Source: Apostichopus japonicus
Taxonomy: Eukaryota; Echinodermata; Holothuroidea; Aspidochirotida; Stichopodidae
Direction of reading: 5' to 3'
NCBI RefSeq assembly: GCF_037975245.1
Contig: NC_092569.1
Span: 33,873,668-33,937,667 of the forward strand
Length of the DNA: 64,000 bases
Part shown: piece by piece, positions 1 through 64,000 of the stretch
Layout of the letters: the number at the start of each line of letters is the position of its first letter
How positions within the stretch are numbered: the stretch's first letter is position 1
Notes under the pieces: model-generated
The model's input: only the letters and a program-made list of their open reading frames with translations
What the model was told of the DNA's origin: nothing
The model's database searches: none
Made by a program: the position numbers and the translations under genes

Positions 1-723
1 TTCTACTATAGTTTCTAGAGTGGAGTAATCTGGAACATATTCGGCAGCAAACATTTCGTATTCAAATTTAGTGTCAATAAGTGTTACCCATTGTTGAATA
101 CATGATGCAAGTTTCTCCCTCTCTCTCTTGGCCATCGTCACGACGTCTTGTAGCTGAGTGTGAATCTGAGTACCGTCGCGGTTTTGACAAGACATAGTCT
201 TAATATCCTTATCCTTGTCTACTACGTTTTGGGTTTCAAGCATGGACATCGCGCCTAGATCCACGTTAATGTAACTTCCAGTTTCATTTATATCAACCAA
301 ACAGCCACCCTGACCTGCGTTCTTTGCCATAGATGTATATTTTTTCAGGCAGTTGTTGCAGACGAGGTCTCCACAATCGAGGCAGGTTGCGACTATCTCT
401 ACATTTTCCATACACAAACTACATGCTTTCCTTTTGTCATTCCCTTGACCGCCTTGATTTGTTGTCCGTCTCTCTAAAATCACTTCCAAAAGAGTATCGT
501 TCTTCATATCCTGTATCCCACCTTTTGGTACAGTTGAAACCCGATGACAGGTTGGACAATTGATCACTTTGCATCCCATACTATTATTATGGATAGCATC
601 TGCGAGACATTTCTTACAGAAGGAGTGAAGACAAGGCAGTGACTTCGGTTCATGTAACATATCATGGCATATGCCGCAGTTCATAATGTCTGTGTCCAAG
701 TTACTCATAGACTTTGCTGCCAT
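1..723 (-). CDS. Diverged RING-finger/B-box protein, 5' part only
   Basis: The minus strand has 241 codons without a stop, starting at an ATG at 723 and running off the left edge, so the C-terminus is missing. The first 60 residues form a C3HC4 RING: C16, C19, C31, H33, C36, C39, C56, C59. Paired cysteines at 101/104, 114/117 and 122/125 form a B-box-1-like site. The spacing matches the four TRIM-like genes further right, but identity is much lower and the second B-box seen in those genes (C-x2-H...C-x2-C) is absent after residue 125. RING fingers of this type usually recruit E2 enzymes for ubiquitin transfer; that role is inferred from the family. Upstream, a pyrimidine-poor tract ending in ACAG about 26 nt before the ATG could be a splice acceptor. 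It is probably a distant paralogue, suggesting the cluster extends leftwards. Confidence 0.75.
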   Translation of the reverse strand, partial: MAAKSMSNLDTDIMNCGICHDMLHEPKSLPCLHSFCKKCLADAIHNNSMGCKVINCPTCHRVSTVPKGGIQDMKNDTLLEVILERRTTNQGGQGNDKRKACSLCMENVEIVATCLDCGDLVCNNCLKKYTSMAKNAGQGGCLVDINETGSYINVDLGAMSMLETQNVVDKDKDIKTMSCQNRDGTQIHTQLQDVVTMAKREREKLASCIQQWVTLIDTKFEYEMFAAEYVPDYSTLETIVE

Positions 724-2616
724 CACGAAAGCAAAATTTGGATCTGTACAGTTAGTTTAAAGGAACATACATTAATATCCGTAGAATCAAGAGCGAAATA
801 GAAGGAGTATGTGGAGAGGGGATGGGTGTGGGAGGGGAAGGGGATGTGGTTGGGTGGGGCTGTTTTAAATTAAAAATAGGTTTAATGTTTACAATAATAA
901 GGAGATCTTAGAAGTTAACATAATGTAAATTTTAAACTGAATTATGTGGCATACATTCTTTTCAGACCTTAATAAAGGTCGGTGTATTTACTGTATATAA
1001 TAAAAGCAACAAATTGATAGTTTGTTGAGATTTCCCTTTAAGATGAAACTGAAGTTATTCATAGTATCTACAAACCGGTAAGAGTAAAAAAAGGAATGAC
1101 AAGGAAGGAACGGAATGAAGATTAGCCCTGTCCGGAAAGAAATAAGAGTAAAAAACAATCGACAATCATTCTGAACGAAACTAGGTGACAGCTTCACTGT
1201 CTCTATCAATACCACTAAAGACAACCATTTAGCGATATGCTAGTTATTGAAATATCCATAGAGACAAGTATGCGTACTTCCAATGCAGAGTTTTCCTCAA
1301 TTAACGGCAGTTAGTGAACGTAACATATGAACACTGAGATATTTTGTCATGAAATTGCCGTAAGCCTTACAACTTCATTGAGCCGTACCATATGCCTATA
1401 TACCAAGTAGACTAAACACAGCCTATAGGAACATACTCGATAGTATGAACGTGAAGGTGGTTTAGTACCTAAAGTTAAATATGAAAATATTTGAAATAAA
1501 CGAATGATTTTAAGGAACTATACATAATGTTTGGAGTACTATTAAATGTGCATCATCTGCTAATCATAATACGAGTGACTTAAACCGTTGTCCATCACTC
1601 TATCTAGACTCCAAACATGTAGACAGACCTCTAAATATATTACCTTAATTAGTGGCATTCGTAATAAGGCCTATTTCAATCTGTGTGTTGAAAAATACGA
1701 TATCAAACTTGATGAAACGTTACCTGCGATCAACTTTTAGAAACACAATCGTTCCAACTCGTCCAATGTTCACCGACGCTTTGGTGAAGCTGTAGGTGTT
1801 GTGCGGTATATTGCAAATATGTTTCCTATGTCCCAAAAGATGTTATAATAAAAAGGGTGCAGTAAAATCCAACAGTACGCTCACAGTTCATTACCCCAGC
1901 AAACAAGAGGGTTATTTACACTTCAACTGCCAATTGTTAGACTGCCATAATTGGTTACGGTACTACAATGGGACACATCGTGCTAAGCCCTAAATAGAAC
2001 CAATGGTATATAAAATCACGCGATAGCGTTATAAAACTATTTGAGCGTGTGGAAAAATGTCACAAGAGATTTGCTACGTGCATCCCCGTAAGGCTGTTTC
2101 CTACTTCAATGAAATGATAGAATGTGGACATGACGAGAATGTAACACGTATTATCTCCATATGTGAAGATTGTTGACAGTTCGTGTATATAATTGTATAT
2201 TTTTTATAGGAGTGAAAATATACCGCCTTAACTGACGTAATGATGAGCTAAAGTTGAGTAGCTTCATCTATTGGCATATCAAGTTCAGACGATTGCGGTC
2301 GAGGCTCGATAAGCAAACTGTATGGCTTGATACAGCTCTATTGTAAATTGTTTCCAAGCACGTAACCCCCACGATTGTATACAAATGGCTACATGGGAGG
2401 TTAACTATGTGGTTGTATGCTTGCTTATATCCTCCAGTACATAATGTCAGAACGTTGTAAACAGGTGTCGGTTATATGGAATATGATATTATAGACTGTG
2501 TAGGGTAGCTTCACAGTATGACAAGGGATTTGTATGGAAAGGGAACGATGTGTGTTCAATAAGAAATGCTGACATCGTGTAGCCCATTGTATGCCGGAAT
2601 GTATGGAACGTTATAC
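724..2616. other. Intergenic spacer, no gene seen
   Basis: Only short unsupported open frames on either strand. There is a G-rich stretch near 800-860 and otherwise AT-rich unique-looking sequence. I see no RNA gene. Confidence 0.5.
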
Positions 2617-2619
2617 TTA

Positions 2620-3024
2620 AGGCCCGGTCACACTACAGCGATATTTTATCGGAATACGGTCCGATTTTTCCGATTTTAGGCCGAAGAGTGAGGTTTGTGG
2701 TAGTGAATGTAATGAATGCAGTGGAATATTCGAATGCCTACTTCAAATCTGAGGGGTTCTAGAACTGACTACATTCTGAAGTGACGTCACATCGAAAAAG
2801 GATAAAAATCAGAAGAGAAATCGGATAGCTAACCGATAAAAGGAAACGGAGTCAATATCAAAAGTTAGGAGAGGGCTATTCCACATCGGAATGGCTCAAC
2901 AGATAGCAAATCAGGTCCTTTATCACTGTGGCTAGAAGACCCGAACGGAAAACAGGCTGTTTCGAATCCTCCGGGAAAATCGGATAGTATTCCGATAAAA
3001 ACTCGGTATAGTGTGACCGGGCCT
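2620..3024. mobile_element. MITE with 16-bp TIRs and TTA target duplication
   Basis: Both ends carry the perfect 16-bp inverted repeat AGGCCCGGTCACACTA (2620-2635 and the complement at 3009-3024). The similarity continues inwards as imperfect inverted repeats rich in ATCGGA-type motifs. The element is flanked on both sides by TTA (2617-2619 and 3025-3027), a 3-bp target duplication typical of PIF/Harbinger-type elements. There is no transposase inside, so it is a non-autonomous element. Confidence 0.85.
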
Positions 3025-3167
3025 TTAGAGTGGAAGTTCACAACCAGTTTGAATCAGTTGACCTAAGACCTTTTGTTTGAAGGTGTTCATGATGTGTGAA
3101 TAGTAGTGCGTCATTCACGCAGTGAAAGATGTGAACTATGAAGGATATTTATTAACGGGCTTTGACA

Positions 3168-4500
3168 CAAACACAAACACCGCCACCCGATTCATACAGA
3201 GATAAAATCTTACAGTTTAGTACCACAGTAAAAAATACTGAAACGTGCTGATAAATCGGTAGCATGTGTTATAGGACTACGGTAAGAACTGAGGATATGT
3301 GTAATCCTAGCAAATGCATCATCATGTATGGTACGATTTATCAGCACGATCCTCTTCGTACTGTACGAGGTATAAAACTAACATTAATACTATTAATATT
3401 AGAAGCCTCGAGTTACTGTGTTCTCTGTGTGTATCGGTTGCACACACACGCCATTGTAAAATAGAAGTAATCTGTAATAACTATCCTTAAATTAATCAAT
3501 ACTAAAATTGATACGTACAAGATGCAGGTGTAGTACTTCTATTATTTCCCATTAGTTGTTGTTCCTTGCATAGTTATGTTCCCAGATTCCAATGAATGAC
3601 AATTGTCCATTTCTTTTGGTTTAAGGAGAATTGGTGTATAGGTCTGCTAAAGAGGAGCACACATGTCCCGGTTGTGATCTCTGGCAAGCGTCATAAGTTA
3701 CAACTAGGTTGCAACCATGGGAGACATATGTTACTTAACCTTGGTTTCCCTTACGAATCCAATATTAATGGTTTAGGTTTTTGTTTTATCCTCTCGTTTA
3801 GTGTTAGCCTAACAGTAATCTACGTTATTTCATGTTCTGTGTAATCTTTGGTAGAAGAAGTGAAAAGTTCTAGGAACAAGTTTTGTCCACTCCCTGGAGA
3901 TTGTGTAGCCGAGCTTACGGTAAGATCTGGTGTGGTACTGTACTGGGATGAATAATTTCTCAAACTTTGAGCCAGAAGAATACTGAAATTAATTATATTA
4001 ATTTCTAAACAGGTAAGAATTCATATTTTAATTTTGCCCCAGACCTTTCCATAATCTTGTCATTTTCGAAGTGCATTCCTTGTGTATTTTAGTTGTGAAC
4101 GTGTATACATGGTAATTTTGTGATGGCAATATGCACACAGAATAGCAGTCCACTGTGTAAGTTTCTATTTATGTAAGTGATCTCCTGTGATGGCAGAATG
4201 CAAACAGGTTGTATCTATTACTTAAAGCGTTTTATTTTGTTCTATCTACTTGTGAAGTCTTTATTTTTTGTAATCTACTTAAATATTGCTTCATTTTTAC
4301 TGTTGGTTAATACTATGTTTATAGGGTTGATTACGGCATTTATAATACCCTACCTCAACCAGGACAAGATATGTGTGTAGCGTTATGATGTGACCTACAT
4401 TGAGATTATGTAATAGTATCGTAAGTATAAGTTTAGGTTGTTGTTGATCAAACGAAAACCCACATTTGGGATATTTATTGGTTTTATTAGGCTTATGTAT
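3168..4500. other. Left flank of unit A, no gene seen
   Basis: This stretch is nearly identical to 34431-35755 but has no counterpart left of unit B or D. No convincing coding region is present. Confidence 0.5.
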
Positions 4501-4629
4501 TGTTATGATACTGTAGAGCATTACCCCCCTATTACTGTAACGCACTCATGATTGTTATATGGTTGATACTAAGTGGCGCCTATTCGAACTATGTTTAGAT
4601 CCCACGATGCAATGTTACACGTTTTACTA

Positions 4630-5254
4630 GTTGCCATGGTGACCGGAATTGCCAAACTTTTCGTGAACTGGTATGCTGATAGAGTTGTAGCCACATGTCA
4701 GTAGACATGTCGATTAATCGTGTATTATGTGACCTGAGGAACCAATGAGGTCGTCTCGTTAAAATGTTAGCAAAGGCCTTTGCATGTCTTTAGCTCTATA
4801 AGTCATCCCATTAATTGGTGCAGATTACATCTGACCAGATATAGCGGATAGGCTTGGTAATCACATACCAGATATAGTGGATAGGCTTGGTGATAACTAT
4901 TGTCTCTGACTAGATATAGTGGATAGGCTAGGTGATCACATGTAGTCTCTGCTTTGCAGCTTATTGTTTGAGTTAGCTCGAGTTAGTTAGTTGCCAAGGC
5001 AACCAGTAGTCTAAGTCAGTAATTATGCATTGTTGAAGTAGTCAGTGTGTTAGTTGTGCACTGTTGTGCCCCTGTCAGTAAATGTTTGTTCTGGAATTAT
5101 GGCGACCAGCACCTAGTTATAGTATGCGACATTTCTAGATTAGTACTGCTATTCTGACTTGGTACAGACAGTCCACTTCTCATCGCTCCCAACGGGATAT
5201 TGTAGTTCCTTTGCCAGTTTTGACATATAAAGTTATTTCAGTTGCCATAGCAAC
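4630..5254. promoter_or_regulatory. Cluster of X-box (RFX-type) palindromes, unit A
   Basis: Three near-palindromic motifs fit the RFX X-box consensus GTNRCC-N2-RGYAAC or its relaxed form: GTTGCCATGGTGAC at 4630-4643, GTTGCCAAGGCAAC at 4990-5003 and GTTGCCATAGCAAC at 5241-5254. A looser copy, GTTACCCATGGTGACC, lies at about 5308. Units B and D keep only degenerate forms of some. They lie upstream of the fibrinogen pseudogene on the plus strand. Function is inferred from the motif only; they may belong to a repeat. Confidence 0.35.
4834..4950. repeat. 43-bp minisatellite, about 3 copies
   Basis: The repeat has the core GACCAGATATAGTGGATAGG followed by CTAGGTGATCACATATAGTC. The same array occurs in the other units with different copy numbers. 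Confidence 0.75.
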
Positions 5255-5269
5255 AGTTGCCGTGGGTAA

Positions 5270-5560
5270 TATTTTAATTTTCCTGAGTATTCTCTCTCGG
5301 GGGGGGGTTACCCATGGTGACCGAAATTGCATGACTGTGTGTGTGGGGGGGGGGTCAAAACCTGTTTGTGTAAGTGGGCGGTGTGTCAATGTGTGTGTCC
5401 AATTATGTGTCAAAAACTCCTAAACGGCTAGGCCGATCTTCAACCTTGGTGGGTAAGTACTCCAAATAAACCATTGTATCTCGCAGACAGAAGCCAGAGG
5501 CCAAAGGTCAAATTCGAATGGAAATCTTAATTCACTGAAATTTTTCCTTTGTTAGTAATC
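5270..5560. repeat. GT/G-rich dispersed-repeat-like block
   Basis: A G-run, a GTGTGTGTG tract and the phrase AACTCCTAAACGGCTAGGCC followed by CTTGGTGGGTA occur in all four units. This phrase style is typical of dispersed non-autonomous repeats in marine invertebrates. It gives open frames on both strands that I do not regard as genes. Confidence 0.4.
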
Positions 5561-5633
5561 AATGGTCAGCTGTAAGTTAAGATGTGCACTTATTCTTGTA
5601 ATCGTTGTAATCTTTAACTTTCTTCTCATATAG

Positions 5634-6849
5634 GACTTACAGAGAAACAACGAGTTTTCTACAAGGAATGAGCGGAATTCTGTTTCAGCTATAAGGGAAC
5701 ATGTTTATGAATTTATAATGCCAGTGATGGTAAGGTTAGTACAGGATTCCATTCTGTCGAGGTTCGGAGAGTGAGGCGCTGTAGAATTTTTTTTATTTAT
5801 TTATTTTTTATTTATTTATTTGTTTCATCCCATAGTATAACAAGATGAGCAAGACAATATAACTGCAAATAATTAAAAAAAATGAAAGGAAGTAAACCAA
5901 GAAACCCTTTTGGGTTTAATCGAAGAGTAATCCCATCACAGACACTAGATAACCTTAACACCTATCAAAGAATTACCCCCATAAAAAAAATGGATGACTT
6001 TACCAAATAAGACCTATAACACTACCCCCACCACCACCAACTCCCACCCCTTGCAACGGATCCAATAATATAAAAAGGTTTTTATTGCTATTTTTCAGTT
6101 GTCGCCTGAATGAAGCCACGGAAGTATAAGATTTCAAGTTGATCGAAAGATTGTTGAATCATAGGAGAACAGGACTAACTGATTGTTGCGAATGCGGTAG
6201 ACTTTAACAAGCAACTATACTTTTTTTTAAATGAGGTTGTTATTGTTTTATTAAACTAAACCAATACGGACGAAACATGCAGACTGCGCAAGAAAGTCGA
6301 ATGAAACAATTCGACAATTAATTGCTGTCTGCGCTCCTCGCAGATGCCTTGTATTTCTTTTAACAACAACCTGAATATGCGGGATATTGTAAGGATGTCT
6401 TTGAACAATGTGACGAGGAATCGTCTGACGGGGTCTACCACATACAACCCGACAGTCTAGATCTATGGAACCATTTGCTGTTAACCGTAACAACACTATA
6501 GATGAAGGAGGCTGGCTGGCTCGTACGTGAATGATGATTTCCACAATCATCAATGCCTAGTAGAAAGTTGGCGTGATAGTTACAAATCTCTGTTATCAAT
6601 AGTGTTTATTTTCATGACAGGTTACGATGCTTTGTCAATAGAGGAATGGCTTTCTCAACAAGAGGTCTTGACAATGACCGTTGGACTTCTCTCTGCGCTG
6701 ATTATTATAACAACGGCTGGTGGGCGAGACTGTTTTCAAGCTCTTCCGAACTTTTCCGTGTATTGATGGCCCGCCCTCATTTGTATAACTTTCCAGGCGG
6801 TAAATCTTGCAACATCCAACTTATAGAAATAAAGATAAGGCCTTTGTAA
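5634..6849 (+). pseudogene. Fibrinogen-related (FReD) pseudogene, unit A
   Basis: Three exon remnants are visible. (1) 5634-5729 is a 96-nt phase-0 exon between CATATAG and GTAAGG, encoding 32 residues from DLQRNNEFSTRNER to EFIMPVM. (2) From 6344, after a strong pyrimidine tract and CAG, is the start of a fibrinogen C-terminal domain: CKDVFEQCDEESSDGVYHIQ, then PF and DEGGWL. (3) From 6621, after TTTTCATGACAG, is the domain end with the FSTRG...DNDRWTSLC core and the C-terminal IEIKIRPL. Lesions: extra bases after the VYHIQPD codons, a 4-nt loss before RGMAF, and a shift before the WW pair. A LINE fragment sits in its intron at 5788-6155. FReDs are secreted lectin-like recognition domains; this copy cannot make one. 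The middle of the domain is not seen. Confidence 0.8.
5788..6155 (-). mobile_element. 5'-truncated CR1/L2-type LINE fragment
   Basis: On the minus strand the segment encodes the end of a LINE ORF2 (SINLKSYTSVASFRRQLKN), followed by 3' UTR and an ATTT/AAAT-type tail. GAAT occurs at both borders (5784-5787 and 6156-6159) as a target duplication. Unit D has the empty site (GTAGAATCAATAGGAG near 51038), which confirms the insertion. It is shared with unit C but not with B or D. Confidence 0.8.
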
Positions 6850-6933
6850 TGTCACAATATTTGATTCTGGATAGCTTAGCATAATATGTATATAAGTAAT
6901 TAGAACGAAAGTCTGCAACCAGATGGTACCCAA

Positions 6934-7670
6934 ATTACCATATTTCAAAGGCCATGTGCTATTTAAAGACTGGGAAACCAATGAATTTAAAGAAACTGTA
7001 GCCCCGCCCTCCAGCTGAAAAAGCACTTACTGTGGAATAAACCTCAAGAGAACATAATCATCAAAATAATAAGTCATTTTCAACTGATATTCTCTCTAAC
7101 ATTTTTATTGACATATACAAGATATTATAAAATTTCCAAAAGAAAAGAAAAGCGCAAAAAAAGAAACGTAATACGAGAAATTACCATATGTCCAAAGGCC
7201 ATGTGCTATTTTAAGACTGGGAAACCAATGAATTTAAAGAAACTGTAGCCCCGCCCTCCAGCTGAAAAAGCACTTACTGTGGAATAAACCTCAAGAGAAC
7301 ATAATCATCAAAATAATAAGTCATTTTCAACTGATATTCTCTGTAACATTTTTATTGACATATACAAGATATTATAAAATTTCCAAAAGAAAAGAAAACG
7401 CAAAAAAAGAAACGTAATACGAGAAATTACCATATGTCCAAGGCCATGTGCTATTTTAAGACGGGGAAACCAATGAATTTCAAGAAACTGTAGCTCCGCT
7501 CTCCAGCTGAAAAAGCATTTACTGTGCTTTAGACCTCAAGAGAACATTATCTTTAAAATAATAAGTCATTTTCAACTGATATTCTCTCTTACATTTTTAT
7601 TGACATGTACGCAAAAAAATTCGCAAATAAGAAACGTAATAAGAGAGAGATTCTAAAAAGTGTTTCCCAA
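6934..7670. repeat. 246-bp tandem repeat, 3 copies
   Basis: Copies begin at the phrase ATTACCATAT at 6934, 7180 and 7426. Each contains CCAATGAATTT, AAAGCA, ATAAGTCATTTTCAACTGAT and a run of AAAGAAAAG. Units C, B and D have 2, 1 and 1 copies. The last copy is the most diverged. Confidence 0.85.
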
Positions 7671-10038
7671 GGACGATTGCCCTCTAATGTGCACTTCAGT
7701 TCATGTAGTTTCATATTGGATCTCTACGATTTGGTTTGATTAAACTCACTTCCCAATACACCTTCATTGCACTCTACCGTTATTATTACAGGTAGAATAA
7801 AAACCTCACAATTATAATTTTTCTAAAGGTCGTATCTGTGTTTGTCCGAACATATTTATTTCAAGTTTTAGGTATTGGTTAGTGGGATCATATCATGTTT
7901 TGATTCTGTAACAAAACGAAGGAGTGAAAGCCCTCTCTTAAAATACAAAGGATGCATTTTTAATGTCAACATGAAAACTTGTGTACTATACAGTTCTGAG
8001 CGTATAATATATCCATGTTAATGGAGGGGGGAGGGGGGTAGAAAACAAGAAAGGGTTAGGGAGAGGGGGAAATCTAAGGTGACGCATAGTTCGAGGAGTG
8101 GTACAATCAGACTTTGATTTGAGATCCAAACAACAATGAAACCGTTTGCAAAGGTGGAACCCCTGTGTATTACGTGCTACAAATTCCGGTCTCTATATGT
8201 GTTTTCATTAAGTAATTTTGTTGCCCTTAATTTTACAACAAAGTTGCACTTTTTAATAACCCTATTGTTAAGGATTAACAACAGGGTACATTATTTTAGT
8301 CCGCAATTCGTCTTCATGAAATAAAATGAATCTCTTTTGGTTAAAATAAGTTTGGCGTAATATTTATATCTCATGATGACTCGTTTGATTTCAAGGATTA
8401 CTTTAAGGATTACTTTAAGCATCAAATTATTATAATTAAAACACATGCTGCCAGTCCGAGTTGTATTCTTATACAATTTAAATAAAAAACAAACAAAACA
8501 TGCAGCTCATCTGTAGTTAACCCGATGGGCTATACTTAGTCTAACGTACAAACCATTTGTATACGTTACATAAATCTTTAGGAACGAAACGTGTATGGTC
8601 TCAAAAGTCATGTTTGCTATTGTATTAAACATTAATGTCATGCAACATTAAAGTGATAAATAAATGAACCGAGATGATCTAAGTTACCTTACATGGCTTA
8701 TTCCAATGGTGCTTCACATATATAAACTACGTAGTTTGATGAAAAAAAAATGGAGGAGTATCAAAATATATGTGTGAACTCTACTCTCCTCATAAAAACA
8801 ACAAACGGTTTATGATATCGTTTATCATGAAAATTGATAACAATAAAAACGTATACATACGTTTATATACCTCTATTAAAGTTAAACTTTGTCCCTGCAA
8901 CAAATTTGTTTTGAGGCCTCTTCATATCAACATCATAAACATGCTACTTTGTAACATTTAATAGTACTTGAAAGGGAATAACATTGGATTAAACACTCGA
9001 TTCTCATGGCTTTATCAGTTAAAACTGGTAAATTGTGAGTACCTGTTCATCAGATATAACTGATGTGTGTTACAATTTCTTAACATGTGTTACATTTATG
9101 ACCAGTTGCTACTGAAAAGGACCTATACAAACACAAAATACTTAACACACAACTATATCCACATAATACAAACCAGACTACTCTAAATCTAAATATATAT
9201 GTCCTCACAACATTATTGTGTGGCTAAGATATGAATTTATCAAATTTGGTGGTATCTACATCATTTGGGAACGGCAGAGTTAAAGATGTCAGACGGTGTG
9301 TAATGAATTAATGAAATTATAATTACAAAGAACATTGAAAGTGAGGAACACATTCCAACGGTATCAGGTTTCAAGGATAAAGAAAGAAGAATTCAGATTT
9401 TCAGTTTTGAAGACCATGCATTTGTCGTTATTGTATCCAAGACCACTTACTGCTATCTATTCCTAGGGAGAATCGACGGTTTAGTCAATGAAAATAAGTT
9501 ATAGTCAATCAGCCAGTTCTTCAGTTATGGACAAGAAATTGAGATGAAATTACCAATAAACAGTTATTTATAACAGAATATATGTCCATCCATATAGGTG
9601 TTACATTGTCAGCAACCGAAAAAACAAAATAACAAGCAGTTAGTAGTGCATTTTGTATGAAGTGTCTCTTCACTATTTTATAAATGATTTATATAGTTTT
9701 TTAAAAGGTTTTTATAGTCTTTTACATCATTATGCTTACCCCTTCTCCGTGTCATTCATGACGAGTTCAACCTGATTAGTCCTTGCTTGGTATACACCCC
9801 CATAAAAGACGATGATTTCCGGGTGTCACGTGATCTACGAAATAACCAACGTTGTTTTCCGAATCTTTGCTAATGAAGCAGCTGCAGCAAAAACATACTT
9901 CACAAATGAGTATAATGAGTAAGATAAGAAAGAAAGATTTGTAAACATCGTTGATCACGTTTTTCTTTCCGGGCATATACCAAGCGAGGGCTAACCAGGT
10001 TGAACTCGTAAGGTAGGTCATCGGCATTCAATAACGTC
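7671..10038. other. Spacer downstream of TRIM-A, no intact gene
   Basis: Collinear with the other three units but with scattered indels and stops. Part of 9400-10020 looks like remnants of plus-strand coding sequence (better preserved at 22071-22259 and 40878-41081), which I cannot assign to a family. Confidence 0.45.
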
Positions 10039-10164
10039 CTAAACTTTAACAGTCACGTCTTTATCGTCAACCTTTGCTGAGGCTGTTTCTTTTTGAGAAT
10101 CTTCACATTTCAGAGTGTCTTCTTTGTCTTGCACAAATCTACTCAGGTTTATACCACGGGCATT
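10039..10164 (-). CDS. Candidate last exon of TRIM-A (41-residue tail)
   Basis: The 126-nt block starts after a strong acceptor (TTTTTCTTTTATTTAACAG) and reads only in phase 0, from NARGINLSRFVQDKEDTLKC to a TAG stop after VKV. The upstream large exon ends at 11792 with ATG|GTAAGA, also phase 0, so the two join in frame across a 1627-nt intron. Units C and D have the same exon at exactly the same length, with mostly conservative differences; unit B lost it. The tail is hydrophilic and acidic with no known motif. The splice is inferred, without transcript evidence. Other exons in between cannot be ruled out. Confidence 0.7.
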   Translation of the reverse strand, partial: NARGINLSRFVQDKEDTLKCEDSQKETASAKVDDKDVTVKV

Positions 10165-11460
10165 CTGTTAAATAAAAGAAAAAGCAACAAAATGATACTT
10201 AAAAAAACCCACATATCTGCATATTTTTCTACTTAAAGTATCAAAATTTTGTCCTCATGCTTATTGCTATCTATCTCACCTTCGAAATGATGGTAACAGG
10301 AGTCGCTCTCATGTAAAGGCTTATTAGATCAATTAATAGAGTAGAGCAATTCTCTGTGATCCAAACGAATATTACAACAGTTTAAGCAACTCTCTACTAA
10401 ATGTGCGAGATTTAATTGCAAATGTGTAATCGATTAATAAAATATATTATTTAATGAATGCCTGCATTTGGTGATTTTAACATCGCATACGCATACGTGT
10501 GTGAACAACTGCTGGGCTACTGCCTTTGACTTGGAAGATTCTGTAAGTAATTTGCAAGTAGAAAATGCATGTATAGTTGAAAATGATGAACAGGTTTGTA
10601 AATACGCACTTGATATTCGTACCTTTGTTATCATGGAACACGAGAACTATATATTTCTAAACGTATATAATTACTTAACTAATGACGTTTATCCTAGCTA
10701 TTTCTATACTCGGAACTATACTCGTAGATTCGTAGGGTTTATACGTCATGAAGTAGGCTATAGGGTCTAAATTTATCAATGAAGATATATTTACTTCATC
10801 ATTACTCACTCTCCACAACCCCTATAGTGTTCGTCCTCGCTTTAGCGATGTTATTTTCAAATTGCGTCATACTCCTTCGAAATCAACCACATTTATTTAC
10901 CTTAGCACTCAGAAAAGATGGTGTCTGGGTAAAATAACTCAATATCAGTGGGCATTTTGTTTTTCAAAACGACTCATTCTTTAATTATAATCCTACCGAA
11001 ATTTATGAATGTAAGGTAAAATAGCTTCAATTGGTCATGCATAGCTTAGTAATTAAAACAGCTTAATAATTTGAAGATAGAGGGGTGGCATAAGGTAACT
11101 TTATAAAGTCCAAACAGTCGTGCATTCTTATTCTTTCAATACAAAATAGATCATTTGCTTAAAACATATCCCTTGGTATACTTCTTACGTTAAATATTTA
11201 CCTGGCTACATGGAATATTTTTAGTGTTACTAATATATTACTATCTAGCGTGATCCCACTGCATTTTATGTTAACTATTATGACCAACACATTATGTAAA
11301 GAGATGGTTAAGACAGCTTTATGTTCTATCATGAAGTTGCAAAATGTTTTCATTAGTTGCTGAAGATATTGATTTATGAATCAGCAATGATGTATGCGGC
11401 CTTACCAAAAGCTTGGCCTAAATGTTTTAACCTCTAGATAATAAAAATAATACAGCCTTA

Positions 11461-11527
<67 letters not shown>

Positions 11528-11791
11528 AATGATAATTTCACTTTTTCCAATAAATCAATTTATTCAATAAATACGGAAATGGTAATTTCATAATGGTGTC
11601 CTCTTGAAGTTAAAAGTGGCGTTTCATCACACACTGTAGCCAATATGCATCCCAGCCTACGCAGCCTATGCCATCTTGTAATTTAGACAAACGTTAGAGA
11701 AGAGGTTGGGTATGTTTTTACTAAGCGTTGCGCACCATGACTTGATAATTTCTACAAAACACAATCGATGTTAATTTAACTAATATCTTAC
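10165..11791 (-). other. Proposed intron 2 of TRIM-A
   Basis: It runs from GTAAGA at 11791 to AACAG at 10165. It holds plus-strand coding-like remnants (about 10829-11021, related to 55680-55868) and a (TA)n tract at 11464-11524. No further minus-strand exon was evident. Confidence 0.55.
11464..11524. repeat. (TA)n microsatellite
   Basis: About 30 TA repeats. It lies at the equivalent place in all four units, about 250-400 bp past the large exon. Confidence 0.95.
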
Positions 11792-14122
11792 CATATAGAA
11801 TGCTGTTAATTCGCCGCGAGGTGTGGCCACCGCTATGCCACCAAATCCCTCCTTTGGAGTAATAGGTGCCATCATGGTGACCTTTACGTCAACTGTAAAC
11901 TCGCTGATAAAGGTTCCTTTTTGGGTATACTGCATAACTACTTTGGGTACATCTTCATCCTCTTCATCGCTTTCTGATGAACCAATGGAAGGAAAAGACT
12001 TCTGACTTTCGTCACTGCCATCTTCGTCTATGTTGTCCATGTTTGAATCGGGAATATTAAGACTTAGCCTTTCCCATAACACGTACACTAAGCCTTGTTG
12101 ATCTGCGCATATTTTCATTGGTCTATCATCGTCGTGTCGGCTGTGATACTGATATAACTGTTCGCCGAGGTCATTAATCGCCACGGCTTTACGTTTTCCA
12201 TCACAAAGGAGAAGATTTCCATCTTTAGAAGATGAGAGCGAAACAGGATGCGCCATATCATCGACCTTAATTGGGATATTTGATATTTCCTCGGCTTGAA
12301 GGTTACACCGATAAAGTGACGTTGTGCCACAGATGCCAACAATTACTTCAAGTGCATCTAACCCTTGCGTGATACATGTAACCTCTGTTTGATTAGTACT
12401 TAGCTCAAAGGGACTGCGCTCGTCTTCCCCGTCATTATCTATATAATATAGGTCTGACGAGTTATTTATGATTGCCACGAGTGAGTCTTCAATAGTATGG
12501 TTCATCTTTGCAATAAGAACCTTTCCCTCTGTGTCCTCAAATGGAAGCTCAAGTGTGTCATAGTTACCAGTTGTTAAAGTGTCCTCTGTTTCTGTATTAA
12601 AAGTGTATACCTCCGCGTTCCCATCGGCAGCAATCGCCAACGTTAGAATATATTTGTCGGAGAAAGCTCTTAGATCAGTAATTGCTTCATCGATACTAGT
12701 AACATGCAATTGATGCCATTCTTCGTCGATGAATGGAGAACGATATAAACCTAGAAAAGAAGACATAGTTTCTTTCATTTCATCTTCGTCGAATTCGCTA
12801 TCCTTTTCTTCGCCGCTGGGGATACTGCCCTTTTCGGAATCTGTCTCACCTTCAGATTCATCGCTCGTACTGCATTCAACTTCAACATCAGATCCGCTGC
12901 TGGGGATACTGCCCTTTTCGGAATCTGTCTCACCTTCAGATTCGTCGTTCGCACTGCATTCAACTTCAACATCAGATCCGCTTTCGTAATCTGAATAGCA
13001 AAAACACTTTGCAAGGTCCTGCCTCATAGAACGTGAGTCATTACGTACCCCTGAACAAGCTGTGAGAAATTCAGGGGCTGTCGAAAGAACAGACCAATTG
13101 TCAGCAGTCTCGGTTAAAACACGAGATGTTTTACAAATATTTTCCACTTTACTTTGAACATTAGTTAGGTATTTGTTTGATTTTTCAATGAAGTGTTTGG
13201 AGAACATCTTTCTAGTGTGAATCTCAAACATAATAAAGTCCTTGCCAGTTTTGAAGATTTGGAGTTTTCTTTCTGCTTTCTGTTTAATCTTCAGTTTCTT
13301 TTCTTTCAGTCTTCTCAAAGCAGATTTCATTTCTTTCTTAATTTTGTCTTTGTGTGCTTCACTGTACTCGTTGACTGTGCTTTCTAGTTTAATGTAATCT
13401 TCCTCAAGTTCTTCAAAAGCTTTTGTTAACAGTGCATCATTGCTTATCCTTTGCCTTATTTTTTTTGTAGAGGATTGAAATTTTTCTTTCATTCTATCGG
13501 CCGCTGTTGAAATTTCTTCAAACTTGTGACCAGGATGATGTATTGGAGCGCACACGGGGCATATCAACTTATCGCATGTTTGACAGCTGATATGCAAAGG
13601 CATGTCCTTGTGAGTAGGACATTTTGGTGTTTTGGATAGAGAAGTCACGGTTTGAGCATTAAATGTTACTGTGCCTGCTTCAATATCTTTTAACGTTACA
13701 AGATGAGTATGAAGTCGTAACATTTTCATCGACTTATGGCATAACATACAATCATTGCAGAGGAAACCACCACAATCAGGACATATCGCCACGACCTGCT
13801 TGGTCGTCTCACACGAACTGCAAATTTGTTTCTTGTGCTTGTCTTTCAGAGTGATCTCCAATTTCCGGCTTTCCAATATAGCTTCCAAGAGAAAATCACC
13901 TTTAAATCCATCGGCTCCACTTTCTGGTACATCTGTCTGTTGTCGACATGTAGGGCAATTGAAAATGGTATCCCTGGTAGCAATCCTATTGACAACTTGA
14001 GACAAACATTTTTTACAGAAGCGGTGAAGGCATGGTAACATTTTAGGCTCTTCCAAAGTATCAAGGCAAATGGAACAAAGTAAGATTTCCTCATCTAAGT
14101 TCGACGGGTTTGCCGTTGCCAT
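11780..14122 (-). CDS. TRIM-like RING/B-box protein A (large exon)
   Basis: Probable cytosolic E3 ubiquitin ligase of the TRIM type. The start has a near-ideal Kozak context (CACCATGG). Domains by residue: RING C3HC4 at 16-59 (C16, C19, C31, H33, C36, C39, C56, C59); B-box 1 at 101-140 (C101, C104, C114, C117, C122, C125); B-box 2 at 168-199 (C168, H171, C180, C183, C188, C191, H196, H199); charged coiled coil at about 205-300; Ser/Glu/Asp-rich linker at about 376-455 with two tandem 28-residue repeats (G382-S409 and G410-G437); and a C-terminal region of about 300 residues with beta-propeller-like phrases (LLLCDGKRKAVAINDLGEQL). The 780 codons end in TAG, but ATG|GTAAGA at 11792/11791 is a strong donor. 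The native protein is probably 777 residues plus a 41-residue tail. The propeller assignment (NHL or WD-like) is inferred. Substrates are unknown. Confidence 0.9.
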   Translation of the reverse strand: MATANPSNLDEEILLCSICLDTLEEPKMLPCLHRFCKKCLSQVVNRIATRDTIFNCPTCRQQTDVPESGADGFKGDFLLEAILESRKLEITLKDKHKKQICSSCETTKQVVAICPDCGGFLCNDCMLCHKSMKMLRLHTHLVTLKDIEAGTVTFNAQTVTSLSKTPKCPTHKDMPLHISCQTCDKLICPVCAPIHHPGHKFEEISTAADRMKEKFQSSTKKIRQRISNDALLTKAFEELEEDYIKLESTVNEYSEAHKDKIKKEMKSALRRLKEKKLKIKQKAERKLQIFKTGKDFIMFEIHTRKMFSKHFIEKSNKYLTNVQSKVENICKTSRVLTETADNWSVLSTAPEFLTACSGVRNDSRSMRQDLAKCFCYSDYESGSDVEVECSANDESEGETDSEKGSIPSSGSDVEVECSTSDESEGETDSEKGSIPSGEEKDSEFDEDEMKETMSSFLGLYRSPFIDEEWHQLHVTSIDEAITDLRAFSDKYILTLAIAADGNAEVYTFNTETEDTLTTGNYDTLELPFEDTEGKVLIAKMNHTIEDSLVAIINNSSDLYYIDNDGEDERSPFELSTNQTEVTCITQGLDALEVIVGICGTTSLYRCNLQAEEISNIPIKVDDMAHPVSLSSSKDGNLLLCDGKRKAVAINDLGEQLYQYHSRHDDDRPMKICADQQGLVYVLWERLSLNIPDSNMDNIDEDGSDESQKSFPSIGSSESDEEDEDVPKVVMQYTQKGTFISEFTVDVKVTMMAPITPKEGFGGIAVATPRGELTAFYMVRY
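12812..12979 (-). repeat. In-frame 84-bp duplication in the TRIM-A acidic linker
   Basis: Two tandem 84-bp copies encode GSDVEVEC...DESEGETD...KGSIPS. The other three genes have a single, often shorter copy. Confidence 0.85.
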
Positions 14123-14158
14123 GGTGAATTTCGATATATATTCTCCTTGAGGTTGACC

Positions 14159-14248
14159 TGAGTGGTGAGTGAAAAGTTACATCTGAGAGTTTATTTGCAG
14201 TATTAGGTATGTGGTAAATTAGACGCCTGTACAAAGAGGTTTACTTAC
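14159..14248 (-). other. 5'-UTR intron of TRIM-A
   Basis: It has a GTAAGT donor at 14248 and a CTCACCACTCAG acceptor ending at 14159, 36 nt before the ATG. The equivalents in B, C and D are 92, 91 and 91 nt. Exon 1 is non-coding. Confidence 0.65.
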
Positions 14249-14475
14249 AGAAATTATTATTCCTTCAAAACCACAATGGTTGTCACATTTTGATGCTGGA
14301 AACATCATTATATGTTGCGACAACGTTTACTTGTTTAGGTTCTTTCGAGAAATGTGGAAAAGGTTACTTAATCAATAGCGTAATATTACAGGGATTTTTA
14401 TTATTTATCTCGTTTTCATTACTTTTTCACCTAGCTATTTATCCGGTAGTTTTAAAATAAAAGTACGTCTTCGCA

Positions 14476-14832
14476 TTGAGAAAGAATATCGCTTTCTTTG
14501 CTATTTTATTCTTAAGATTACTCTTTGACACAATCAACATCTTGAGATTGAAAGTAACAATAAAAAACAATAAAAATAAAAGTCACGAAAGTCACGAAAC
14601 ATTTGCATCAATTTTACACAGTGGGTCAACATTCCAATCAAATGTTGAGGCGATTATTGATACGTCGAAAACATCAACAACAAAATTAGATTATATGACC
14701 CATTCCTATTTAGAGTTTTCAAGGCAATTACATTTGGCAGCTGAAGCAAAACAACAAGCCATTCACCATCAATTGGTCGATCGCCAGCCTACAGCAACGA
14801 ATCGAAGCGGTGCAACCTTTGCCTCGGAGTAA
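14476..14832 (+). other. Divergent open frame upstream of TRIM-A, doubtful
   Basis: 118 codons on the opposite strand over the proposed promoter and exon 1. It starts with a hydrophobic stretch (NIAFFAILFLRLLFDTINIL). It is kept as 113 codons in unit C but diverges after the LDYM codons in B and is broken in D. No family recognised. It may simply be conserved non-coding DNA. Confidence 0.2.
14601..14620 (-). promoter_or_regulatory. Octamer motif in the TRIM-A upstream region
   Basis: On the minus strand an ATGCAAAT octamer (14601-14608) lies next to AAAATTG. In the other units this is part of TATAAAATTGATGCAAAT; here the TATA is changed to GTAAAA. The motif is conserved in all four units about 480 nt before the ATG, so it may be core promoter. 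Function is inferred from the motif. Confidence 0.35.
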
Positions 14833-17313
14833 GAGTCCCCATAGGTTAGACTTATTCTGACATGCCTAGAGAGTAAGTGTTTATGTCGGAGGACTAGTCC
14901 TCATAGGTTAGACAGAGGACTAGCCCCCCCCCCCCCCCCTCCATAGGTTAGACTTATTCTGGCATGCCCATAGAGTGTATGTGTTGTGCTTTGTTGTGAA
15001 TGCTGTCATGGTAGTTACAAGAGAGCAATACAATAGAACCCGGCTGTTCGATTATCAATTATTAGTTTGTGGTGAACTTGCTACACTGCTGTTATCATAG
15101 CCTACATGTCCGTTCAAAGAAAGGTCAAAATAATTGACGAAAAATGTTGTTAGTTAACTATAGTTTTAGTTCAGTTCACTAAAACGAAGCAGTCACGATG
15201 AAACTAAAGGTGGGCGTTGTCAGACATTTGGATTTGAGAGGGAGAGGCGCACAGAACAATATTTGATGGTCGTATGCTGAGGGTAGTTCAAGCTGGAGCC
15301 AGGGGCGACAGTGAGAGAGTGGACGCGGGACGAGGGGCACGAGGCGCAAGGCCATACGGGCGTAGGGTCTCTCTAATGGGGGTCCAATGAGGTAAGTCCC
15401 CGTAGGCTCTAAAGTTTCATCGTTTTTCAGAAAAGTATACACAGAGAACTAAGATGATCATAATTGTATGCTAAATGTTGAAAGCCATCTGGGCATCATG
15501 TATTTGACATTTAGATCAAGAAACATTTGATAAGCATCAATGTGTTAGGTATGTTAGGTAAGCATCACAATTTTGCCCGCGTATGATATTCTATGTTTAC
15601 TATACACTAACAAAACCAGCAGTATGAATACCCCATTGCACACATATATCATTCCCTATGAATTAATCCTTTCTATTGTAAAGAATATAACTTAAAAGGA
15701 TCTGTGTTTTTAAGTTGTTTAATTTACTGTACCTACAGATTTTTCAACTTAACTTCCTGTTCAAGATGACGCTTGCTACAGTTCCTGATATGGATTGTCG
15801 GTTGTACTTCCTTGTCTGGTTGTAATGATACAGTACCTTTTTAGATTCCAATGCAGTCATTAAACTTTAAACTGTCGTTTTCAATCGTGTGATAGACCTA
15901 TCTGTAGCCTTTGAACCCACATTAACATTATCGCACTTCACAAAAACTGAAAGAACTTTCCAGAGTACTCATAGTATAGATAGGCATCAATATGTTAGGT
16001 ATGCGTTGCCTTTGCTATTCTATGTTTACTATACACTAATGACACCAGCAGTAGGACTACCGTATAACACGTAATGTACAAACACACTCAATAGAGTACA
16101 CAAAGTGACAAAATATGAATATATTTACTGATTGAAGTTTAGTTCTCTTCGATGTTTGAAGGGTACAAAATGAACCTTCGATAGTTAATGTGGCAGCTGC
16201 AGAGTCATCGTTCGATATCCAACAAGCCAGTAAGGATTTTTTTTTTTATGCTAATACCTCTCTAAACTGTACTCCAATATCACGCTCTCAAAGCACTGGT
16301 ATTGACTGTACACCTGGTTCCTATCCTTGAGCTGATTTAAACATGATATTTGTACTGCTCGTACTGACAATACGAGTGCTCTGAAGCGGAACATGACACT
16401 ATTCAGCTTAGAAACAATTGTCCCAACTGGGTGTAGTCACAAGTCTGGTTTTCTCATGCAACTATATTTTGCGAATCCTGTGGACTATTTGGCACCTTCC
16501 AATCGAATGGGGCAGCGTTGGTGGGTGGGGGATGTCCAGATGATTTTTAGCTAAGATTCTGTCATCTGTGGGGCTAGTTTTCAGTTCGCAGTGCTCTTCA
16601 GCCGTGACGTTTTGGTTTCGCTGGGTGGGTGGGTTTACAAGATTTACTGATTTAATTGGTGTAAGCTGTGTGCAGGGGATTGGTTAGTTTGCTGTTTTGT
16701 GTTTGTTCTCTGTAGGTATTGTTTTTTTCTAAGGTCAGGGCAGGGCGGACGTCACATGGTACCCAGAATGACGTCATACTACAAAACATTCGTCACTATC
16801 ATCAATATTTGGATTTCCGGAATATGTTAATCAGACTAGGCTATGAACGACGTAGGTATCACCTCGAAGGAGAATTTATATCATGTGGATTTTCTAGAAC
16901 AGAATTCCACAAGGAATAAGAATATCGTGGGTAAAAAGCCCGAATCCTGAACGCAACCCCCGAAAAGGATTGTTCTTTCTTGAGGTGTGCTATTTTTTAA
17001 GGAAAAAATACCACAGGTTACATTTACATACAAAAAGGATAAAATGTGGTTTTAATAGACCATAGTTTCATAACGAATAAGAATATTTTGGGTAAAATGC
17101 CCAAATTCTGAACGCACCCCCGAAATTTTTTTTTTTTCTCGGGGCAGTCCCTTTGTTAAAAAATATACCATCAGTTACATTTACACACAAAGAAGATAAA
17201 AAAATCTTTATTAACCTCAAACTTTAAACCCAGCTTATATATTGGATGTGGTAACACTGTGGTGGTGGGGAGTACTGGGAAGTCTCTAAAGGCCCCCCCC
17301 CCCCTATTTAACC
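14833..17313. other. Spacer between units A and B
   Basis: Contains a C-run at 14926-14939, a GC-richer patch at 15280-15400 with GAGGGGCACGAGGCGCAAGG, one copy of the 46-bp minisatellite motif near 16553, and from about 16914 two copies of a 161-bp repeat. No gene is supported. Confidence 0.5.
16914..17235. repeat. 161-bp tandem repeat, 2 copies
   Basis: Copies start at GAATAAGAATAT at 16914 and 17075. Each contains TGGGTAAAA.GCCC, CGCACCCCCGAAA and TTACATTTACA. The counterpart in unit D starts at about 48941. Confidence 0.7.
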
Positions 17314-17859
17314 CTAAACGCACTGGCGGAGCATTATGAATTTTTTTGCAAAGGTTTTTAACCGTTTAAGATATAAACTACATTCTTTCATGACTTTACC
17401 CCACGTCTTGTGCACATTATGACACCACTTTTGTCCATATAGGGCCCCCTTTGGGTGAGTTGTGTACCAATTTGTGATGACGTCACAGAAATATTTTCGA
17501 TTTTTACATTGACTTGTGTACAAAAATTTTAGTTTAAATAGGATACAAATACTCTGGGACAAATTTAAAAGTCTGTTTGCTTTGACGTACATAACAATTA
17601 TGCTCACTTCATCTCCTGAATCGCTATCATTACTGTCGCCTAGAAAGTCATCACAATCATTATCTAGAAACAGTTTTTGCACATCGAAGTCTTCCATAAC
17701 CTTCTCGGGCCATCCCAGCTCTAGTGATTCTCTCCATCCATTGTCGACAATGTTTCCAGCTTCATAACTACTTACGATCGCTGAGCGCCATTCTCTAGCA
17801 ATGAAGTTTGATCTAATAAGGATAATATAGATTTGGAATGAGCTAATGTATATGGTCAC
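17314..17859 (-). CDS. Unrecognised protein, possibly two exons
   Basis: The 181-codon frame has two conserved parts. The first contains EWRSAIVSSYEAGNIVDNGW and ELGWPEKVMEDFDVQK and ends in an acidic DSNDSDSGDE stretch. The second contains KYFCDVITNW and GALYGQKWCHNVHKTWGKVM. Both parts recur in unit D, where a stop follows the acidic stretch. A possible donor (GAA|GTGAGC at 17607) follows the acidic stretch, and a possible acceptor (GTACACAAG at 17513) precedes the second part, but their phases do not match, so an unspliced frame or other exons are possible. I do not recognise a family. It lies only between A and B and between C and D. Confidence 0.4.
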   Translation of the reverse strand: MTIYISSFQIYIILIRSNFIAREWRSAIVSSYEAGNIVDNGWRESLELGWPEKVMEDFDVQKLFLDNDCDDFLGDSNDSDSGDEVSIIVMYVKANRLLNLSQSICILFKLKFLYTSQCKNRKYFCDVITNWYTTHPKGALYGQKWCHNVHKTWGKVMKECSLYLKRLKTFAKKFIMLRQCV

Positions 17860-18217
17860 AACTTCGACAGAGATGACCTCTTTCTGTTATGATACTGTAG
17901 AGCATTACCCCCTGTTACTGTAATGCATTCATGTTTGTTATAAAGTTGATACTAAGTGGCGCCTATTCGAACTATGTTTAGATCCCACGATGCAATATTA
18001 CACGTTTTACTAGTTGCCATGATCACCGGAATTGCCAACCTTTTCATGAGCTGGTATGCTTCTAGAGTTGTAGCCATATGCCAGTAGACATGTCGATTTA
18101 TCGTGTATTATCTGACCTGAGGAACCAATGAGGTCGTCTCTTTAGAATGTTAGCAAAGGCTTTAGCATGTCTTTAGCTCTATAAGTCATCCCATTAGTTT
18201 GTGCAGATTACATCTGA

Positions 18218-18422
18218 CCAGATATAGCGGATAGGCTGGGTGATCACATACCATATATAGTGGCTAGGCTGGGTGATCACATATAGTCTCTGACCAGATA
18301 TAGTGGATAGGCTAGGTGATCACTTATATTCTCTGACCAGATATAGTGGATAGGCTAGGTGCTCAATTATAGTCTTTGACCAGATAAAGTGGATAGGCTA
18401 GGTGATCAGATATAGTCTCTGC
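18218..18422. repeat. 43-bp minisatellite, 5 copies
   Basis: Five copies of GACCAGATATAGTGGATAGG plus about 23 bp, the longest array of this repeat in the window. Confidence 0.8.
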
Positions 18423-18559
18423 TTTGCAGCCTATTGTTCGACACAAGGGAGTCAGTTAGTTGACAAGGCAACCTCTAGTCTAAGTCAGTACTTGTGCATT
18501 CTTGAGGTAGTCAGAGTAAATGTTTCTTCTGGAACTAGGGCAACCAGCACCTAGTTATT

Positions 18560-18830
18560 GTATGAGTATCCTCTCTCGCGGGGTTACCCATGGTGGGGTA
18601 CCCCAGGGTGACCGGAATTCCATGACTGTGGGAGGGGTCAATACTTGTCCGTGTATGAGGGGTAAGGGTGTGTCATTGTGTGTGCATCCAATTATGTGTC
18701 AAAAACTCCTCCTAAACGGCTAGGCCAATTTTCTTCAAACTTGGTGGGTAGGTACTCCAGGGTAAACACTTGTGTCTTGCAGACGAATGTTAGAGGTTAA
18801 AGGTCAAATTTAGTTAAACTCGAATGAAGA
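18560..18830. repeat. GT/G-rich dispersed-repeat-like block
   Basis: Counterpart of 5270-5560, with AACTCCTCCTAAACGGCTAG then CTTGGTGGGTA. No gene. Confidence 0.4.
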
Positions 18831-18949
18831 TCTTAATCCACTGAAATTTGTCCTTTGTTAGTACTCAATGGTCAGCTGTAAGTTAAGATATGTGCACATA
18901 TTCTTGTAATCGTCGTGATCTTTAACTATGCAGTATTCTTCTCATATAG

Positions 18950-20009
18950 CACTATGGAGAAACAACGAGTTTTCTACGAGGAATAAGCGGAATTCTGATT
19001 CAGCTATAAGGGAACATTTTAATGAATTTTCAATGCCACTGAAGGTTTACGGTTAGTAAAGGATTTCAGATTGTCAGGGTTCGGCGAGAGAGAGGTGCTG
19101 TATAATCAATAGGAGAACAGGACTGACTGGTTGTTGCGAATGCGGTAGACTTTAACAAACAACTATACAATTTTTTTTAAATGAGGTTGTTTTTTTTTAA
19201 AGTCGAATGAAACACTACGAAAGGCGAATGACACACTACGACAATGAATTATGTCTGCGCTCCTCGCAGGTGCCTCGTGTTCCTTTACCAGCAACCTGAA
19301 TATGCGAGATCGTAAGGATGTCTTTGAACCATATGACGAGGAATGTTCTCACGTGGTCTACCTCATATAACCTGACGGATCTATGGAACCATTTGCTGTT
19401 TACTGAAACAACAATACAGATGAAGGAGGCTGGTTGGCTGGTATACATTACTTTATTATAACATCTGATCTCTGTGTGATCGTCATTAGACTATGTGAAT
19501 TCAAAGTATTTCGGAGACTTTGAGAACCGAATAGATTCATTTGTTATTTGCTAATTACATCAAAACAAATTTGTATAAAAAATGATGGCTAAATTTTGCA
19601 TATAAAACGGTATTTGTATTGTTCCAGAATAGAGAGTTAGATAATAGTCAATCGTGGGCAAATTCAACAAGGATTGTACTGCTACGTGACTCTAAATAAA
19701 GATAGAAACACGAAGAAATTCAAGTGCATGAAAATGTTTTACAAACAAATTAAGTGAATGATGATTTGCAAAAGAAATGCAAGTTATGATTTTCATAATC
19801 CTCAATGCCTAGAAGAAAGTTGGCGTGATAGTTACAAATCTCTGTTTTCAATATTGTGTATTTTCATGACAGGTTGCGATGGTTTGCCAACCAATCGAGG
19901 AATGGCTTTCTCAGCAAAAGGTCATGGCAATGACCGTTCGACATCTCTCTGCGCTAATTATTATAACAACGGCTGGTGGTTCAAGACTTTTCTCACAGCT
20001 TTCTCATAG
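18950..20009 (+). pseudogene. Fibrinogen-related (FReD) pseudogene, unit B
   Basis: The upstream exon remnant (18950-19044) is 95 nt, one base short of the 96 in the other units, so it is frameshifted. The domain start (from 19270) has in-frame stops where the family has Q and C (VYLI*PDGSMEPFAVY*) plus a small deletion at the CKD position. The domain end from 19873 still reads GCDGLPTNRGMAFSAK, then SLCANYYNNGWWFKTF, before a deletion of about 130 bp removes the C-terminus. No LINE fragment is present in its intron, unlike in A and C. Confidence 0.8.
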
Positions 20010-23000
20010 CTTAGCATAATATGTATATAAGTAATTAGAACGAAAGTCTGCAACCAGATGGAACCCAAATTACCATATGTCAAAGGCCATGTGCTATTTT
20101 AAGACGGGAAAGCAATGAATTTCAAGAAACTGTAGCTCCGCCATCCAGCTGACAAAAGCACTTACTGTGGTTTAGACCTCAAGAAAACGTTATCTACAAA
20201 ATAATAAGTCATTTTTTACTGATATTCTATCTATCATTTTTAAAAAATTTCCAAAAGAAAAGAAAAGCGAAAAAAAAATAGTAATACGAGAGATTATAAA
20301 TATGGTTTCCCAAGAACTATTTCCCTCTAATGTGCACTTCAGTTCATGTCGTTTCATACTGGATCTCAATGATTTGGTTTGATTAAGCTCACTTCTCAAT
20401 ACACCTTCATTGCACTCTACCGTTAAAATTGCAGGTAGAATAAAACAAATTAAAATCATAATTTTTCTAAAGTTCGTATTTGTGTTTGTCTGAACATATT
20501 TATTTCAAGTTTTAGGTATTGGTTAGTGGGATCATATCATGTTTTGATTCTGTAACAAAACGAAGGAGTGAAAGCCCTCTCTTATAATACAAAGGCTGCA
20601 TTTTTAATGTTAACATGAATGAATAGATCAAATTAAATTTTTCTTATGTACTATACAGTGCTGAGCCTATAATATATCCATGTTTAAGGAGGTTGGTAGA
20701 AAACAGGAACAGGTTCGGGAGGGGGTAAATCTAAGGTGACGCATAGTTCGAGGAGTGGTACAACAGACTTTGATTTGAGATCCAACAATAAAATTAGATG
20801 GAACCGTTTTGCAAAAGTGGAACCACTGTGTGGTACGTGCTATAAATTTCGATCTTTAAAGGTGTTTCCATTAATTTATTTTGTTTCCCTTAATTTTAAA
20901 ACAACGTTGCACTTTTTTAATTACCCTATTGTTAAGGATTAACAACAGGGTACATTTAGTCCGCAATTCGTCTACATATATTAAAATGAATTTCTTTTGG
21001 TTAAAATAAGTTTAGCGTTCTCATTTGATTACTTTAAGGTTTACTTTAAGCAACAAATTATCATAATTAAAACACCATGCTATCAGTCCGAGTTGTATTC
21101 TCATACAACTTTTAATTAAAAACAAACAAAACATGCATCTCATCTGTAGTTAACTTGATGGGATATACTTAGTCTAGTATACAGACCATTTGTATACGAT
21201 ACATAATTCTTTAGGAACGAAACGTGTATGGTCTCAAACGTCATATTTGCAATTGTATTAAACATTAATGTCATGCAACATTATAGTGATAAATAAATGA
21301 ACCTAGATGCTGACATCAAAGTTACCTAACATGGTTTATTCCAATGGTGTTTCAAATATATAAACAACGTAGTTTGATAAAAAATAGAGGAGTATCAAAC
21401 TATATGTGTTAACTTTAATCTCCTCATAAATACAACAAACGTAATGATATCGTTTATCATGAAAATTGATAACAATAAAAACGTATACATACGTTTATAT
21501 ACCTCTATTAAAGTTAAACTTTGTCCTTGCAACAAATATATTTTAGACCTCTTCATATCAACATCATAAACATGCTACTTTGTAACTTGTAATAGTACTT
21601 GAAAGGGAATAACATTGGTTTAAACACCCGATTCTCATGGCTTTATCAGTTAAAATTGGTAAATGGTGAGTACCTGTTCATCAGATGAAACTGGTTTGTG
21701 TTACAATTTCTTAACATGTGTTACATTTATGACCAGTTGCTACTGAAAAGGACCTATACAAACACAAAAAACTTAACACACAACTATATCCACATAATAC
21801 AAAACAGACTACTCTTAATATAAATATATATGTCCTCACAACATTATTGTGTGGCTAAGATATGAATTTATCAAATTTGGTGGTATTTACATCATTTGGG
21901 AACGGCAGAGTTAAAGATGTCAGACGGTGTTTAATGTAGTTATGAAATTCTAATTACAAAGAACCTTGAAAGTGAGGAACACATTCCAACGGTATCAGGT
22001 TTCAAGGATAAAGCAAGAAGAATTGAGATTATAAAAGAAAAATTGAAAATTTTGCAGACCATTTGCCGTTATGATATTCCAGACCACTTACTCTGATCTA
22101 TTTCTTGGGAGAATCGAAGGTTTAGTCAATGAAAAGATATTCTTCAGTTATGGACAAGATATTGAGATGAGATTACCCAATAAACAGTTATATATAACAG
22201 AATATATGTCCTTCCATATAAGTGTTACATTGTCAGCCACTGGAAAAAAAAAACTTTGAACAAGCAGTAAGTAGTACATTTAGTATGAATTTTGTATACA
22301 TATAAGAGCTAGCAAGATATAAGTATTATATTAATCGTTAGAGGGCAACATTGGTCAATATTAAATCATCCTCGATATAGGATGGAGTAGACGAAGGCCG
22401 CACTTTCCTTTACCGCATGACTGAGAATCTGTGAGTTTATATAATGGTTTATATCGTATTTTACATCATTATGCTCACCCCTTCTCCGTGTCATTCATTA
22501 CGAGTTCAACCTGATTAGCCCTTGCTTGGTATACACTCCCCAAAAAACGATGATTTCCGGGTGTCACGTGATCTACGAAATAACCAACGTTGCTTTCCGT
22601 TTCTTTGCTAATGAAGCAGATGCAGCAGGAATATATACCTCACAAAAGAGTTGGTTGAGTAACAGCAACAGCAACAAAAGGATATTTAAAAAAAAACACA
22701 CATATCTGCATATTTTCTCTCCTTAAAGTAGCGAAATTATGTCCTGGTTATTGACATCTATCTCTACTTACAAATTATTGGTAATGTGGGTCGCTCTCAT
22801 GTAAAGACTTATTAGCTAAATTAATGAGTAGAGCAATTCACTGTGAAATATATTATTTCATATATGCCTTTGTGCATTTGGTGATTTTATACGTGTGTGA
22901 ACAACTGGTGGGCTACTGTCTTTGGCTTGGAAGATCCTGTAAGTTATTTGCAAGTAAATTATGCATGTAGTAGAAAATGATGAACAGGTTGGTAAATACG

Positions 23001-24247
23001 CACTTGATATTCGAACTTTGTTATCATAGAACACGAGAACTATATATTTCTAAACGTGTATAATTATTTAACTAACAACGTTTATCCTACTACACTATAC
23101 TCATAGATTCGCTGGATTCTCTGGATTTATGCGTCATGAAGTAGGCAAGAGGGTCTAAATTTATCAATGAATTAATCATATTTACTTCATTATCACTCAC
23201 TCTCCACAACCCCCATATTGCTCGTCGTCGCTATAAGCGATGTTATTCCCAAGTTGCGTCATTCTCGTCCTAAATTAACTACATTTATTTTATATTATTA
23301 CTCAGACATGATGGTGGGTAAAATAACTCCAAATGGGGATTTTGTTCTTCAAGCGACTCTTTTTTCTAATTCTAATTCTACCAAAGTTTCTGAGTGTAAG
23401 TGCATATAGCTTTAATTCGTAATTCACACAAAACATAGCTTAATAATGTAAAGATAGAGGGGTGGCATTGCTTAATATTCACAAATGAGCAGTCAAAACA
23501 GTCACGCATTCTTATTCTTTCAATATAATAACATTATTGTATTAAACATGTCCCTTTATATAATACTAACGTTAAATGTTTACCTGGCTACATGGAATGT
23601 GTTTAGTGTTACAAATATATAACTATATATAACTATGTAGTGTGATCCCACTGCATATAACTATTATAATCAACAGATTATGTGATGAGATGGTTAAGAA
23701 AGCTTTATTTTCTGTCATAAAGTTCCTTGCAAAATGTTTTCATTAGTTGCTGTTGATATTGAATTAAGAATCAGAAATGATGTATGCGGCCTTACCAAAA
23801 TGTTGGCCTAAAATGTTTTAAACCTTTAAATATTAAATAAAGCATTACAATATATATATATATATAGCCTTACAAATTACAAAAAATGAAAAGAAAAATC
23901 AGATTGAAATTTGTATGTTCGATTTGGATTCCCAGAGCGAATTGATAGTATCCTTTTGAAGTTAAAAGTGGAATGTTAAGCTTTTTAACATTGAGATGAT
24001 AATGGCACTTTTTACAATAGATCAATTTAGTCAATGAAAACGAAAACGGTATTTTCATGATGGTATCCTCTTGAAGTTAAAAGTGGCGTTTCATCACACA
24101 CTGCAGCCAACATACATCCCAGTCTACGCAGCCTATGACATCTTGTAATTTAGACAAACGTTAGAGAAGAGGTTGGGTATGTTTTTACCTAAGCATTGCG
24201 CACCATGACTTGATCAATTTTACAAAACACAATCGATGATAAATTAA
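20010..24247. other. Spacer downstream of TRIM-B, tail exon deleted
   Basis: Collinear with the other units. Near 22650 the sequence jumps from AAAAGAGTTGGTTGAGTA straight to ACAGCAACAGCAACAAAAGG; relative to unit C about 255 bp are missing, including the 126-nt TRIM tail exon and its acceptor. Two plus-strand coding-like remnants remain: 22071-22259 (FFSYGQDIEMRLPNKQLY) and 23218-23409 (VGKITPNGDFVLQ). Neither is assigned. A short (TA)n tract lies at 23849-23866. Confidence 0.6.
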
Positions 24248-26560
24248 CTAACATCTTACCATATAGAATGATGTTAAATCTCCCCAAGGGGAAGCCACCG
24301 CTATACCATCAAATCCCTCCATTGGAGTAATAGGTGCCATCATGGTTACATTCTCGTCAACTGTAAACTCGCTGATGAAGGTTCCTTTTTGGGTATACTG
24401 CATGACAACGTTGGTTACATCATCTGCTTTAACTTCATCATCATCTTCAACTTCATAATATTCATCCTCTCCATCACTGATACTGTGTTCAAGTGCTTGT
24501 GATATAAACAAGGAAAAAAGTCCAGATTCTTCCGCCTTCTCGTCGCTGCCATCTTTGTCCATGCTGTCCATGTTCAAATCGGGAATATTAATACCTTGCG
24601 TCCTCCACAACACGTACACTAAGCCTTGTTGATCTGCGCATATTTTCATTGGTCTATCATCGTCGTTTCGGCCGTGATACTGATATAACTGTTCGCCGAG
24701 GTCGTTAATCGCCACGGCTTTACGTTTTCCATCACAAAGGAGAAGATTTCCTTCTTTCGTAGATGAGAGAGAAACAGGATGTGCCATATCATCAACGTTA
24801 ATTGGGATATTTGAAATTTCCTCGGCTTGAAGGTTAAACCGATATAGTGTCGTTGTGCCACAGATGCCAACAATTACGTCAAGTGCATCTAACCCTTGCG
24901 TGATACATGTTACCTTTGTTGGATTAGTACTTAGCTCAAAGGAACTCCACTTGGCTTCCCCGTCATTGCCTATGTAATATAGGTCCGACGAGTTTTGTAT
25001 GATTGCCACAAGTGAGTCTTCAATAGTACGGTTCATCTTTGCAATGAGAACCTTTCCCTCTGTGTCCTGAAATGGAAGCTCAAGTGTGTCATAGTTACAA
25101 GTTGTTAAAGTGTCCTCTGTTTCTGTATTAAAAATGTATACCTCCGCGTTCCCATCAGCAGCACTCGCCAACGTTAGAATGTATTTGTCGGAGAAAGCTC
25201 TTAGATCAGTAATTGCTTCATCGATACAAGTAACATGCAATTGATACCATCCTTCGTCGATGAATGGAGAGCGAGATAAACCTGGAAAACAAGACATGGT
25301 TTCTTTCATTTCATCTTCGTCGGACACGCTACCCTTTTCTTCGCTGCTGGGGATACTGCCCTTTTCGAAATCTGTCTCACCTTCAGATTCGTCGTTCGCA
25401 CTGCATTCACGTTCTACATCAGATCCGTTTTCGTTATCTGAATTGTCAAAAAACATTTTAAGGTCCTGCCTCATAGAACTTAAGTCATTAAGTACCCCTG
25501 AACAAGCTGTGAGAAATTCAGGGGCTGTCGAAAGAACAGACCAATTGTCAGCAGTCTCTGTTAAAATACGAGATGTTTTACAAATATTTTCCACTTTACT
25601 TTGAACATTGGTTAAGCATTTGTTTGATTTTTCAATGTAGTGTTTGGAGAACATCTTTCTAGTGTGAATCTCAGAAATAATAAAGTCCTCGCCAGTTTTG
25701 AAGATTCGAAGTTTTCTTTCTGCTTTCTGTTTAATCTTCAGTTCCTTTTCTTTCAGTCTTCTTATCGCCGATTCCATTTCTTTCTTAACTTCGTCTTTTT
25801 GTGTTTCAGTGTACTCATTGACTATGCATTCTAGTTTAATGCAATTCTTCTCAAGTTCGTCAAAAGGTTTTGTAAACACTGCACTATTGCTTATGCTTTG
25901 CCTTAATTCTTCTGTGGAGGTTTGAAATTTTTCTTTCATTCTATCGGCCGCTGTTGAAATTTCTTCGAATTTGTGACCAGGATGGTGTATTGGAGCGCAC
26001 ACGGGGCATATCAACTTATCGCATGTTTGGCAGCTGATATGCAAAGGCATGTCCTTGTGAGTAGGACATTTTGGTGTTTTGGATAGAGAAGTCACTGTTT
26101 GAGCATTAAAAGTGACTGTGCCTGCTTCAATATCTTTTAACGTGACAAGATGAGTATGAAGTCGTAACATTTTCATGGACTTATGGCATAACAGACAGTT
26201 ATTGCAGAGGAAACCACCACAATCGGGACATATAGCCACGACCTGCTTGGTCGACTCACACGAACTGCAAATTTGTTTTTTGTGCTTGTCTTTCAGAGTG
26301 ATCTCCAATTTCCGGCTTTCCAATATAGCTTCCAAGAGAAAATCACCTTTAAATCCATCGGCTCCATTTTCTGGTACATCTGTTTGTTGTCGACATGTAG
26401 GGCAATTGAAAGTGTCATTGATTTTGTTTACAACTTGAGACAAACATTTCTTACAGAAGCGGTGAAGGCATGGTAACATTTTAGGCTCTTCCAAAGTATC
26501 AAGGCAAATGAAACATAGTAAGATTTCCTCATCTAAGTTTGACGGGTTTGCCGTTGCCAT
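24248..26560 (-). CDS. TRIM-like RING/B-box protein B (large exon)
   Basis: Same architecture as protein A: RING at 16-56 (three residues shorter before the last CPTC pair, as in D), two B-boxes, coiled coil, acidic linker with one repeat, and propeller-like C-terminal region. All zinc ligands are present. It is the odd member. Near the end it carries a unique acidic segment of about 40 residues (ISDGEDEYYEVEDDDEVKAD) where A, C and D share ESQKSFPS.GSSESD. It also has no downstream tail exon because of a deletion. It therefore probably ends at the in-frame TAG 12 nt past the donor-like ATG|GTAAGA at 24260, giving 770 residues, unless another exon lies further left. The ATG has the same CACCATGG context. 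Confidence 0.88.
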   Translation of the reverse strand: MATANPSNLDEEILLCFICLDTLEEPKMLPCLHRFCKKCLSQVVNKINDTFNCPTCRQQTDVPENGADGFKGDFLLEAILESRKLEITLKDKHKKQICSSCESTKQVVAICPDCGGFLCNNCLLCHKSMKMLRLHTHLVTLKDIEAGTVTFNAQTVTSLSKTPKCPTHKDMPLHISCQTCDKLICPVCAPIHHPGHKFEEISTAADRMKEKFQTSTEELRQSISNSAVFTKPFDELEKNCIKLECIVNEYTETQKDEVKKEMESAIRRLKEKELKIKQKAERKLRIFKTGEDFIISEIHTRKMFSKHYIEKSNKCLTNVQSKVENICKTSRILTETADNWSVLSTAPEFLTACSGVLNDLSSMRQDLKMFFDNSDNENGSDVERECSANDESEGETDFEKGSIPSSEEKGSVSDEDEMKETMSCFPGLSRSPFIDEGWYQLHVTCIDEAITDLRAFSDKYILTLASAADGNAEVYIFNTETEDTLTTCNYDTLELPFQDTEGKVLIAKMNRTIEDSLVAIIQNSSDLYYIGNDGEAKWSSFELSTNPTKVTCITQGLDALDVIVGICGTTTLYRFNLQAEEISNIPINVDDMAHPVSLSSTKEGNLLLCDGKRKAVAINDLGEQLYQYHGRNDDDRPMKICADQQGLVYVLWRTQGINIPDLNMDSMDKDGSDEKAEESGLFSLFISQALEHSISDGEDEYYEVEDDDEVKADDVTNVVMQYTQKGTFISEFTVDENVTMMAPITPMEGFDGIAVASPWGDLTSFYMVRC

Positions 26561-26595
26561 GGTGAATTTCGATATTTATTCTCCTTGAGGTTGAC

Positions 26596-26687
26596 CTGAG
26601 TGGTCAGTGAGGAAGTTACATTTGAGAGATTAATTCTAGTATTGAGAATGAGGCATATTAGATGCCTGTACAAAACAGTTTACTTAC
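26596..26687 (-). other. 5'-UTR intron of TRIM-B
   Basis: 92 nt from GTAAGT at 26687 to the CAG ending at 26596, 36 nt before the ATG. Confidence 0.6.
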
Positions 26688-27037
26688 AGAAATTAGTATT
26701 CCTCAAAACCAGATTAACGCACTTTCAGTAGATGATATTTGTCTCTCTAATGATTGTCACATTTGGATGCTGTAAAACTGCATCTATTGCATCTATTTAC
26801 TTATTTAGGTTCTTATGTAAGAATTATGGAAAAGATATAACTTATCAATATTATTACAGGAATGTTCAATATCCATCTCATTTTTATTACTTTTTCAAGT
26901 TATAATATAAAATAACACTCTTCGGATAGAGAACGAATCTCCCTTTTTTTGCTATTTCATCATCAAGATTACTCTTAGACAACATCAACATCTTGAGATT
27001 GAAAGTAAAATAAATCGTTGTATATAAGTCAAGGTAC

Positions 27038-27055
27038 ATTTGCATCAATTTTATA
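27038..27055 (-). promoter_or_regulatory. TATA/octamer-like element upstream of TRIM-B
   Basis: The minus strand reads TATAAAATTGATGCAAAT: a TATA-like box directly followed by an ATGCAAAT octamer. Conserved with units C and D. Confidence 0.35.
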
Positions 27056-29490
27056 CAGTGGGTCAACATTCCAATCAAATGTTAAGGCGATTATTGATAC
27101 GTCGAAAATATCAACAACAAAATTAGATTATATGATCCATTTCTATATAGACTTTCAAGGCAATTACATTAGTGGGCCAAATTCTTATGCAAGCTTCATA
27201 CAAATTAGCACACTACACTGCAATAGGCAAAACACTGCAAGTGGATTTATCCGGGCATGTTGTCAATCGCCAAAGTTAGTGAACATAAATAGGGAGGAGG
27301 CGATACCCCTTCTGTCTGATCAGAACAGAAGGAAAACAAAGCAAGGTCTCGCAAAAGAGCAGAAATCAGCATAATGGACCTGCTGAAATTCTCTAATTAG
27401 GAGCCGTAACACTATCTATCTTGCAATGTTAAACTTATTAAGTACATGAATAATGGACAACTGACTGTGCAACTCTAGACAATTGAAAGGAGAACATAAA
27501 TATATGGATAGATTGGGATTCAAGCCGGTGTCAGAAGTTACTAGTTGGATTAACGTTCTTGTCATCAATCTCTTTTCGAATGTTCAAATCTGTAATGGAA
27601 CGGTAACCTGCTGTTTTGCACTTTTCTGCTTTTACACAACAATTATTAGTTATTATAACAATATAACATGGTCTGTGCGCCAACTATGCCTAGTTGTCCT
27701 AATCATTCACTGAGTCATCACATTAACCATAAACGCAAACCTCCTGTTCCTATATACTTATCTTAATACTTGTGTGAAGGTTCTAGCGGTTGTGGTTCCA
27801 CGCGCGGAGATGTGTTATGTACACACACCTGCACTCACGCGCACACACACATATAGATATATATATATAGTTAGATATACGTCAATGTTAACTTCTTCAT
27901 TTTGTTTAATTGCGTTTTAGTGGAAGAAGAATCAAATGACGCATCGTTTAGTAGTATTGAGGGAGTGTCCAAATATATTCGATGATGTCAAAAAGGTTAA
28001 TAAATAAACATCAAACAAAGTAAGATACCTAGACTGTAAGTGTTTATTTCGGAGGACTAATCCCCCATAGGTTAGACTTATCCTGATATGCCTAGACTGT
28101 AAGTGTTAATGTCGGAGGGCTAGTCCCCATAAGTTAGACTTATTCTGGCATGCCCATAGAGTGTAAGTGTTTATGTTGTACTTTGTTGTGAATGCTGTCC
28201 ATGCGAGAGGGGCACGAGGGCACGAAGATACGAGGGCACGAGGGGCACGAAGGCGTTGGGTCTCTCTAATGGGGTCCAATGAGGTAAGTTTGCTGACGCT
28301 CTGCAGTTTTTATCGGTTTATCAGAAAAGTACATACAGAAAATTAAGATGATCATGATTGTGTGCTAAATGATGAAGAACCAAATAACCTCTCTGTGACA
28401 TAAACTCTTGGTCACAGAGTCTTTTACTTATATTTACTAAGGCACATAGAAGAGGGCTATAACTAACCACATTTGTATACACATTTGATGCAACAGGTTT
28501 TCACCTGTGATTAAGCATGAATATTTCATGGAATTAAGACAAAAGGTGCTTCTACGATATAGTGTGGGTGAGGGGTGAATAAACTCGGGAACAGGAAGTA
28601 AGTAGTTACTCTTAGGACAAAGAGGCATGCAAGCACATGTTTAAAGTAATATGATGGGTGTATTACTACATTGCAGTATGCAGCGTAATTTTGCGCGCGT
28701 TTGATACTCTAGGTTTACTATGTACTAACAAATCCAGCAGTAGGAATACCCAAATAGCACAAATATATTATTCATATTTCCTATTAAGCAAATCAATCCT
28801 TTCTACTGTAAAGAATATAATTTAAAAGTATCCGTGATTTTAAGTTGTTTAATTAACTGTACCTACAGATTTTCAACTTACCTTCCTGTACAAGATGGCG
28901 CTTGCTACAGTTCCTGATATGGATTGTCGTTTGTACTTCCTTGTCTTGTGATTATGATACAGTACCTTTGCAGCTTCCAGTTCGATCATTAAAGTTTGAA
29001 ATTTCGTTTACCATTATGTGATAGGCTTATGTGTAGCCTTTGAACCCAGATTAATATTATTGCACTTCACAAAAACCGAAAGAACGTTCAAGAGTACTCA
29101 TAGTAAAGATATGCATCAATATGTTAGGCATGCTTTACAATACTTCCCGCCTATGATATTCTATGTTAACTATGCACCAATGAAACCAGCAGTATGACTA
29201 CCGTATAGCACATAATGTACAAACACACGCAATAGGGTACATATAGTGACAAAATATGAATAGATATATTGATTGAAGTTTAACTCTTTTCGATGTTTAA
29301 ATGGTACAAAGTAGACCTTCGATGGTCAATGTGGCAGCTGCGGAGTCATTGTTCGATATCAAACAGCTATACTAGTTGTTCCAAGCCTAGTTTTCTCATG
29401 CAACTATTTTATGCGAATCCTGTGAACTAGTTGGCATCTTTCTGTCGGCTGGGGCAGCGTTGGTGGGTGGGGGATGTCCAGTTTTTTGAA
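27056..29490. other. Right flank of unit B, no gene supported
   Basis: 27170-28010 is shared with unit D (to 60168) but missing from units A and C. 28020-29490 matches 14860-16530 and 46800-48470, including a GAGGGGCACGAGGGCACGAA-type GC-rich patch at 28205-28255. Short open frames do not persist between copies. Confidence 0.5.
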
Positions 29491-29794
29491 GCTGAGATTC
29501 TGTCATCTGTTGGGATAGCTTCTAAGATGTTTTCTAGTTGAGATTATGTCATCTGTGGGGATAGGTTCTAAGAGGTTTCGTAACTGTGATTCTGTCATCT
29601 GTGGGGATAGGTTGTAATATATTTTGTTGCTGTGATTCTGTCATCTGTGGGGATAGGTTCTTAGATGTTTTGTAGCTGTGATTTTGTCATCTGTGGGGAA
29701 AGGTTCTAAAATATTTTGTAGCTGTGATTTTTTTATCCGTGGGGACAGGTTCTAATATGTTTTCTAGCTGTGATTCTTTCATCTGTGGGGATAG
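29491..29794. repeat. 46-bp minisatellite, 7 copies
   Basis: The phrase TGTCATCTGTGGGGATAGGT recurs every 46 bp at 29501, 29547, 29593, 29639, 29685, 29731 and 29777. The homologous sites have one copy near 16553 and two near 48478. It ends exactly where homology to the other units stops. Confidence 0.9.
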
Positions 29795-29810
29795 CTGGCG
29801 CGTATCCAGG

Positions 29811-31889
29811 ATTTTCTACCCCGGGGGCGCGAATTACTATCTAAGTGGAGCACCACCATCGGTTGGCGGGCAGCGTACAAGACAATTTATGGTTTTGATA
29901 CCCCAGCCCCTGCCCCCCCCCCCAGATCACCGAAAATGGCACTTCTCGGGCTCAAAAATGACCAACCAGATATACACTTTCGCCTGAGATCCAAGTTTTT
30001 CCCAATAGTTTTTTTTTCCATCCATAACCTTTTTGAAGATTGTCACCAGTTACACATCATGTTCGACCTCATCGCATCTCCTGTGGATCGTTGATTTTGT
30101 AGGTGATTCTACGTCGCGGCCCACAATACCCGTCAGCCCCACTTTTCAAAGTTTTAAGCCCATTATTTGTTTAGAATTTTAAGCCCATTATTTGTTCAGA
30201 ATTTTAAAATTCCCATTTCTCGTGAATAAATTCACTTAAAAAAATCCCATAATGTTACAACCAATATAGAAGAACCTCCTTCAACCCCTAACAGACCCGT
30301 CAAATTGCACGAATAGAGGGAATATGATGAAGAATGTTGGTCAGGGAATTTTCGAAAATTCAGACACAGTTAATCTTTTGGTGTACAAATATTAAAACCT
30401 CTTGTAACGGCTACTGTAAAATTTCTTTGATGGAAATGAAAAAATACCAGATATATCCGAAACCGAACACTACACATAGTTTGGAGGCTGTTCATCCTGG
30501 AACGCCATCTTCATGCTCACTGATATGATGCGATATCTGCTGGTTGCTTTACAAATTGGAAAATATTGAAATGAGACTGAAATAAATAATTTTTATCTGT
30601 TTATTGTGCTATGCCCCACATTCTTTTCATTTCGAAAGGCCCACAGTTTCAAGTTTATTACACACTGAAGGCTTCGGTTCTCTATCTGCCTCCAGTTTAG
30701 GGATTCCGAAGATCTTGGGATTTTCATCCCTAGATATCGCCAGATATTGCTAGATATCCATACAGTACATTGTCCTTGGGATTTCTTGGGATTTTTCGGG
30801 GCCTGATCTTGGGAAATTGCAAAATCGGGAGTGGTCACACTCCATTTAGGTCAGTGCACGACCTCTAGACGTCACTAATACACAACCCAAACACTTCGTC
30901 CCGTTCTGGCGTAGTGACGAATGTTCAAGATAGACAAGGAATTTGCATGGGTTATATGCAGGTATATCAACATACGTGTTTTAGTATATTTTTCTTGAGT
31001 GATATGGATGGGGTCGGATATATAATGAGGGGAGGTAGGATAGAGGGTAAGGAGAACCGGCTGTTGAAAGGGGTGGTATATTGGTCTTATTCATTTTAAA
31101 AAGAACGCCCAAAATTCGATGCAATGTATTAAATAGACAAGGAATTTGTATGGGTTATGGGCGGATATAAGTGTTATAGTATGTTTTTCTTGGGTGACAT
31201 GGATGGTGTCGGATAGAGGGATGTCGAGGTAGGGAGGGCAAGGGGAGCCGGCTGCTGAAAGGGTGGCATATTGGTCCTATTTATTTTAAAAGAACCCCCG
31301 CCATTTTCAACAATGTATAACATAGACAATGGATATGATGAGATGTGAAGACCTGCGGTTGCAATAATAATAATAATAATAGATGGCGTAATCTGTTAAG
31401 TCGGAACTCTTATGAAGCACACAGACTACAGAAAATTGTGCACAATTCTTCGTTTTCAAGTTAGTGTATTACGTGAATTGTCTCTGACGATAGTTTCTAA
31501 GTACCCGTTAAAAGTTTCGGAAGCTTTTCCACTATACTATCCCCTTAAACGGAATGTGAAATTTTTCTTACGCTAACAGGCACATTCATAATATCCAACC
31601 CAACCTCGTGTGAATCATCAGTTTTAAAGAAGGAAACAACTGTGCCATTGTTCAAGTGTTTCCAAGTTGTACTATAGTATGTTGTTCCTTCTTTTTATTT
31701 CCTTCCAGTATACATTTAAAATTTATAGAGAGGAGTCATATAAAACCTCAACAAGAAGAATAATAATATAAAAAGGATTTTTTTTAAAGATGATAGGATA
31801 TCATATCATATCAAAAACATTTACACATACACAAGTTAATACATAAAACCATATAACAAACAGACTTCAACAAACAGTCCAAGAATAAC
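29811..31889. other. Spacer between the two large blocks
   Basis: Near 29810 it begins with GGCGCGTATCCAGGATTTTC and a C-run, which resembles a dispersed invertebrate repeat. A roughly 0.2-kb sequence is tandemly repeated at about 30931-31320 (starts at 30931 and 31134, with a further start near 31323). About 125 bp is repeated at 31787-31990. No gene seen. Confidence 0.5.
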
Positions 31890-33000
31890 TAATATAAAAG
31901 GGGGAAAATGTTAAGATGAAAGGATATCATATAAAATACATCTACACATACAAAAGTTAATACACAAAACGATATAACAAACAGACTACAAAAAAAGGTT
32001 CTATGTGCTCGGATGGAATGTATAAAGCAGCGCGGTAAATAAATGAGTTTCTGTAAACTTACGTTCGGTATTTTGTGGGGATTTTTTAGATTTCTGCTCG
32101 ATTTGTGCAGGAGACTTGTTAGTACAGTATACAAAGGGTGCTTCTGATCACTGTAAATCTTATTAGCCATTCTTGTAAACTCAGTACTTGCAGCAGCAGC
32201 AGCATTTTCTTAAAGTATGTTGTAATCTAAATTAAATAAAGCTGATGTGTATTTAAGAAACTTTATTCTTCTTTCTTTGCTTTTCTTGCAATATAAAATG
32301 GTCCCAGACAGGCACTGTATAGATCCCACGCGCCAGGGTAGAATACTGGTATTGAAAACATTTCCCTTAGCATTTTGGTTAAAGAGAGACACAATATAAG
32401 CCACACTAGATACTATATAATATACCCTTTTTAATACCTTGATACATTGCAAGAAAAGGTCAAACTGTCGTCGCTGTATACTCCCAGTACTCAGTTTTTG
32501 GAGGTTCTAGCCACCTCAGATCCCTCAATAATAATATACGTTGCAATCTTGATGTAATCAGACGTTCATGTTTTATGGTTTTATTTTCAAAAACAAATTA
32601 CCTTTATTTTGGAGGGTTAGGCAATGAAGTCTTGCCGTCACATGTTGGAACTATGTCATTTACAGAACACTGATAAATTTAATGGTCAGTGTCAACAGAG
32701 GTCTTAGGAATTGTGCATGATACAGCAGTATCATCGGCATATTTTGTAAAATTAATGTGTGAATTTGACCTAATTTAATAAGTATATATAGCAAATAATA
32801 TAGCAGATAATGCCCCCCCCCCCCCCCCTTAAGGCACACCAACCTTTATTTCCGATATTTCGGATAACATTTTATCCAAGTTAACTTGTCTAGACCATCC
32901 TTGAAGAAATTGTGTCAGCCAATGAACACGCCATGTTTCTTTGATAAATCGTAGGATCTCGGTGTGATATAAGTTCCTTTTGAGGGTTTGGGGTTCCTTC
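31889..33000 (-). mobile_element. Degraded LINE with reverse-transcriptase remnants
   Basis: On the minus strand, at about 32950-32830, is an RT-like stretch WLTQFLQGWSRQVNLDKM, then VGVP*GGG (the GVPQG box with Q changed to a stop). A C-run follows, then FTKYADDTAVSC at about 32755-32714 with the YADD active-site motif. At 32170-31889 is a C-terminal LINE-like piece (SDQKHPLYTVL, SSRNLK, CFIHSIRAHR). Several stops and frame changes make it dead. The phrase layout is like Rex1/Babar or CR1-group elements; the clade is uncertain. Confidence 0.7.
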
Positions 33001-34280
33001 CCTTAAATCCTTAGGTATGGTTAAGCTAACACTAAGAATGACTTTAATTAATTAACCTTGGTCTAGGTAGTGTAGTCTTCGCGGTCACAATTAAAATGTC
33101 AGTGATGTATTCATCATTTTTATACGAGTTGCACCCATTGTCAACAATGTCCGTCAGTGACTTACACCACCTGTTTCCTCATTTACTCACAGCTCTAATT
33201 AAACACTGTTACATCGATTCAGTAGAGATAAATATCGTTACTCCAGTCTACTGACTATAGCTACTGGTGCAACAGATACAAGCATGTACTGCAATTATAA
33301 CACCTAGCTACTATTCAGGTATATTATTGTGGACCCATTGGCCATTCTGTTTCGCGAGTTATTCTATCGTGTACGAAATGCTGCATTAATCAATTAAATG
33401 ACGAGTTGGAAATAATAAAGATATTACCTTTCCATGATCCTGGGTGTTTTCAAATGGCAGTTAGTTGATTCTCAAATAAGTATGACATGGTTGTTATGTT
33501 CGGCTTGTTCCAAAGGGTAATAATCGTCGTTATGCAAAAACACATGGACCTAAGACAAATTGTGATACTGAGTGGTTATAATGACTAAAGTATTCGTCAG
33601 TATGTGAAAACGAGAGTGGGGCTTGGGTGGACATTCGTCAAAAATCAGTCCGAAAAAACGATAAAAATAGATAGTTTTAGAACTACCGATTCTTCACCCT
33701 CGAAATAGATAAGAACAATATCTAAATCAATTTCGCTAGAAAACGGGGACGACTTGTTATCGATGAAGTGGTGTGTTGCCGGATTTTGTACTATCTTGGT
33801 AATATCTTGGTACTACGGGCGAAGGTCATTAATTAAGTTTCGTAACTCATCGGGAAGCGATTAGAGGTGTAGTGCGTAGGGTTGTCGGGTGCGCATTTTC
33901 ATGCAGGTGGGAACAATCTCGATCAAGTAGTGATGGGACAGTCCGCCCCCCCCCCGCCCCTGATACGCACTTGGATCCACTTCATGGTATTCACAGTAGA
34001 TGTGCTCCATTCTCCAATCGCATGCGGAATTTATTTTTAGATTCATTGTACGAGTTACGGTACTAGGTTTGGGGTAACAATTAGCATTCAGGTCGTTTAT
34101 TTATAAATTTTATCTCTGGATGGCAAAGTTGCATCGAAGGACATAGGTCTAGTGCAGTTCGCATATAGATCCTGATCTAATACCGAAATCCATCATGTTC
34201 CCCGACGACTGGTTTCATAGCACAATTGTACATGTTTAAGGCGTCCATACACACTGACGCGTAATGATAGACCATATATA
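33001..34280. other. Spacer, no gene seen
   Basis: No coding region or known element recognised. It ends in a (TA)n tract. Confidence 0.45.

Positions 34281-34346
<66 letters not shown>
34281..34346. repeat. (TA)n microsatellite
   Basis: About 33 TA repeats, close to the left border of the second large block. Confidence 0.95.
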
Positions 34347-34348
<2 letters not shown>

Positions 34349-34430
34349 AGTTGTCAGTGTAAGGTGTAGGGTGAGGCGCACGCCCCTTCCGATATCCTCG
34401 ATCCGTCACTGGCTAAACAAACAAAAGTAA

Positions 34431-35860
34431 ACACAAACACCGCCACCCGATTCACTCAGAGATAAAATCTTACAGTTTAGTACCACAGTAAAAAATACTA
34501 AAACGTGTTGATAAATCGGTAGCATGTTGTATAGGGTTACGTTAAGAACTGGGCATATGTGTAATCCTAGCAAATGCATCATGTATGGTGCGATTTATCA
34601 GCACGATCCTATTCGTACTATACGAGGTATAAAACTAACAGTAATACTATTAATATTAGTAGCCTATAGTTACTGTGTTCTCTGTGTGTATCGGTTGCAC
34701 ACACACGCCATTGTAGAATAGAAGCAATCTGTTATAACTATCCTTAAATTAATCAATACTAAAATTAATACGTACAAAATGCAGGTGTAGTACTTCTATT
34801 ATTTCCCATTATCCCTGTAGTTGTTGTTCCTTGCATAGTTATGTTCCCAGATTCCAATGACAATTTGTCCATTTTCTTTTGGTTTAAGGAGAATTGGTAT
34901 ATAGGTCTGCTAAATAGGAGCGCACATGTTCCGGTTGTGGTCTCTGGCAAGCGTCATAAGTTACGACTAGGTATTTTAAGTATATATATATAGACATATG
35001 TTACTCAACCTTGGTTTCCCTTACGAATCCAATATTAATAGGATAGGTTTTGTTTTATCCTCTCGTTTAGTGTTAACCTAACAGTAATCTACGTTATTTC
35101 ATGTTCTGTGTAATCTTTGGTAGAAGAAGTAAAAAGTTCTAGGAACAAGTTTTGTCCACACCCTAGACAATGTGTAGCCGAGCTTACGGTAATATCTGGT
35201 GTGGTACTGTGGGATGAATAATTTCGTTCAAACTTTAAGCCAGAAGAATGTTGAAATTAATTATATTAATTTTTAAACAGGTAAGAATTAATTTTTTAAT
35301 TTTGCCCCAGACCTTTCCATAATCGTGTCATTTTCGAAGTGCATTCCTTGTGTATTTTAGTTGTGAACGTGTATACATGGTAATTTTGTGATGGCAATAT
35401 GCACACAGAATAGCAGTCCACTGTGTAAGTTTCTATTTATGTAAGTGATCTCCTGAGAAAGCAGAATGCACACAGGTTGTATTTATTACTTAAAGCGTTT
35501 TATTTTGTTCTATCTACATGTGCAGTCTTTATTTATTGTGATCTATATAAATATTGCTTCATTTTAACTGTTGTTTAGTACTATGTTTATAGGGTTGATT
35601 ACTGCCAACCAGGACAAGCTATGTGTGTAACGTTATGATGTGACCTACATTGAGTGAATATAATAGTATCGTAAGTATAAGTTTAGGTTGTTGTTGATCA
35701 AACGAAAACCCACATTTGGGATATTTATTGGTTTTATTAGACCTAAAAATTGTTATGATACTGTAGAGCATTACCCCATATTACTGTAATGCATTCATGT
35801 TTGTTATATGGTTGATACTAAGTGGCGCCTATTCGAACTATGTTTAGATCCCACGATGCA
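34431..35860. other. Left flank of unit C, no gene seen
   Basis: Near-identical to 3168-4610, with small indels. No coding region is supported. Confidence 0.5.
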
Positions 35861-36069
35861 ATGTTACACGTTTTACTAGTTGCCATGGTGACCGGAATTG
35901 CAAAACTTTTCGTGAACTGGTATGCTGATAGAGTTGTAGCCATATGTCAGTAGACATGTCGATTTATCGTGTATTATGTGACCTGGGATCTAATGAGGTT
36001 GTCTCGTTAGCATGTTAGCAACGGCCTTTGCATGTCTTTAGCTCTATAAGTCATCCCATTAATTGGTGC

Positions 36070-36150
36070 AGATTACATCTGACCAGATAAAGCGGATAGG
36101 CTTGGTGATCACATACCAGATATAGTGGATAGGCTTGGTGATCACATGTG
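36070..36150. repeat. 43-bp minisatellite, about 2 copies
   Basis: Counterpart of 4834-4950 with one copy fewer. Confidence 0.7.
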
Positions 36151-36195
36151 GTCTCTGCTTTGCAGCTTATTGTTTGAGTTAGTTCAAGTTAGTTA

Positions 36196-36460
36196 GTTGC
36201 CAAGGCAACCAGTAGTCTAAGTCAGTAATTATGCATTGTTGAAGTAGTCAGTGTGTTAGTTGTGCACTGTTGTGCCCCTGTCAGTAAATGTTTGTTCTGG
36301 AATTAGGGCGACCAGCACCTAGTTATAGTATGCGACATTTCTAGATTAGTACTGCTATTCTGACTTGGTACAGACAGTCCACTTCTCATCACTCCCAACG
36401 GGATATTGTAGTTCCTTTGCCAGTTTTGACATATAAAGTTATTTCAGTTGCCATAGCAAC
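36196..36460. promoter_or_regulatory. X-box (RFX-type) palindromes, unit C
   Basis: GTTGCCAAGGCAAC at 36196-36209 and GTTGCCATAGCAAC at 36447-36460, unchanged from unit A. Function is inferred only. Confidence 0.35.
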
Positions 36461-36844
36461 AGTTGCCGTGGGTAATATTTTAATTTTCCTGAGTATTCTC
36501 TCTCGGTGGGGGGGTGGGGGGGTTACCCATGGTGACCGAAATTGCATGACTGTGTGGGGGGGGTCAAAACCTGTTTGTGTAAGTGGGCGGTGTGTCAATG
36601 TGTGTGTCCAATTATGTGTCAAAAACTCCTAAACGGCTAGGCCGATCTTCAACCTTGGTGGGTAAGTACTCCAGATAAACCATTGTATCTCGCAGACAGA
36701 GGCCAGAGGCCAAAGGTCAAATTCGAATGGAAATCTTAATCCACTGAAATGTTTCCTTTGTTAGTAATCAATGGTCAGCTGTAAGTTAAGATATGTGCAC
36801 TTATTCTTGTAATCGTTGTAATCTTTAACTTTCTTCTCATATAG

Positions 36845-38070
36845 GACTTACAGAGAAACAACGTGTTTTCTACGAGGAATGAGCGGAATTCTGTTTCAGC
36901 TATAAGGGAACATGTTTATGAATTTATAATGCCAGTGATGGTAAGGTTAGTAAAGGATTCCATTCTGTCGAGGTTCGGAGAGTGAGGCGCTGTAGAATTT
37001 TTTTTATTTATTTATTTATTTTTTATTTATTTATTTGTTTCATCCCATAGTATAACAAGATGAGCAAGACAATATAACTGCAAATAATTAAAAAAAAAAA
37101 TGAAAGGAAGTAAACTAAGAAACCCTTTTGGGTTTAATCGAAGAATAATCCCATCACAGACACTAGATAACCTTAACACCTATCAAAGAATTACCCCCAT
37201 AAAAAAATGAATGACTTTACCAAATAAGACCTATAACACTACCCCCACCACCACCAACTCCCACCCCTTGCAACGGATCCAATAATATAAAAAGGTTTTT
37301 ATTGTAATTTTTCAGTTGTCGCCTGAATGAAGCCACGGAAGTATAAGATTTCAAGTTGATCGAAAGATTGTTGAATCATAGGAGAACAGGACTAACTGAT
37401 TGTTGCGAATGCGGTAGACTTTAACAAACAACTATACCTTTTTTTTTTAAAATGAGGTTGTTATTGTTTTATTAAACTAAACCAATACGGACGAAACATG
37501 CAGACTGCGCAAGAAAGTCGAATGAAACAATTCGACAATTAATTGCTGTCTGCGCTCCTCGCAGATGCCTCGTATTTCTTTTAACAACAACCTGAATATG
37601 CGGGATATTGTAAGGATGTCTTTGAACAATGTGACGAGGAATCGTCTGACGGGGTCTACCACATACAACCCGACAGATCTATGGAACCATTTGTTGTTAA
37701 CCGTAACAACACTATAGATGAAGGAGGCTGGCTGGCTCGTACGTGATTGATGATTTCCACAATCATCAATGCCTAGTAGAAAGTTGGCGTGATAGTTACA
37801 AATCTCTGTTATCAATAGTGTTTATTTTCATGACAGGTTACGATGCTTTGTCAACCAATAGAGGAATGGCTTTCTCAACAAGAGGTCGTGACAATGACCG
37901 TTAGACTTCTCTCTGCGCTGATTATTATAACAACGGCTGGTGGTTCGAGACTGTTTTCAAGCTCTTCCGAAATTTTCCGTGTATTGATGGCCCGCCCTCA
38001 TTTGTATAACTTTCCAGGCGGTAAATCTTGCAACATCCAACTTATAGAAATAAAGATAAGGCCTTTGTAA
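36845..38070 (+). pseudogene. Fibrinogen-related (FReD) pseudogene, unit C
   Basis: This copy keeps the longest readable domain start. The upstream 96-nt exon (36845-36940) is open and has the same length as in A. The domain start from 37565 reads CKDVFEQCDEESSDGVYHIQ, then MEPF and DEGGWL without a shift, but a TAA replaces the TAC seen in unit D near the exon start. The domain end from 37837 has TAG in place of the conserved Trp of DNDRW. The end IEIKIRPL is present in another frame. A LINE fragment occupies the intron at 36999-37372. Confidence 0.8.
36999..37372 (-). mobile_element. 5'-truncated CR1/L2-type LINE fragment
   Basis: Same insertion as 5788-6155, with GAAT at both borders (36995-36998 and 37373-37376). 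It was inherited through the large duplication. Confidence 0.8.
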
Positions 38071-38154
38071 TGCCACAATATTTGATTCTGGATAGCTTAG
38101 CATAATATGTATATAAGTAATTAGAACGAAAGTCTGCAACCAGATGCTACCCAA

Positions 38155-38635
38155 ATTACCATATGTCAAAGGCCATGTGCTATTTAAAGACAGGGAAACC
38201 AATGAATTTAAAGAAACTGTAGCCCCGCCCTCCAGCTAAAAAAGCACTTACTGTGGTTTAAACCTCAAGAGAACATAATCATCAAAATAGTAAGTCATTT
38301 TCAACTGATATTCTCTGTAACATTTTTATTGACATGTACAAGATATTAACAATTTACCAAAAGAAAAGAAAAGCGCAAAAAAGAAACGTAATACGAGAAA
38401 TTACCATATGTTAAAGGCCATGCATGTGCTATTTTAAGACGGGGAAACCAATGAATTTCAAGAAACTGTAGCTCCGCTCTCCAGCTGAAAAAGCATTTAC
38501 TGTGCTTTAGACCTCAAGAGAACATTATCTTTAAAATAATAAGTCATTTTCAACTGATATTCTCTCTTACATTTTTATTGACATGTACGCAAAAAATGCG
38601 CAAATAAGAAACGTAATAACAGAGAGATTCTAAAA
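38155..38635. repeat. 246-bp tandem repeat, 2 copies
   Basis: Copies begin at ATTACCATATG near 38155 and 38399. Unit A has three. Confidence 0.8.
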
Positions 38636-41103
38636 AGTGTTTCCCAAGGACGATTTCCCTCTAATGTGCTCTTCAGTTCATGTAGTTTCATATTGGATCT
38701 CTACGATTTGGTTTGATTAAACTCACTTCCCAATACACCTTCATTGCACTCTACCGTTATTATTACAGGTAGAATAAAAACATTACAATTATAATTTTTC
38801 TAAAGGTCGTATCTGTGTTTGTCCGAACATATTTATTTCAAGTTTTAGGTATTGGTTAGTGGGATCATATCATGTTTTGATTCTGTAACAAAACGAAGGA
38901 GTGAAAGCCCTCTCTTAAAATACAAAGGATGCATTTTTAATGTCAACATGAAAACTTGAAAACTTGTGTACTATACAGTGCTGAGCGTATAATATATCCA
39001 TGTTAATGGAGGGGGGGGGGGTAGAAAACAAGAAAGGGTTAGGGAGAGGGGGAAATCTAAGGTGACGCATAGTTCGAGGAGTGGTACAATCAGACTTTGA
39101 TTTGAGATCCAAACAACAATGAAACCGTTTGCAAAGGTGGAACCCCTGTGTGTTACGTGCTACAAATTCCGGTCTCTATATGTGTTTTCATTAAGCAATT
39201 TTGTTGCCCTTAGTTTTACAACAACGTTGCACTTTTTAATTACACTTTTGTTAAGGATCAACAACAGGGAACATTTAGTCGCAATTCGGCTACATGAAAT
39301 AATATGAAATTCTTTTGGTTAAAATAAGTTTGGCGTAATATTTATATCTCATGATGTCTCGTTTGATTTCAAGGAATACTTTAAGCATCAAATTATTATA
39401 ATTAAAACACAATGCTACCAGTCCCAGTTGTATTCCTATATCACTTTTAATTAAAAACAAACAAAACATGCAGCTCATCTGTAGTTAACCCGATGTGCTT
39501 TACTTAGTCTAACGTACAAACCATTTGTATACGATACATAAATCTTTAGGAACGAAACGTGTATGGTCTCAAAAGTCATGTTTGTTATTGTATTAAACAT
39601 TAATGTCATGCAACATTATAGTGATAAATAAATGATGCCGACATAAAAGTTACCTTACATGGCTTATTCCAATGGTGCTTCACATATATAAACTACGTAG
39701 TTTGATGAAAGAAATGGAGGAGTATCAAAATATATGTGTGAACTCTACTATCCTCATAAAAACAACAAACGTAATGATATCGCTTATCATGAAAATTGAT
39801 AACAATAAAAACGTATACATACGTTTATATACCTCTATTAAAGTTAAACTTTGTCCTTGCAACAAATTTGTTTGAGGCCTCTTCATATCAACATCATAAA
39901 CATCCTACTTTGTAACATGTCATAGTACTTCAAATGGAATAACATTGGTTTAAACACCCGATTCTCATGGCTTTATCAGTTAAACTGGTAAATTGTGAGT
40001 CCCTGTTCATCAGATATAACTGATGTGTGTTACAATTTCTTAACATGTGTTACATTTATGACCAGTTGCTACTGAAAAGGACCTGTACAAACACAAAATA
40101 CTTAACACAACTTTATCCACATAATACAAACCAGACTACTCTAAATCTTAATATATATGTCCTCACAACATTATTGTGTGGTTAAGATATGAATTTATCA
40201 AATTGGGTGGTATTTACATCATTTGGGAACGGCAGAGTTAAAGATGTCACACGGTGTTTAATGAATTGATGAAATTCTAACTACAAAGAACCTTGACAGT
40301 GAGGAACACATTCCAACTGTATCAGGTTTCAAAGATAAAGAAAGAAGAATTAAGATTTTAAGTTTGAAAACCATTTGTCGTTATTGTATCCAAGACCACT
40401 TACTGCGATCTATTCCTAGGGAGAATCGACGGTTTAGTCAATGAAAATAAGTTACAGTCAATCAGCCAGTTCTTCAGTTATGGACAAGATATTGAGATGA
40501 GATTACCCAATAAACAGTTATATATAACAGAATATATGTCCTTCCATATAGGTGTTATAGTCAGCCACTGGAAAAAAAACTTTGAAAAAGCAGTTAGTAG
40601 TGCATTTTGTATGAATTTTGTATACATATAAGAACTAGCAAGAAAAAAAGAATTATATTAATCACTATAGGGCAACATTGGTCAATGTTAATTCATCCTC
40701 GATATAGGATGGAGTAAACGAAGGCCACAGTTTCCTTTATCGCATGACTGAGAATCTGTGAGTTTATATAAAGGTTTATATCTTCTTTTACAACATTATG
40801 CTCACCCCTTCTCCGTGTCATTCATTACGAGTTCAACCTGATTAGCCCTCGCTGGGTATACACCCCCATAAAAGACGATGATATCCAGGTGTCACTTGAT
40901 ATATGAAATAACCAACGTTGCTTTCCGTTTCTTTGCTAATGAAGCAGATGCAGCAGGAATATACCTCACAAAAGAGTTTAATGAGTTAGATAAGGAAGAA
41001 AGATTTTTTAACATCGTAGATCACGTTTTTATTCCGGGTATAAACCAAGCGAGCGCTAACCAGGTTGAATTCGTAAGGTAAATCATCGGCATTCAATAAC
41101 GTC
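38636..41103. other. Spacer downstream of TRIM-C
   Basis: Collinear with unit A. 40878-41081 on the plus strand reads YEITNVAFRFFANEADAAGI, then LTKEFNELDKEERFFNIVDH without a stop. Units A and D have stops in it and B is truncated. I do not recognise it. It would lie in the 3' UTR of TRIM-C. An AATAAA on the minus strand at 41033-41028, 71 nt past the tail-exon stop, is a possible poly(A) signal, but it is not conserved in A or D. Confidence 0.45.
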
Positions 41104-41229
41104 CTAAACTTTAACAAGCACATCTTTATCGTCGACCTTTGCTGAGGCTGTTTCGTTTTGAGAATCTTCACATTTCAGGGTGTCTTCATTGTCTTGCACA
41201 AATCTACTCAGCTTTATTCCAAAGTCATC
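41104..41229 (-). CDS. Candidate last exon of TRIM-C (41-residue tail)
   Basis: 126 nt after the acceptor GTTTCTTTTATTAACAG. It is open only in phase 0 and reads DDFGIKLSRFVQDNEDTLKC through VDDKDVLVKV to TAG. It matches the phase of the large-exon donor at 43843/43842 (intron 2613 nt). The length equals that of units A and D. Confidence 0.7.
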   Translation of the reverse strand, partial: DDFGIKLSRFVQDNEDTLKCEDSQNETASAKVDDKDVLVKV

Positions 41230-42082
41230 CTGTTAATAAAAGAAACAGCAACAAAATGATACTTTAAAAAAACCCACATATCTGCATATTTTCTCTCCTT
41301 AAAGTAGCAAAATTATGTCCTGGTTATTGCCATCTATATATCTCTACTTACAAATTATTGGTAATAGGAGACGCTCTCATGTAAAGGCTTGCTAGTTCAA
41401 TTAATAGAGAAGAACATTTTTATGTGATGCAAAGAATACTACAACATTTTAAACAACTCTCTACTTAAGGTGAGCGATTTAATTGCAAATGTGTAATCGA
41501 TTAAAAAAATATACTATTTCATGTATGCCTTTGTGCATTTGACTCTTTTTCTAATTCTTATTCTACTGAAATTTCTGAGTGTAAGTTAAAATAGCTTTAA
41601 TTGGTCAGGCACACAAAATATAGATAATTAATTTGAAGATAGAGGGGTATCGTTGCTTAATGTTCACAAATATACAATCCAAACAGTCATACATTCTTAT
41701 TCTTTCAATATAAATAACATAATTTTATTAAACATGTCTCTTGGTATAATACTTTCGTTAAATGTTAACCTGGCTACATGCAATGTTTTTAGGGTTAAAA
41801 ATACCCACATATCTGCTTATTTTCTCTCCTTAAAGAAGCGAAATTATGTCCTGGTTATTGCCATTTATACAACACCTAATTGTATTCTGGTCATTTGATT
41901 GGTCAATTGCTCGTTGATTGCATGCAAAATTCGCTCTATTCCACTATATGAAATAGAACCATGGGTTATACTTTTTTGGTAGCAATTTTTTCAATGGTAA
42001 GAGAGCAGAGAAACTTGTCTGTTCAAAACAATCTGTTGCATGAGTGCATTTTACCCATCTTAATACAATATGTTGTGTAAAA

Positions 42083-42243
42083 CAAATAATGGTTTCCATT
42101 CGTGCAATAGTGCAAATATTTCATTCGCTGAAAGATGTTATTTGTTCCATTCAACTCGGCTGCGCCTCGTTGCATGGAACATTCCGTCTTTCAACTCATG
42201 AAATATTTGCACTATTGCACTCATAACCATTCATTATTTGTAT
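42083..42243. mobile_element. Foldback/MITE-like palindrome, unit C only
   Basis: About 160 bp that can fold end to end. GTGCAATAGTGCAAATATTT on the left arm is matched by its exact complement on the right arm. The outer arms CAAATAATGG and the inner arms GTTCCAT also pair. It is absent from the other units. The element may extend left to about 41880; no target duplication was settled. Confidence 0.6.
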
Positions 42244-43379
42244 ACTATCTCTACTTACAAATGATTGGTAATAGGTGTCGCCCTCGTGTAAGGGCTGGCT
42301 AGCTCAATTAATAGAGAAGAGCAATTCTCTGTGATCGAAACGAATACTACAACAGTTTAAGCAACTCTCTGCTGAATGTGCGCGATTTTAATTGCAAATG
42401 TGTAATCGATTAATAAAATATATTATTTCATGTATGCCTTTGCGCATTTGGTGATTTTACATCGCACACGCATACGTGTGTGAACAACTGGTGGGCTTCT
42501 GTCTTTGACTTGGAAGATCATGTAATTTGCAAGTAGAATATGCATGTAGTTGTTAACATGGAACACGAGAACTGTATATTTCTAAACGTAAATAATTATG
42601 TAACTAACAACGTTTATCCTACTACACTATACTCGTAGATTAGTAGGATTCTTTGATTTATGCTTCATGAAGTAGGCTAGAGGGTCTAAATTTATCAATA
42701 AAGATATCATATTTACTTCATTATCACTCACTCTCCACAGCCCCTATAGTGTTCGTCCTCGCTATTAGCGATGTTATTCCCAAGTTACGTCATACTCCTT
42801 CTAAATCAACCACATTTATTTATCTTATCACTCAGAAAAGATGGTGTCTGGGTAAAATAACTCCAAATGGGGATTTTGTTTTTTTCAAAAAGACTCATTT
42901 TTTAATTATAATCCTACCGAAATTTATGAATGTAAGTTTAAATTGGTCATGCACACAAAACATAGCTTAATAATTTGAAGATAGAGGGGTGGCATAGCTT
43001 AATAATGTTTACAAATATACAGTCCAAACAGTCATGCATTCTTATTCTTTCAATACAAATAACATAATTTGATTAACATGACTCTTGGTATAAATACTTA
43101 CGTTAAATGTTTACCTGGCTACATGGAATAGTTTTAGTGTTATAAATATATTACTATCTAGTGTGATCCCACTGCATATTATGTTAACTATTATGATCAA
43201 CACATTATGTAATGAGATGGTTAAGAGAGCTTTATGTTCTATCATAAAGTTGCTTGCAAAATGTTTTCATTAGTTGCTGTTGATATTGATTTATGAATCA
43301 GCAATGGTGTATGTGGCCTTACCAAAAGCTTGGCCTAAAATGTTTAAACATCTAAATATTAAAATAATATAGCCTTACA

Positions 43380-43380
<1 letters not shown>

Positions 43381-43436
<56 letters not shown>
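43381..43436. repeat. (TA)n microsatellite
   Basis: Same position as in the other units, bordered by TAGCCTTACAA. Confidence 0.95.
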
Positions 43437-43437
<1 letters not shown>

Positions 43438-43830
43438 CCTTACAAAAAAATTTCCGCAAAATAAAAAAAATTCTAATTTCACTTTGGATGTTCAATTTGG
43501 ATTTCCAGAGCGTATAATAGTATCCTCTTGAAGTTTAAAGTAGCGTTCTTGGGAATTTTTAAACTTCTAAACATTGAAATCATAATTTCACTTTTTTCAA
43601 TAAATCAATTTATTCAATAAATTCGAAAATGGTAATTTCATAATGGTATCCTCTTTAAGTTAAAAGTGGCGTTTCATCACACAATGTAGCCAACATGCGT
43701 CCCAGCCTACGCAGCCTATGACATCTTATAATTTAGACAAACGTTAGAGAAGAGGTTTGGTTTGTTTTGACCTAAGCGTTGCGCACCATGACTTGATAAT
43801 TTCTACAAAACACAATCGATGTTAAATTTA

Positions 43831-46083
43831 CTAACATCTTACCATATAGAATGCTGTTAATTCGCCCCGAGGGGTGGCCACCGCTATGCCATCAAATCCC
43901 TCCTTTGTAGTAATAGGTGCCATCATGGTGACCTTTCTGTCAACTGTAAACTCGCTGATCAAGGTTCCTTTTTGGGTATACTGCATAACTACTTTGGTTA
44001 CATCCTCTTTATCGCTTTCTGATGAACCAATGGAAGGAAAAGACTTCTGACTTTCGTCACTATCATCTTTGTCTATGCTGTCCATGTTCGAATCGGGAAT
44101 ATTAATACCTTGCGTCCTCCATAACACGTACACTAAGCCTTGTTGATCTGCGCATATTTTCATTGGTCTATCATCGTCGAGTCGGCCGTGATACTGATAT
44201 AACTGCTCGCCGAGGTCATTAATCGCCACGGCCTTACGTTTTCCATCACAAAGAAGAAGATTTCCATCTTTCGTAGATGAGAGAGAAACAGGATGCGCCA
44301 TATCATCGACGTTAATTGGGATATTTGATATTTCCTCGGCTTGAAGGTTACACCGATAAAGTGTCGTTGTGCCACAGATGCCAACAATTACTTCACGTGC
44401 ATCTAACCCTTGCGTAATACATGTAACCTCTGTTTGATTAGTACTTAGCTCAAAGGAACTGCGCTCGTCTTCCCCGTCATTATCTATATAATATAGGTCT
44501 GACCAGTTATTTACGATTGCCACAAGTGAGTCTTCAATAGTATAATTCATCTTTGCAATGAGAACCTTTCCCTCTGTGTCCTGAAATGGAAGCTCAAATG
44601 TGTCATAGTTACAAGTTGTTAAAGTGTCCTCTGTTTCTGTATTAAAAGTGTATACCTCCGCGTACCCATTGGCAGCACTCGCCAACGTTAGAATATATTT
44701 GTCGGGGAAAGCTCTTAGATCAGTAATTGCTTCATCGATACATGTAACATGCAGTTGATACCATTCTTCGTCGATGAATGGAGAACGAGATAAACCTGGA
44801 AAACAAGACATGGTTTCTTTCACTTCATCTTCGTTGTACTCGCTATCCTTTTCTTCGCTGCTGGGGATACTGCCCTTTTCGGAATCTGTATCACCTTCAG
44901 ATTCGTAGTTTTTACTGCTTCCACTTTCTACATTAGATCCGCTTTCGTTATCTGAATTGTTAAGACATATGTTAAGGTCCTGCCTCATAGAACTTAAGTC
45001 ATTAAGTACCCCTGAACAAGCAGTGAGAAATTCAGGGGCTGTCGAAAGAACAGACCAATTGTCAGCAGTCTCGGTTAAAACACGAGATGTTTTGCAAATG
45101 TTTTCCACTTTACTTTGAACATTGGTTAAGCATTTGTTTGTTTTTTCAATGTAGTGTTTGGAGAACATCTTTCTAGTGTGAATCTCAGACATAATCCAGT
45201 CCTTGCCAGTTTTGACGATTCGGAGCTTTCTTTCTGCTTTCTGTTTAATCTTCAGTTCCTTTTCCTTCAGTCTTCTCAAAGCAGAGTCCATTTCTTTCTT
45301 AATTGCATCTTTTTGTGTTTCAGTGTACTCATTGACTGTGCTTTCTAGTTTAATGTAATCCTCCTCAAGTTCTTCAAAAGGTTTTGTAAACACTGCACTA
45401 TTGCCAATGCTTTGCCTTAATTCTTCTGTAGAGGTTTGAAATTTTTCTTTCATTCTATCGGCCGCTGTTGAAATTTCTTCAAACTTGTGACCAGGATGAT
45501 GTATTGGAGCGCACACGGGGCATATCAACTTATCGCATGTTTGACAGCTGATATGCAAAGGCATGTCCTTGTGAGTAGGGCATTTTGGTGTTTTGGATAG
45601 AGAAGTCACGGTTTGAGCATTAAATGTTACTGTGCCTGCTTCAATATCTTTTAACGTTACAAGATGAGTATGAAGTCGTAAAATTTTCATTGACTTATGG
45701 CATAACAGACAGTCATTGCAGAGGAAACCACCACAATCGGGACATATAGCCACGACCTGCTTGGTCGACTCACACGAACTGCAAATTTGTTTCTTGTGCT
45801 TGTCTTTCAGAGTGATCTCCAATTTTCGGCTTTCCAATATAGCTTCCAAGAGAAAATCACCTTTAAATCCATCGGCTCCATTTTCTGGTACATCTGTCTG
45901 TTGTCGACATGTAGGGCAATTGAAAATGGTATCCCTGATAGCAATGTTGTTGACAACTTGAGACAAACACATTTTACAGAAGCGGTGAAGGCATGGTAAC
46001 ATTTTAGGCTCTTCCAAAGTATCAAGACAAATGGAACAAAGTAAGATTTCCTCATCTAATTTCGACGGGTTTGCCGTTGCCAT
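43831..46083 (-). CDS. TRIM-like RING/B-box protein C (large exon)
   Basis: Closest to protein A. RING at 16-59 with the A-type insertion (NNIAIRDTIFNCPTC); B-box 1 from about 101; B-box 2 with CPTH...CQTC...CPVC...HH; coiled coil; short acidic linker (SNVESGSSKNYESEGDTDSE); propeller-like C-terminal region. The linker has one repeat unit and a shorter ESQKSFPSIGSSESD tract, making the ORF 750 codons. Kozak context CACCATGG... is weakened only upstream (ATTCACCATGG kept). The donor ATG|GTAAGA at 43843/43842 predicts 747 residues plus the 41-residue tail at 41104-41229. Likely role: cytosolic ubiquitin ligase or scaffold, inferred from the family. Confidence 0.9.
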   Translation of the reverse strand: MATANPSKLDEEILLCSICLDTLEEPKMLPCLHRFCKMCLSQVVNNIAIRDTIFNCPTCRQQTDVPENGADGFKGDFLLEAILESRKLEITLKDKHKKQICSSCESTKQVVAICPDCGGFLCNDCLLCHKSMKILRLHTHLVTLKDIEAGTVTFNAQTVTSLSKTPKCPTHKDMPLHISCQTCDKLICPVCAPIHHPGHKFEEISTAADRMKEKFQTSTEELRQSIGNSAVFTKPFEELEEDYIKLESTVNEYTETQKDAIKKEMDSALRRLKEKELKIKQKAERKLRIVKTGKDWIMSEIHTRKMFSKHYIEKTNKCLTNVQSKVENICKTSRVLTETADNWSVLSTAPEFLTACSGVLNDLSSMRQDLNICLNNSDNESGSNVESGSSKNYESEGDTDSEKGSIPSSEEKDSEYNEDEVKETMSCFPGLSRSPFIDEEWYQLHVTCIDEAITDLRAFPDKYILTLASAANGYAEVYTFNTETEDTLTTCNYDTFELPFQDTEGKVLIAKMNYTIEDSLVAIVNNWSDLYYIDNDGEDERSSFELSTNQTEVTCITQGLDAREVIVGICGTTTLYRCNLQAEEISNIPINVDDMAHPVSLSSTKDGNLLLCDGKRKAVAINDLGEQLYQYHGRLDDDRPMKICADQQGLVYVLWRTQGINIPDSNMDSIDKDDSDESQKSFPSIGSSESDKEDVTKVVMQYTQKGTLISEFTVDRKVTMMAPITTKEGFDGIAVATPRGELTAFYMVRC

Positions 46084-46118
46084 GGTGAATATTGATATAT
46101 ATTCTCCTTGAGGTTGAC

Positions 46119-46209
46119 CTGAGTGGTGAGTGAAAAGTTACATTTGAGAGTTTAATTGCAGTATTAGGATTGTGGTAAATTAGACGCCTGTAAAAAGAGG
46201 TTTACTTAC
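46119..46209 (-). other. 5'-UTR intron of TRIM-C
   Basis: 91 nt, from GTAAGT at 46209 to CACCACTCAG ending at 46119. Confidence 0.65.
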
Positions 46210-46436
46210 AGAAATTATTATTCCTCTAAAACCACAATGGTTGTCACATTTGGATGCTGGAAACATCATTATATGTTGCGACAAGTTTTGCTTATTTAGG
46301 TTCTTTCGAGAAATTTGCAAAAGGTAAGTTAATCAATAGCGTAATATTACAGGGATATTTAATATTCATCTCGTTTTCATTACTTTTTCGTTAAGCTATT
46401 TATCCGGTACTTATAAAATAAAAGAACGTCTTCGCA

Positions 46437-46778
46437 TTGAGAAAGAATATCGCTTTTTTTGCTATTTTATTCTTAAGATTACTCTTAGACATTATCAACA
46501 TCTTAAGATTGAAAGTAACAAAATCGTTGTATAAAAGTCACGAAACATTTGCATCAATTTTATACAGTGGGTCAACATTCCAATCAAATGTTAAGGCGAT
46601 TATTGATACGTCGAAAATATCAACAACAAAATTAGATTATATGACCCATTCCTATTTAGAGTTTTCAAGGCAATTACATTTGGCAGCTGAAGCAAAACAA
46701 CAAGCCATTCACCATCAATTGGTCGATCGCCAGCCTACAGCAACGAATCGAAGCGGTGCAACCTTTGCCTCGGAGTAA
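46437..46778 (+). other. Divergent open frame upstream of TRIM-C, doubtful
   Basis: 113 codons, the counterpart of 14476-14832 with indels in multiples of three. It lies antisense over the proposed promoter. No family recognised. Confidence 0.2.
46547..46564 (-). promoter_or_regulatory. TATA/octamer-like element upstream of TRIM-C
   Basis: The minus strand reads TATAAAATTGATGCAAAT, about 480 nt before the ATG and about 340 nt before the exon 1 donor. That is a plausible place for a core promoter. Confidence 0.4.
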
Positions 46779-49269
46779 GAAACCCAATAGGTTAGGCTTA
46801 ATGTGACATGCCTAGACTGAAGTGTTTATGTCGGAGGACTAGTCCCCATAGGTTACACCGAGGATCAGCCCCCCCCCCCTCCATAAGTTAGACTTATTCT
46901 GGCATGCCCATAGAGTGTATGTGTTTATGTTGTGCTTTGTTGTGAACGCTGTCATGGTAGTTATAAAAGAGTACCCGGCTGCTCGACTATCAATCAATTA
47001 TTAGTTTTTGGTGACCTTGCTACACTGCTGTTATCATAGCCTACATGTCCGTTCAAAGAAAGGTCAAAGTAATTGACGAAAAATGTTGTTAGTTAACTAT
47101 AGTTTTAGTTCAGTTCACTAAAACGAAGCAGTCACGATGAAACCAGAGGTGGGCGTTGTCAAACATTTGGATTTGAGAGGGAGAGGCGCACAGAACAATA
47201 TTTGATGGTCGTATGCTGGGGGTAGTTCAAGCTGGAGCCAGGGGCGACAGTGAGAGAGTGGGCGCGGGACGAGGGGCACGAGGCGCAAGGCCATACGGGC
47301 GTAGGGTCTCTCTAATGGGGTTCCAATGAGGTAAGTCCCCTGACGCTCTGAAGTTTTCATCGTTTTTCAGAAAAGTATACACAGAGAATTAAGATGATCA
47401 TAATTGTATACAAAATGTTGAAAGCCATCTGGGCATCATGTATTTGACATTTAGATCAAGAAACATTTGATAGGCATCAATATGTTAGGTAAGCATCACA
47501 ATTTGCCCGCGTATGATGTTCTATGTTAACTATACACTAACAAAACCAGCAGTATGAATAACCCATAGCACATATTTATCATTCCCTATGAATTAATCCT
47601 TTCTACTGTAAAGAACATAATTTAAAAGGATCTGCGTTTTTAAGTTGTTTAATTTACTGCACCTACAGATTTTCAACTTACCTTCCTGTACAAGATGGCG
47701 CTTGCTACAGTTCCTGATATGGATTGTCGGTTGTACTTCCTTGTCTGGTTTTAATGATACAGTACCTTTGCAGCTTACAGTTTTAGTCATTAAGCTTTAA
47801 AATTTCGTTTTCAATCGTGTAATAGACCTATCTGTAGCCTTTGAACCTAGATTAATATTATCGCACTTCACTAAAACTGAGAGAACGTTCCAGAGTACTC
47901 ATAGTAAAGATAGGCATCAATATGTTAGGTATGCGTTGACTATGCTATTTTATGTTTACTATACACTAATGACACCAGCAGCATGACTACCGTATAGCAC
48001 ATAATGTACAAACACACTCAATAGAGTACACAAAGTGACAAAATATGAATATATTTACTGTTTGAAGTTTAGCTCTCTTCGATGTTTGAAGAGTACAAAA
48101 TGAACCTCCGATAGTCAATGTGGCAGCTGCAGAGTTATTGTTCGATATCCAACAGTTATTGTTGTCAAAAGCCAGTTAGGAATATTTCTTATGTTAATAT
48201 CTCTCTAAACTGTACTCCAATATCATGCTCTCAAAGCACTGGTATTGACTGTACACATGGTTCCTATCCTTGAGCTGCTCGTACAGACAATACGAGTGCT
48301 CTGAAGCGGAACATGACACCATACAGTATAGAAACAATTGTCTCAACTGGGTGTAGTCACAAGTCTGGTTTTCTCATGCAACTATATTATGCGAATCCTG
48401 TGGACTATTTGGCATCTTCCAATCGACTGGGGCAGCGTTGGTGGGTGGGGGATGTCCAGATGATTTGTAGCTGAGATTCTGCCATCTGTGGGGATAGGTT
48501 CTAAGATGTTTTGTAGCTGAGATTATGCCATCCGTGGGGATAGTCTTAAGTTCGCAGTGCTCATCAGCCGTGACGTTTTGGTTTCGCTGGGCGAGTCATG
48601 TAAAAGGCATTTTGCTTTTAATCGCTGTAGAAGGCTTCTTATGGTGGGTTTACAAGATTTGATGATTTAATTGGTGTAAGCTGCGTGCAGGGGATTGGTT
48701 AGTTTGCTGCTTTATGTTTGTTCTCTGTAGGTATTGTTACCATGGGCGCAGATAGCTTTTCTAAGGTCAGGGCAGGGCGAACGTCACATGGAATCCAGAA
48801 TGACGTCATACTACAAAACACTCGTCACTATTATCAATATATGGATTTCAGGAATATGTTAATTAGACCATGAATGAGCTAGGTATCACCTGGAAGGAGA
48901 GTTTATACCATGTGGTTTTTCTAGACCATAATTTCATAAGGAATAAGAATATCTTGGGTAAAATGCCCAAATCTTGAACGCACCCCCGAAAAGGGTTGTT
49001 CTTTCTGGGGGTCCACTTTTAAGGAAAAAATACGAGAGGTTACATTTACACACAAATAGAATAAAATGTGATTTTTCTAGACCATAATTTCATAAGGAGA
49101 AATAATATCTTGGGTAAAAAGCCCAAATCCTGTACGCACCACCGAAAAGGCTTTTTTTCTCGGGGGTGTGCATTTGTTTAAAAAAATACCATCAGTTACA
49201 TTTACACACAAAGAAGATAAAAAAACTATTATTAACCTCAAACTTTAAACCCAGTTAGTTAATTAAGCC
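46779..49269. other. Spacer between units C and D
   Basis: Counterpart of 14833-17313: a C-run at 46870, a GC-rich patch at 47230-47300, two copies of the 46-bp minisatellite at about 48470-48560, and two copies of a roughly 160-bp repeat from 48941. No gene supported. Confidence 0.5.
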
Positions 49270-49894
49270 TTATATATTGGATGTGGTAACACTGTGGTGG
49301 TGGGGAGTACTGGGGGTCTCTAAAGGACCCCTATTTAACCTTAACTGCACTGGGGGAGCATTATGACATTTTTTTGCAAAGGACGTGAACCGTTTTAGAT
49401 ATAAACTAGATTCTTTCATGACTTTACCCCACGTCTTGTGAACATTATGACACCACTTTTGTCCATATAGGGCCCCTGCAGGGTGAGTTATGTACCAATT
49501 TGTGATGACGTCACAGAAATATTTTCGATTTTTACCTTGACTTGTGTACAAAAACTTTAGTTTAAATAGGATAAAAATACTCTAACTTGGGAAGTTAATT
49601 TAGAAGTCTGTTAGCTTTGAAGTACATAACAATTATGCTTACTTAATCTTCTGAATCGCTATCATTACTGTCGCCTAGAAAGTCATCACAATCATTATCT
49701 AGAAACAGTTTTTGCACATCGAAGTCTTCCATAACCTTCTCGGGCCATCTCAGCTCTAGTGATTCTCTCCATCCATTGTCAACAATGTTTCCAGCTTCAT
49801 AACTACTTACGATCGCTGAGCGCCATTCTCTAGCAATGAAGTTTGATCTAATAAGGATAATATAGATTTGGAATGGGCTAATGTATATGGTCAC
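49270..49894 (-). pseudogene. Unrecognised protein, broken copy
   Basis: Counterpart of 17314-17859. The first part (49643-49894) keeps EWRSAIVSSYEAGNIVDNGW and ends DSNDSDSED followed by a stop. The second part (49270-49551) keeps NRKYFCDVITNW and GALYGQKWCHNVHKTWGKVM and then runs into an unrelated C-terminus. It may be a two-exon gene with a different donor or a pseudogene; the stop favours the latter. Confidence 0.4.
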
Positions 49895-50239
49895 AACTTC
49901 GACCTCTTTTCTGTTATGATACTGTAGAGCATTACCCCTTGTTACTGTAAAGCATTCATGTTTGTTATATGGTTGATATTAAGTGGCGCCATTACGAACT
50001 ATGTTTAGATCCCACGATGCAATATTACACGTTTTACTAGTTGCCATGGTCACCGGAATTGCCAACCTTTTCATGAGCTGGTATGCTTCTAGAGTTGTAG
50101 CCATATGTCAGTAGACATGTCGATTTATCGTGTATTATGTGACCTGAGGAACCAATGAGGTCGTCTCGTTAAAATGTTAGCAAAGACTTTAGCATGTCTT
50201 TAGCTCTATAAGTCATCCCATTAATTTGTGCAGATTACA

Positions 50240-50365
50240 TCTGACCAGATATAGCGGATAGGCTAGGTGATCACATACCAGATATAGTGGATAGGCTAGG
50301 TGATCACATATAGTCTCAGGCCAGATATAGTGGATAGGCTAGGTGATCAGATATAGTCTCTGCTT
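50240..50365. repeat. 43-bp minisatellite, about 3 copies
   Basis: Same repeat as 18218-18422 with fewer copies. Confidence 0.75.
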
Positions 50366-50885
50366 TGCAGCCTATTGCTCGACATAAGGGTGTCAGTTAG
50401 TTGACAAGGCAACCTGTAGTCTAAGTCAGTACTTATGCATTGTTGAAGTAGTCATGCAGAGTAAAAGTTTGTTCTGGAACTAGTGCAACCAGCACCTAGT
50501 TATTGTATGAGTAACCTCTCTCGGGTGGTTACCCATGGTGGGGTACCCCAGGGTGACCGGAATTCCATGACTGTGGGAGGGGTCAAGACTTTTCTGTGTA
50601 TGTGGGGTTAGGGTGTGTCATAGTGTGCATCTAATTATGTGTCAACAATTCCTCCTAAACGGCTAATTTTCTTCAAACTTGGTGGGTAGGAACTCCAGGG
50701 TAAACACATGTGTCTTGAAGAGATGTTAGAGGTTAAAGGTCAAATTTAGTTAATCTCGAATGAAGATCTTAATCCATTAAAATTTGTCCTTTGTGAGTAC
50801 TCAGTGGTCAGCTGTAAGTTAAGATATGTGCACATATTCTTGTAATCGTCGTGATTTTTAACTATACAGTATTCTTCTCATATAG

Positions 50886-52056
50886 CACTTATGGAGAAAC
50901 AATGAGTTTTCTACGAGGAAAAAGCGGAATTCTGATTCAGCTATAAGGGAACATTTTAATGAATTTTCAATGCCAATGAAGGTTTACGGTTAGTAAAGGA
51001 TTTCATACTGTCGAGGTTTTTGAGAGAGAGGTGCTGTAGAATCAATAGGAGCACAGCACTAACTGATTGTTGCGAATGCGGTAGACTTTAATAAACAACT
51101 ATACATATTTTTTAAATGAGGTTGTTATTGTTTTATTAAACCAATACGGACGAAACATGCTGACCGCGCAAGAAAGTCGAATGAAACATTACGACAATTA
51201 ATTGCTGTCTGCGCTCCTCGCAGATGCCTCGTATTTCTTTTACCAACAACCTGGATATGCGAGAGATTGTAAGGATGTCTTTGAACAATGTGACGAGGAG
51301 TCGTCTGAGAGGGGTCTACCTCATACAGCCTGACGGATATATGGAACCATTTGCTGTTAACAGTAACAACCCTATAAATGAAGGAGGCTTGCTGGATGGT
51401 ATACATTACTTTATTATAACATCTGATCTCTGCATGATCACCATTAGACTATGTGAATTCAAAGTATTTCGGAGACATACTTTTGAGAACCGAATAGATT
51501 CATTTGTTACTTGCTAATTACATCAAAACAAATTTTTATAAAAATAGGATGACTAAATTTTGCATATAAAACGGTATTTGTATTGTTCCAGAATAGTTAG
51601 AGAGTTAGATAATAGTCAACCGTGAGCAAATTAAACAAGGATTGTACTGCCACGTGACTCTAAATATGGATAGAAACACTAAGAAATTCAAGTGCATGGA
51701 AATGATTTACAAAAAAAAAATTAAGTAAATGTTGATTTGCACAAGATATTCAAGTGAATGATGATTTTCACAATCCTCAATGCCTAGCAGAAAGTTGGCG
51801 TGATAGTTACAAATCTCTGTTATCAATATTGTTTATTTTCATGACAGGTTACGATGCTTGCCAACCAATAGAGGAATGGCTTTCTCAACAAGAGATCGTG
51901 ACAATGAACGTTGGACTTCTCTCAGCGCTGATTAGTATAAAAACGGCTGGTGAATCAAGACTGTTCTCACGCTCTTCCGAACTTTTCCGTGGATTGATGG
52001 CCCGCCCTCATTTGTATAACTTTCCTGGTGGTAATCACAACATCCAACTTATATAA
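50886..52056 (+). pseudogene. Fibrinogen-related (FReD) pseudogene, unit D
   Basis: The upstream exon (50886-50981, 96 nt) is open (RNNEFSTRKKRNSDSAIREH). The domain start from 51224 reads YFFYQQPGYARDCKDVFEQC, then GVYLIQPDGYMEPFAVN after a one-base shift at the GAGAGGGG run. The domain end from 51848 has a one-base loss near DA and further changes (the GA-TTAGTAT region); a C-terminal LIEIKI-like end is truncated. The intron lacks the LINE fragment and shows the empty target site. Comparison with A, B and C shows independent lesions in each copy. Confidence 0.8.
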
Positions 52057-54900
52057 ATAAAGATACGGCCTTTGTTATGCCACAATATTCGATTCTGGAT
52101 AGCTTAGCATAATATGTATATAAGTAATTAAAACGAATGTCTGCAACCAGATGGAACCCAAATTACCAAATGTTAAAGGCCATGTGCTATTTGAAGACCG
52201 GGAAACCAATGAATTTCAAGAAACTGTAGCTCCGCCCTCCAGCTGAAAAAGCACGTATTGTGGTTGAGACCTGAAGAATACATTATCTCCAAATAATAAA
52301 TAATTTTCAACTGAAATTCTCTTTAGCATTTTTATTGACATGTACTAGATATTAAAAATTTTCCAAGAAAAAAGAAAAGCGAAAAAAAGAAAAGTAATAC
52401 AAGAGCTTCTCAATATGGTTTCCCAAGAACTATTTCCCTCTAATGTGCACTACAGTTCATGAAGTTTCGTATTGGATCTCTATGATTTGGTTTGATTAAG
52501 CTCAATACACCATCATTGCACTCTACCGTTATTATTACAGGTAGAAAAGGTAGAAAATATTAATATAATAATATTTCTAAAGGTCGTATTTGTGTTTGTC
52601 CGAACAAGTTTAGGTATTGGTTAGTGGGAAAATATCATTTTTTTGATTCTGTAACAAAAAGGAGTGAAAGCCCTCCCTTAAAATATAAAGGCTGCATTTT
52701 TAATGTCAACATGAAAACTTGAAGACTTGTGTACTATACAGTGCTGGGCCTATAATATATCCATGTTAATGGGGGGGGGGGGTTAGAAAACAGGAAGGGG
52801 TTCGGGAGAGTGGTAAATCTAAGGGGACGCATAGTTCGAGGAGTGGTGCAAACAGACTTTGATTTGAGATCCAAACAACAGAATCATATGAAACCGTTTT
52901 CAAAAGGGAAACCTCTGTGTGTTACGTGCTACAAATTCCGGTCTTTAAATGTGTTGCCCTTAATTTTACAACAACGTTGCACTTTTTAATTACCCTATTG
53001 TTATTGGATTAACAACAGGATACATTTAGTCCGCAATTAGTCTACATGAAATAAAAAGAATTTCTCTTGTTTAAAATAAGTTTAGCGTAATATTTATATC
53101 TCATGATGTCTCATTTGATTTCAAGGATTACTTTAAAGATAACTTTAAGCATCAAATTATTATAATTAAAACATATGCTGCTAGTCCGAGTTGTATTCTT
53201 ATACAATTTAAATAAAAAACAAACAAAACATGCAGCTCATCTGTAGATAACTTCATGGGCTATACTAAGTCTAACACACAGACCATTTGTATACGATAAA
53301 TAATTCTTTAGGAACGAAACGTGTATGGTCTCAAAAGTCATGTTTGCAATTGTATTAAACATTAATGTCATGCAATATTTTAATGATATTTACATGAATC
53401 GAGATGCCGACATCAAAGTTACCTAATATGGCTTATTCCAATGGTGTTTCAAATATATAAACTACGTACTTTGATGAAGTAGTATCAAACTAGATGTGTA
53501 AACACTACTATCCTCATAAAAACAACAGAGTACGTAATGAAATCGTTCATCATGAACATTGATAACAATAAAATCGGATACATACGTATAGACACGTCTA
53601 TTAAAGTTAAACTTTGTCCTTGCAACAAAATATAATTGTTTTAGGGCCTCTTCATATCAACACCTTACACATGCTACTTTGTAACATGTAATTGTACTTG
53701 AAAGGGAATAACATTGGTTTAAACACCCGATTCTCATGGTTTTATCAGTTAAAACTGGTAAGAGGTGAGTACCCGTTAATCAGATGAAACTGATGTGTGT
53801 TACAATTTCTTAACATGTGTTACATTTATGACCAGTTGCTACTGAAAAGAACCTATACATACACAAAATACTTAACACACAATTATATCCACATAATACA
53901 AACCAGACTACTCTAAATCTCAATGTTTATGTCCTCACAATATTATTGTGTGGCTAAGATATGAATTTATCAAATTTGGTGGTATTTACATCATTTGGCA
54001 GACGGCAGAGTAAAGATGGTAGACGGTGTTTAATGAATTCATGAAATTCTAATTACAAAGAACCTTGACAGTGAGGTTTCAAGGATACAGCAAGAAGAAT
54101 TGAGATCATAGAAGAAAAATGGAAAGTTTTGAAGACCATTTGTCGTTATGGTATCCCGCACCACTTCTATTCTATGATCTATTTTTAAGGAAAATCGACG
54201 GTTTAATCAATGAAAAGAAGTTACAGCCAATCGGCCAGTTCTTCAGTTACGGACAAGATATTGAGATGAGATTACCAATAAACAGTTACATATAAAATAC
54301 AATATGTCCTTCCATATATGTGATACATTGTCAGCCACTGGAAAAAAAAAAACATTGAACAAGCAGTAAGTAGTGCATTTTGTATGAAGTGTCTTTTCAC
54401 TATTTTATAAATGAAAGAGCAAGCAAGAAATAAGAATTATTCATTACTAGAGGGCAACATTGGTCAATATTAAATCATCCTCGATATAGGATGGAGTATA
54501 TTATGGTCACAGTTTCCTTTATCGATTGACTGAGAAGCTGTGAGTTTATATAATGGTTAATATGGTCTTTTACATCATTATGATCACCCCTTCTCCGTGT
54601 CATTCATTACGAGTTCAACCTCATTAGCCCTCACTGGGTATAACACCCCCCCCCCCCCCCAAATAGATGATGATATCCGGGTATCTCGTGATCTACGAAG
54701 AAACCAACGTTGCTTTCCGTTTCTTTGCTAATGAAGCAGCTGCAGCAGTAATATACCTTACAAAAGAGTTTAATGAGTAAGATAAGGAAGAGAGATTTTT
54801 TTTTTAAGATCGTAGATCACGTTTTTCTTTCCGGGTATAAACCAAGTGAGCGCTCACCAGGTTGAACTCGTAAGATAAGTCATCGTCATTAAATAACGTC
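52057..54900. other. Spacer downstream of TRIM-D, no intact gene
   Basis: One copy of the 246-bp repeat unit at about 52165-52400, G-runs near 52770, and a C-run at 54646. The plus-strand remnants seen in other units are broken here. Confidence 0.45.
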
Positions 54901-55026
54901 CTAAAGTTTTACAATCAGGTCTTTATCGTCCACCTTTGCTGAGGCTGTTTCGTTTTGAGAATCTTCACATTTCAGAGTTTCTTCCTTGTCTTGCACAAAT
55001 CTACTCAGCTTTATGCCATAGTCATT
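54901..55026 (-). CDS. Candidate last exon of TRIM-D (41-residue tail)
   Basis: 126 nt after TTTTTCTTTTATTTAACAG, phase 0: NDYGIKLSRFVQDKEETLKC through DKDLIVKL to TAG. Same length and phase as in A and C. It joins the donor at 56792/56791 across 1765 nt. Confidence 0.7.
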   Translation of the reverse strand, partial: NDYGIKLSRFVQDKEETLKCEDSQNETASAKVDDKDLIVKL

Positions 55027-56307
55027 CTGTTAAATAAAAGAAAAAGCAACAAAATGATATAAACCACATAGCTGCTTAGTTTCTCTCCTTAAAGTATCGA
55101 AATTATGTCCTGGTTATTGCTATCTATCTCTACTTACAAATGATTGGTAATAGGTGTCACTCTCATTTAAAGGCTGGCTAGCTCAATTATTAGAGTAGAG
55201 CATTTCTCTGTGATACAAAAGAATACTACAACAATTTAAACAACTCTCTACTGAAGGTGCGCGATTTAATTGCAAATGTGTAATCGATTAAAACAATATA
55301 CTATTTCATGTATGCCTTTGTGTATTCGGTGATTTTATATCGCACACGCATACGTGTGTGAACAACTGGTGGGCTACTGTCTTAGACTTGGAAGTTCCTG
55401 TAAGTAATTTGCAAGTAGAATATGCATGTAATTGAAAATGATGGACAGGTTGGTAAATACGCACTTGATATTCGCATCTTTGTTATCATGGAACACGAGA
55501 ACTATATATTTCTAAACGTTTATAATTATTTAACTAACAACGTTAATCCTACTACACTATACTCGTAGATTCGCTGGATTCTCTGGATTTATGCTTCATG
55601 AAGTAGGCTAGAGGGTCTAAATTTATCAATGAAGATATCATATTTACTTCATTATCACTCACTCTCCACAACCCCTATAGTGTTCGTCCTCGCTATTAGC
55701 GATGTTATTCCCAAGTTACGTCATACTCCTTCTAAATCAACCACATTTATTTATCTTATCACTCAGAAAAGATGGTGTCTGGGTAAAATAACTCCAAATG
55801 GGGATTTTGTTCTTCAAAACGACTCATTCTTTAATTACAATCCAACCGAAATTTATGAATGTAAGGTAAAAAAGCTTTAATTGGTCATGACATAGCTTGA
55901 TAATTTGAAGATAGAGGGGTGGCATAGCTTAGTAAAATTTACAACTATACCGTCCAAACAGTCATGCATTCTTATTCTTTCAATACAAATAACATAATTT
56001 GATTAACATGACTCTTGGTATAAATACTTACGTTAAATGTTTACCTGGCTACATGGAATATTTTTAGTGTTATAAATATATTACTATCTAGTGTGATCCC
56101 ACTGCATTTTATGTTAACTATTATGATCAACACATTATGAAATGAGATGGTTAAGAAAGCTTTATGTTCTATCGTGAAATTGCTGGCAACATGTTTTCAT
56201 TAGTTGCTGTTGATATTGATTTATGAATCAGCAATGATGTATGTGGCCCTACCAAAAGCTTGGTCTAAAAAATTTTAAACCTCTAAATATTAAAATAATA
56301 TAGCCTT

Positions 56308-56386
<79 letters not shown>

Positions 56387-56791
56387 CCTTACAAAAAATT
56401 TGTCCACAAAATAAAAAAATATCCAATTTCACTTTGGATGTTCAATTTGGATTTCCAGAGCGAATTGATAGTACCCTCTTGAAGTTAAAAATGTCGTTTT
56501 AGGGAATGTTAAGCTTCTAAACATTGAGATGATAATTTCATTTTTTCAATAAATCAATTTAGTCAATAAAAACGAAAACGGTATTTTCATAATGGTATCC
56601 TCTTGAAGTTAAAAGTGGCGTTTCATCACACACTGTAGCCAACATGCATCCCAGTCTACGCAGCCTATGACATCTTGTAATTTAAACAAACGTTAGAGAA
56701 GAGGTTGGGTATGTTTTTACCTAAGCATTGCGCACCATGACTTGATAAATTCTACAAAACACAATCGATGTTAAATTAACTAACCTCTTAC
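55027..56791 (-). other. Proposed intron 2 of TRIM-D
   Basis: Contains, on the plus strand at 55680-55868, the best copy of the unassigned remnant AISDVIPKLRHTPSKSTTFI, then GKITPNGDFVLQNDSFFNYN. It also has a (TA)n tract at 56310-56384. Confidence 0.5.
56310..56384. repeat. (TA)n microsatellite
   Basis: About 37 TA repeats, the longest in the window. Confidence 0.95.
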
Positions 56792-58978
56792 CATATAGAA
56801 TGCTGTTAAATTGCCGTAAGGGGTGGCCACCGCTATGCCACCAAATCCCTCCTTTGGAGTAATAGGTGCTATCATGGTTATATCCTTGTAAACTGTAAAC
56901 TCGCTGATAAAGATTCCTTTTTGGGTATACTGCATAACTACTTTGGTTACATCCTCTTCATCCTCTTCATCGCTTTCTGATGAACCAAGGGAAGGAAAAG
57001 ACTTCTGACTTTCGTCACTGCCATCTTCGTCTACGCTGTCCATGTTCGAATCGGGAATATTAATACCTTGCGACTCCCATAGCACATACACTAAGCCTTG
57101 TTGATCTGCGCATATTTTCATTGGTCTATCATCGTCGTGTCGGCCGTGATACTGATATAACTGTTCACCGAGTTCATTAATCGCCACAGCCTTACGTTGT
57201 CCATCACAAAGGAGAAAGTTTCCTTCTTTCGTAGATGAGAGAGAAACAGGAGGTGCCATATCATCGACGTTAATTGGGATATTTGATATTTCCTCGGCTT
57301 GAAGGTTACACCGATAAAGTGTCGTTGTGCCACAGATGCCAACAATTACTTCAAGTGCATCTAACCCTTGCGTAATACATGTAACCTCGGTTGGATTACT
57401 ATTTAGCTCAAAGGAACTGCACTTGGCTTCCCCGTCATTATCTATATAATATAGGTCTGACGAGTTATTTATGATTGCCACAAGTGAGTCTTCAATAGTA
57501 TGGTTCATCTTTGCAATGAGAACCTTTCCCTCTGTGTCATAAAATGGAAGCTCAAGTGTGTCATAGTTACAAGTTGTTAAAGTGCCCTCTGTTTCTGTAT
57601 TAAAAGTGTATACCATTACGGTCCCATCGGCAGCACTCGCCAACGTTAGAATATATTTGTCGGAGAAAGCTCTTAGATCAGTAATTGCTTCATCGATACA
57701 AGTAACATGCAATTGATACCATTCTTCGTCGATGAATGGAGAACGAGATAAACCTGGAAAACTAAACACATTTTCTATCACTTCATCTTCGTCGGACTCG
57801 CCATCCTCTTCTTTGCGGCTGGGGATACTGCCCTTTTCGGAATATGTCTCACCTTCAGAACTGTCAAAACACATTGTAAGGTCCTGCCTCATAGAACTTA
57901 TGTCATTAAGTACCCCTGAACAAGCTGTGAGAAATTCAGGGGCTGTCGAAAGAACAGACCAATTGTCAGCAGTCTCGGTTAAAATACGAGATGTTTTGCA
58001 AATATTTTCCACTTTACTTTGAACATTAGTGAAGCATTTGTTTGATTTTTCAATGTAGTGTTTGGAGAACATCTTTCTAGTGTGAATCTCAGACATAGTA
58101 AAGTCCTCGCCAGTTTTGAGGACTTGGAGTTCTCTTTCTGCTTTCTGTCTAATCTTCATTTCCCTTTCTTTCAGTCTTCCCAAAGCAGATTCCATTTCTT
58201 TCTTAATTTCGTCTTTTTGTGTTTCAGTGTACTCATTGACTGTGCTTTCGAGTTTAATGTAATCCTCCTCAAGTTCTTCAAAAGGTTTTGTAAACACTGC
58301 ACCATTGCTTATGCTTTGCCTTAATTCTTCTGTAGAGGTTTGAAATTTTTCTTTCATTCTATCGGCCGCTGTTGAAATTTCTTCAAACTTGTGACCAGGA
58401 TGATGTATTGGAGCGCACACCGGGCATATTAACTTATCGCATGTTTGACAGCTGATATGCAAAGGCATGTCCTTGTGAGTAGGACATTTTGGTGTTTTGG
58501 ATAGAGAAGTCACGGTTTTAGCATTAAATGTTACTGTGCCTGCTTCAATATCTTTTAACGTTACAAGATGAGTATGAAGTCGTAACATTTTCATTGACTT
58601 ATGGCATAACAGACAATCATTGCAGAGGAAACCACCACAATCAGGACATATCGCCACGACCTGCTTGGTCGTCTCACACGAACTGCAAATTTGTTTCTTG
58701 TGCTTGTCTTTCAGAGTGATCTCCAATTTCCGGCTTTCCAATATAGCTTCCAAGAGAAAATCACCTTTAAATCCATCGGCTCCATTTTCTGGTACATCTG
58801 TCTGTTGTCGACATGTAGGGCAATTGAAAGTGGCATCAATTTTGTTTACAACTTGAGACAAACATTTTTTACAGAAGCGGTGAAGGCATGGTAACATTTT
58901 AGGCTCTTCCAAAGTATCAAGGCAAATGGAACATAGTAAGATTTCCTCATCTAAGTTTGACGGGTTTGCCGTGGCCAT
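56780..58978 (-). CDS. TRIM-like RING/B-box protein D (large exon)
   Basis: Shortest member, 732 codons. RING with the B-type short loop (NKIDATFNCPTC), two complete B-boxes, coiled coil, and a strongly shortened acidic linker (SSEGETYSEKGSIPSRKEED). The propeller-like region contains LLCDGQRKAVAINELGEQLY. Near the end it has the A/C-type ESQKSFPSLGSSESDEEDEE tract rather than the B-type segment. All indels relative to A-C keep the frame. Donor ATG|GTAAGA at 56792/56791 predicts 729 residues plus the tail at 54901-55026. The start is in GGCCATGGTG context (minus strand CACCATGG). The ligase role is inferred from the RING. Confidence 0.9.
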   Translation of the reverse strand: MATANPSNLDEEILLCSICLDTLEEPKMLPCLHRFCKKCLSQVVNKIDATFNCPTCRQQTDVPENGADGFKGDFLLEAILESRKLEITLKDKHKKQICSSCETTKQVVAICPDCGGFLCNDCLLCHKSMKMLRLHTHLVTLKDIEAGTVTFNAKTVTSLSKTPKCPTHKDMPLHISCQTCDKLICPVCAPIHHPGHKFEEISTAADRMKEKFQTSTEELRQSISNGAVFTKPFEELEEDYIKLESTVNEYTETQKDEIKKEMESALGRLKEREMKIRQKAERELQVLKTGEDFTMSEIHTRKMFSKHYIEKSNKCFTNVQSKVENICKTSRILTETADNWSVLSTAPEFLTACSGVLNDISSMRQDLTMCFDSSEGETYSEKGSIPSRKEEDGESDEDEVIENVFSFPGLSRSPFIDEEWYQLHVTCIDEAITDLRAFSDKYILTLASAADGTVMVYTFNTETEGTLTTCNYDTLELPFYDTEGKVLIAKMNHTIEDSLVAIINNSSDLYYIDNDGEAKCSSFELNSNPTEVTCITQGLDALEVIVGICGTTTLYRCNLQAEEISNIPINVDDMAPPVSLSSTKEGNFLLCDGQRKAVAINELGEQLYQYHGRHDDDRPMKICADQQGLVYVLWESQGINIPDSNMDSVDEDGSDESQKSFPSLGSSESDEEDEEDVTKVVMQYTQKGIFISEFTVYKDITMIAPITPKEGFGGIAVATPYGNLTAFYMVRG

Positions 58979-59013
58979 GGTGATTTTCGTGATGTATTCT
59001 CCTTGAGGTTGAC

Positions 59014-59104
59014 CTGAGTGTTGAGTGAGAAGTTACATTTGAGAGTTTAATTCTAGTATTGAGAATGATGTATCTTAGACGCCTGTTCAAAGCGGTTTAC
59101 TTAC
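59014..59104 (-). other. 5'-UTR intron of TRIM-D
   Basis: 91 nt, from GTAAGT at 59104 to ACACTCAG ending at 59014. Confidence 0.6.
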
Positions 59105-59444
59105 AGAAATTATTAATCCTCAAAACCAGATTAACACTTTCAGTAGATGATATTTGTCTCATTAATGATTGTCACATTTGGATGTTGTTAAACATTATTA
59201 TATCGCTTTACTTATTTAGGTTCTTATTTTGGAATTATGGAAAAGATAACTTATCAATATTATTACAGGAATTTTCAACATCCATCTCATTTTTATTACT
59301 TTTTCGAGTTATAAAATAAAAGAACACTCTCCGGATTGAGAATTAATCTCCTTTTTTGCTATTTCATCCTCAATATTACTCTTAGACAACATCACCATCT
59401 TGAGATTGAAAGTAAAATAAATCGTTGTAAATAAGTCAAGGTAC

Positions 59445-59462
59445 ATTTGCATCAATTTTATA
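59445..59462 (-). promoter_or_regulatory. TATA/octamer-like element upstream of TRIM-D
   Basis: TATAAAATTGATGCAAAT on the minus strand, identical to B and C. Confidence 0.35.
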
Positions 59463-60167
59463 CAGTGGGTCAATATTCCAATCAAATGTTAAGGCGATTA
59501 TTGATACGTCGAAAATATCAACAACAAAGTTAGATTATATGACCCACTCCTATTTAGACTTTCAATGCATTTACATTAGTGGCCAAATTCTTATGCAAGC
59601 TTCATACAAATTAGCACACTATACTACAATAGGTAATACACTGCAAGTGGATTTATCCAGGCATGTTGTCAATCGCCAAAGTTAGTGTACATACAGAGGG
59701 AGGAGGCGATACCCCTTCCGACCAATCAGAACGTAAGGAAAACAAAGCGAGGTCTCTTAAAAGAGCAGAAATCAGCATAATGGACCTGCTGAAATTCTCT
59801 AATTAGGAGCCGTAACACTGTTAAACTTACATAAGTAAATTAGTCTTGGAAAACTGACTGTACAACTCTAGACAATTGAAAGGAGAACATAAATATATGG
59901 ATAGATTGGGATTCAAGCCGGTGTCAGAAGTTACTGGTTGGATTCCCGTTCTTGTCATCAATCTCTTTTCGAATGTTCAACTCTGTAATGGAACGGTAAC
60001 CTGCTATTTTGCACTATTCTGCTTTTTCACAACAATATAACATTGTCTGTGCCAAAACTAAGCCTAGTTGTCCTAATCATTCACTGAGTCATCACATTAA
60101 CCATAAATGCAAACCTTTTGTTCTTATATACTTATCCTCATACTTGTGTAGAGGTTCTAGCGGTTGT

Positions 60168-60168
<1 letters not shown>
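59463..60168. other. Right flank of unit D, no gene supported
   Basis: Matches 27056-27795 of unit B, including GGATTCAAGCCGGTGTCAGA. Cut off by a (TA)n tract and the LINE. Confidence 0.55.

Positions 60169-60219
<51 letters not shown>
60169..60219. repeat. (TA)n microsatellite at the LINE 5' junction
   Basis: About 24 TA repeats exactly where similarity with unit B stops. Confidence 0.9.
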
Positions 60220-60226
<7 letters not shown>

Positions 60227-60489
60227 TGTGAACATCGCTATTTGATCTACTCCGAAACGGCTGTGTTATTTCATTTAAATTACGTATTGGAGTTTATATT
60301 TCACGGATGTTGGACTTTATTATATTCATATGCCACTTGTGAGTATTCTTTGAACCAATTTGACATTGTTTTCGCCCACTTTACGGCGACTTGAAACCCT
60401 TTTGCCTCTGGGCTGTCAAGCCTAAGTTGTCTTGGATACTTACATCAGTTCTGCGAAACTTATTTCTGTGTATGGTGCACACGTTAACT

Positions 60490-61681
60490 ATGTCTACCTC
60501 CATTGCCGAGTGCACAGTGTGCAACTGCATGCAGGCAAACCTATTGTGTTGTTTTCTTTGCCAATCATCAGTGCATGCATTTGATTGTGGAGACAAGAAG
60601 AAGCTATGCACATCATCATTGTATAATATGCTGGACAATGCATCTAAACTCTACCCAAATTTGTTCTACATCTGTAACTCTTGTAAATCAAACAAAGAGG
60701 TTAGTGTCAACTCCCCTGATCAATCGCGAATGTGCGATATAGAAAAGAAAGTCGATCGCCTGGAGCTCAACCTGAATGAAATTAAGAATCTCATCGAATC
60801 TAAAGGCCAATCTCAGCAATCAGCTGAACAAGCCAAAGGATCTATTCATGCTAGCGTTCCGACTGCCCCTGTCATTGGCGAGTGTTGGTCAAATGAGGAG
60901 AAAATGGTCGAAATAAGGAAGGCTCGTGTAAGCAAATCCGCACTGGTTATTCCAAAATCTCCTATTTACACCACCACACTTGAGAAAACTATTGTTGACA
61001 GCAATGTCCAAATTAGCAAATCTTTCAAAAACAAATCAGGCGAAACCATTATTGTGTGTGACTCAGCTTCATCACGTGACAAACTATCTACTGCCATCAC
61101 TAACAACCTGCCCAAAATTGGAACAATTAAAAAAGCTGGTACCATGCTGCCAACGATTGCAGTTGTCGGGTTTTCTGCGTCCTTTGCTGATGACCCTTTG
61201 CCTGTTCTACTTCAACAAAATCGTTGGTTGGAAGAATATTTTGAAATCAATACTCTTGGAGATCATATTACTCATCTTGTTTCAAAGCCGTTGAGAAATG
61301 ATGAAACCGTCTTTCAAGCCATATTCAATGTGTCCCCATCACTTCGTGACTTCATGAAAAAACATGGTGATCGTATCATCTTGGGTATGAACTCCTGCAA
61401 AATTTATGATAGATTCCATGTCAAGCGATGTAGCATATGTCAACTGTTTGGGCACTATCATAAAGAATGCTCTAACAAAACCACCCCTTCTTGTGCCATC
61501 TGTGCAAATGACCACGAAACCAGGCTATGCAAAATCTCCTTTGACGAGACAGATAAACATTCTTGCATTAATTGCAAACGTGGCAACTCTGGAACTCGCG
61601 CAAATGGCATCATCTATAACCTGTCCTCAGTACGTCGATGCGCAGAACAAAGTTAAACGACTGATTGCTCGTTTAAACTAG
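60490..61681 (+). pseudogene. LINE ORF1 (PHD-like finger, coiled coil, zinc knuckles), frameshifted
   Basis: The start is chosen at MSTSIAECTVCN because an N-terminal PHD-like finger follows at once (C-x2-C...C-x2-C...H...C...YICNSC); an in-frame ATG 99 nt upstream exists. Next comes a heptad stretch (EKKVDRLELNLNEIKNLIES), an RNA-binding-like middle, and near the end three zinc-knuckle-type cysteine clusters (CSICQLFGHYHKEC, CAICANDHETRLC, CINCKRGN). The frame reads on to a stop at 61654-61656, but the family-typical end (CPQYVDAQNKVKRLIARLN) lies in the next frame and stops at 61681. One extra base near 61617 explains this. Known role: binds element RNA as a nucleic-acid chaperone. Confidence 0.8.
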
Positions 61682-64000
61682 ACATTAGTTTCCAGGACGG
61701 CAATACTAAGACTTGTCGGCAATCACAAAGGAAATTTATATTGGAGACTGCTAATGTTCGCTCAGCTCGAAATAAAACTTCTTTAATCGTTGATCATATA
61801 ATTCATTCTGGCACTGACTTATGCTGTTTAACTGAAACTTGGCTTAAGTCAAGTGATACTGTTTCCGAAGCTGCCTTAGCGCCTGAGGGTTATTATTACC
61901 TTGGAGTTCCTCGACCCCAGGATAGAATTGGTGGTGGGACTGGTTTAATTGTTCGAGCCTCAATTAAGACCAACCTCTTGCATTCTGATGAAAAGTCGTC
62001 TTTTGAATATTCTGAATGGCTGGTTGCTATTGACAATCTCAGAGTTCGTTTAATAATAATCTACCGTCCTCCATATTCAGAAGCCCATCCGGTCACCATT
62101 TCAACTTTTTTCCGAGAATTCAGTGACCTCCTTGAAAACTGTGTGCTTTGTCCTGAAAAACTTTGACTTTAATATTCATGTGGATAATCACACTAGTACT
62201 GATGCGACTAAATTTACTGATATTATGAATACGTTTAGTCTCCAGCAACATGTCTCCATTCCAACTCACGACTCCGGACACACGCTTGATTTAATCATCA
62301 CACGATCCACTAACGATATCGTGTTATCATCTCCACAAGCTGCTTTAAAAGTGTCTGATCATTGGTCAATTAGATGTTATCTTGACCTTCCTATTACCAA
62401 ACATTCAACCAAAGAAATTAAATACCGGAAATATCGAAGTATTCATATTAATCAATTTTGTACAGATATTTTGCAATCCTCATTATGCACAACTGAATGG
62501 CTTGATTTAGAGAGTTTAATTGAATGCTATGATCGTACTTTAACATCTGTCCTTGATATCCACGCACCAGTTCTGACCAGAGTAATTACCGTTAGGCCAA
62601 CAGTACCTTGGTTCTCCGATCATTTGAAAATTTTACGTTCCGCTTGTCGAAAGGCTGAGAGAGTTTTCCGCAAATCTGGTCTTGAAACTCACAGACGGGT
62701 CCATCGCTCTTTGCGGAATGAGTATTCATTCCATCTGGACTATGCTAAAAAGTCCTTTTATACATCAACCATCCGGGACTGTGAAGGCGACACCAGGAAA
62801 CTGTTCACTGTTGTAAAGTCATTGTGTAATAAAAAGCAAGTTGTTACTTATCCGCCACACCAGAATACTGTGGAACTTGTTAATGACTTCGGACAATTTT
62901 TTATATCTAAAATTGATAAAATTAATGCAAACATTGATTCCATTGCTACTGGTCCTTTTGAACCTTATGTTCAACAGCATTTCCAATCGAAGTTGACTGG
63001 GTTCAAGCCACTTTCTAACGCTGAAGTTCGCACAATTATCAAATCCTCTAATACGGCTACCTGCAATCTTGACCCAATACCCACTTGGTTACTTAGAAAG
63101 TGTCTTGACCCCCTTTTGCCTGTATTGACTACCATGATAAATCTTTCACTTAAAAATGGTAATGTTCCTGACAAATGGAAGATTGCTACCGTTACTCCAT
63201 TGTTAAAGAAAGCAGGTTTGGACCCTATCTATTCTAATTATAGACCAATAAGTAATTTGAGTTATGTTTCTAAGTTAGTTGAACGTGCTGTAGTTAATGA
63301 GATTGTCTCACATTGTTCATCACATGCTCCTTTTCCTGATTGCCAATCTGCGTACAGGCAAAATCACTCTACAGAAACTGCACTTATGAAAATTCATAGT
63401 GATATATTGATGAATATGGACCAACAACAATGCACTCTTTTAATCCTGTTGGATTTGAGTGCAGCGTTCGATACTGTTAACCATGATATTCTTATAAACA
63501 TATTGCGTACCCAATTTGGTATTGTTAATAATGCACAAAAATGGATTGGTAATTATCTGTCTTTCAGAAAACAGCATGTATCTATAGAAAATATCTCATC
63601 GAAAGATTTCTCTTTGAATTGTGGTGTACCACAGGGCAGCTGTCTCGGTCCTGTTCTTTTTCTTTGTTATGTTTCTCAGTTGTTTACCATTGTGTCTAAA
63701 CACCTTCCTAACGCACATAGCTATGCTGATGATACACAATTATATTTATCTTTCAATGCTGGTTCTCTGTTATCTGAGGAACGGGCTGTTCTGGCAATGC
63801 AATCACTTATATGCGAAATAAGACATTGGATGATCAGCAATAGGCTAATGATCAATGATTCTAAGACTGAGTTTCTTTTAATTGGGACTCGCCAACAAGT
63901 TGCTAAGACTCGGGTTCAGTTGATAAAAGTAGGTAACGTAGATATTAAGCCATGTGATAGTGCAAAAAATCTTGGGGTTTATCTTGACAGCAACATGTCA
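61657..64000 (+). pseudogene. LINE ORF2 (endonuclease + reverse transcriptase), frameshifted, partial
   Basis: The endonuclease part is readable from 61657 to 62164: NVRSARNKT, CCLTETWL, GGGTGLIVRA, IIYRPPYS, as in APE-type LINE nucleases. The frame then stops. From about 62156 the next frame continues with DFNIHVDN and, without any stop, to 64000: HTLDLIITR, SDHW (end of the nuclease), then RT motifs YRPISNLSYVSKLVE, LDLSAAFDTVNHDIL, GVPQGSCLGPVLF and the active site YADDTQLY. One extra A in the run at 62156-62160 accounts for the break. The clean 612-codon RT frame suggests a young copy or an assembly error. The C-terminus lies outside the window. Confidence 0.85.

Follow-up and report, generated by a model that had tools for sequence, protein, structure and literature searches.

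The window, that is, the whole 64,000-nucleotide stretch of DNA analysed here, carries an array of four related TRIM-like genes (A-D), all minus-strand open reading frames. The array is best explained by two tandem duplications, of a gene unit and then of a 31-kb block, followed by ectopic gene conversion, a reading to which we give a probability of roughly 0.85. The two-step history, in which an ancestral unit and later a pair would have been copied, is supported by trees, 17 collinear blocks and shared insertions.

The four genes

The coding exon of gene A (11780..14122, minus strand, within the open frame 11780-14176) encodes 780 aa with a RING, a B-box, a putative coil noted by eye and a C-terminal region. 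The exons of B (24248..26560, open frame 24248-26575, 770 aa), C (43831..46083, open frame 43831-46137, 750 aa), and D (56780..58978, open frame 56780-59032, 732 aa) lie on the same strand. When the best candidates in the 671.6-Mb genome were scored with a 1-kb exon probe, at least four DNA matches were found, and four out of four are inside the window. A tRNA scan and an Rfam scan of the window gave no matches.

Pfam places a RING near the N terminus (zf-C3HC4, E 2e-10 to 1e-9) and a B-box (zf-B_box, E about 4e-7) in all four proteins, both above cut-off. Of the four-gene TRIM-like array named in the first-pass annotation, the four related minus-strand frames are confirmed. After residue 215 follows the charged stretch that was seen by eye as a putative coil, with sub-threshold Apolipoprotein matches in three of the four proteins. 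TRIM5-type genes carry a SPRY domain, and the plan of TRIM2, TRIM3, and TRIM56 is RING, B-box, coil, and C-terminal propeller or NHL. No NHL, SPRY or other named C-terminal domain was found by Pfam at E ≤ 0.01 in any of the four proteins, which accordingly fall in neither the TRIM-NHL nor the TRIM-SPRY class as defined by the C terminus. The best structure matches, obtained for gene A only, are in the RING region and are to TRIM3 (5e-19) and TRIM2 (5e-17), followed by TIF1-beta (1e-14) and TRIM56 (3e-13); gene A resembles these proteins in the RING region, but A-D differ in having no named C-terminal domain at E 0.01. By RING similarity, the A-D proteins are putative E3 ubiquitin ligases.

Extent of the block duplication

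Copy 1 of the block (3169..34415, 31.2 kb) consists of the left flank, unit A, a dispersed element, unit B, and the right flank, and is collinear with 34429-75082. Copy 2, which contains C and D, fills 34429..64000 of the window and ends near 75082, some 11 kb beyond the window. The collinear blocks between the two copies comprise 22,404 aligned bases. Both the left edge at 3169/34429 and a unit of about 13 kb (A, 4501-16830), as proposed earlier, are confirmed. The left flank (3169-4500) and the right flank (30322-34415) are not part of the 13-kb unit and were copied a single time; their matches in copy 2 keep the order, although all that still matches of the right flank is three pieces totalling 426 aligned bases. 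At least two units were thus duplicated together with their outer flanks. Serial tandem duplication of single genes, each of A-D giving rise to the next with no block copy, would fit the exons alone, the B, C, and D proteins being 85%, 88%, and 87% identical to that of A. It is, however, contradicted by the ordered match of the outer flanks and by the flank sites and shared insertions described below, which join A to C and B to D, and we regard it as extremely improbable.

The two-step nested duplication of the first-pass annotation is supported in outline, whereas its pair of about 26 kb ending at 60168 does not. The block is about 31 kb rather than 26 kb because copy 2 continues to about 75082, and it appears to end at 60168 because a LINE interrupts copy 2 there; the duplicate resumes at 64844, and the collinear sequence beyond the LINE rules out the shorter block. 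The LINE (60170..64000 in the window, reaching about 64843, plus strand) is flanked by TA repeats and matches reverse transcriptase (2.6e-31) and endonuclease (5.3e-8). It is present in copy 2 only, the corresponding place in copy 1 being about 54 bp (27797-27850), and tblastn with its own two frames (E ≤ 1e-3) found only itself in 114 kb.

The sequence at the junction between copies 1 and 2 (34416..34428) is 13 bp that are unmatched in the ends of the other copies, and no homology was detected between the outer breakpoints. We infer that a head-to-tail copy of the block, comprising A, B, and the flanks outside them, gave C and D, apparently by break-and-join without homology.

Shared insertions

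The A-C and B-D pairing can be read from several shared features. A dispersed element lies at the A|B junction (16840..17884, the element and its edge) and again at the C|D junction (48870..49903), where it is 89% identical to the A copy over 1 kb. It has at least 66 matches in the genome, of which the next best of comparable length is 82% identical, with shorter pieces of up to 88%. An ancestral unit of about 13 kb would first have produced the neighbours A and B by tandem duplication, with the element afterwards at the junction between them, before the block was copied. An intronic LINE fragment common to A and C had been noted before; the identification of the dispersed element as a LINE found no support (0 Pfam families at E ≤ 0.1 in three frames), and it is possibly not the element that was meant. 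Inverted repeats of at least 20 bp are absent from both junction regions.

A 247-bp tandem repeat occurs in three copies in A (6932..7610) and two in C (38153..38588), the last partial in each, and in a single copy in both B and D, which is the pattern reported earlier. The earlier observations of an extra flank common to B and D and of a split in the RING loop also hold. The flank sequence (27171..28010) is present in B and D and absent from A and C; of its 24 matches, only the one to itself and two in D (87-88%) are long, the remaining 21 being shorter than 90 bases. The RING loop of A and C is longer than that of B and D by a 3-residue indel in the protein alignment.

Flank topology

The flanks decisively favour ((A,C),(B,D)). 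The unit was divided into 10 segments, and in seven of them, including two that are partly coding, the AU test rejects both rival topologies. The numbers of sites supporting AC|BD, AB|CD, and AD|BC, respectively, are 71:0:1 (A4510-5745), 25:0:0 (A5745-6875), 46:2:3 (A6875-9319), 44:1:0 (A13900-14700), and 24:0:3 (A15558-16220). The tree ((A,B),(C,D)), which would have spoken against the proposed order, has the best likelihood in one of the 10 segments, without resolution, and at a place where C and D are homogenised.

Mosaic pattern of the gene bodies

The tree of the four exons, which had been put forward beforehand as a check, does not confirm ((A,C),(B,D)). The best rooted tree for the whole exon is (A,(C,(B,D))), which still joins B with D, and six of the seven rooted trees are unrejected, ((A,C),(B,D)) among them (AU 0.46). 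Over codons 101-380, with an outgroup arrangement fixed by us, ((A,C),(B,D)) is disfavoured (AU 0.023, KH 0.054) and (C,(A,(B,D))) is unrejected (AU 0.14). At silent sites D is closer to A (0.081) and C (0.090) than to B (0.159); the excess of BD over AD is 0.078 and over CD 0.070, and neither fell to zero or lower in any of 1000 bootstraps. The distances to B could be inflated by its divergent C terminus (dS 0.30-0.35 in columns 651-801); columns 151-300 alone keep the same order (BD 0.182, CD 0.094, AD 0.059).

The AC|BD signal falls sharply near codon 53, from 39 sites in A14123-14700 to five in A13822-14122 (the last at A13965) and two in A12982-13821, and is weak and patchy across the rest of the exon and 2 kb downstream. 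It makes up 180/342 variable sites in the flanks, a count inflated by edge columns that are not homologous between A/C and B/D, against 22/303 in the exon stretch (Fisher 1e-38) and 17/338 in the non-coding middle (Fisher 3e-47). The contrast persists without the left edge, with counts in the above order of 13:4:8 (A9319-10270), 3:6:3 (A10500-11460), and 2:1:8 (A12990-13900). The 3' part of the exon retains some AC|BD signal (11:4:6, A11783-12800), and in A11539-12475 (18:3:5) AU rejects both rivals, although (B,(D,(A,C))) is also compatible with an unrooted AC|BD split. A non-coding tract of C (42656..43380) is 95.5% identical to its counterpart in D (55587..56311), with a permutation p ≤ 0.0005 for tracts delimited after inspecting the data. 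K in the downstream non-coding A10500-11460 is 0.050 for C-D, 0.105 for A-C, and 0.129 for B-D.

Purifying selection without conversion could be thought to account for the likeness of the four exons, as the RING and B-box vary little (6-10 nonsynonymous differences per pair at about 505 sites, alignment columns 1-215) and the duplication tree is not rejected over the whole exon. We consider it very unlikely, since silent sites give the same pattern and so does the low C-D divergence of the downstream non-coding sequence. Ectopic conversion among the gene bodies, chiefly within the exon and 2 kb of downstream sequence, is our preferred explanation; it would have made much of the D exon A/C-like at silent sites and homogenised about 0.7 kb of C and D. 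The outer flanks retained the duplication history. That these exchanges were conversions rather than double crossovers, and the direction of each, we infer. The flanks record the duplication order and the exons do not, so that the history could not be settled by a gene tree on its own, a caution against ordering tandem copies by coding sequence in this genome, which has many TRIM-like loci. It is also conceivable, though we think it unlikely, that conversion is focused on the gene body and keeps the RING/B-box half common to all copies, with drift in the coil, the acidic linker, and the C terminus, the array being a set of ligases with a shared engine and varied sensors held together by recurrent exchange.

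Divergence and age

K between copies 1 and 2 ranges by block from 0.037 to 0.177 across the chain and is uneven, with 0.037 in the leftmost block, 0.09-0.18 right of 28385, and only 0.012 between A and C within A5745-6875; such unevenness calls for A-C conversion or rate variation. The description of the array as young is unsupported, as K is 0.04-0.18 over most of the block compared with a k-mer estimate of heterozygosity of 1.59% given in the available text of PMC5638244. Copy 2 might instead be an artefact of the assembly, either a duplicate of copy 1 or its unmerged haplotype: if the species is Apostichopus japonicus, which the genome matches, a single female of high heterozygosity as a species was assembled, and identity between A and C reaches 98-99% in places, within the reported heterozygosity. 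However, the K of the blocks exceeds that heterozygosity, only one copy has the 4.7-kb LINE, there is no N in 114 kb, and the matching assembly is HiFi with a contig N50 of 17.2 Mb according to the accessible part of PMC10344927, which together make an artefact very improbable. The suggestion of a copy-number hotspot is likewise unsupported for the A-D locus, which was read in one assembly.

Relation to known systems

Unit-then-block copying with sequence swapping is an ordinary mode of growth for such families, here unusually legible. Young primate TRIM genes lie in segmental duplications that originate from a chromosome 11 locus (PMC3228819, in its available text), and TRIM multiplication by segmental duplication is common to both systems; in primates, copy-number variation was measured in people, whereas here one assembly was read. 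The primate subclass also differs, A-D having no SPRY match. The sea urchin Sp185/333 clusters, as described in the accessible portion of PMC5103432, are similar in being an echinoderm cluster in which segmental duplications are edged by short tandem repeats and gene conversion has been proposed, but the proteins are unrelated, and no repertoire was shared among 10 animals, compared with the one assembly read here. Among the top papers listed for sea cucumber or echinoderm TRIM genes and for conversion among TRIM genes, none was on this array, and the word TRIM has 0 uses in the accessible text of a Holothuria glaberrima genome preprint (PMC13228809), which is weak evidence of absence. The study of the A-D locus also led us to another TRIM array, on contig C2 (C2:13730253-13784756), which is the better copy-number candidate and carries a far younger 27-kb block copy in which copy-number variation could be tested.

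Extent and breakpoints of the block duplication

The segment 3169-34415, which carries the tandem minus-strand TRIM-like genes A and B, recurs as 34429-75082, which carries genes C and D and runs past the end of the window, in 17 blocks comprising 22,404 aligned bases (self-comparison and collinear chain). The first-pass annotation had recognized a block duplication but ended it at 60168, where it abuts a LINE (60170-64843); the duplicate picks up again at 64844, as first seen through a match of B's flank beyond the window, and continues to 75082, so the annotated extent falls short by ~5 kb in block length and 15 kb in end coordinate. The LINE (reverse transcriptase match, 2.6e-31), whose endonuclease/reverse-transcriptase frame is uninterrupted (62060-64582), is found in copy 2 only, at a TA-rich place with TA repeats on both sides, and copy 1 has ~54 bp instead at the matching place. 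The junction between the two copies consists of 13 bases without a match, and comparison of the two outer breakpoints of the block detected no homology between them. Because of these two features, we infer that joining without homology fits the junction better than unequal crossing-over between repeats.

Order and age of the duplications

The outer flanks, which lie inside the block on the left and right of the ~13-kb units that each hold one gene, were copied once each, and therefore A and B were duplicated together. The A|B and C|D junctions share a dispersed element whose two copies are 89% alike; the second-ranked match of similar length has 82% identity, and shorter pieces elsewhere go up to 88%. 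Flank sequence 27171-28010 occurs in B and D only, and an indel in the RING loop separates A and C from B and D. Variable sites supporting the three possible pairings (AC|BD : AB|CD : AD|BC) were counted without the non-homologous left edge: three segments on the left side of the unit give 71:0:1, 25:0:0, and 46:2:3, and two on its right side give 44:1:0 and 24:0:3. Both rival trees are rejected by AU tests in 7 of 10 segments, the leftmost of which takes in ~100 edge columns. On the strength of the outer flanks, shared insertions, flank sites, and AU tests, the proposed two-step history, in which a single unit was duplicated before the pair, is right.

The same annotation had called the array young and a likely hotspot of copy-number variation; neither claim is supported. 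In the leftmost block copies 1 and 2 have diverged by 0.037, and right of 28385 the blocks range from 0.09 to 0.18, against a reported heterozygosity of 1.59% (PMC5638244); the array is therefore neither an allelic artefact nor notably young. A-B divergence is 0.12-0.17 in the flank segments at the unit's ends with clear AC|BD signal. A-C divergence goes down to 0.012 in the left part (A5745-6875, on unit A), where one stretch of A and C was recently homogenized.

Mosaic exon and probable gene conversion

The AC|BD signal changes abruptly at the 5′ side of the large exon: there are 39 such sites in the 578 bases upstream, five in A13822-14122 (the last at A13965, codon 53), and two in A12982-13821, and the signal is weakly back further along (six sites in A12200-12499, five in A11783-11899). 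In the same order of pairings, the counts are 2:1:8 in the N-terminal part (A12990-13900), 11:4:6 in the C-terminal half, and 3:6:3 and 13:4:8 downstream of the exon (A10500-11460 and A9319-10270, respectively). With four distant outgroups, in an arrangement fixed by the analyst, codons 101-380 give (B,(C,(A,D))) as the best rooted tree, an AU value of 0.023 (KH 0.054) for ((A,C),(B,D)), and one of 0.14 for (C,(A,(B,D))), which stays unrejected. For the whole exon, six of seven rooted trees are unrejected, including ((A,C),(B,D)) (AU 0.46), and the best one pairs B with D. Because the rooted trees are mixed by region, the exon is a mosaic poorly described by any single tree, and the exon tree proposed as a check on the duplication order is for that reason not decisive.

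Silent divergence is 0.093 for AC, 0.081 for AD, and 0.090 for CD, and with B it is 0.175 (AB), 0.172 (BC), and 0.159 (BD), with BD exceeding both AD and CD in 1000 of 1000 bootstraps. The putative conversion of D's exon rests mainly on these distances. Non-coding sequence of C (42656-43380) and D (55587-56311) is 95.5% identical, and around this tract K is 0.050 for C-D versus 0.105 for A-C and 0.129 for B-D. Since protein selection cannot explain the non-coding likeness of C and D or the silent sites, we conclude from the sequences that gene conversion has probably acted among the four copies. Permutation found an overlong run in each of the six copy pairs (p ≤ 0.0005), which shows heterogeneity along the unit and leaves the direction of transfer aside; the runs in A-C and B-D partly reflect true kinship.

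The gene family and a second array

All four open frames are on the minus strand, encode 732-780 residues, and contain a RING finger and a B-box; none of the four C-terminal regions matched a known domain at E 0.01. The acidic linker has an 84-bp tandem duplication in A only (12811-12982; +28 residues) and lacks 18 residues in D; its 44 gap-free codons show 12-21 nonsynonymous versus 0-3 synonymous differences per pair, too few sites for a claim of selection. The C-terminal part of B (24251-24700, alignment columns 651-801) has an extra acidic insert and a dS of 0.30-0.35, far above the rest.

Against the whole genome (671,581,487 bases, 35 contigs), a 1-kb exon probe gave four matches, all inside the window, which is C9:33873668-33937667. 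A protein search gave at least 60 matched stretches (56 scored among 637 first-look candidates), seven of which belong to A-D and two to a fifth neighbor; A-D are thus a small branch within a large family. The fifth TRIM-like frame (730 residues, same strand, ~32% identity to A) overlaps the window's left end (1-756, plus 1.4 kb leftward) and is an old tandem relative. Echinoderm TRIM families are large, as 140 TRIM genes are annotated in sea urchin, some of them reported as induced by UVB in immune cells (PMC13043383). An immune role for A-D is plausible.

Another TRIM-like array (C2:13730253-13784756) contains a head-to-tail repeat of a 27.3-kb block, after which comes part of a third, more diverged copy. 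The two block copies differ by 91 substitutions over 21.8 kb (0.42%) and by none over 5.6 kb; because this is below the reported heterozygosity, the repeat may either have arisen very recently or be an artefact of assembly. A frame that is truncated in one copy (13746548-13748470, 641 residues) is longer in the other (13773524-13775731, 736 residues). A third array lies on C3. Block copying may be recurrent in the family, although the two arrays examined give no rate. The genome's COX1 contig fits the echinoderm mitochondrial code better (923 bits for the best structure) than the general invertebrate code (882 bits). Separately, a full COX1 is present on contig C35, and COX1 matches in pieces on C29 are possibly nuclear or rearranged mitochondrial copies.
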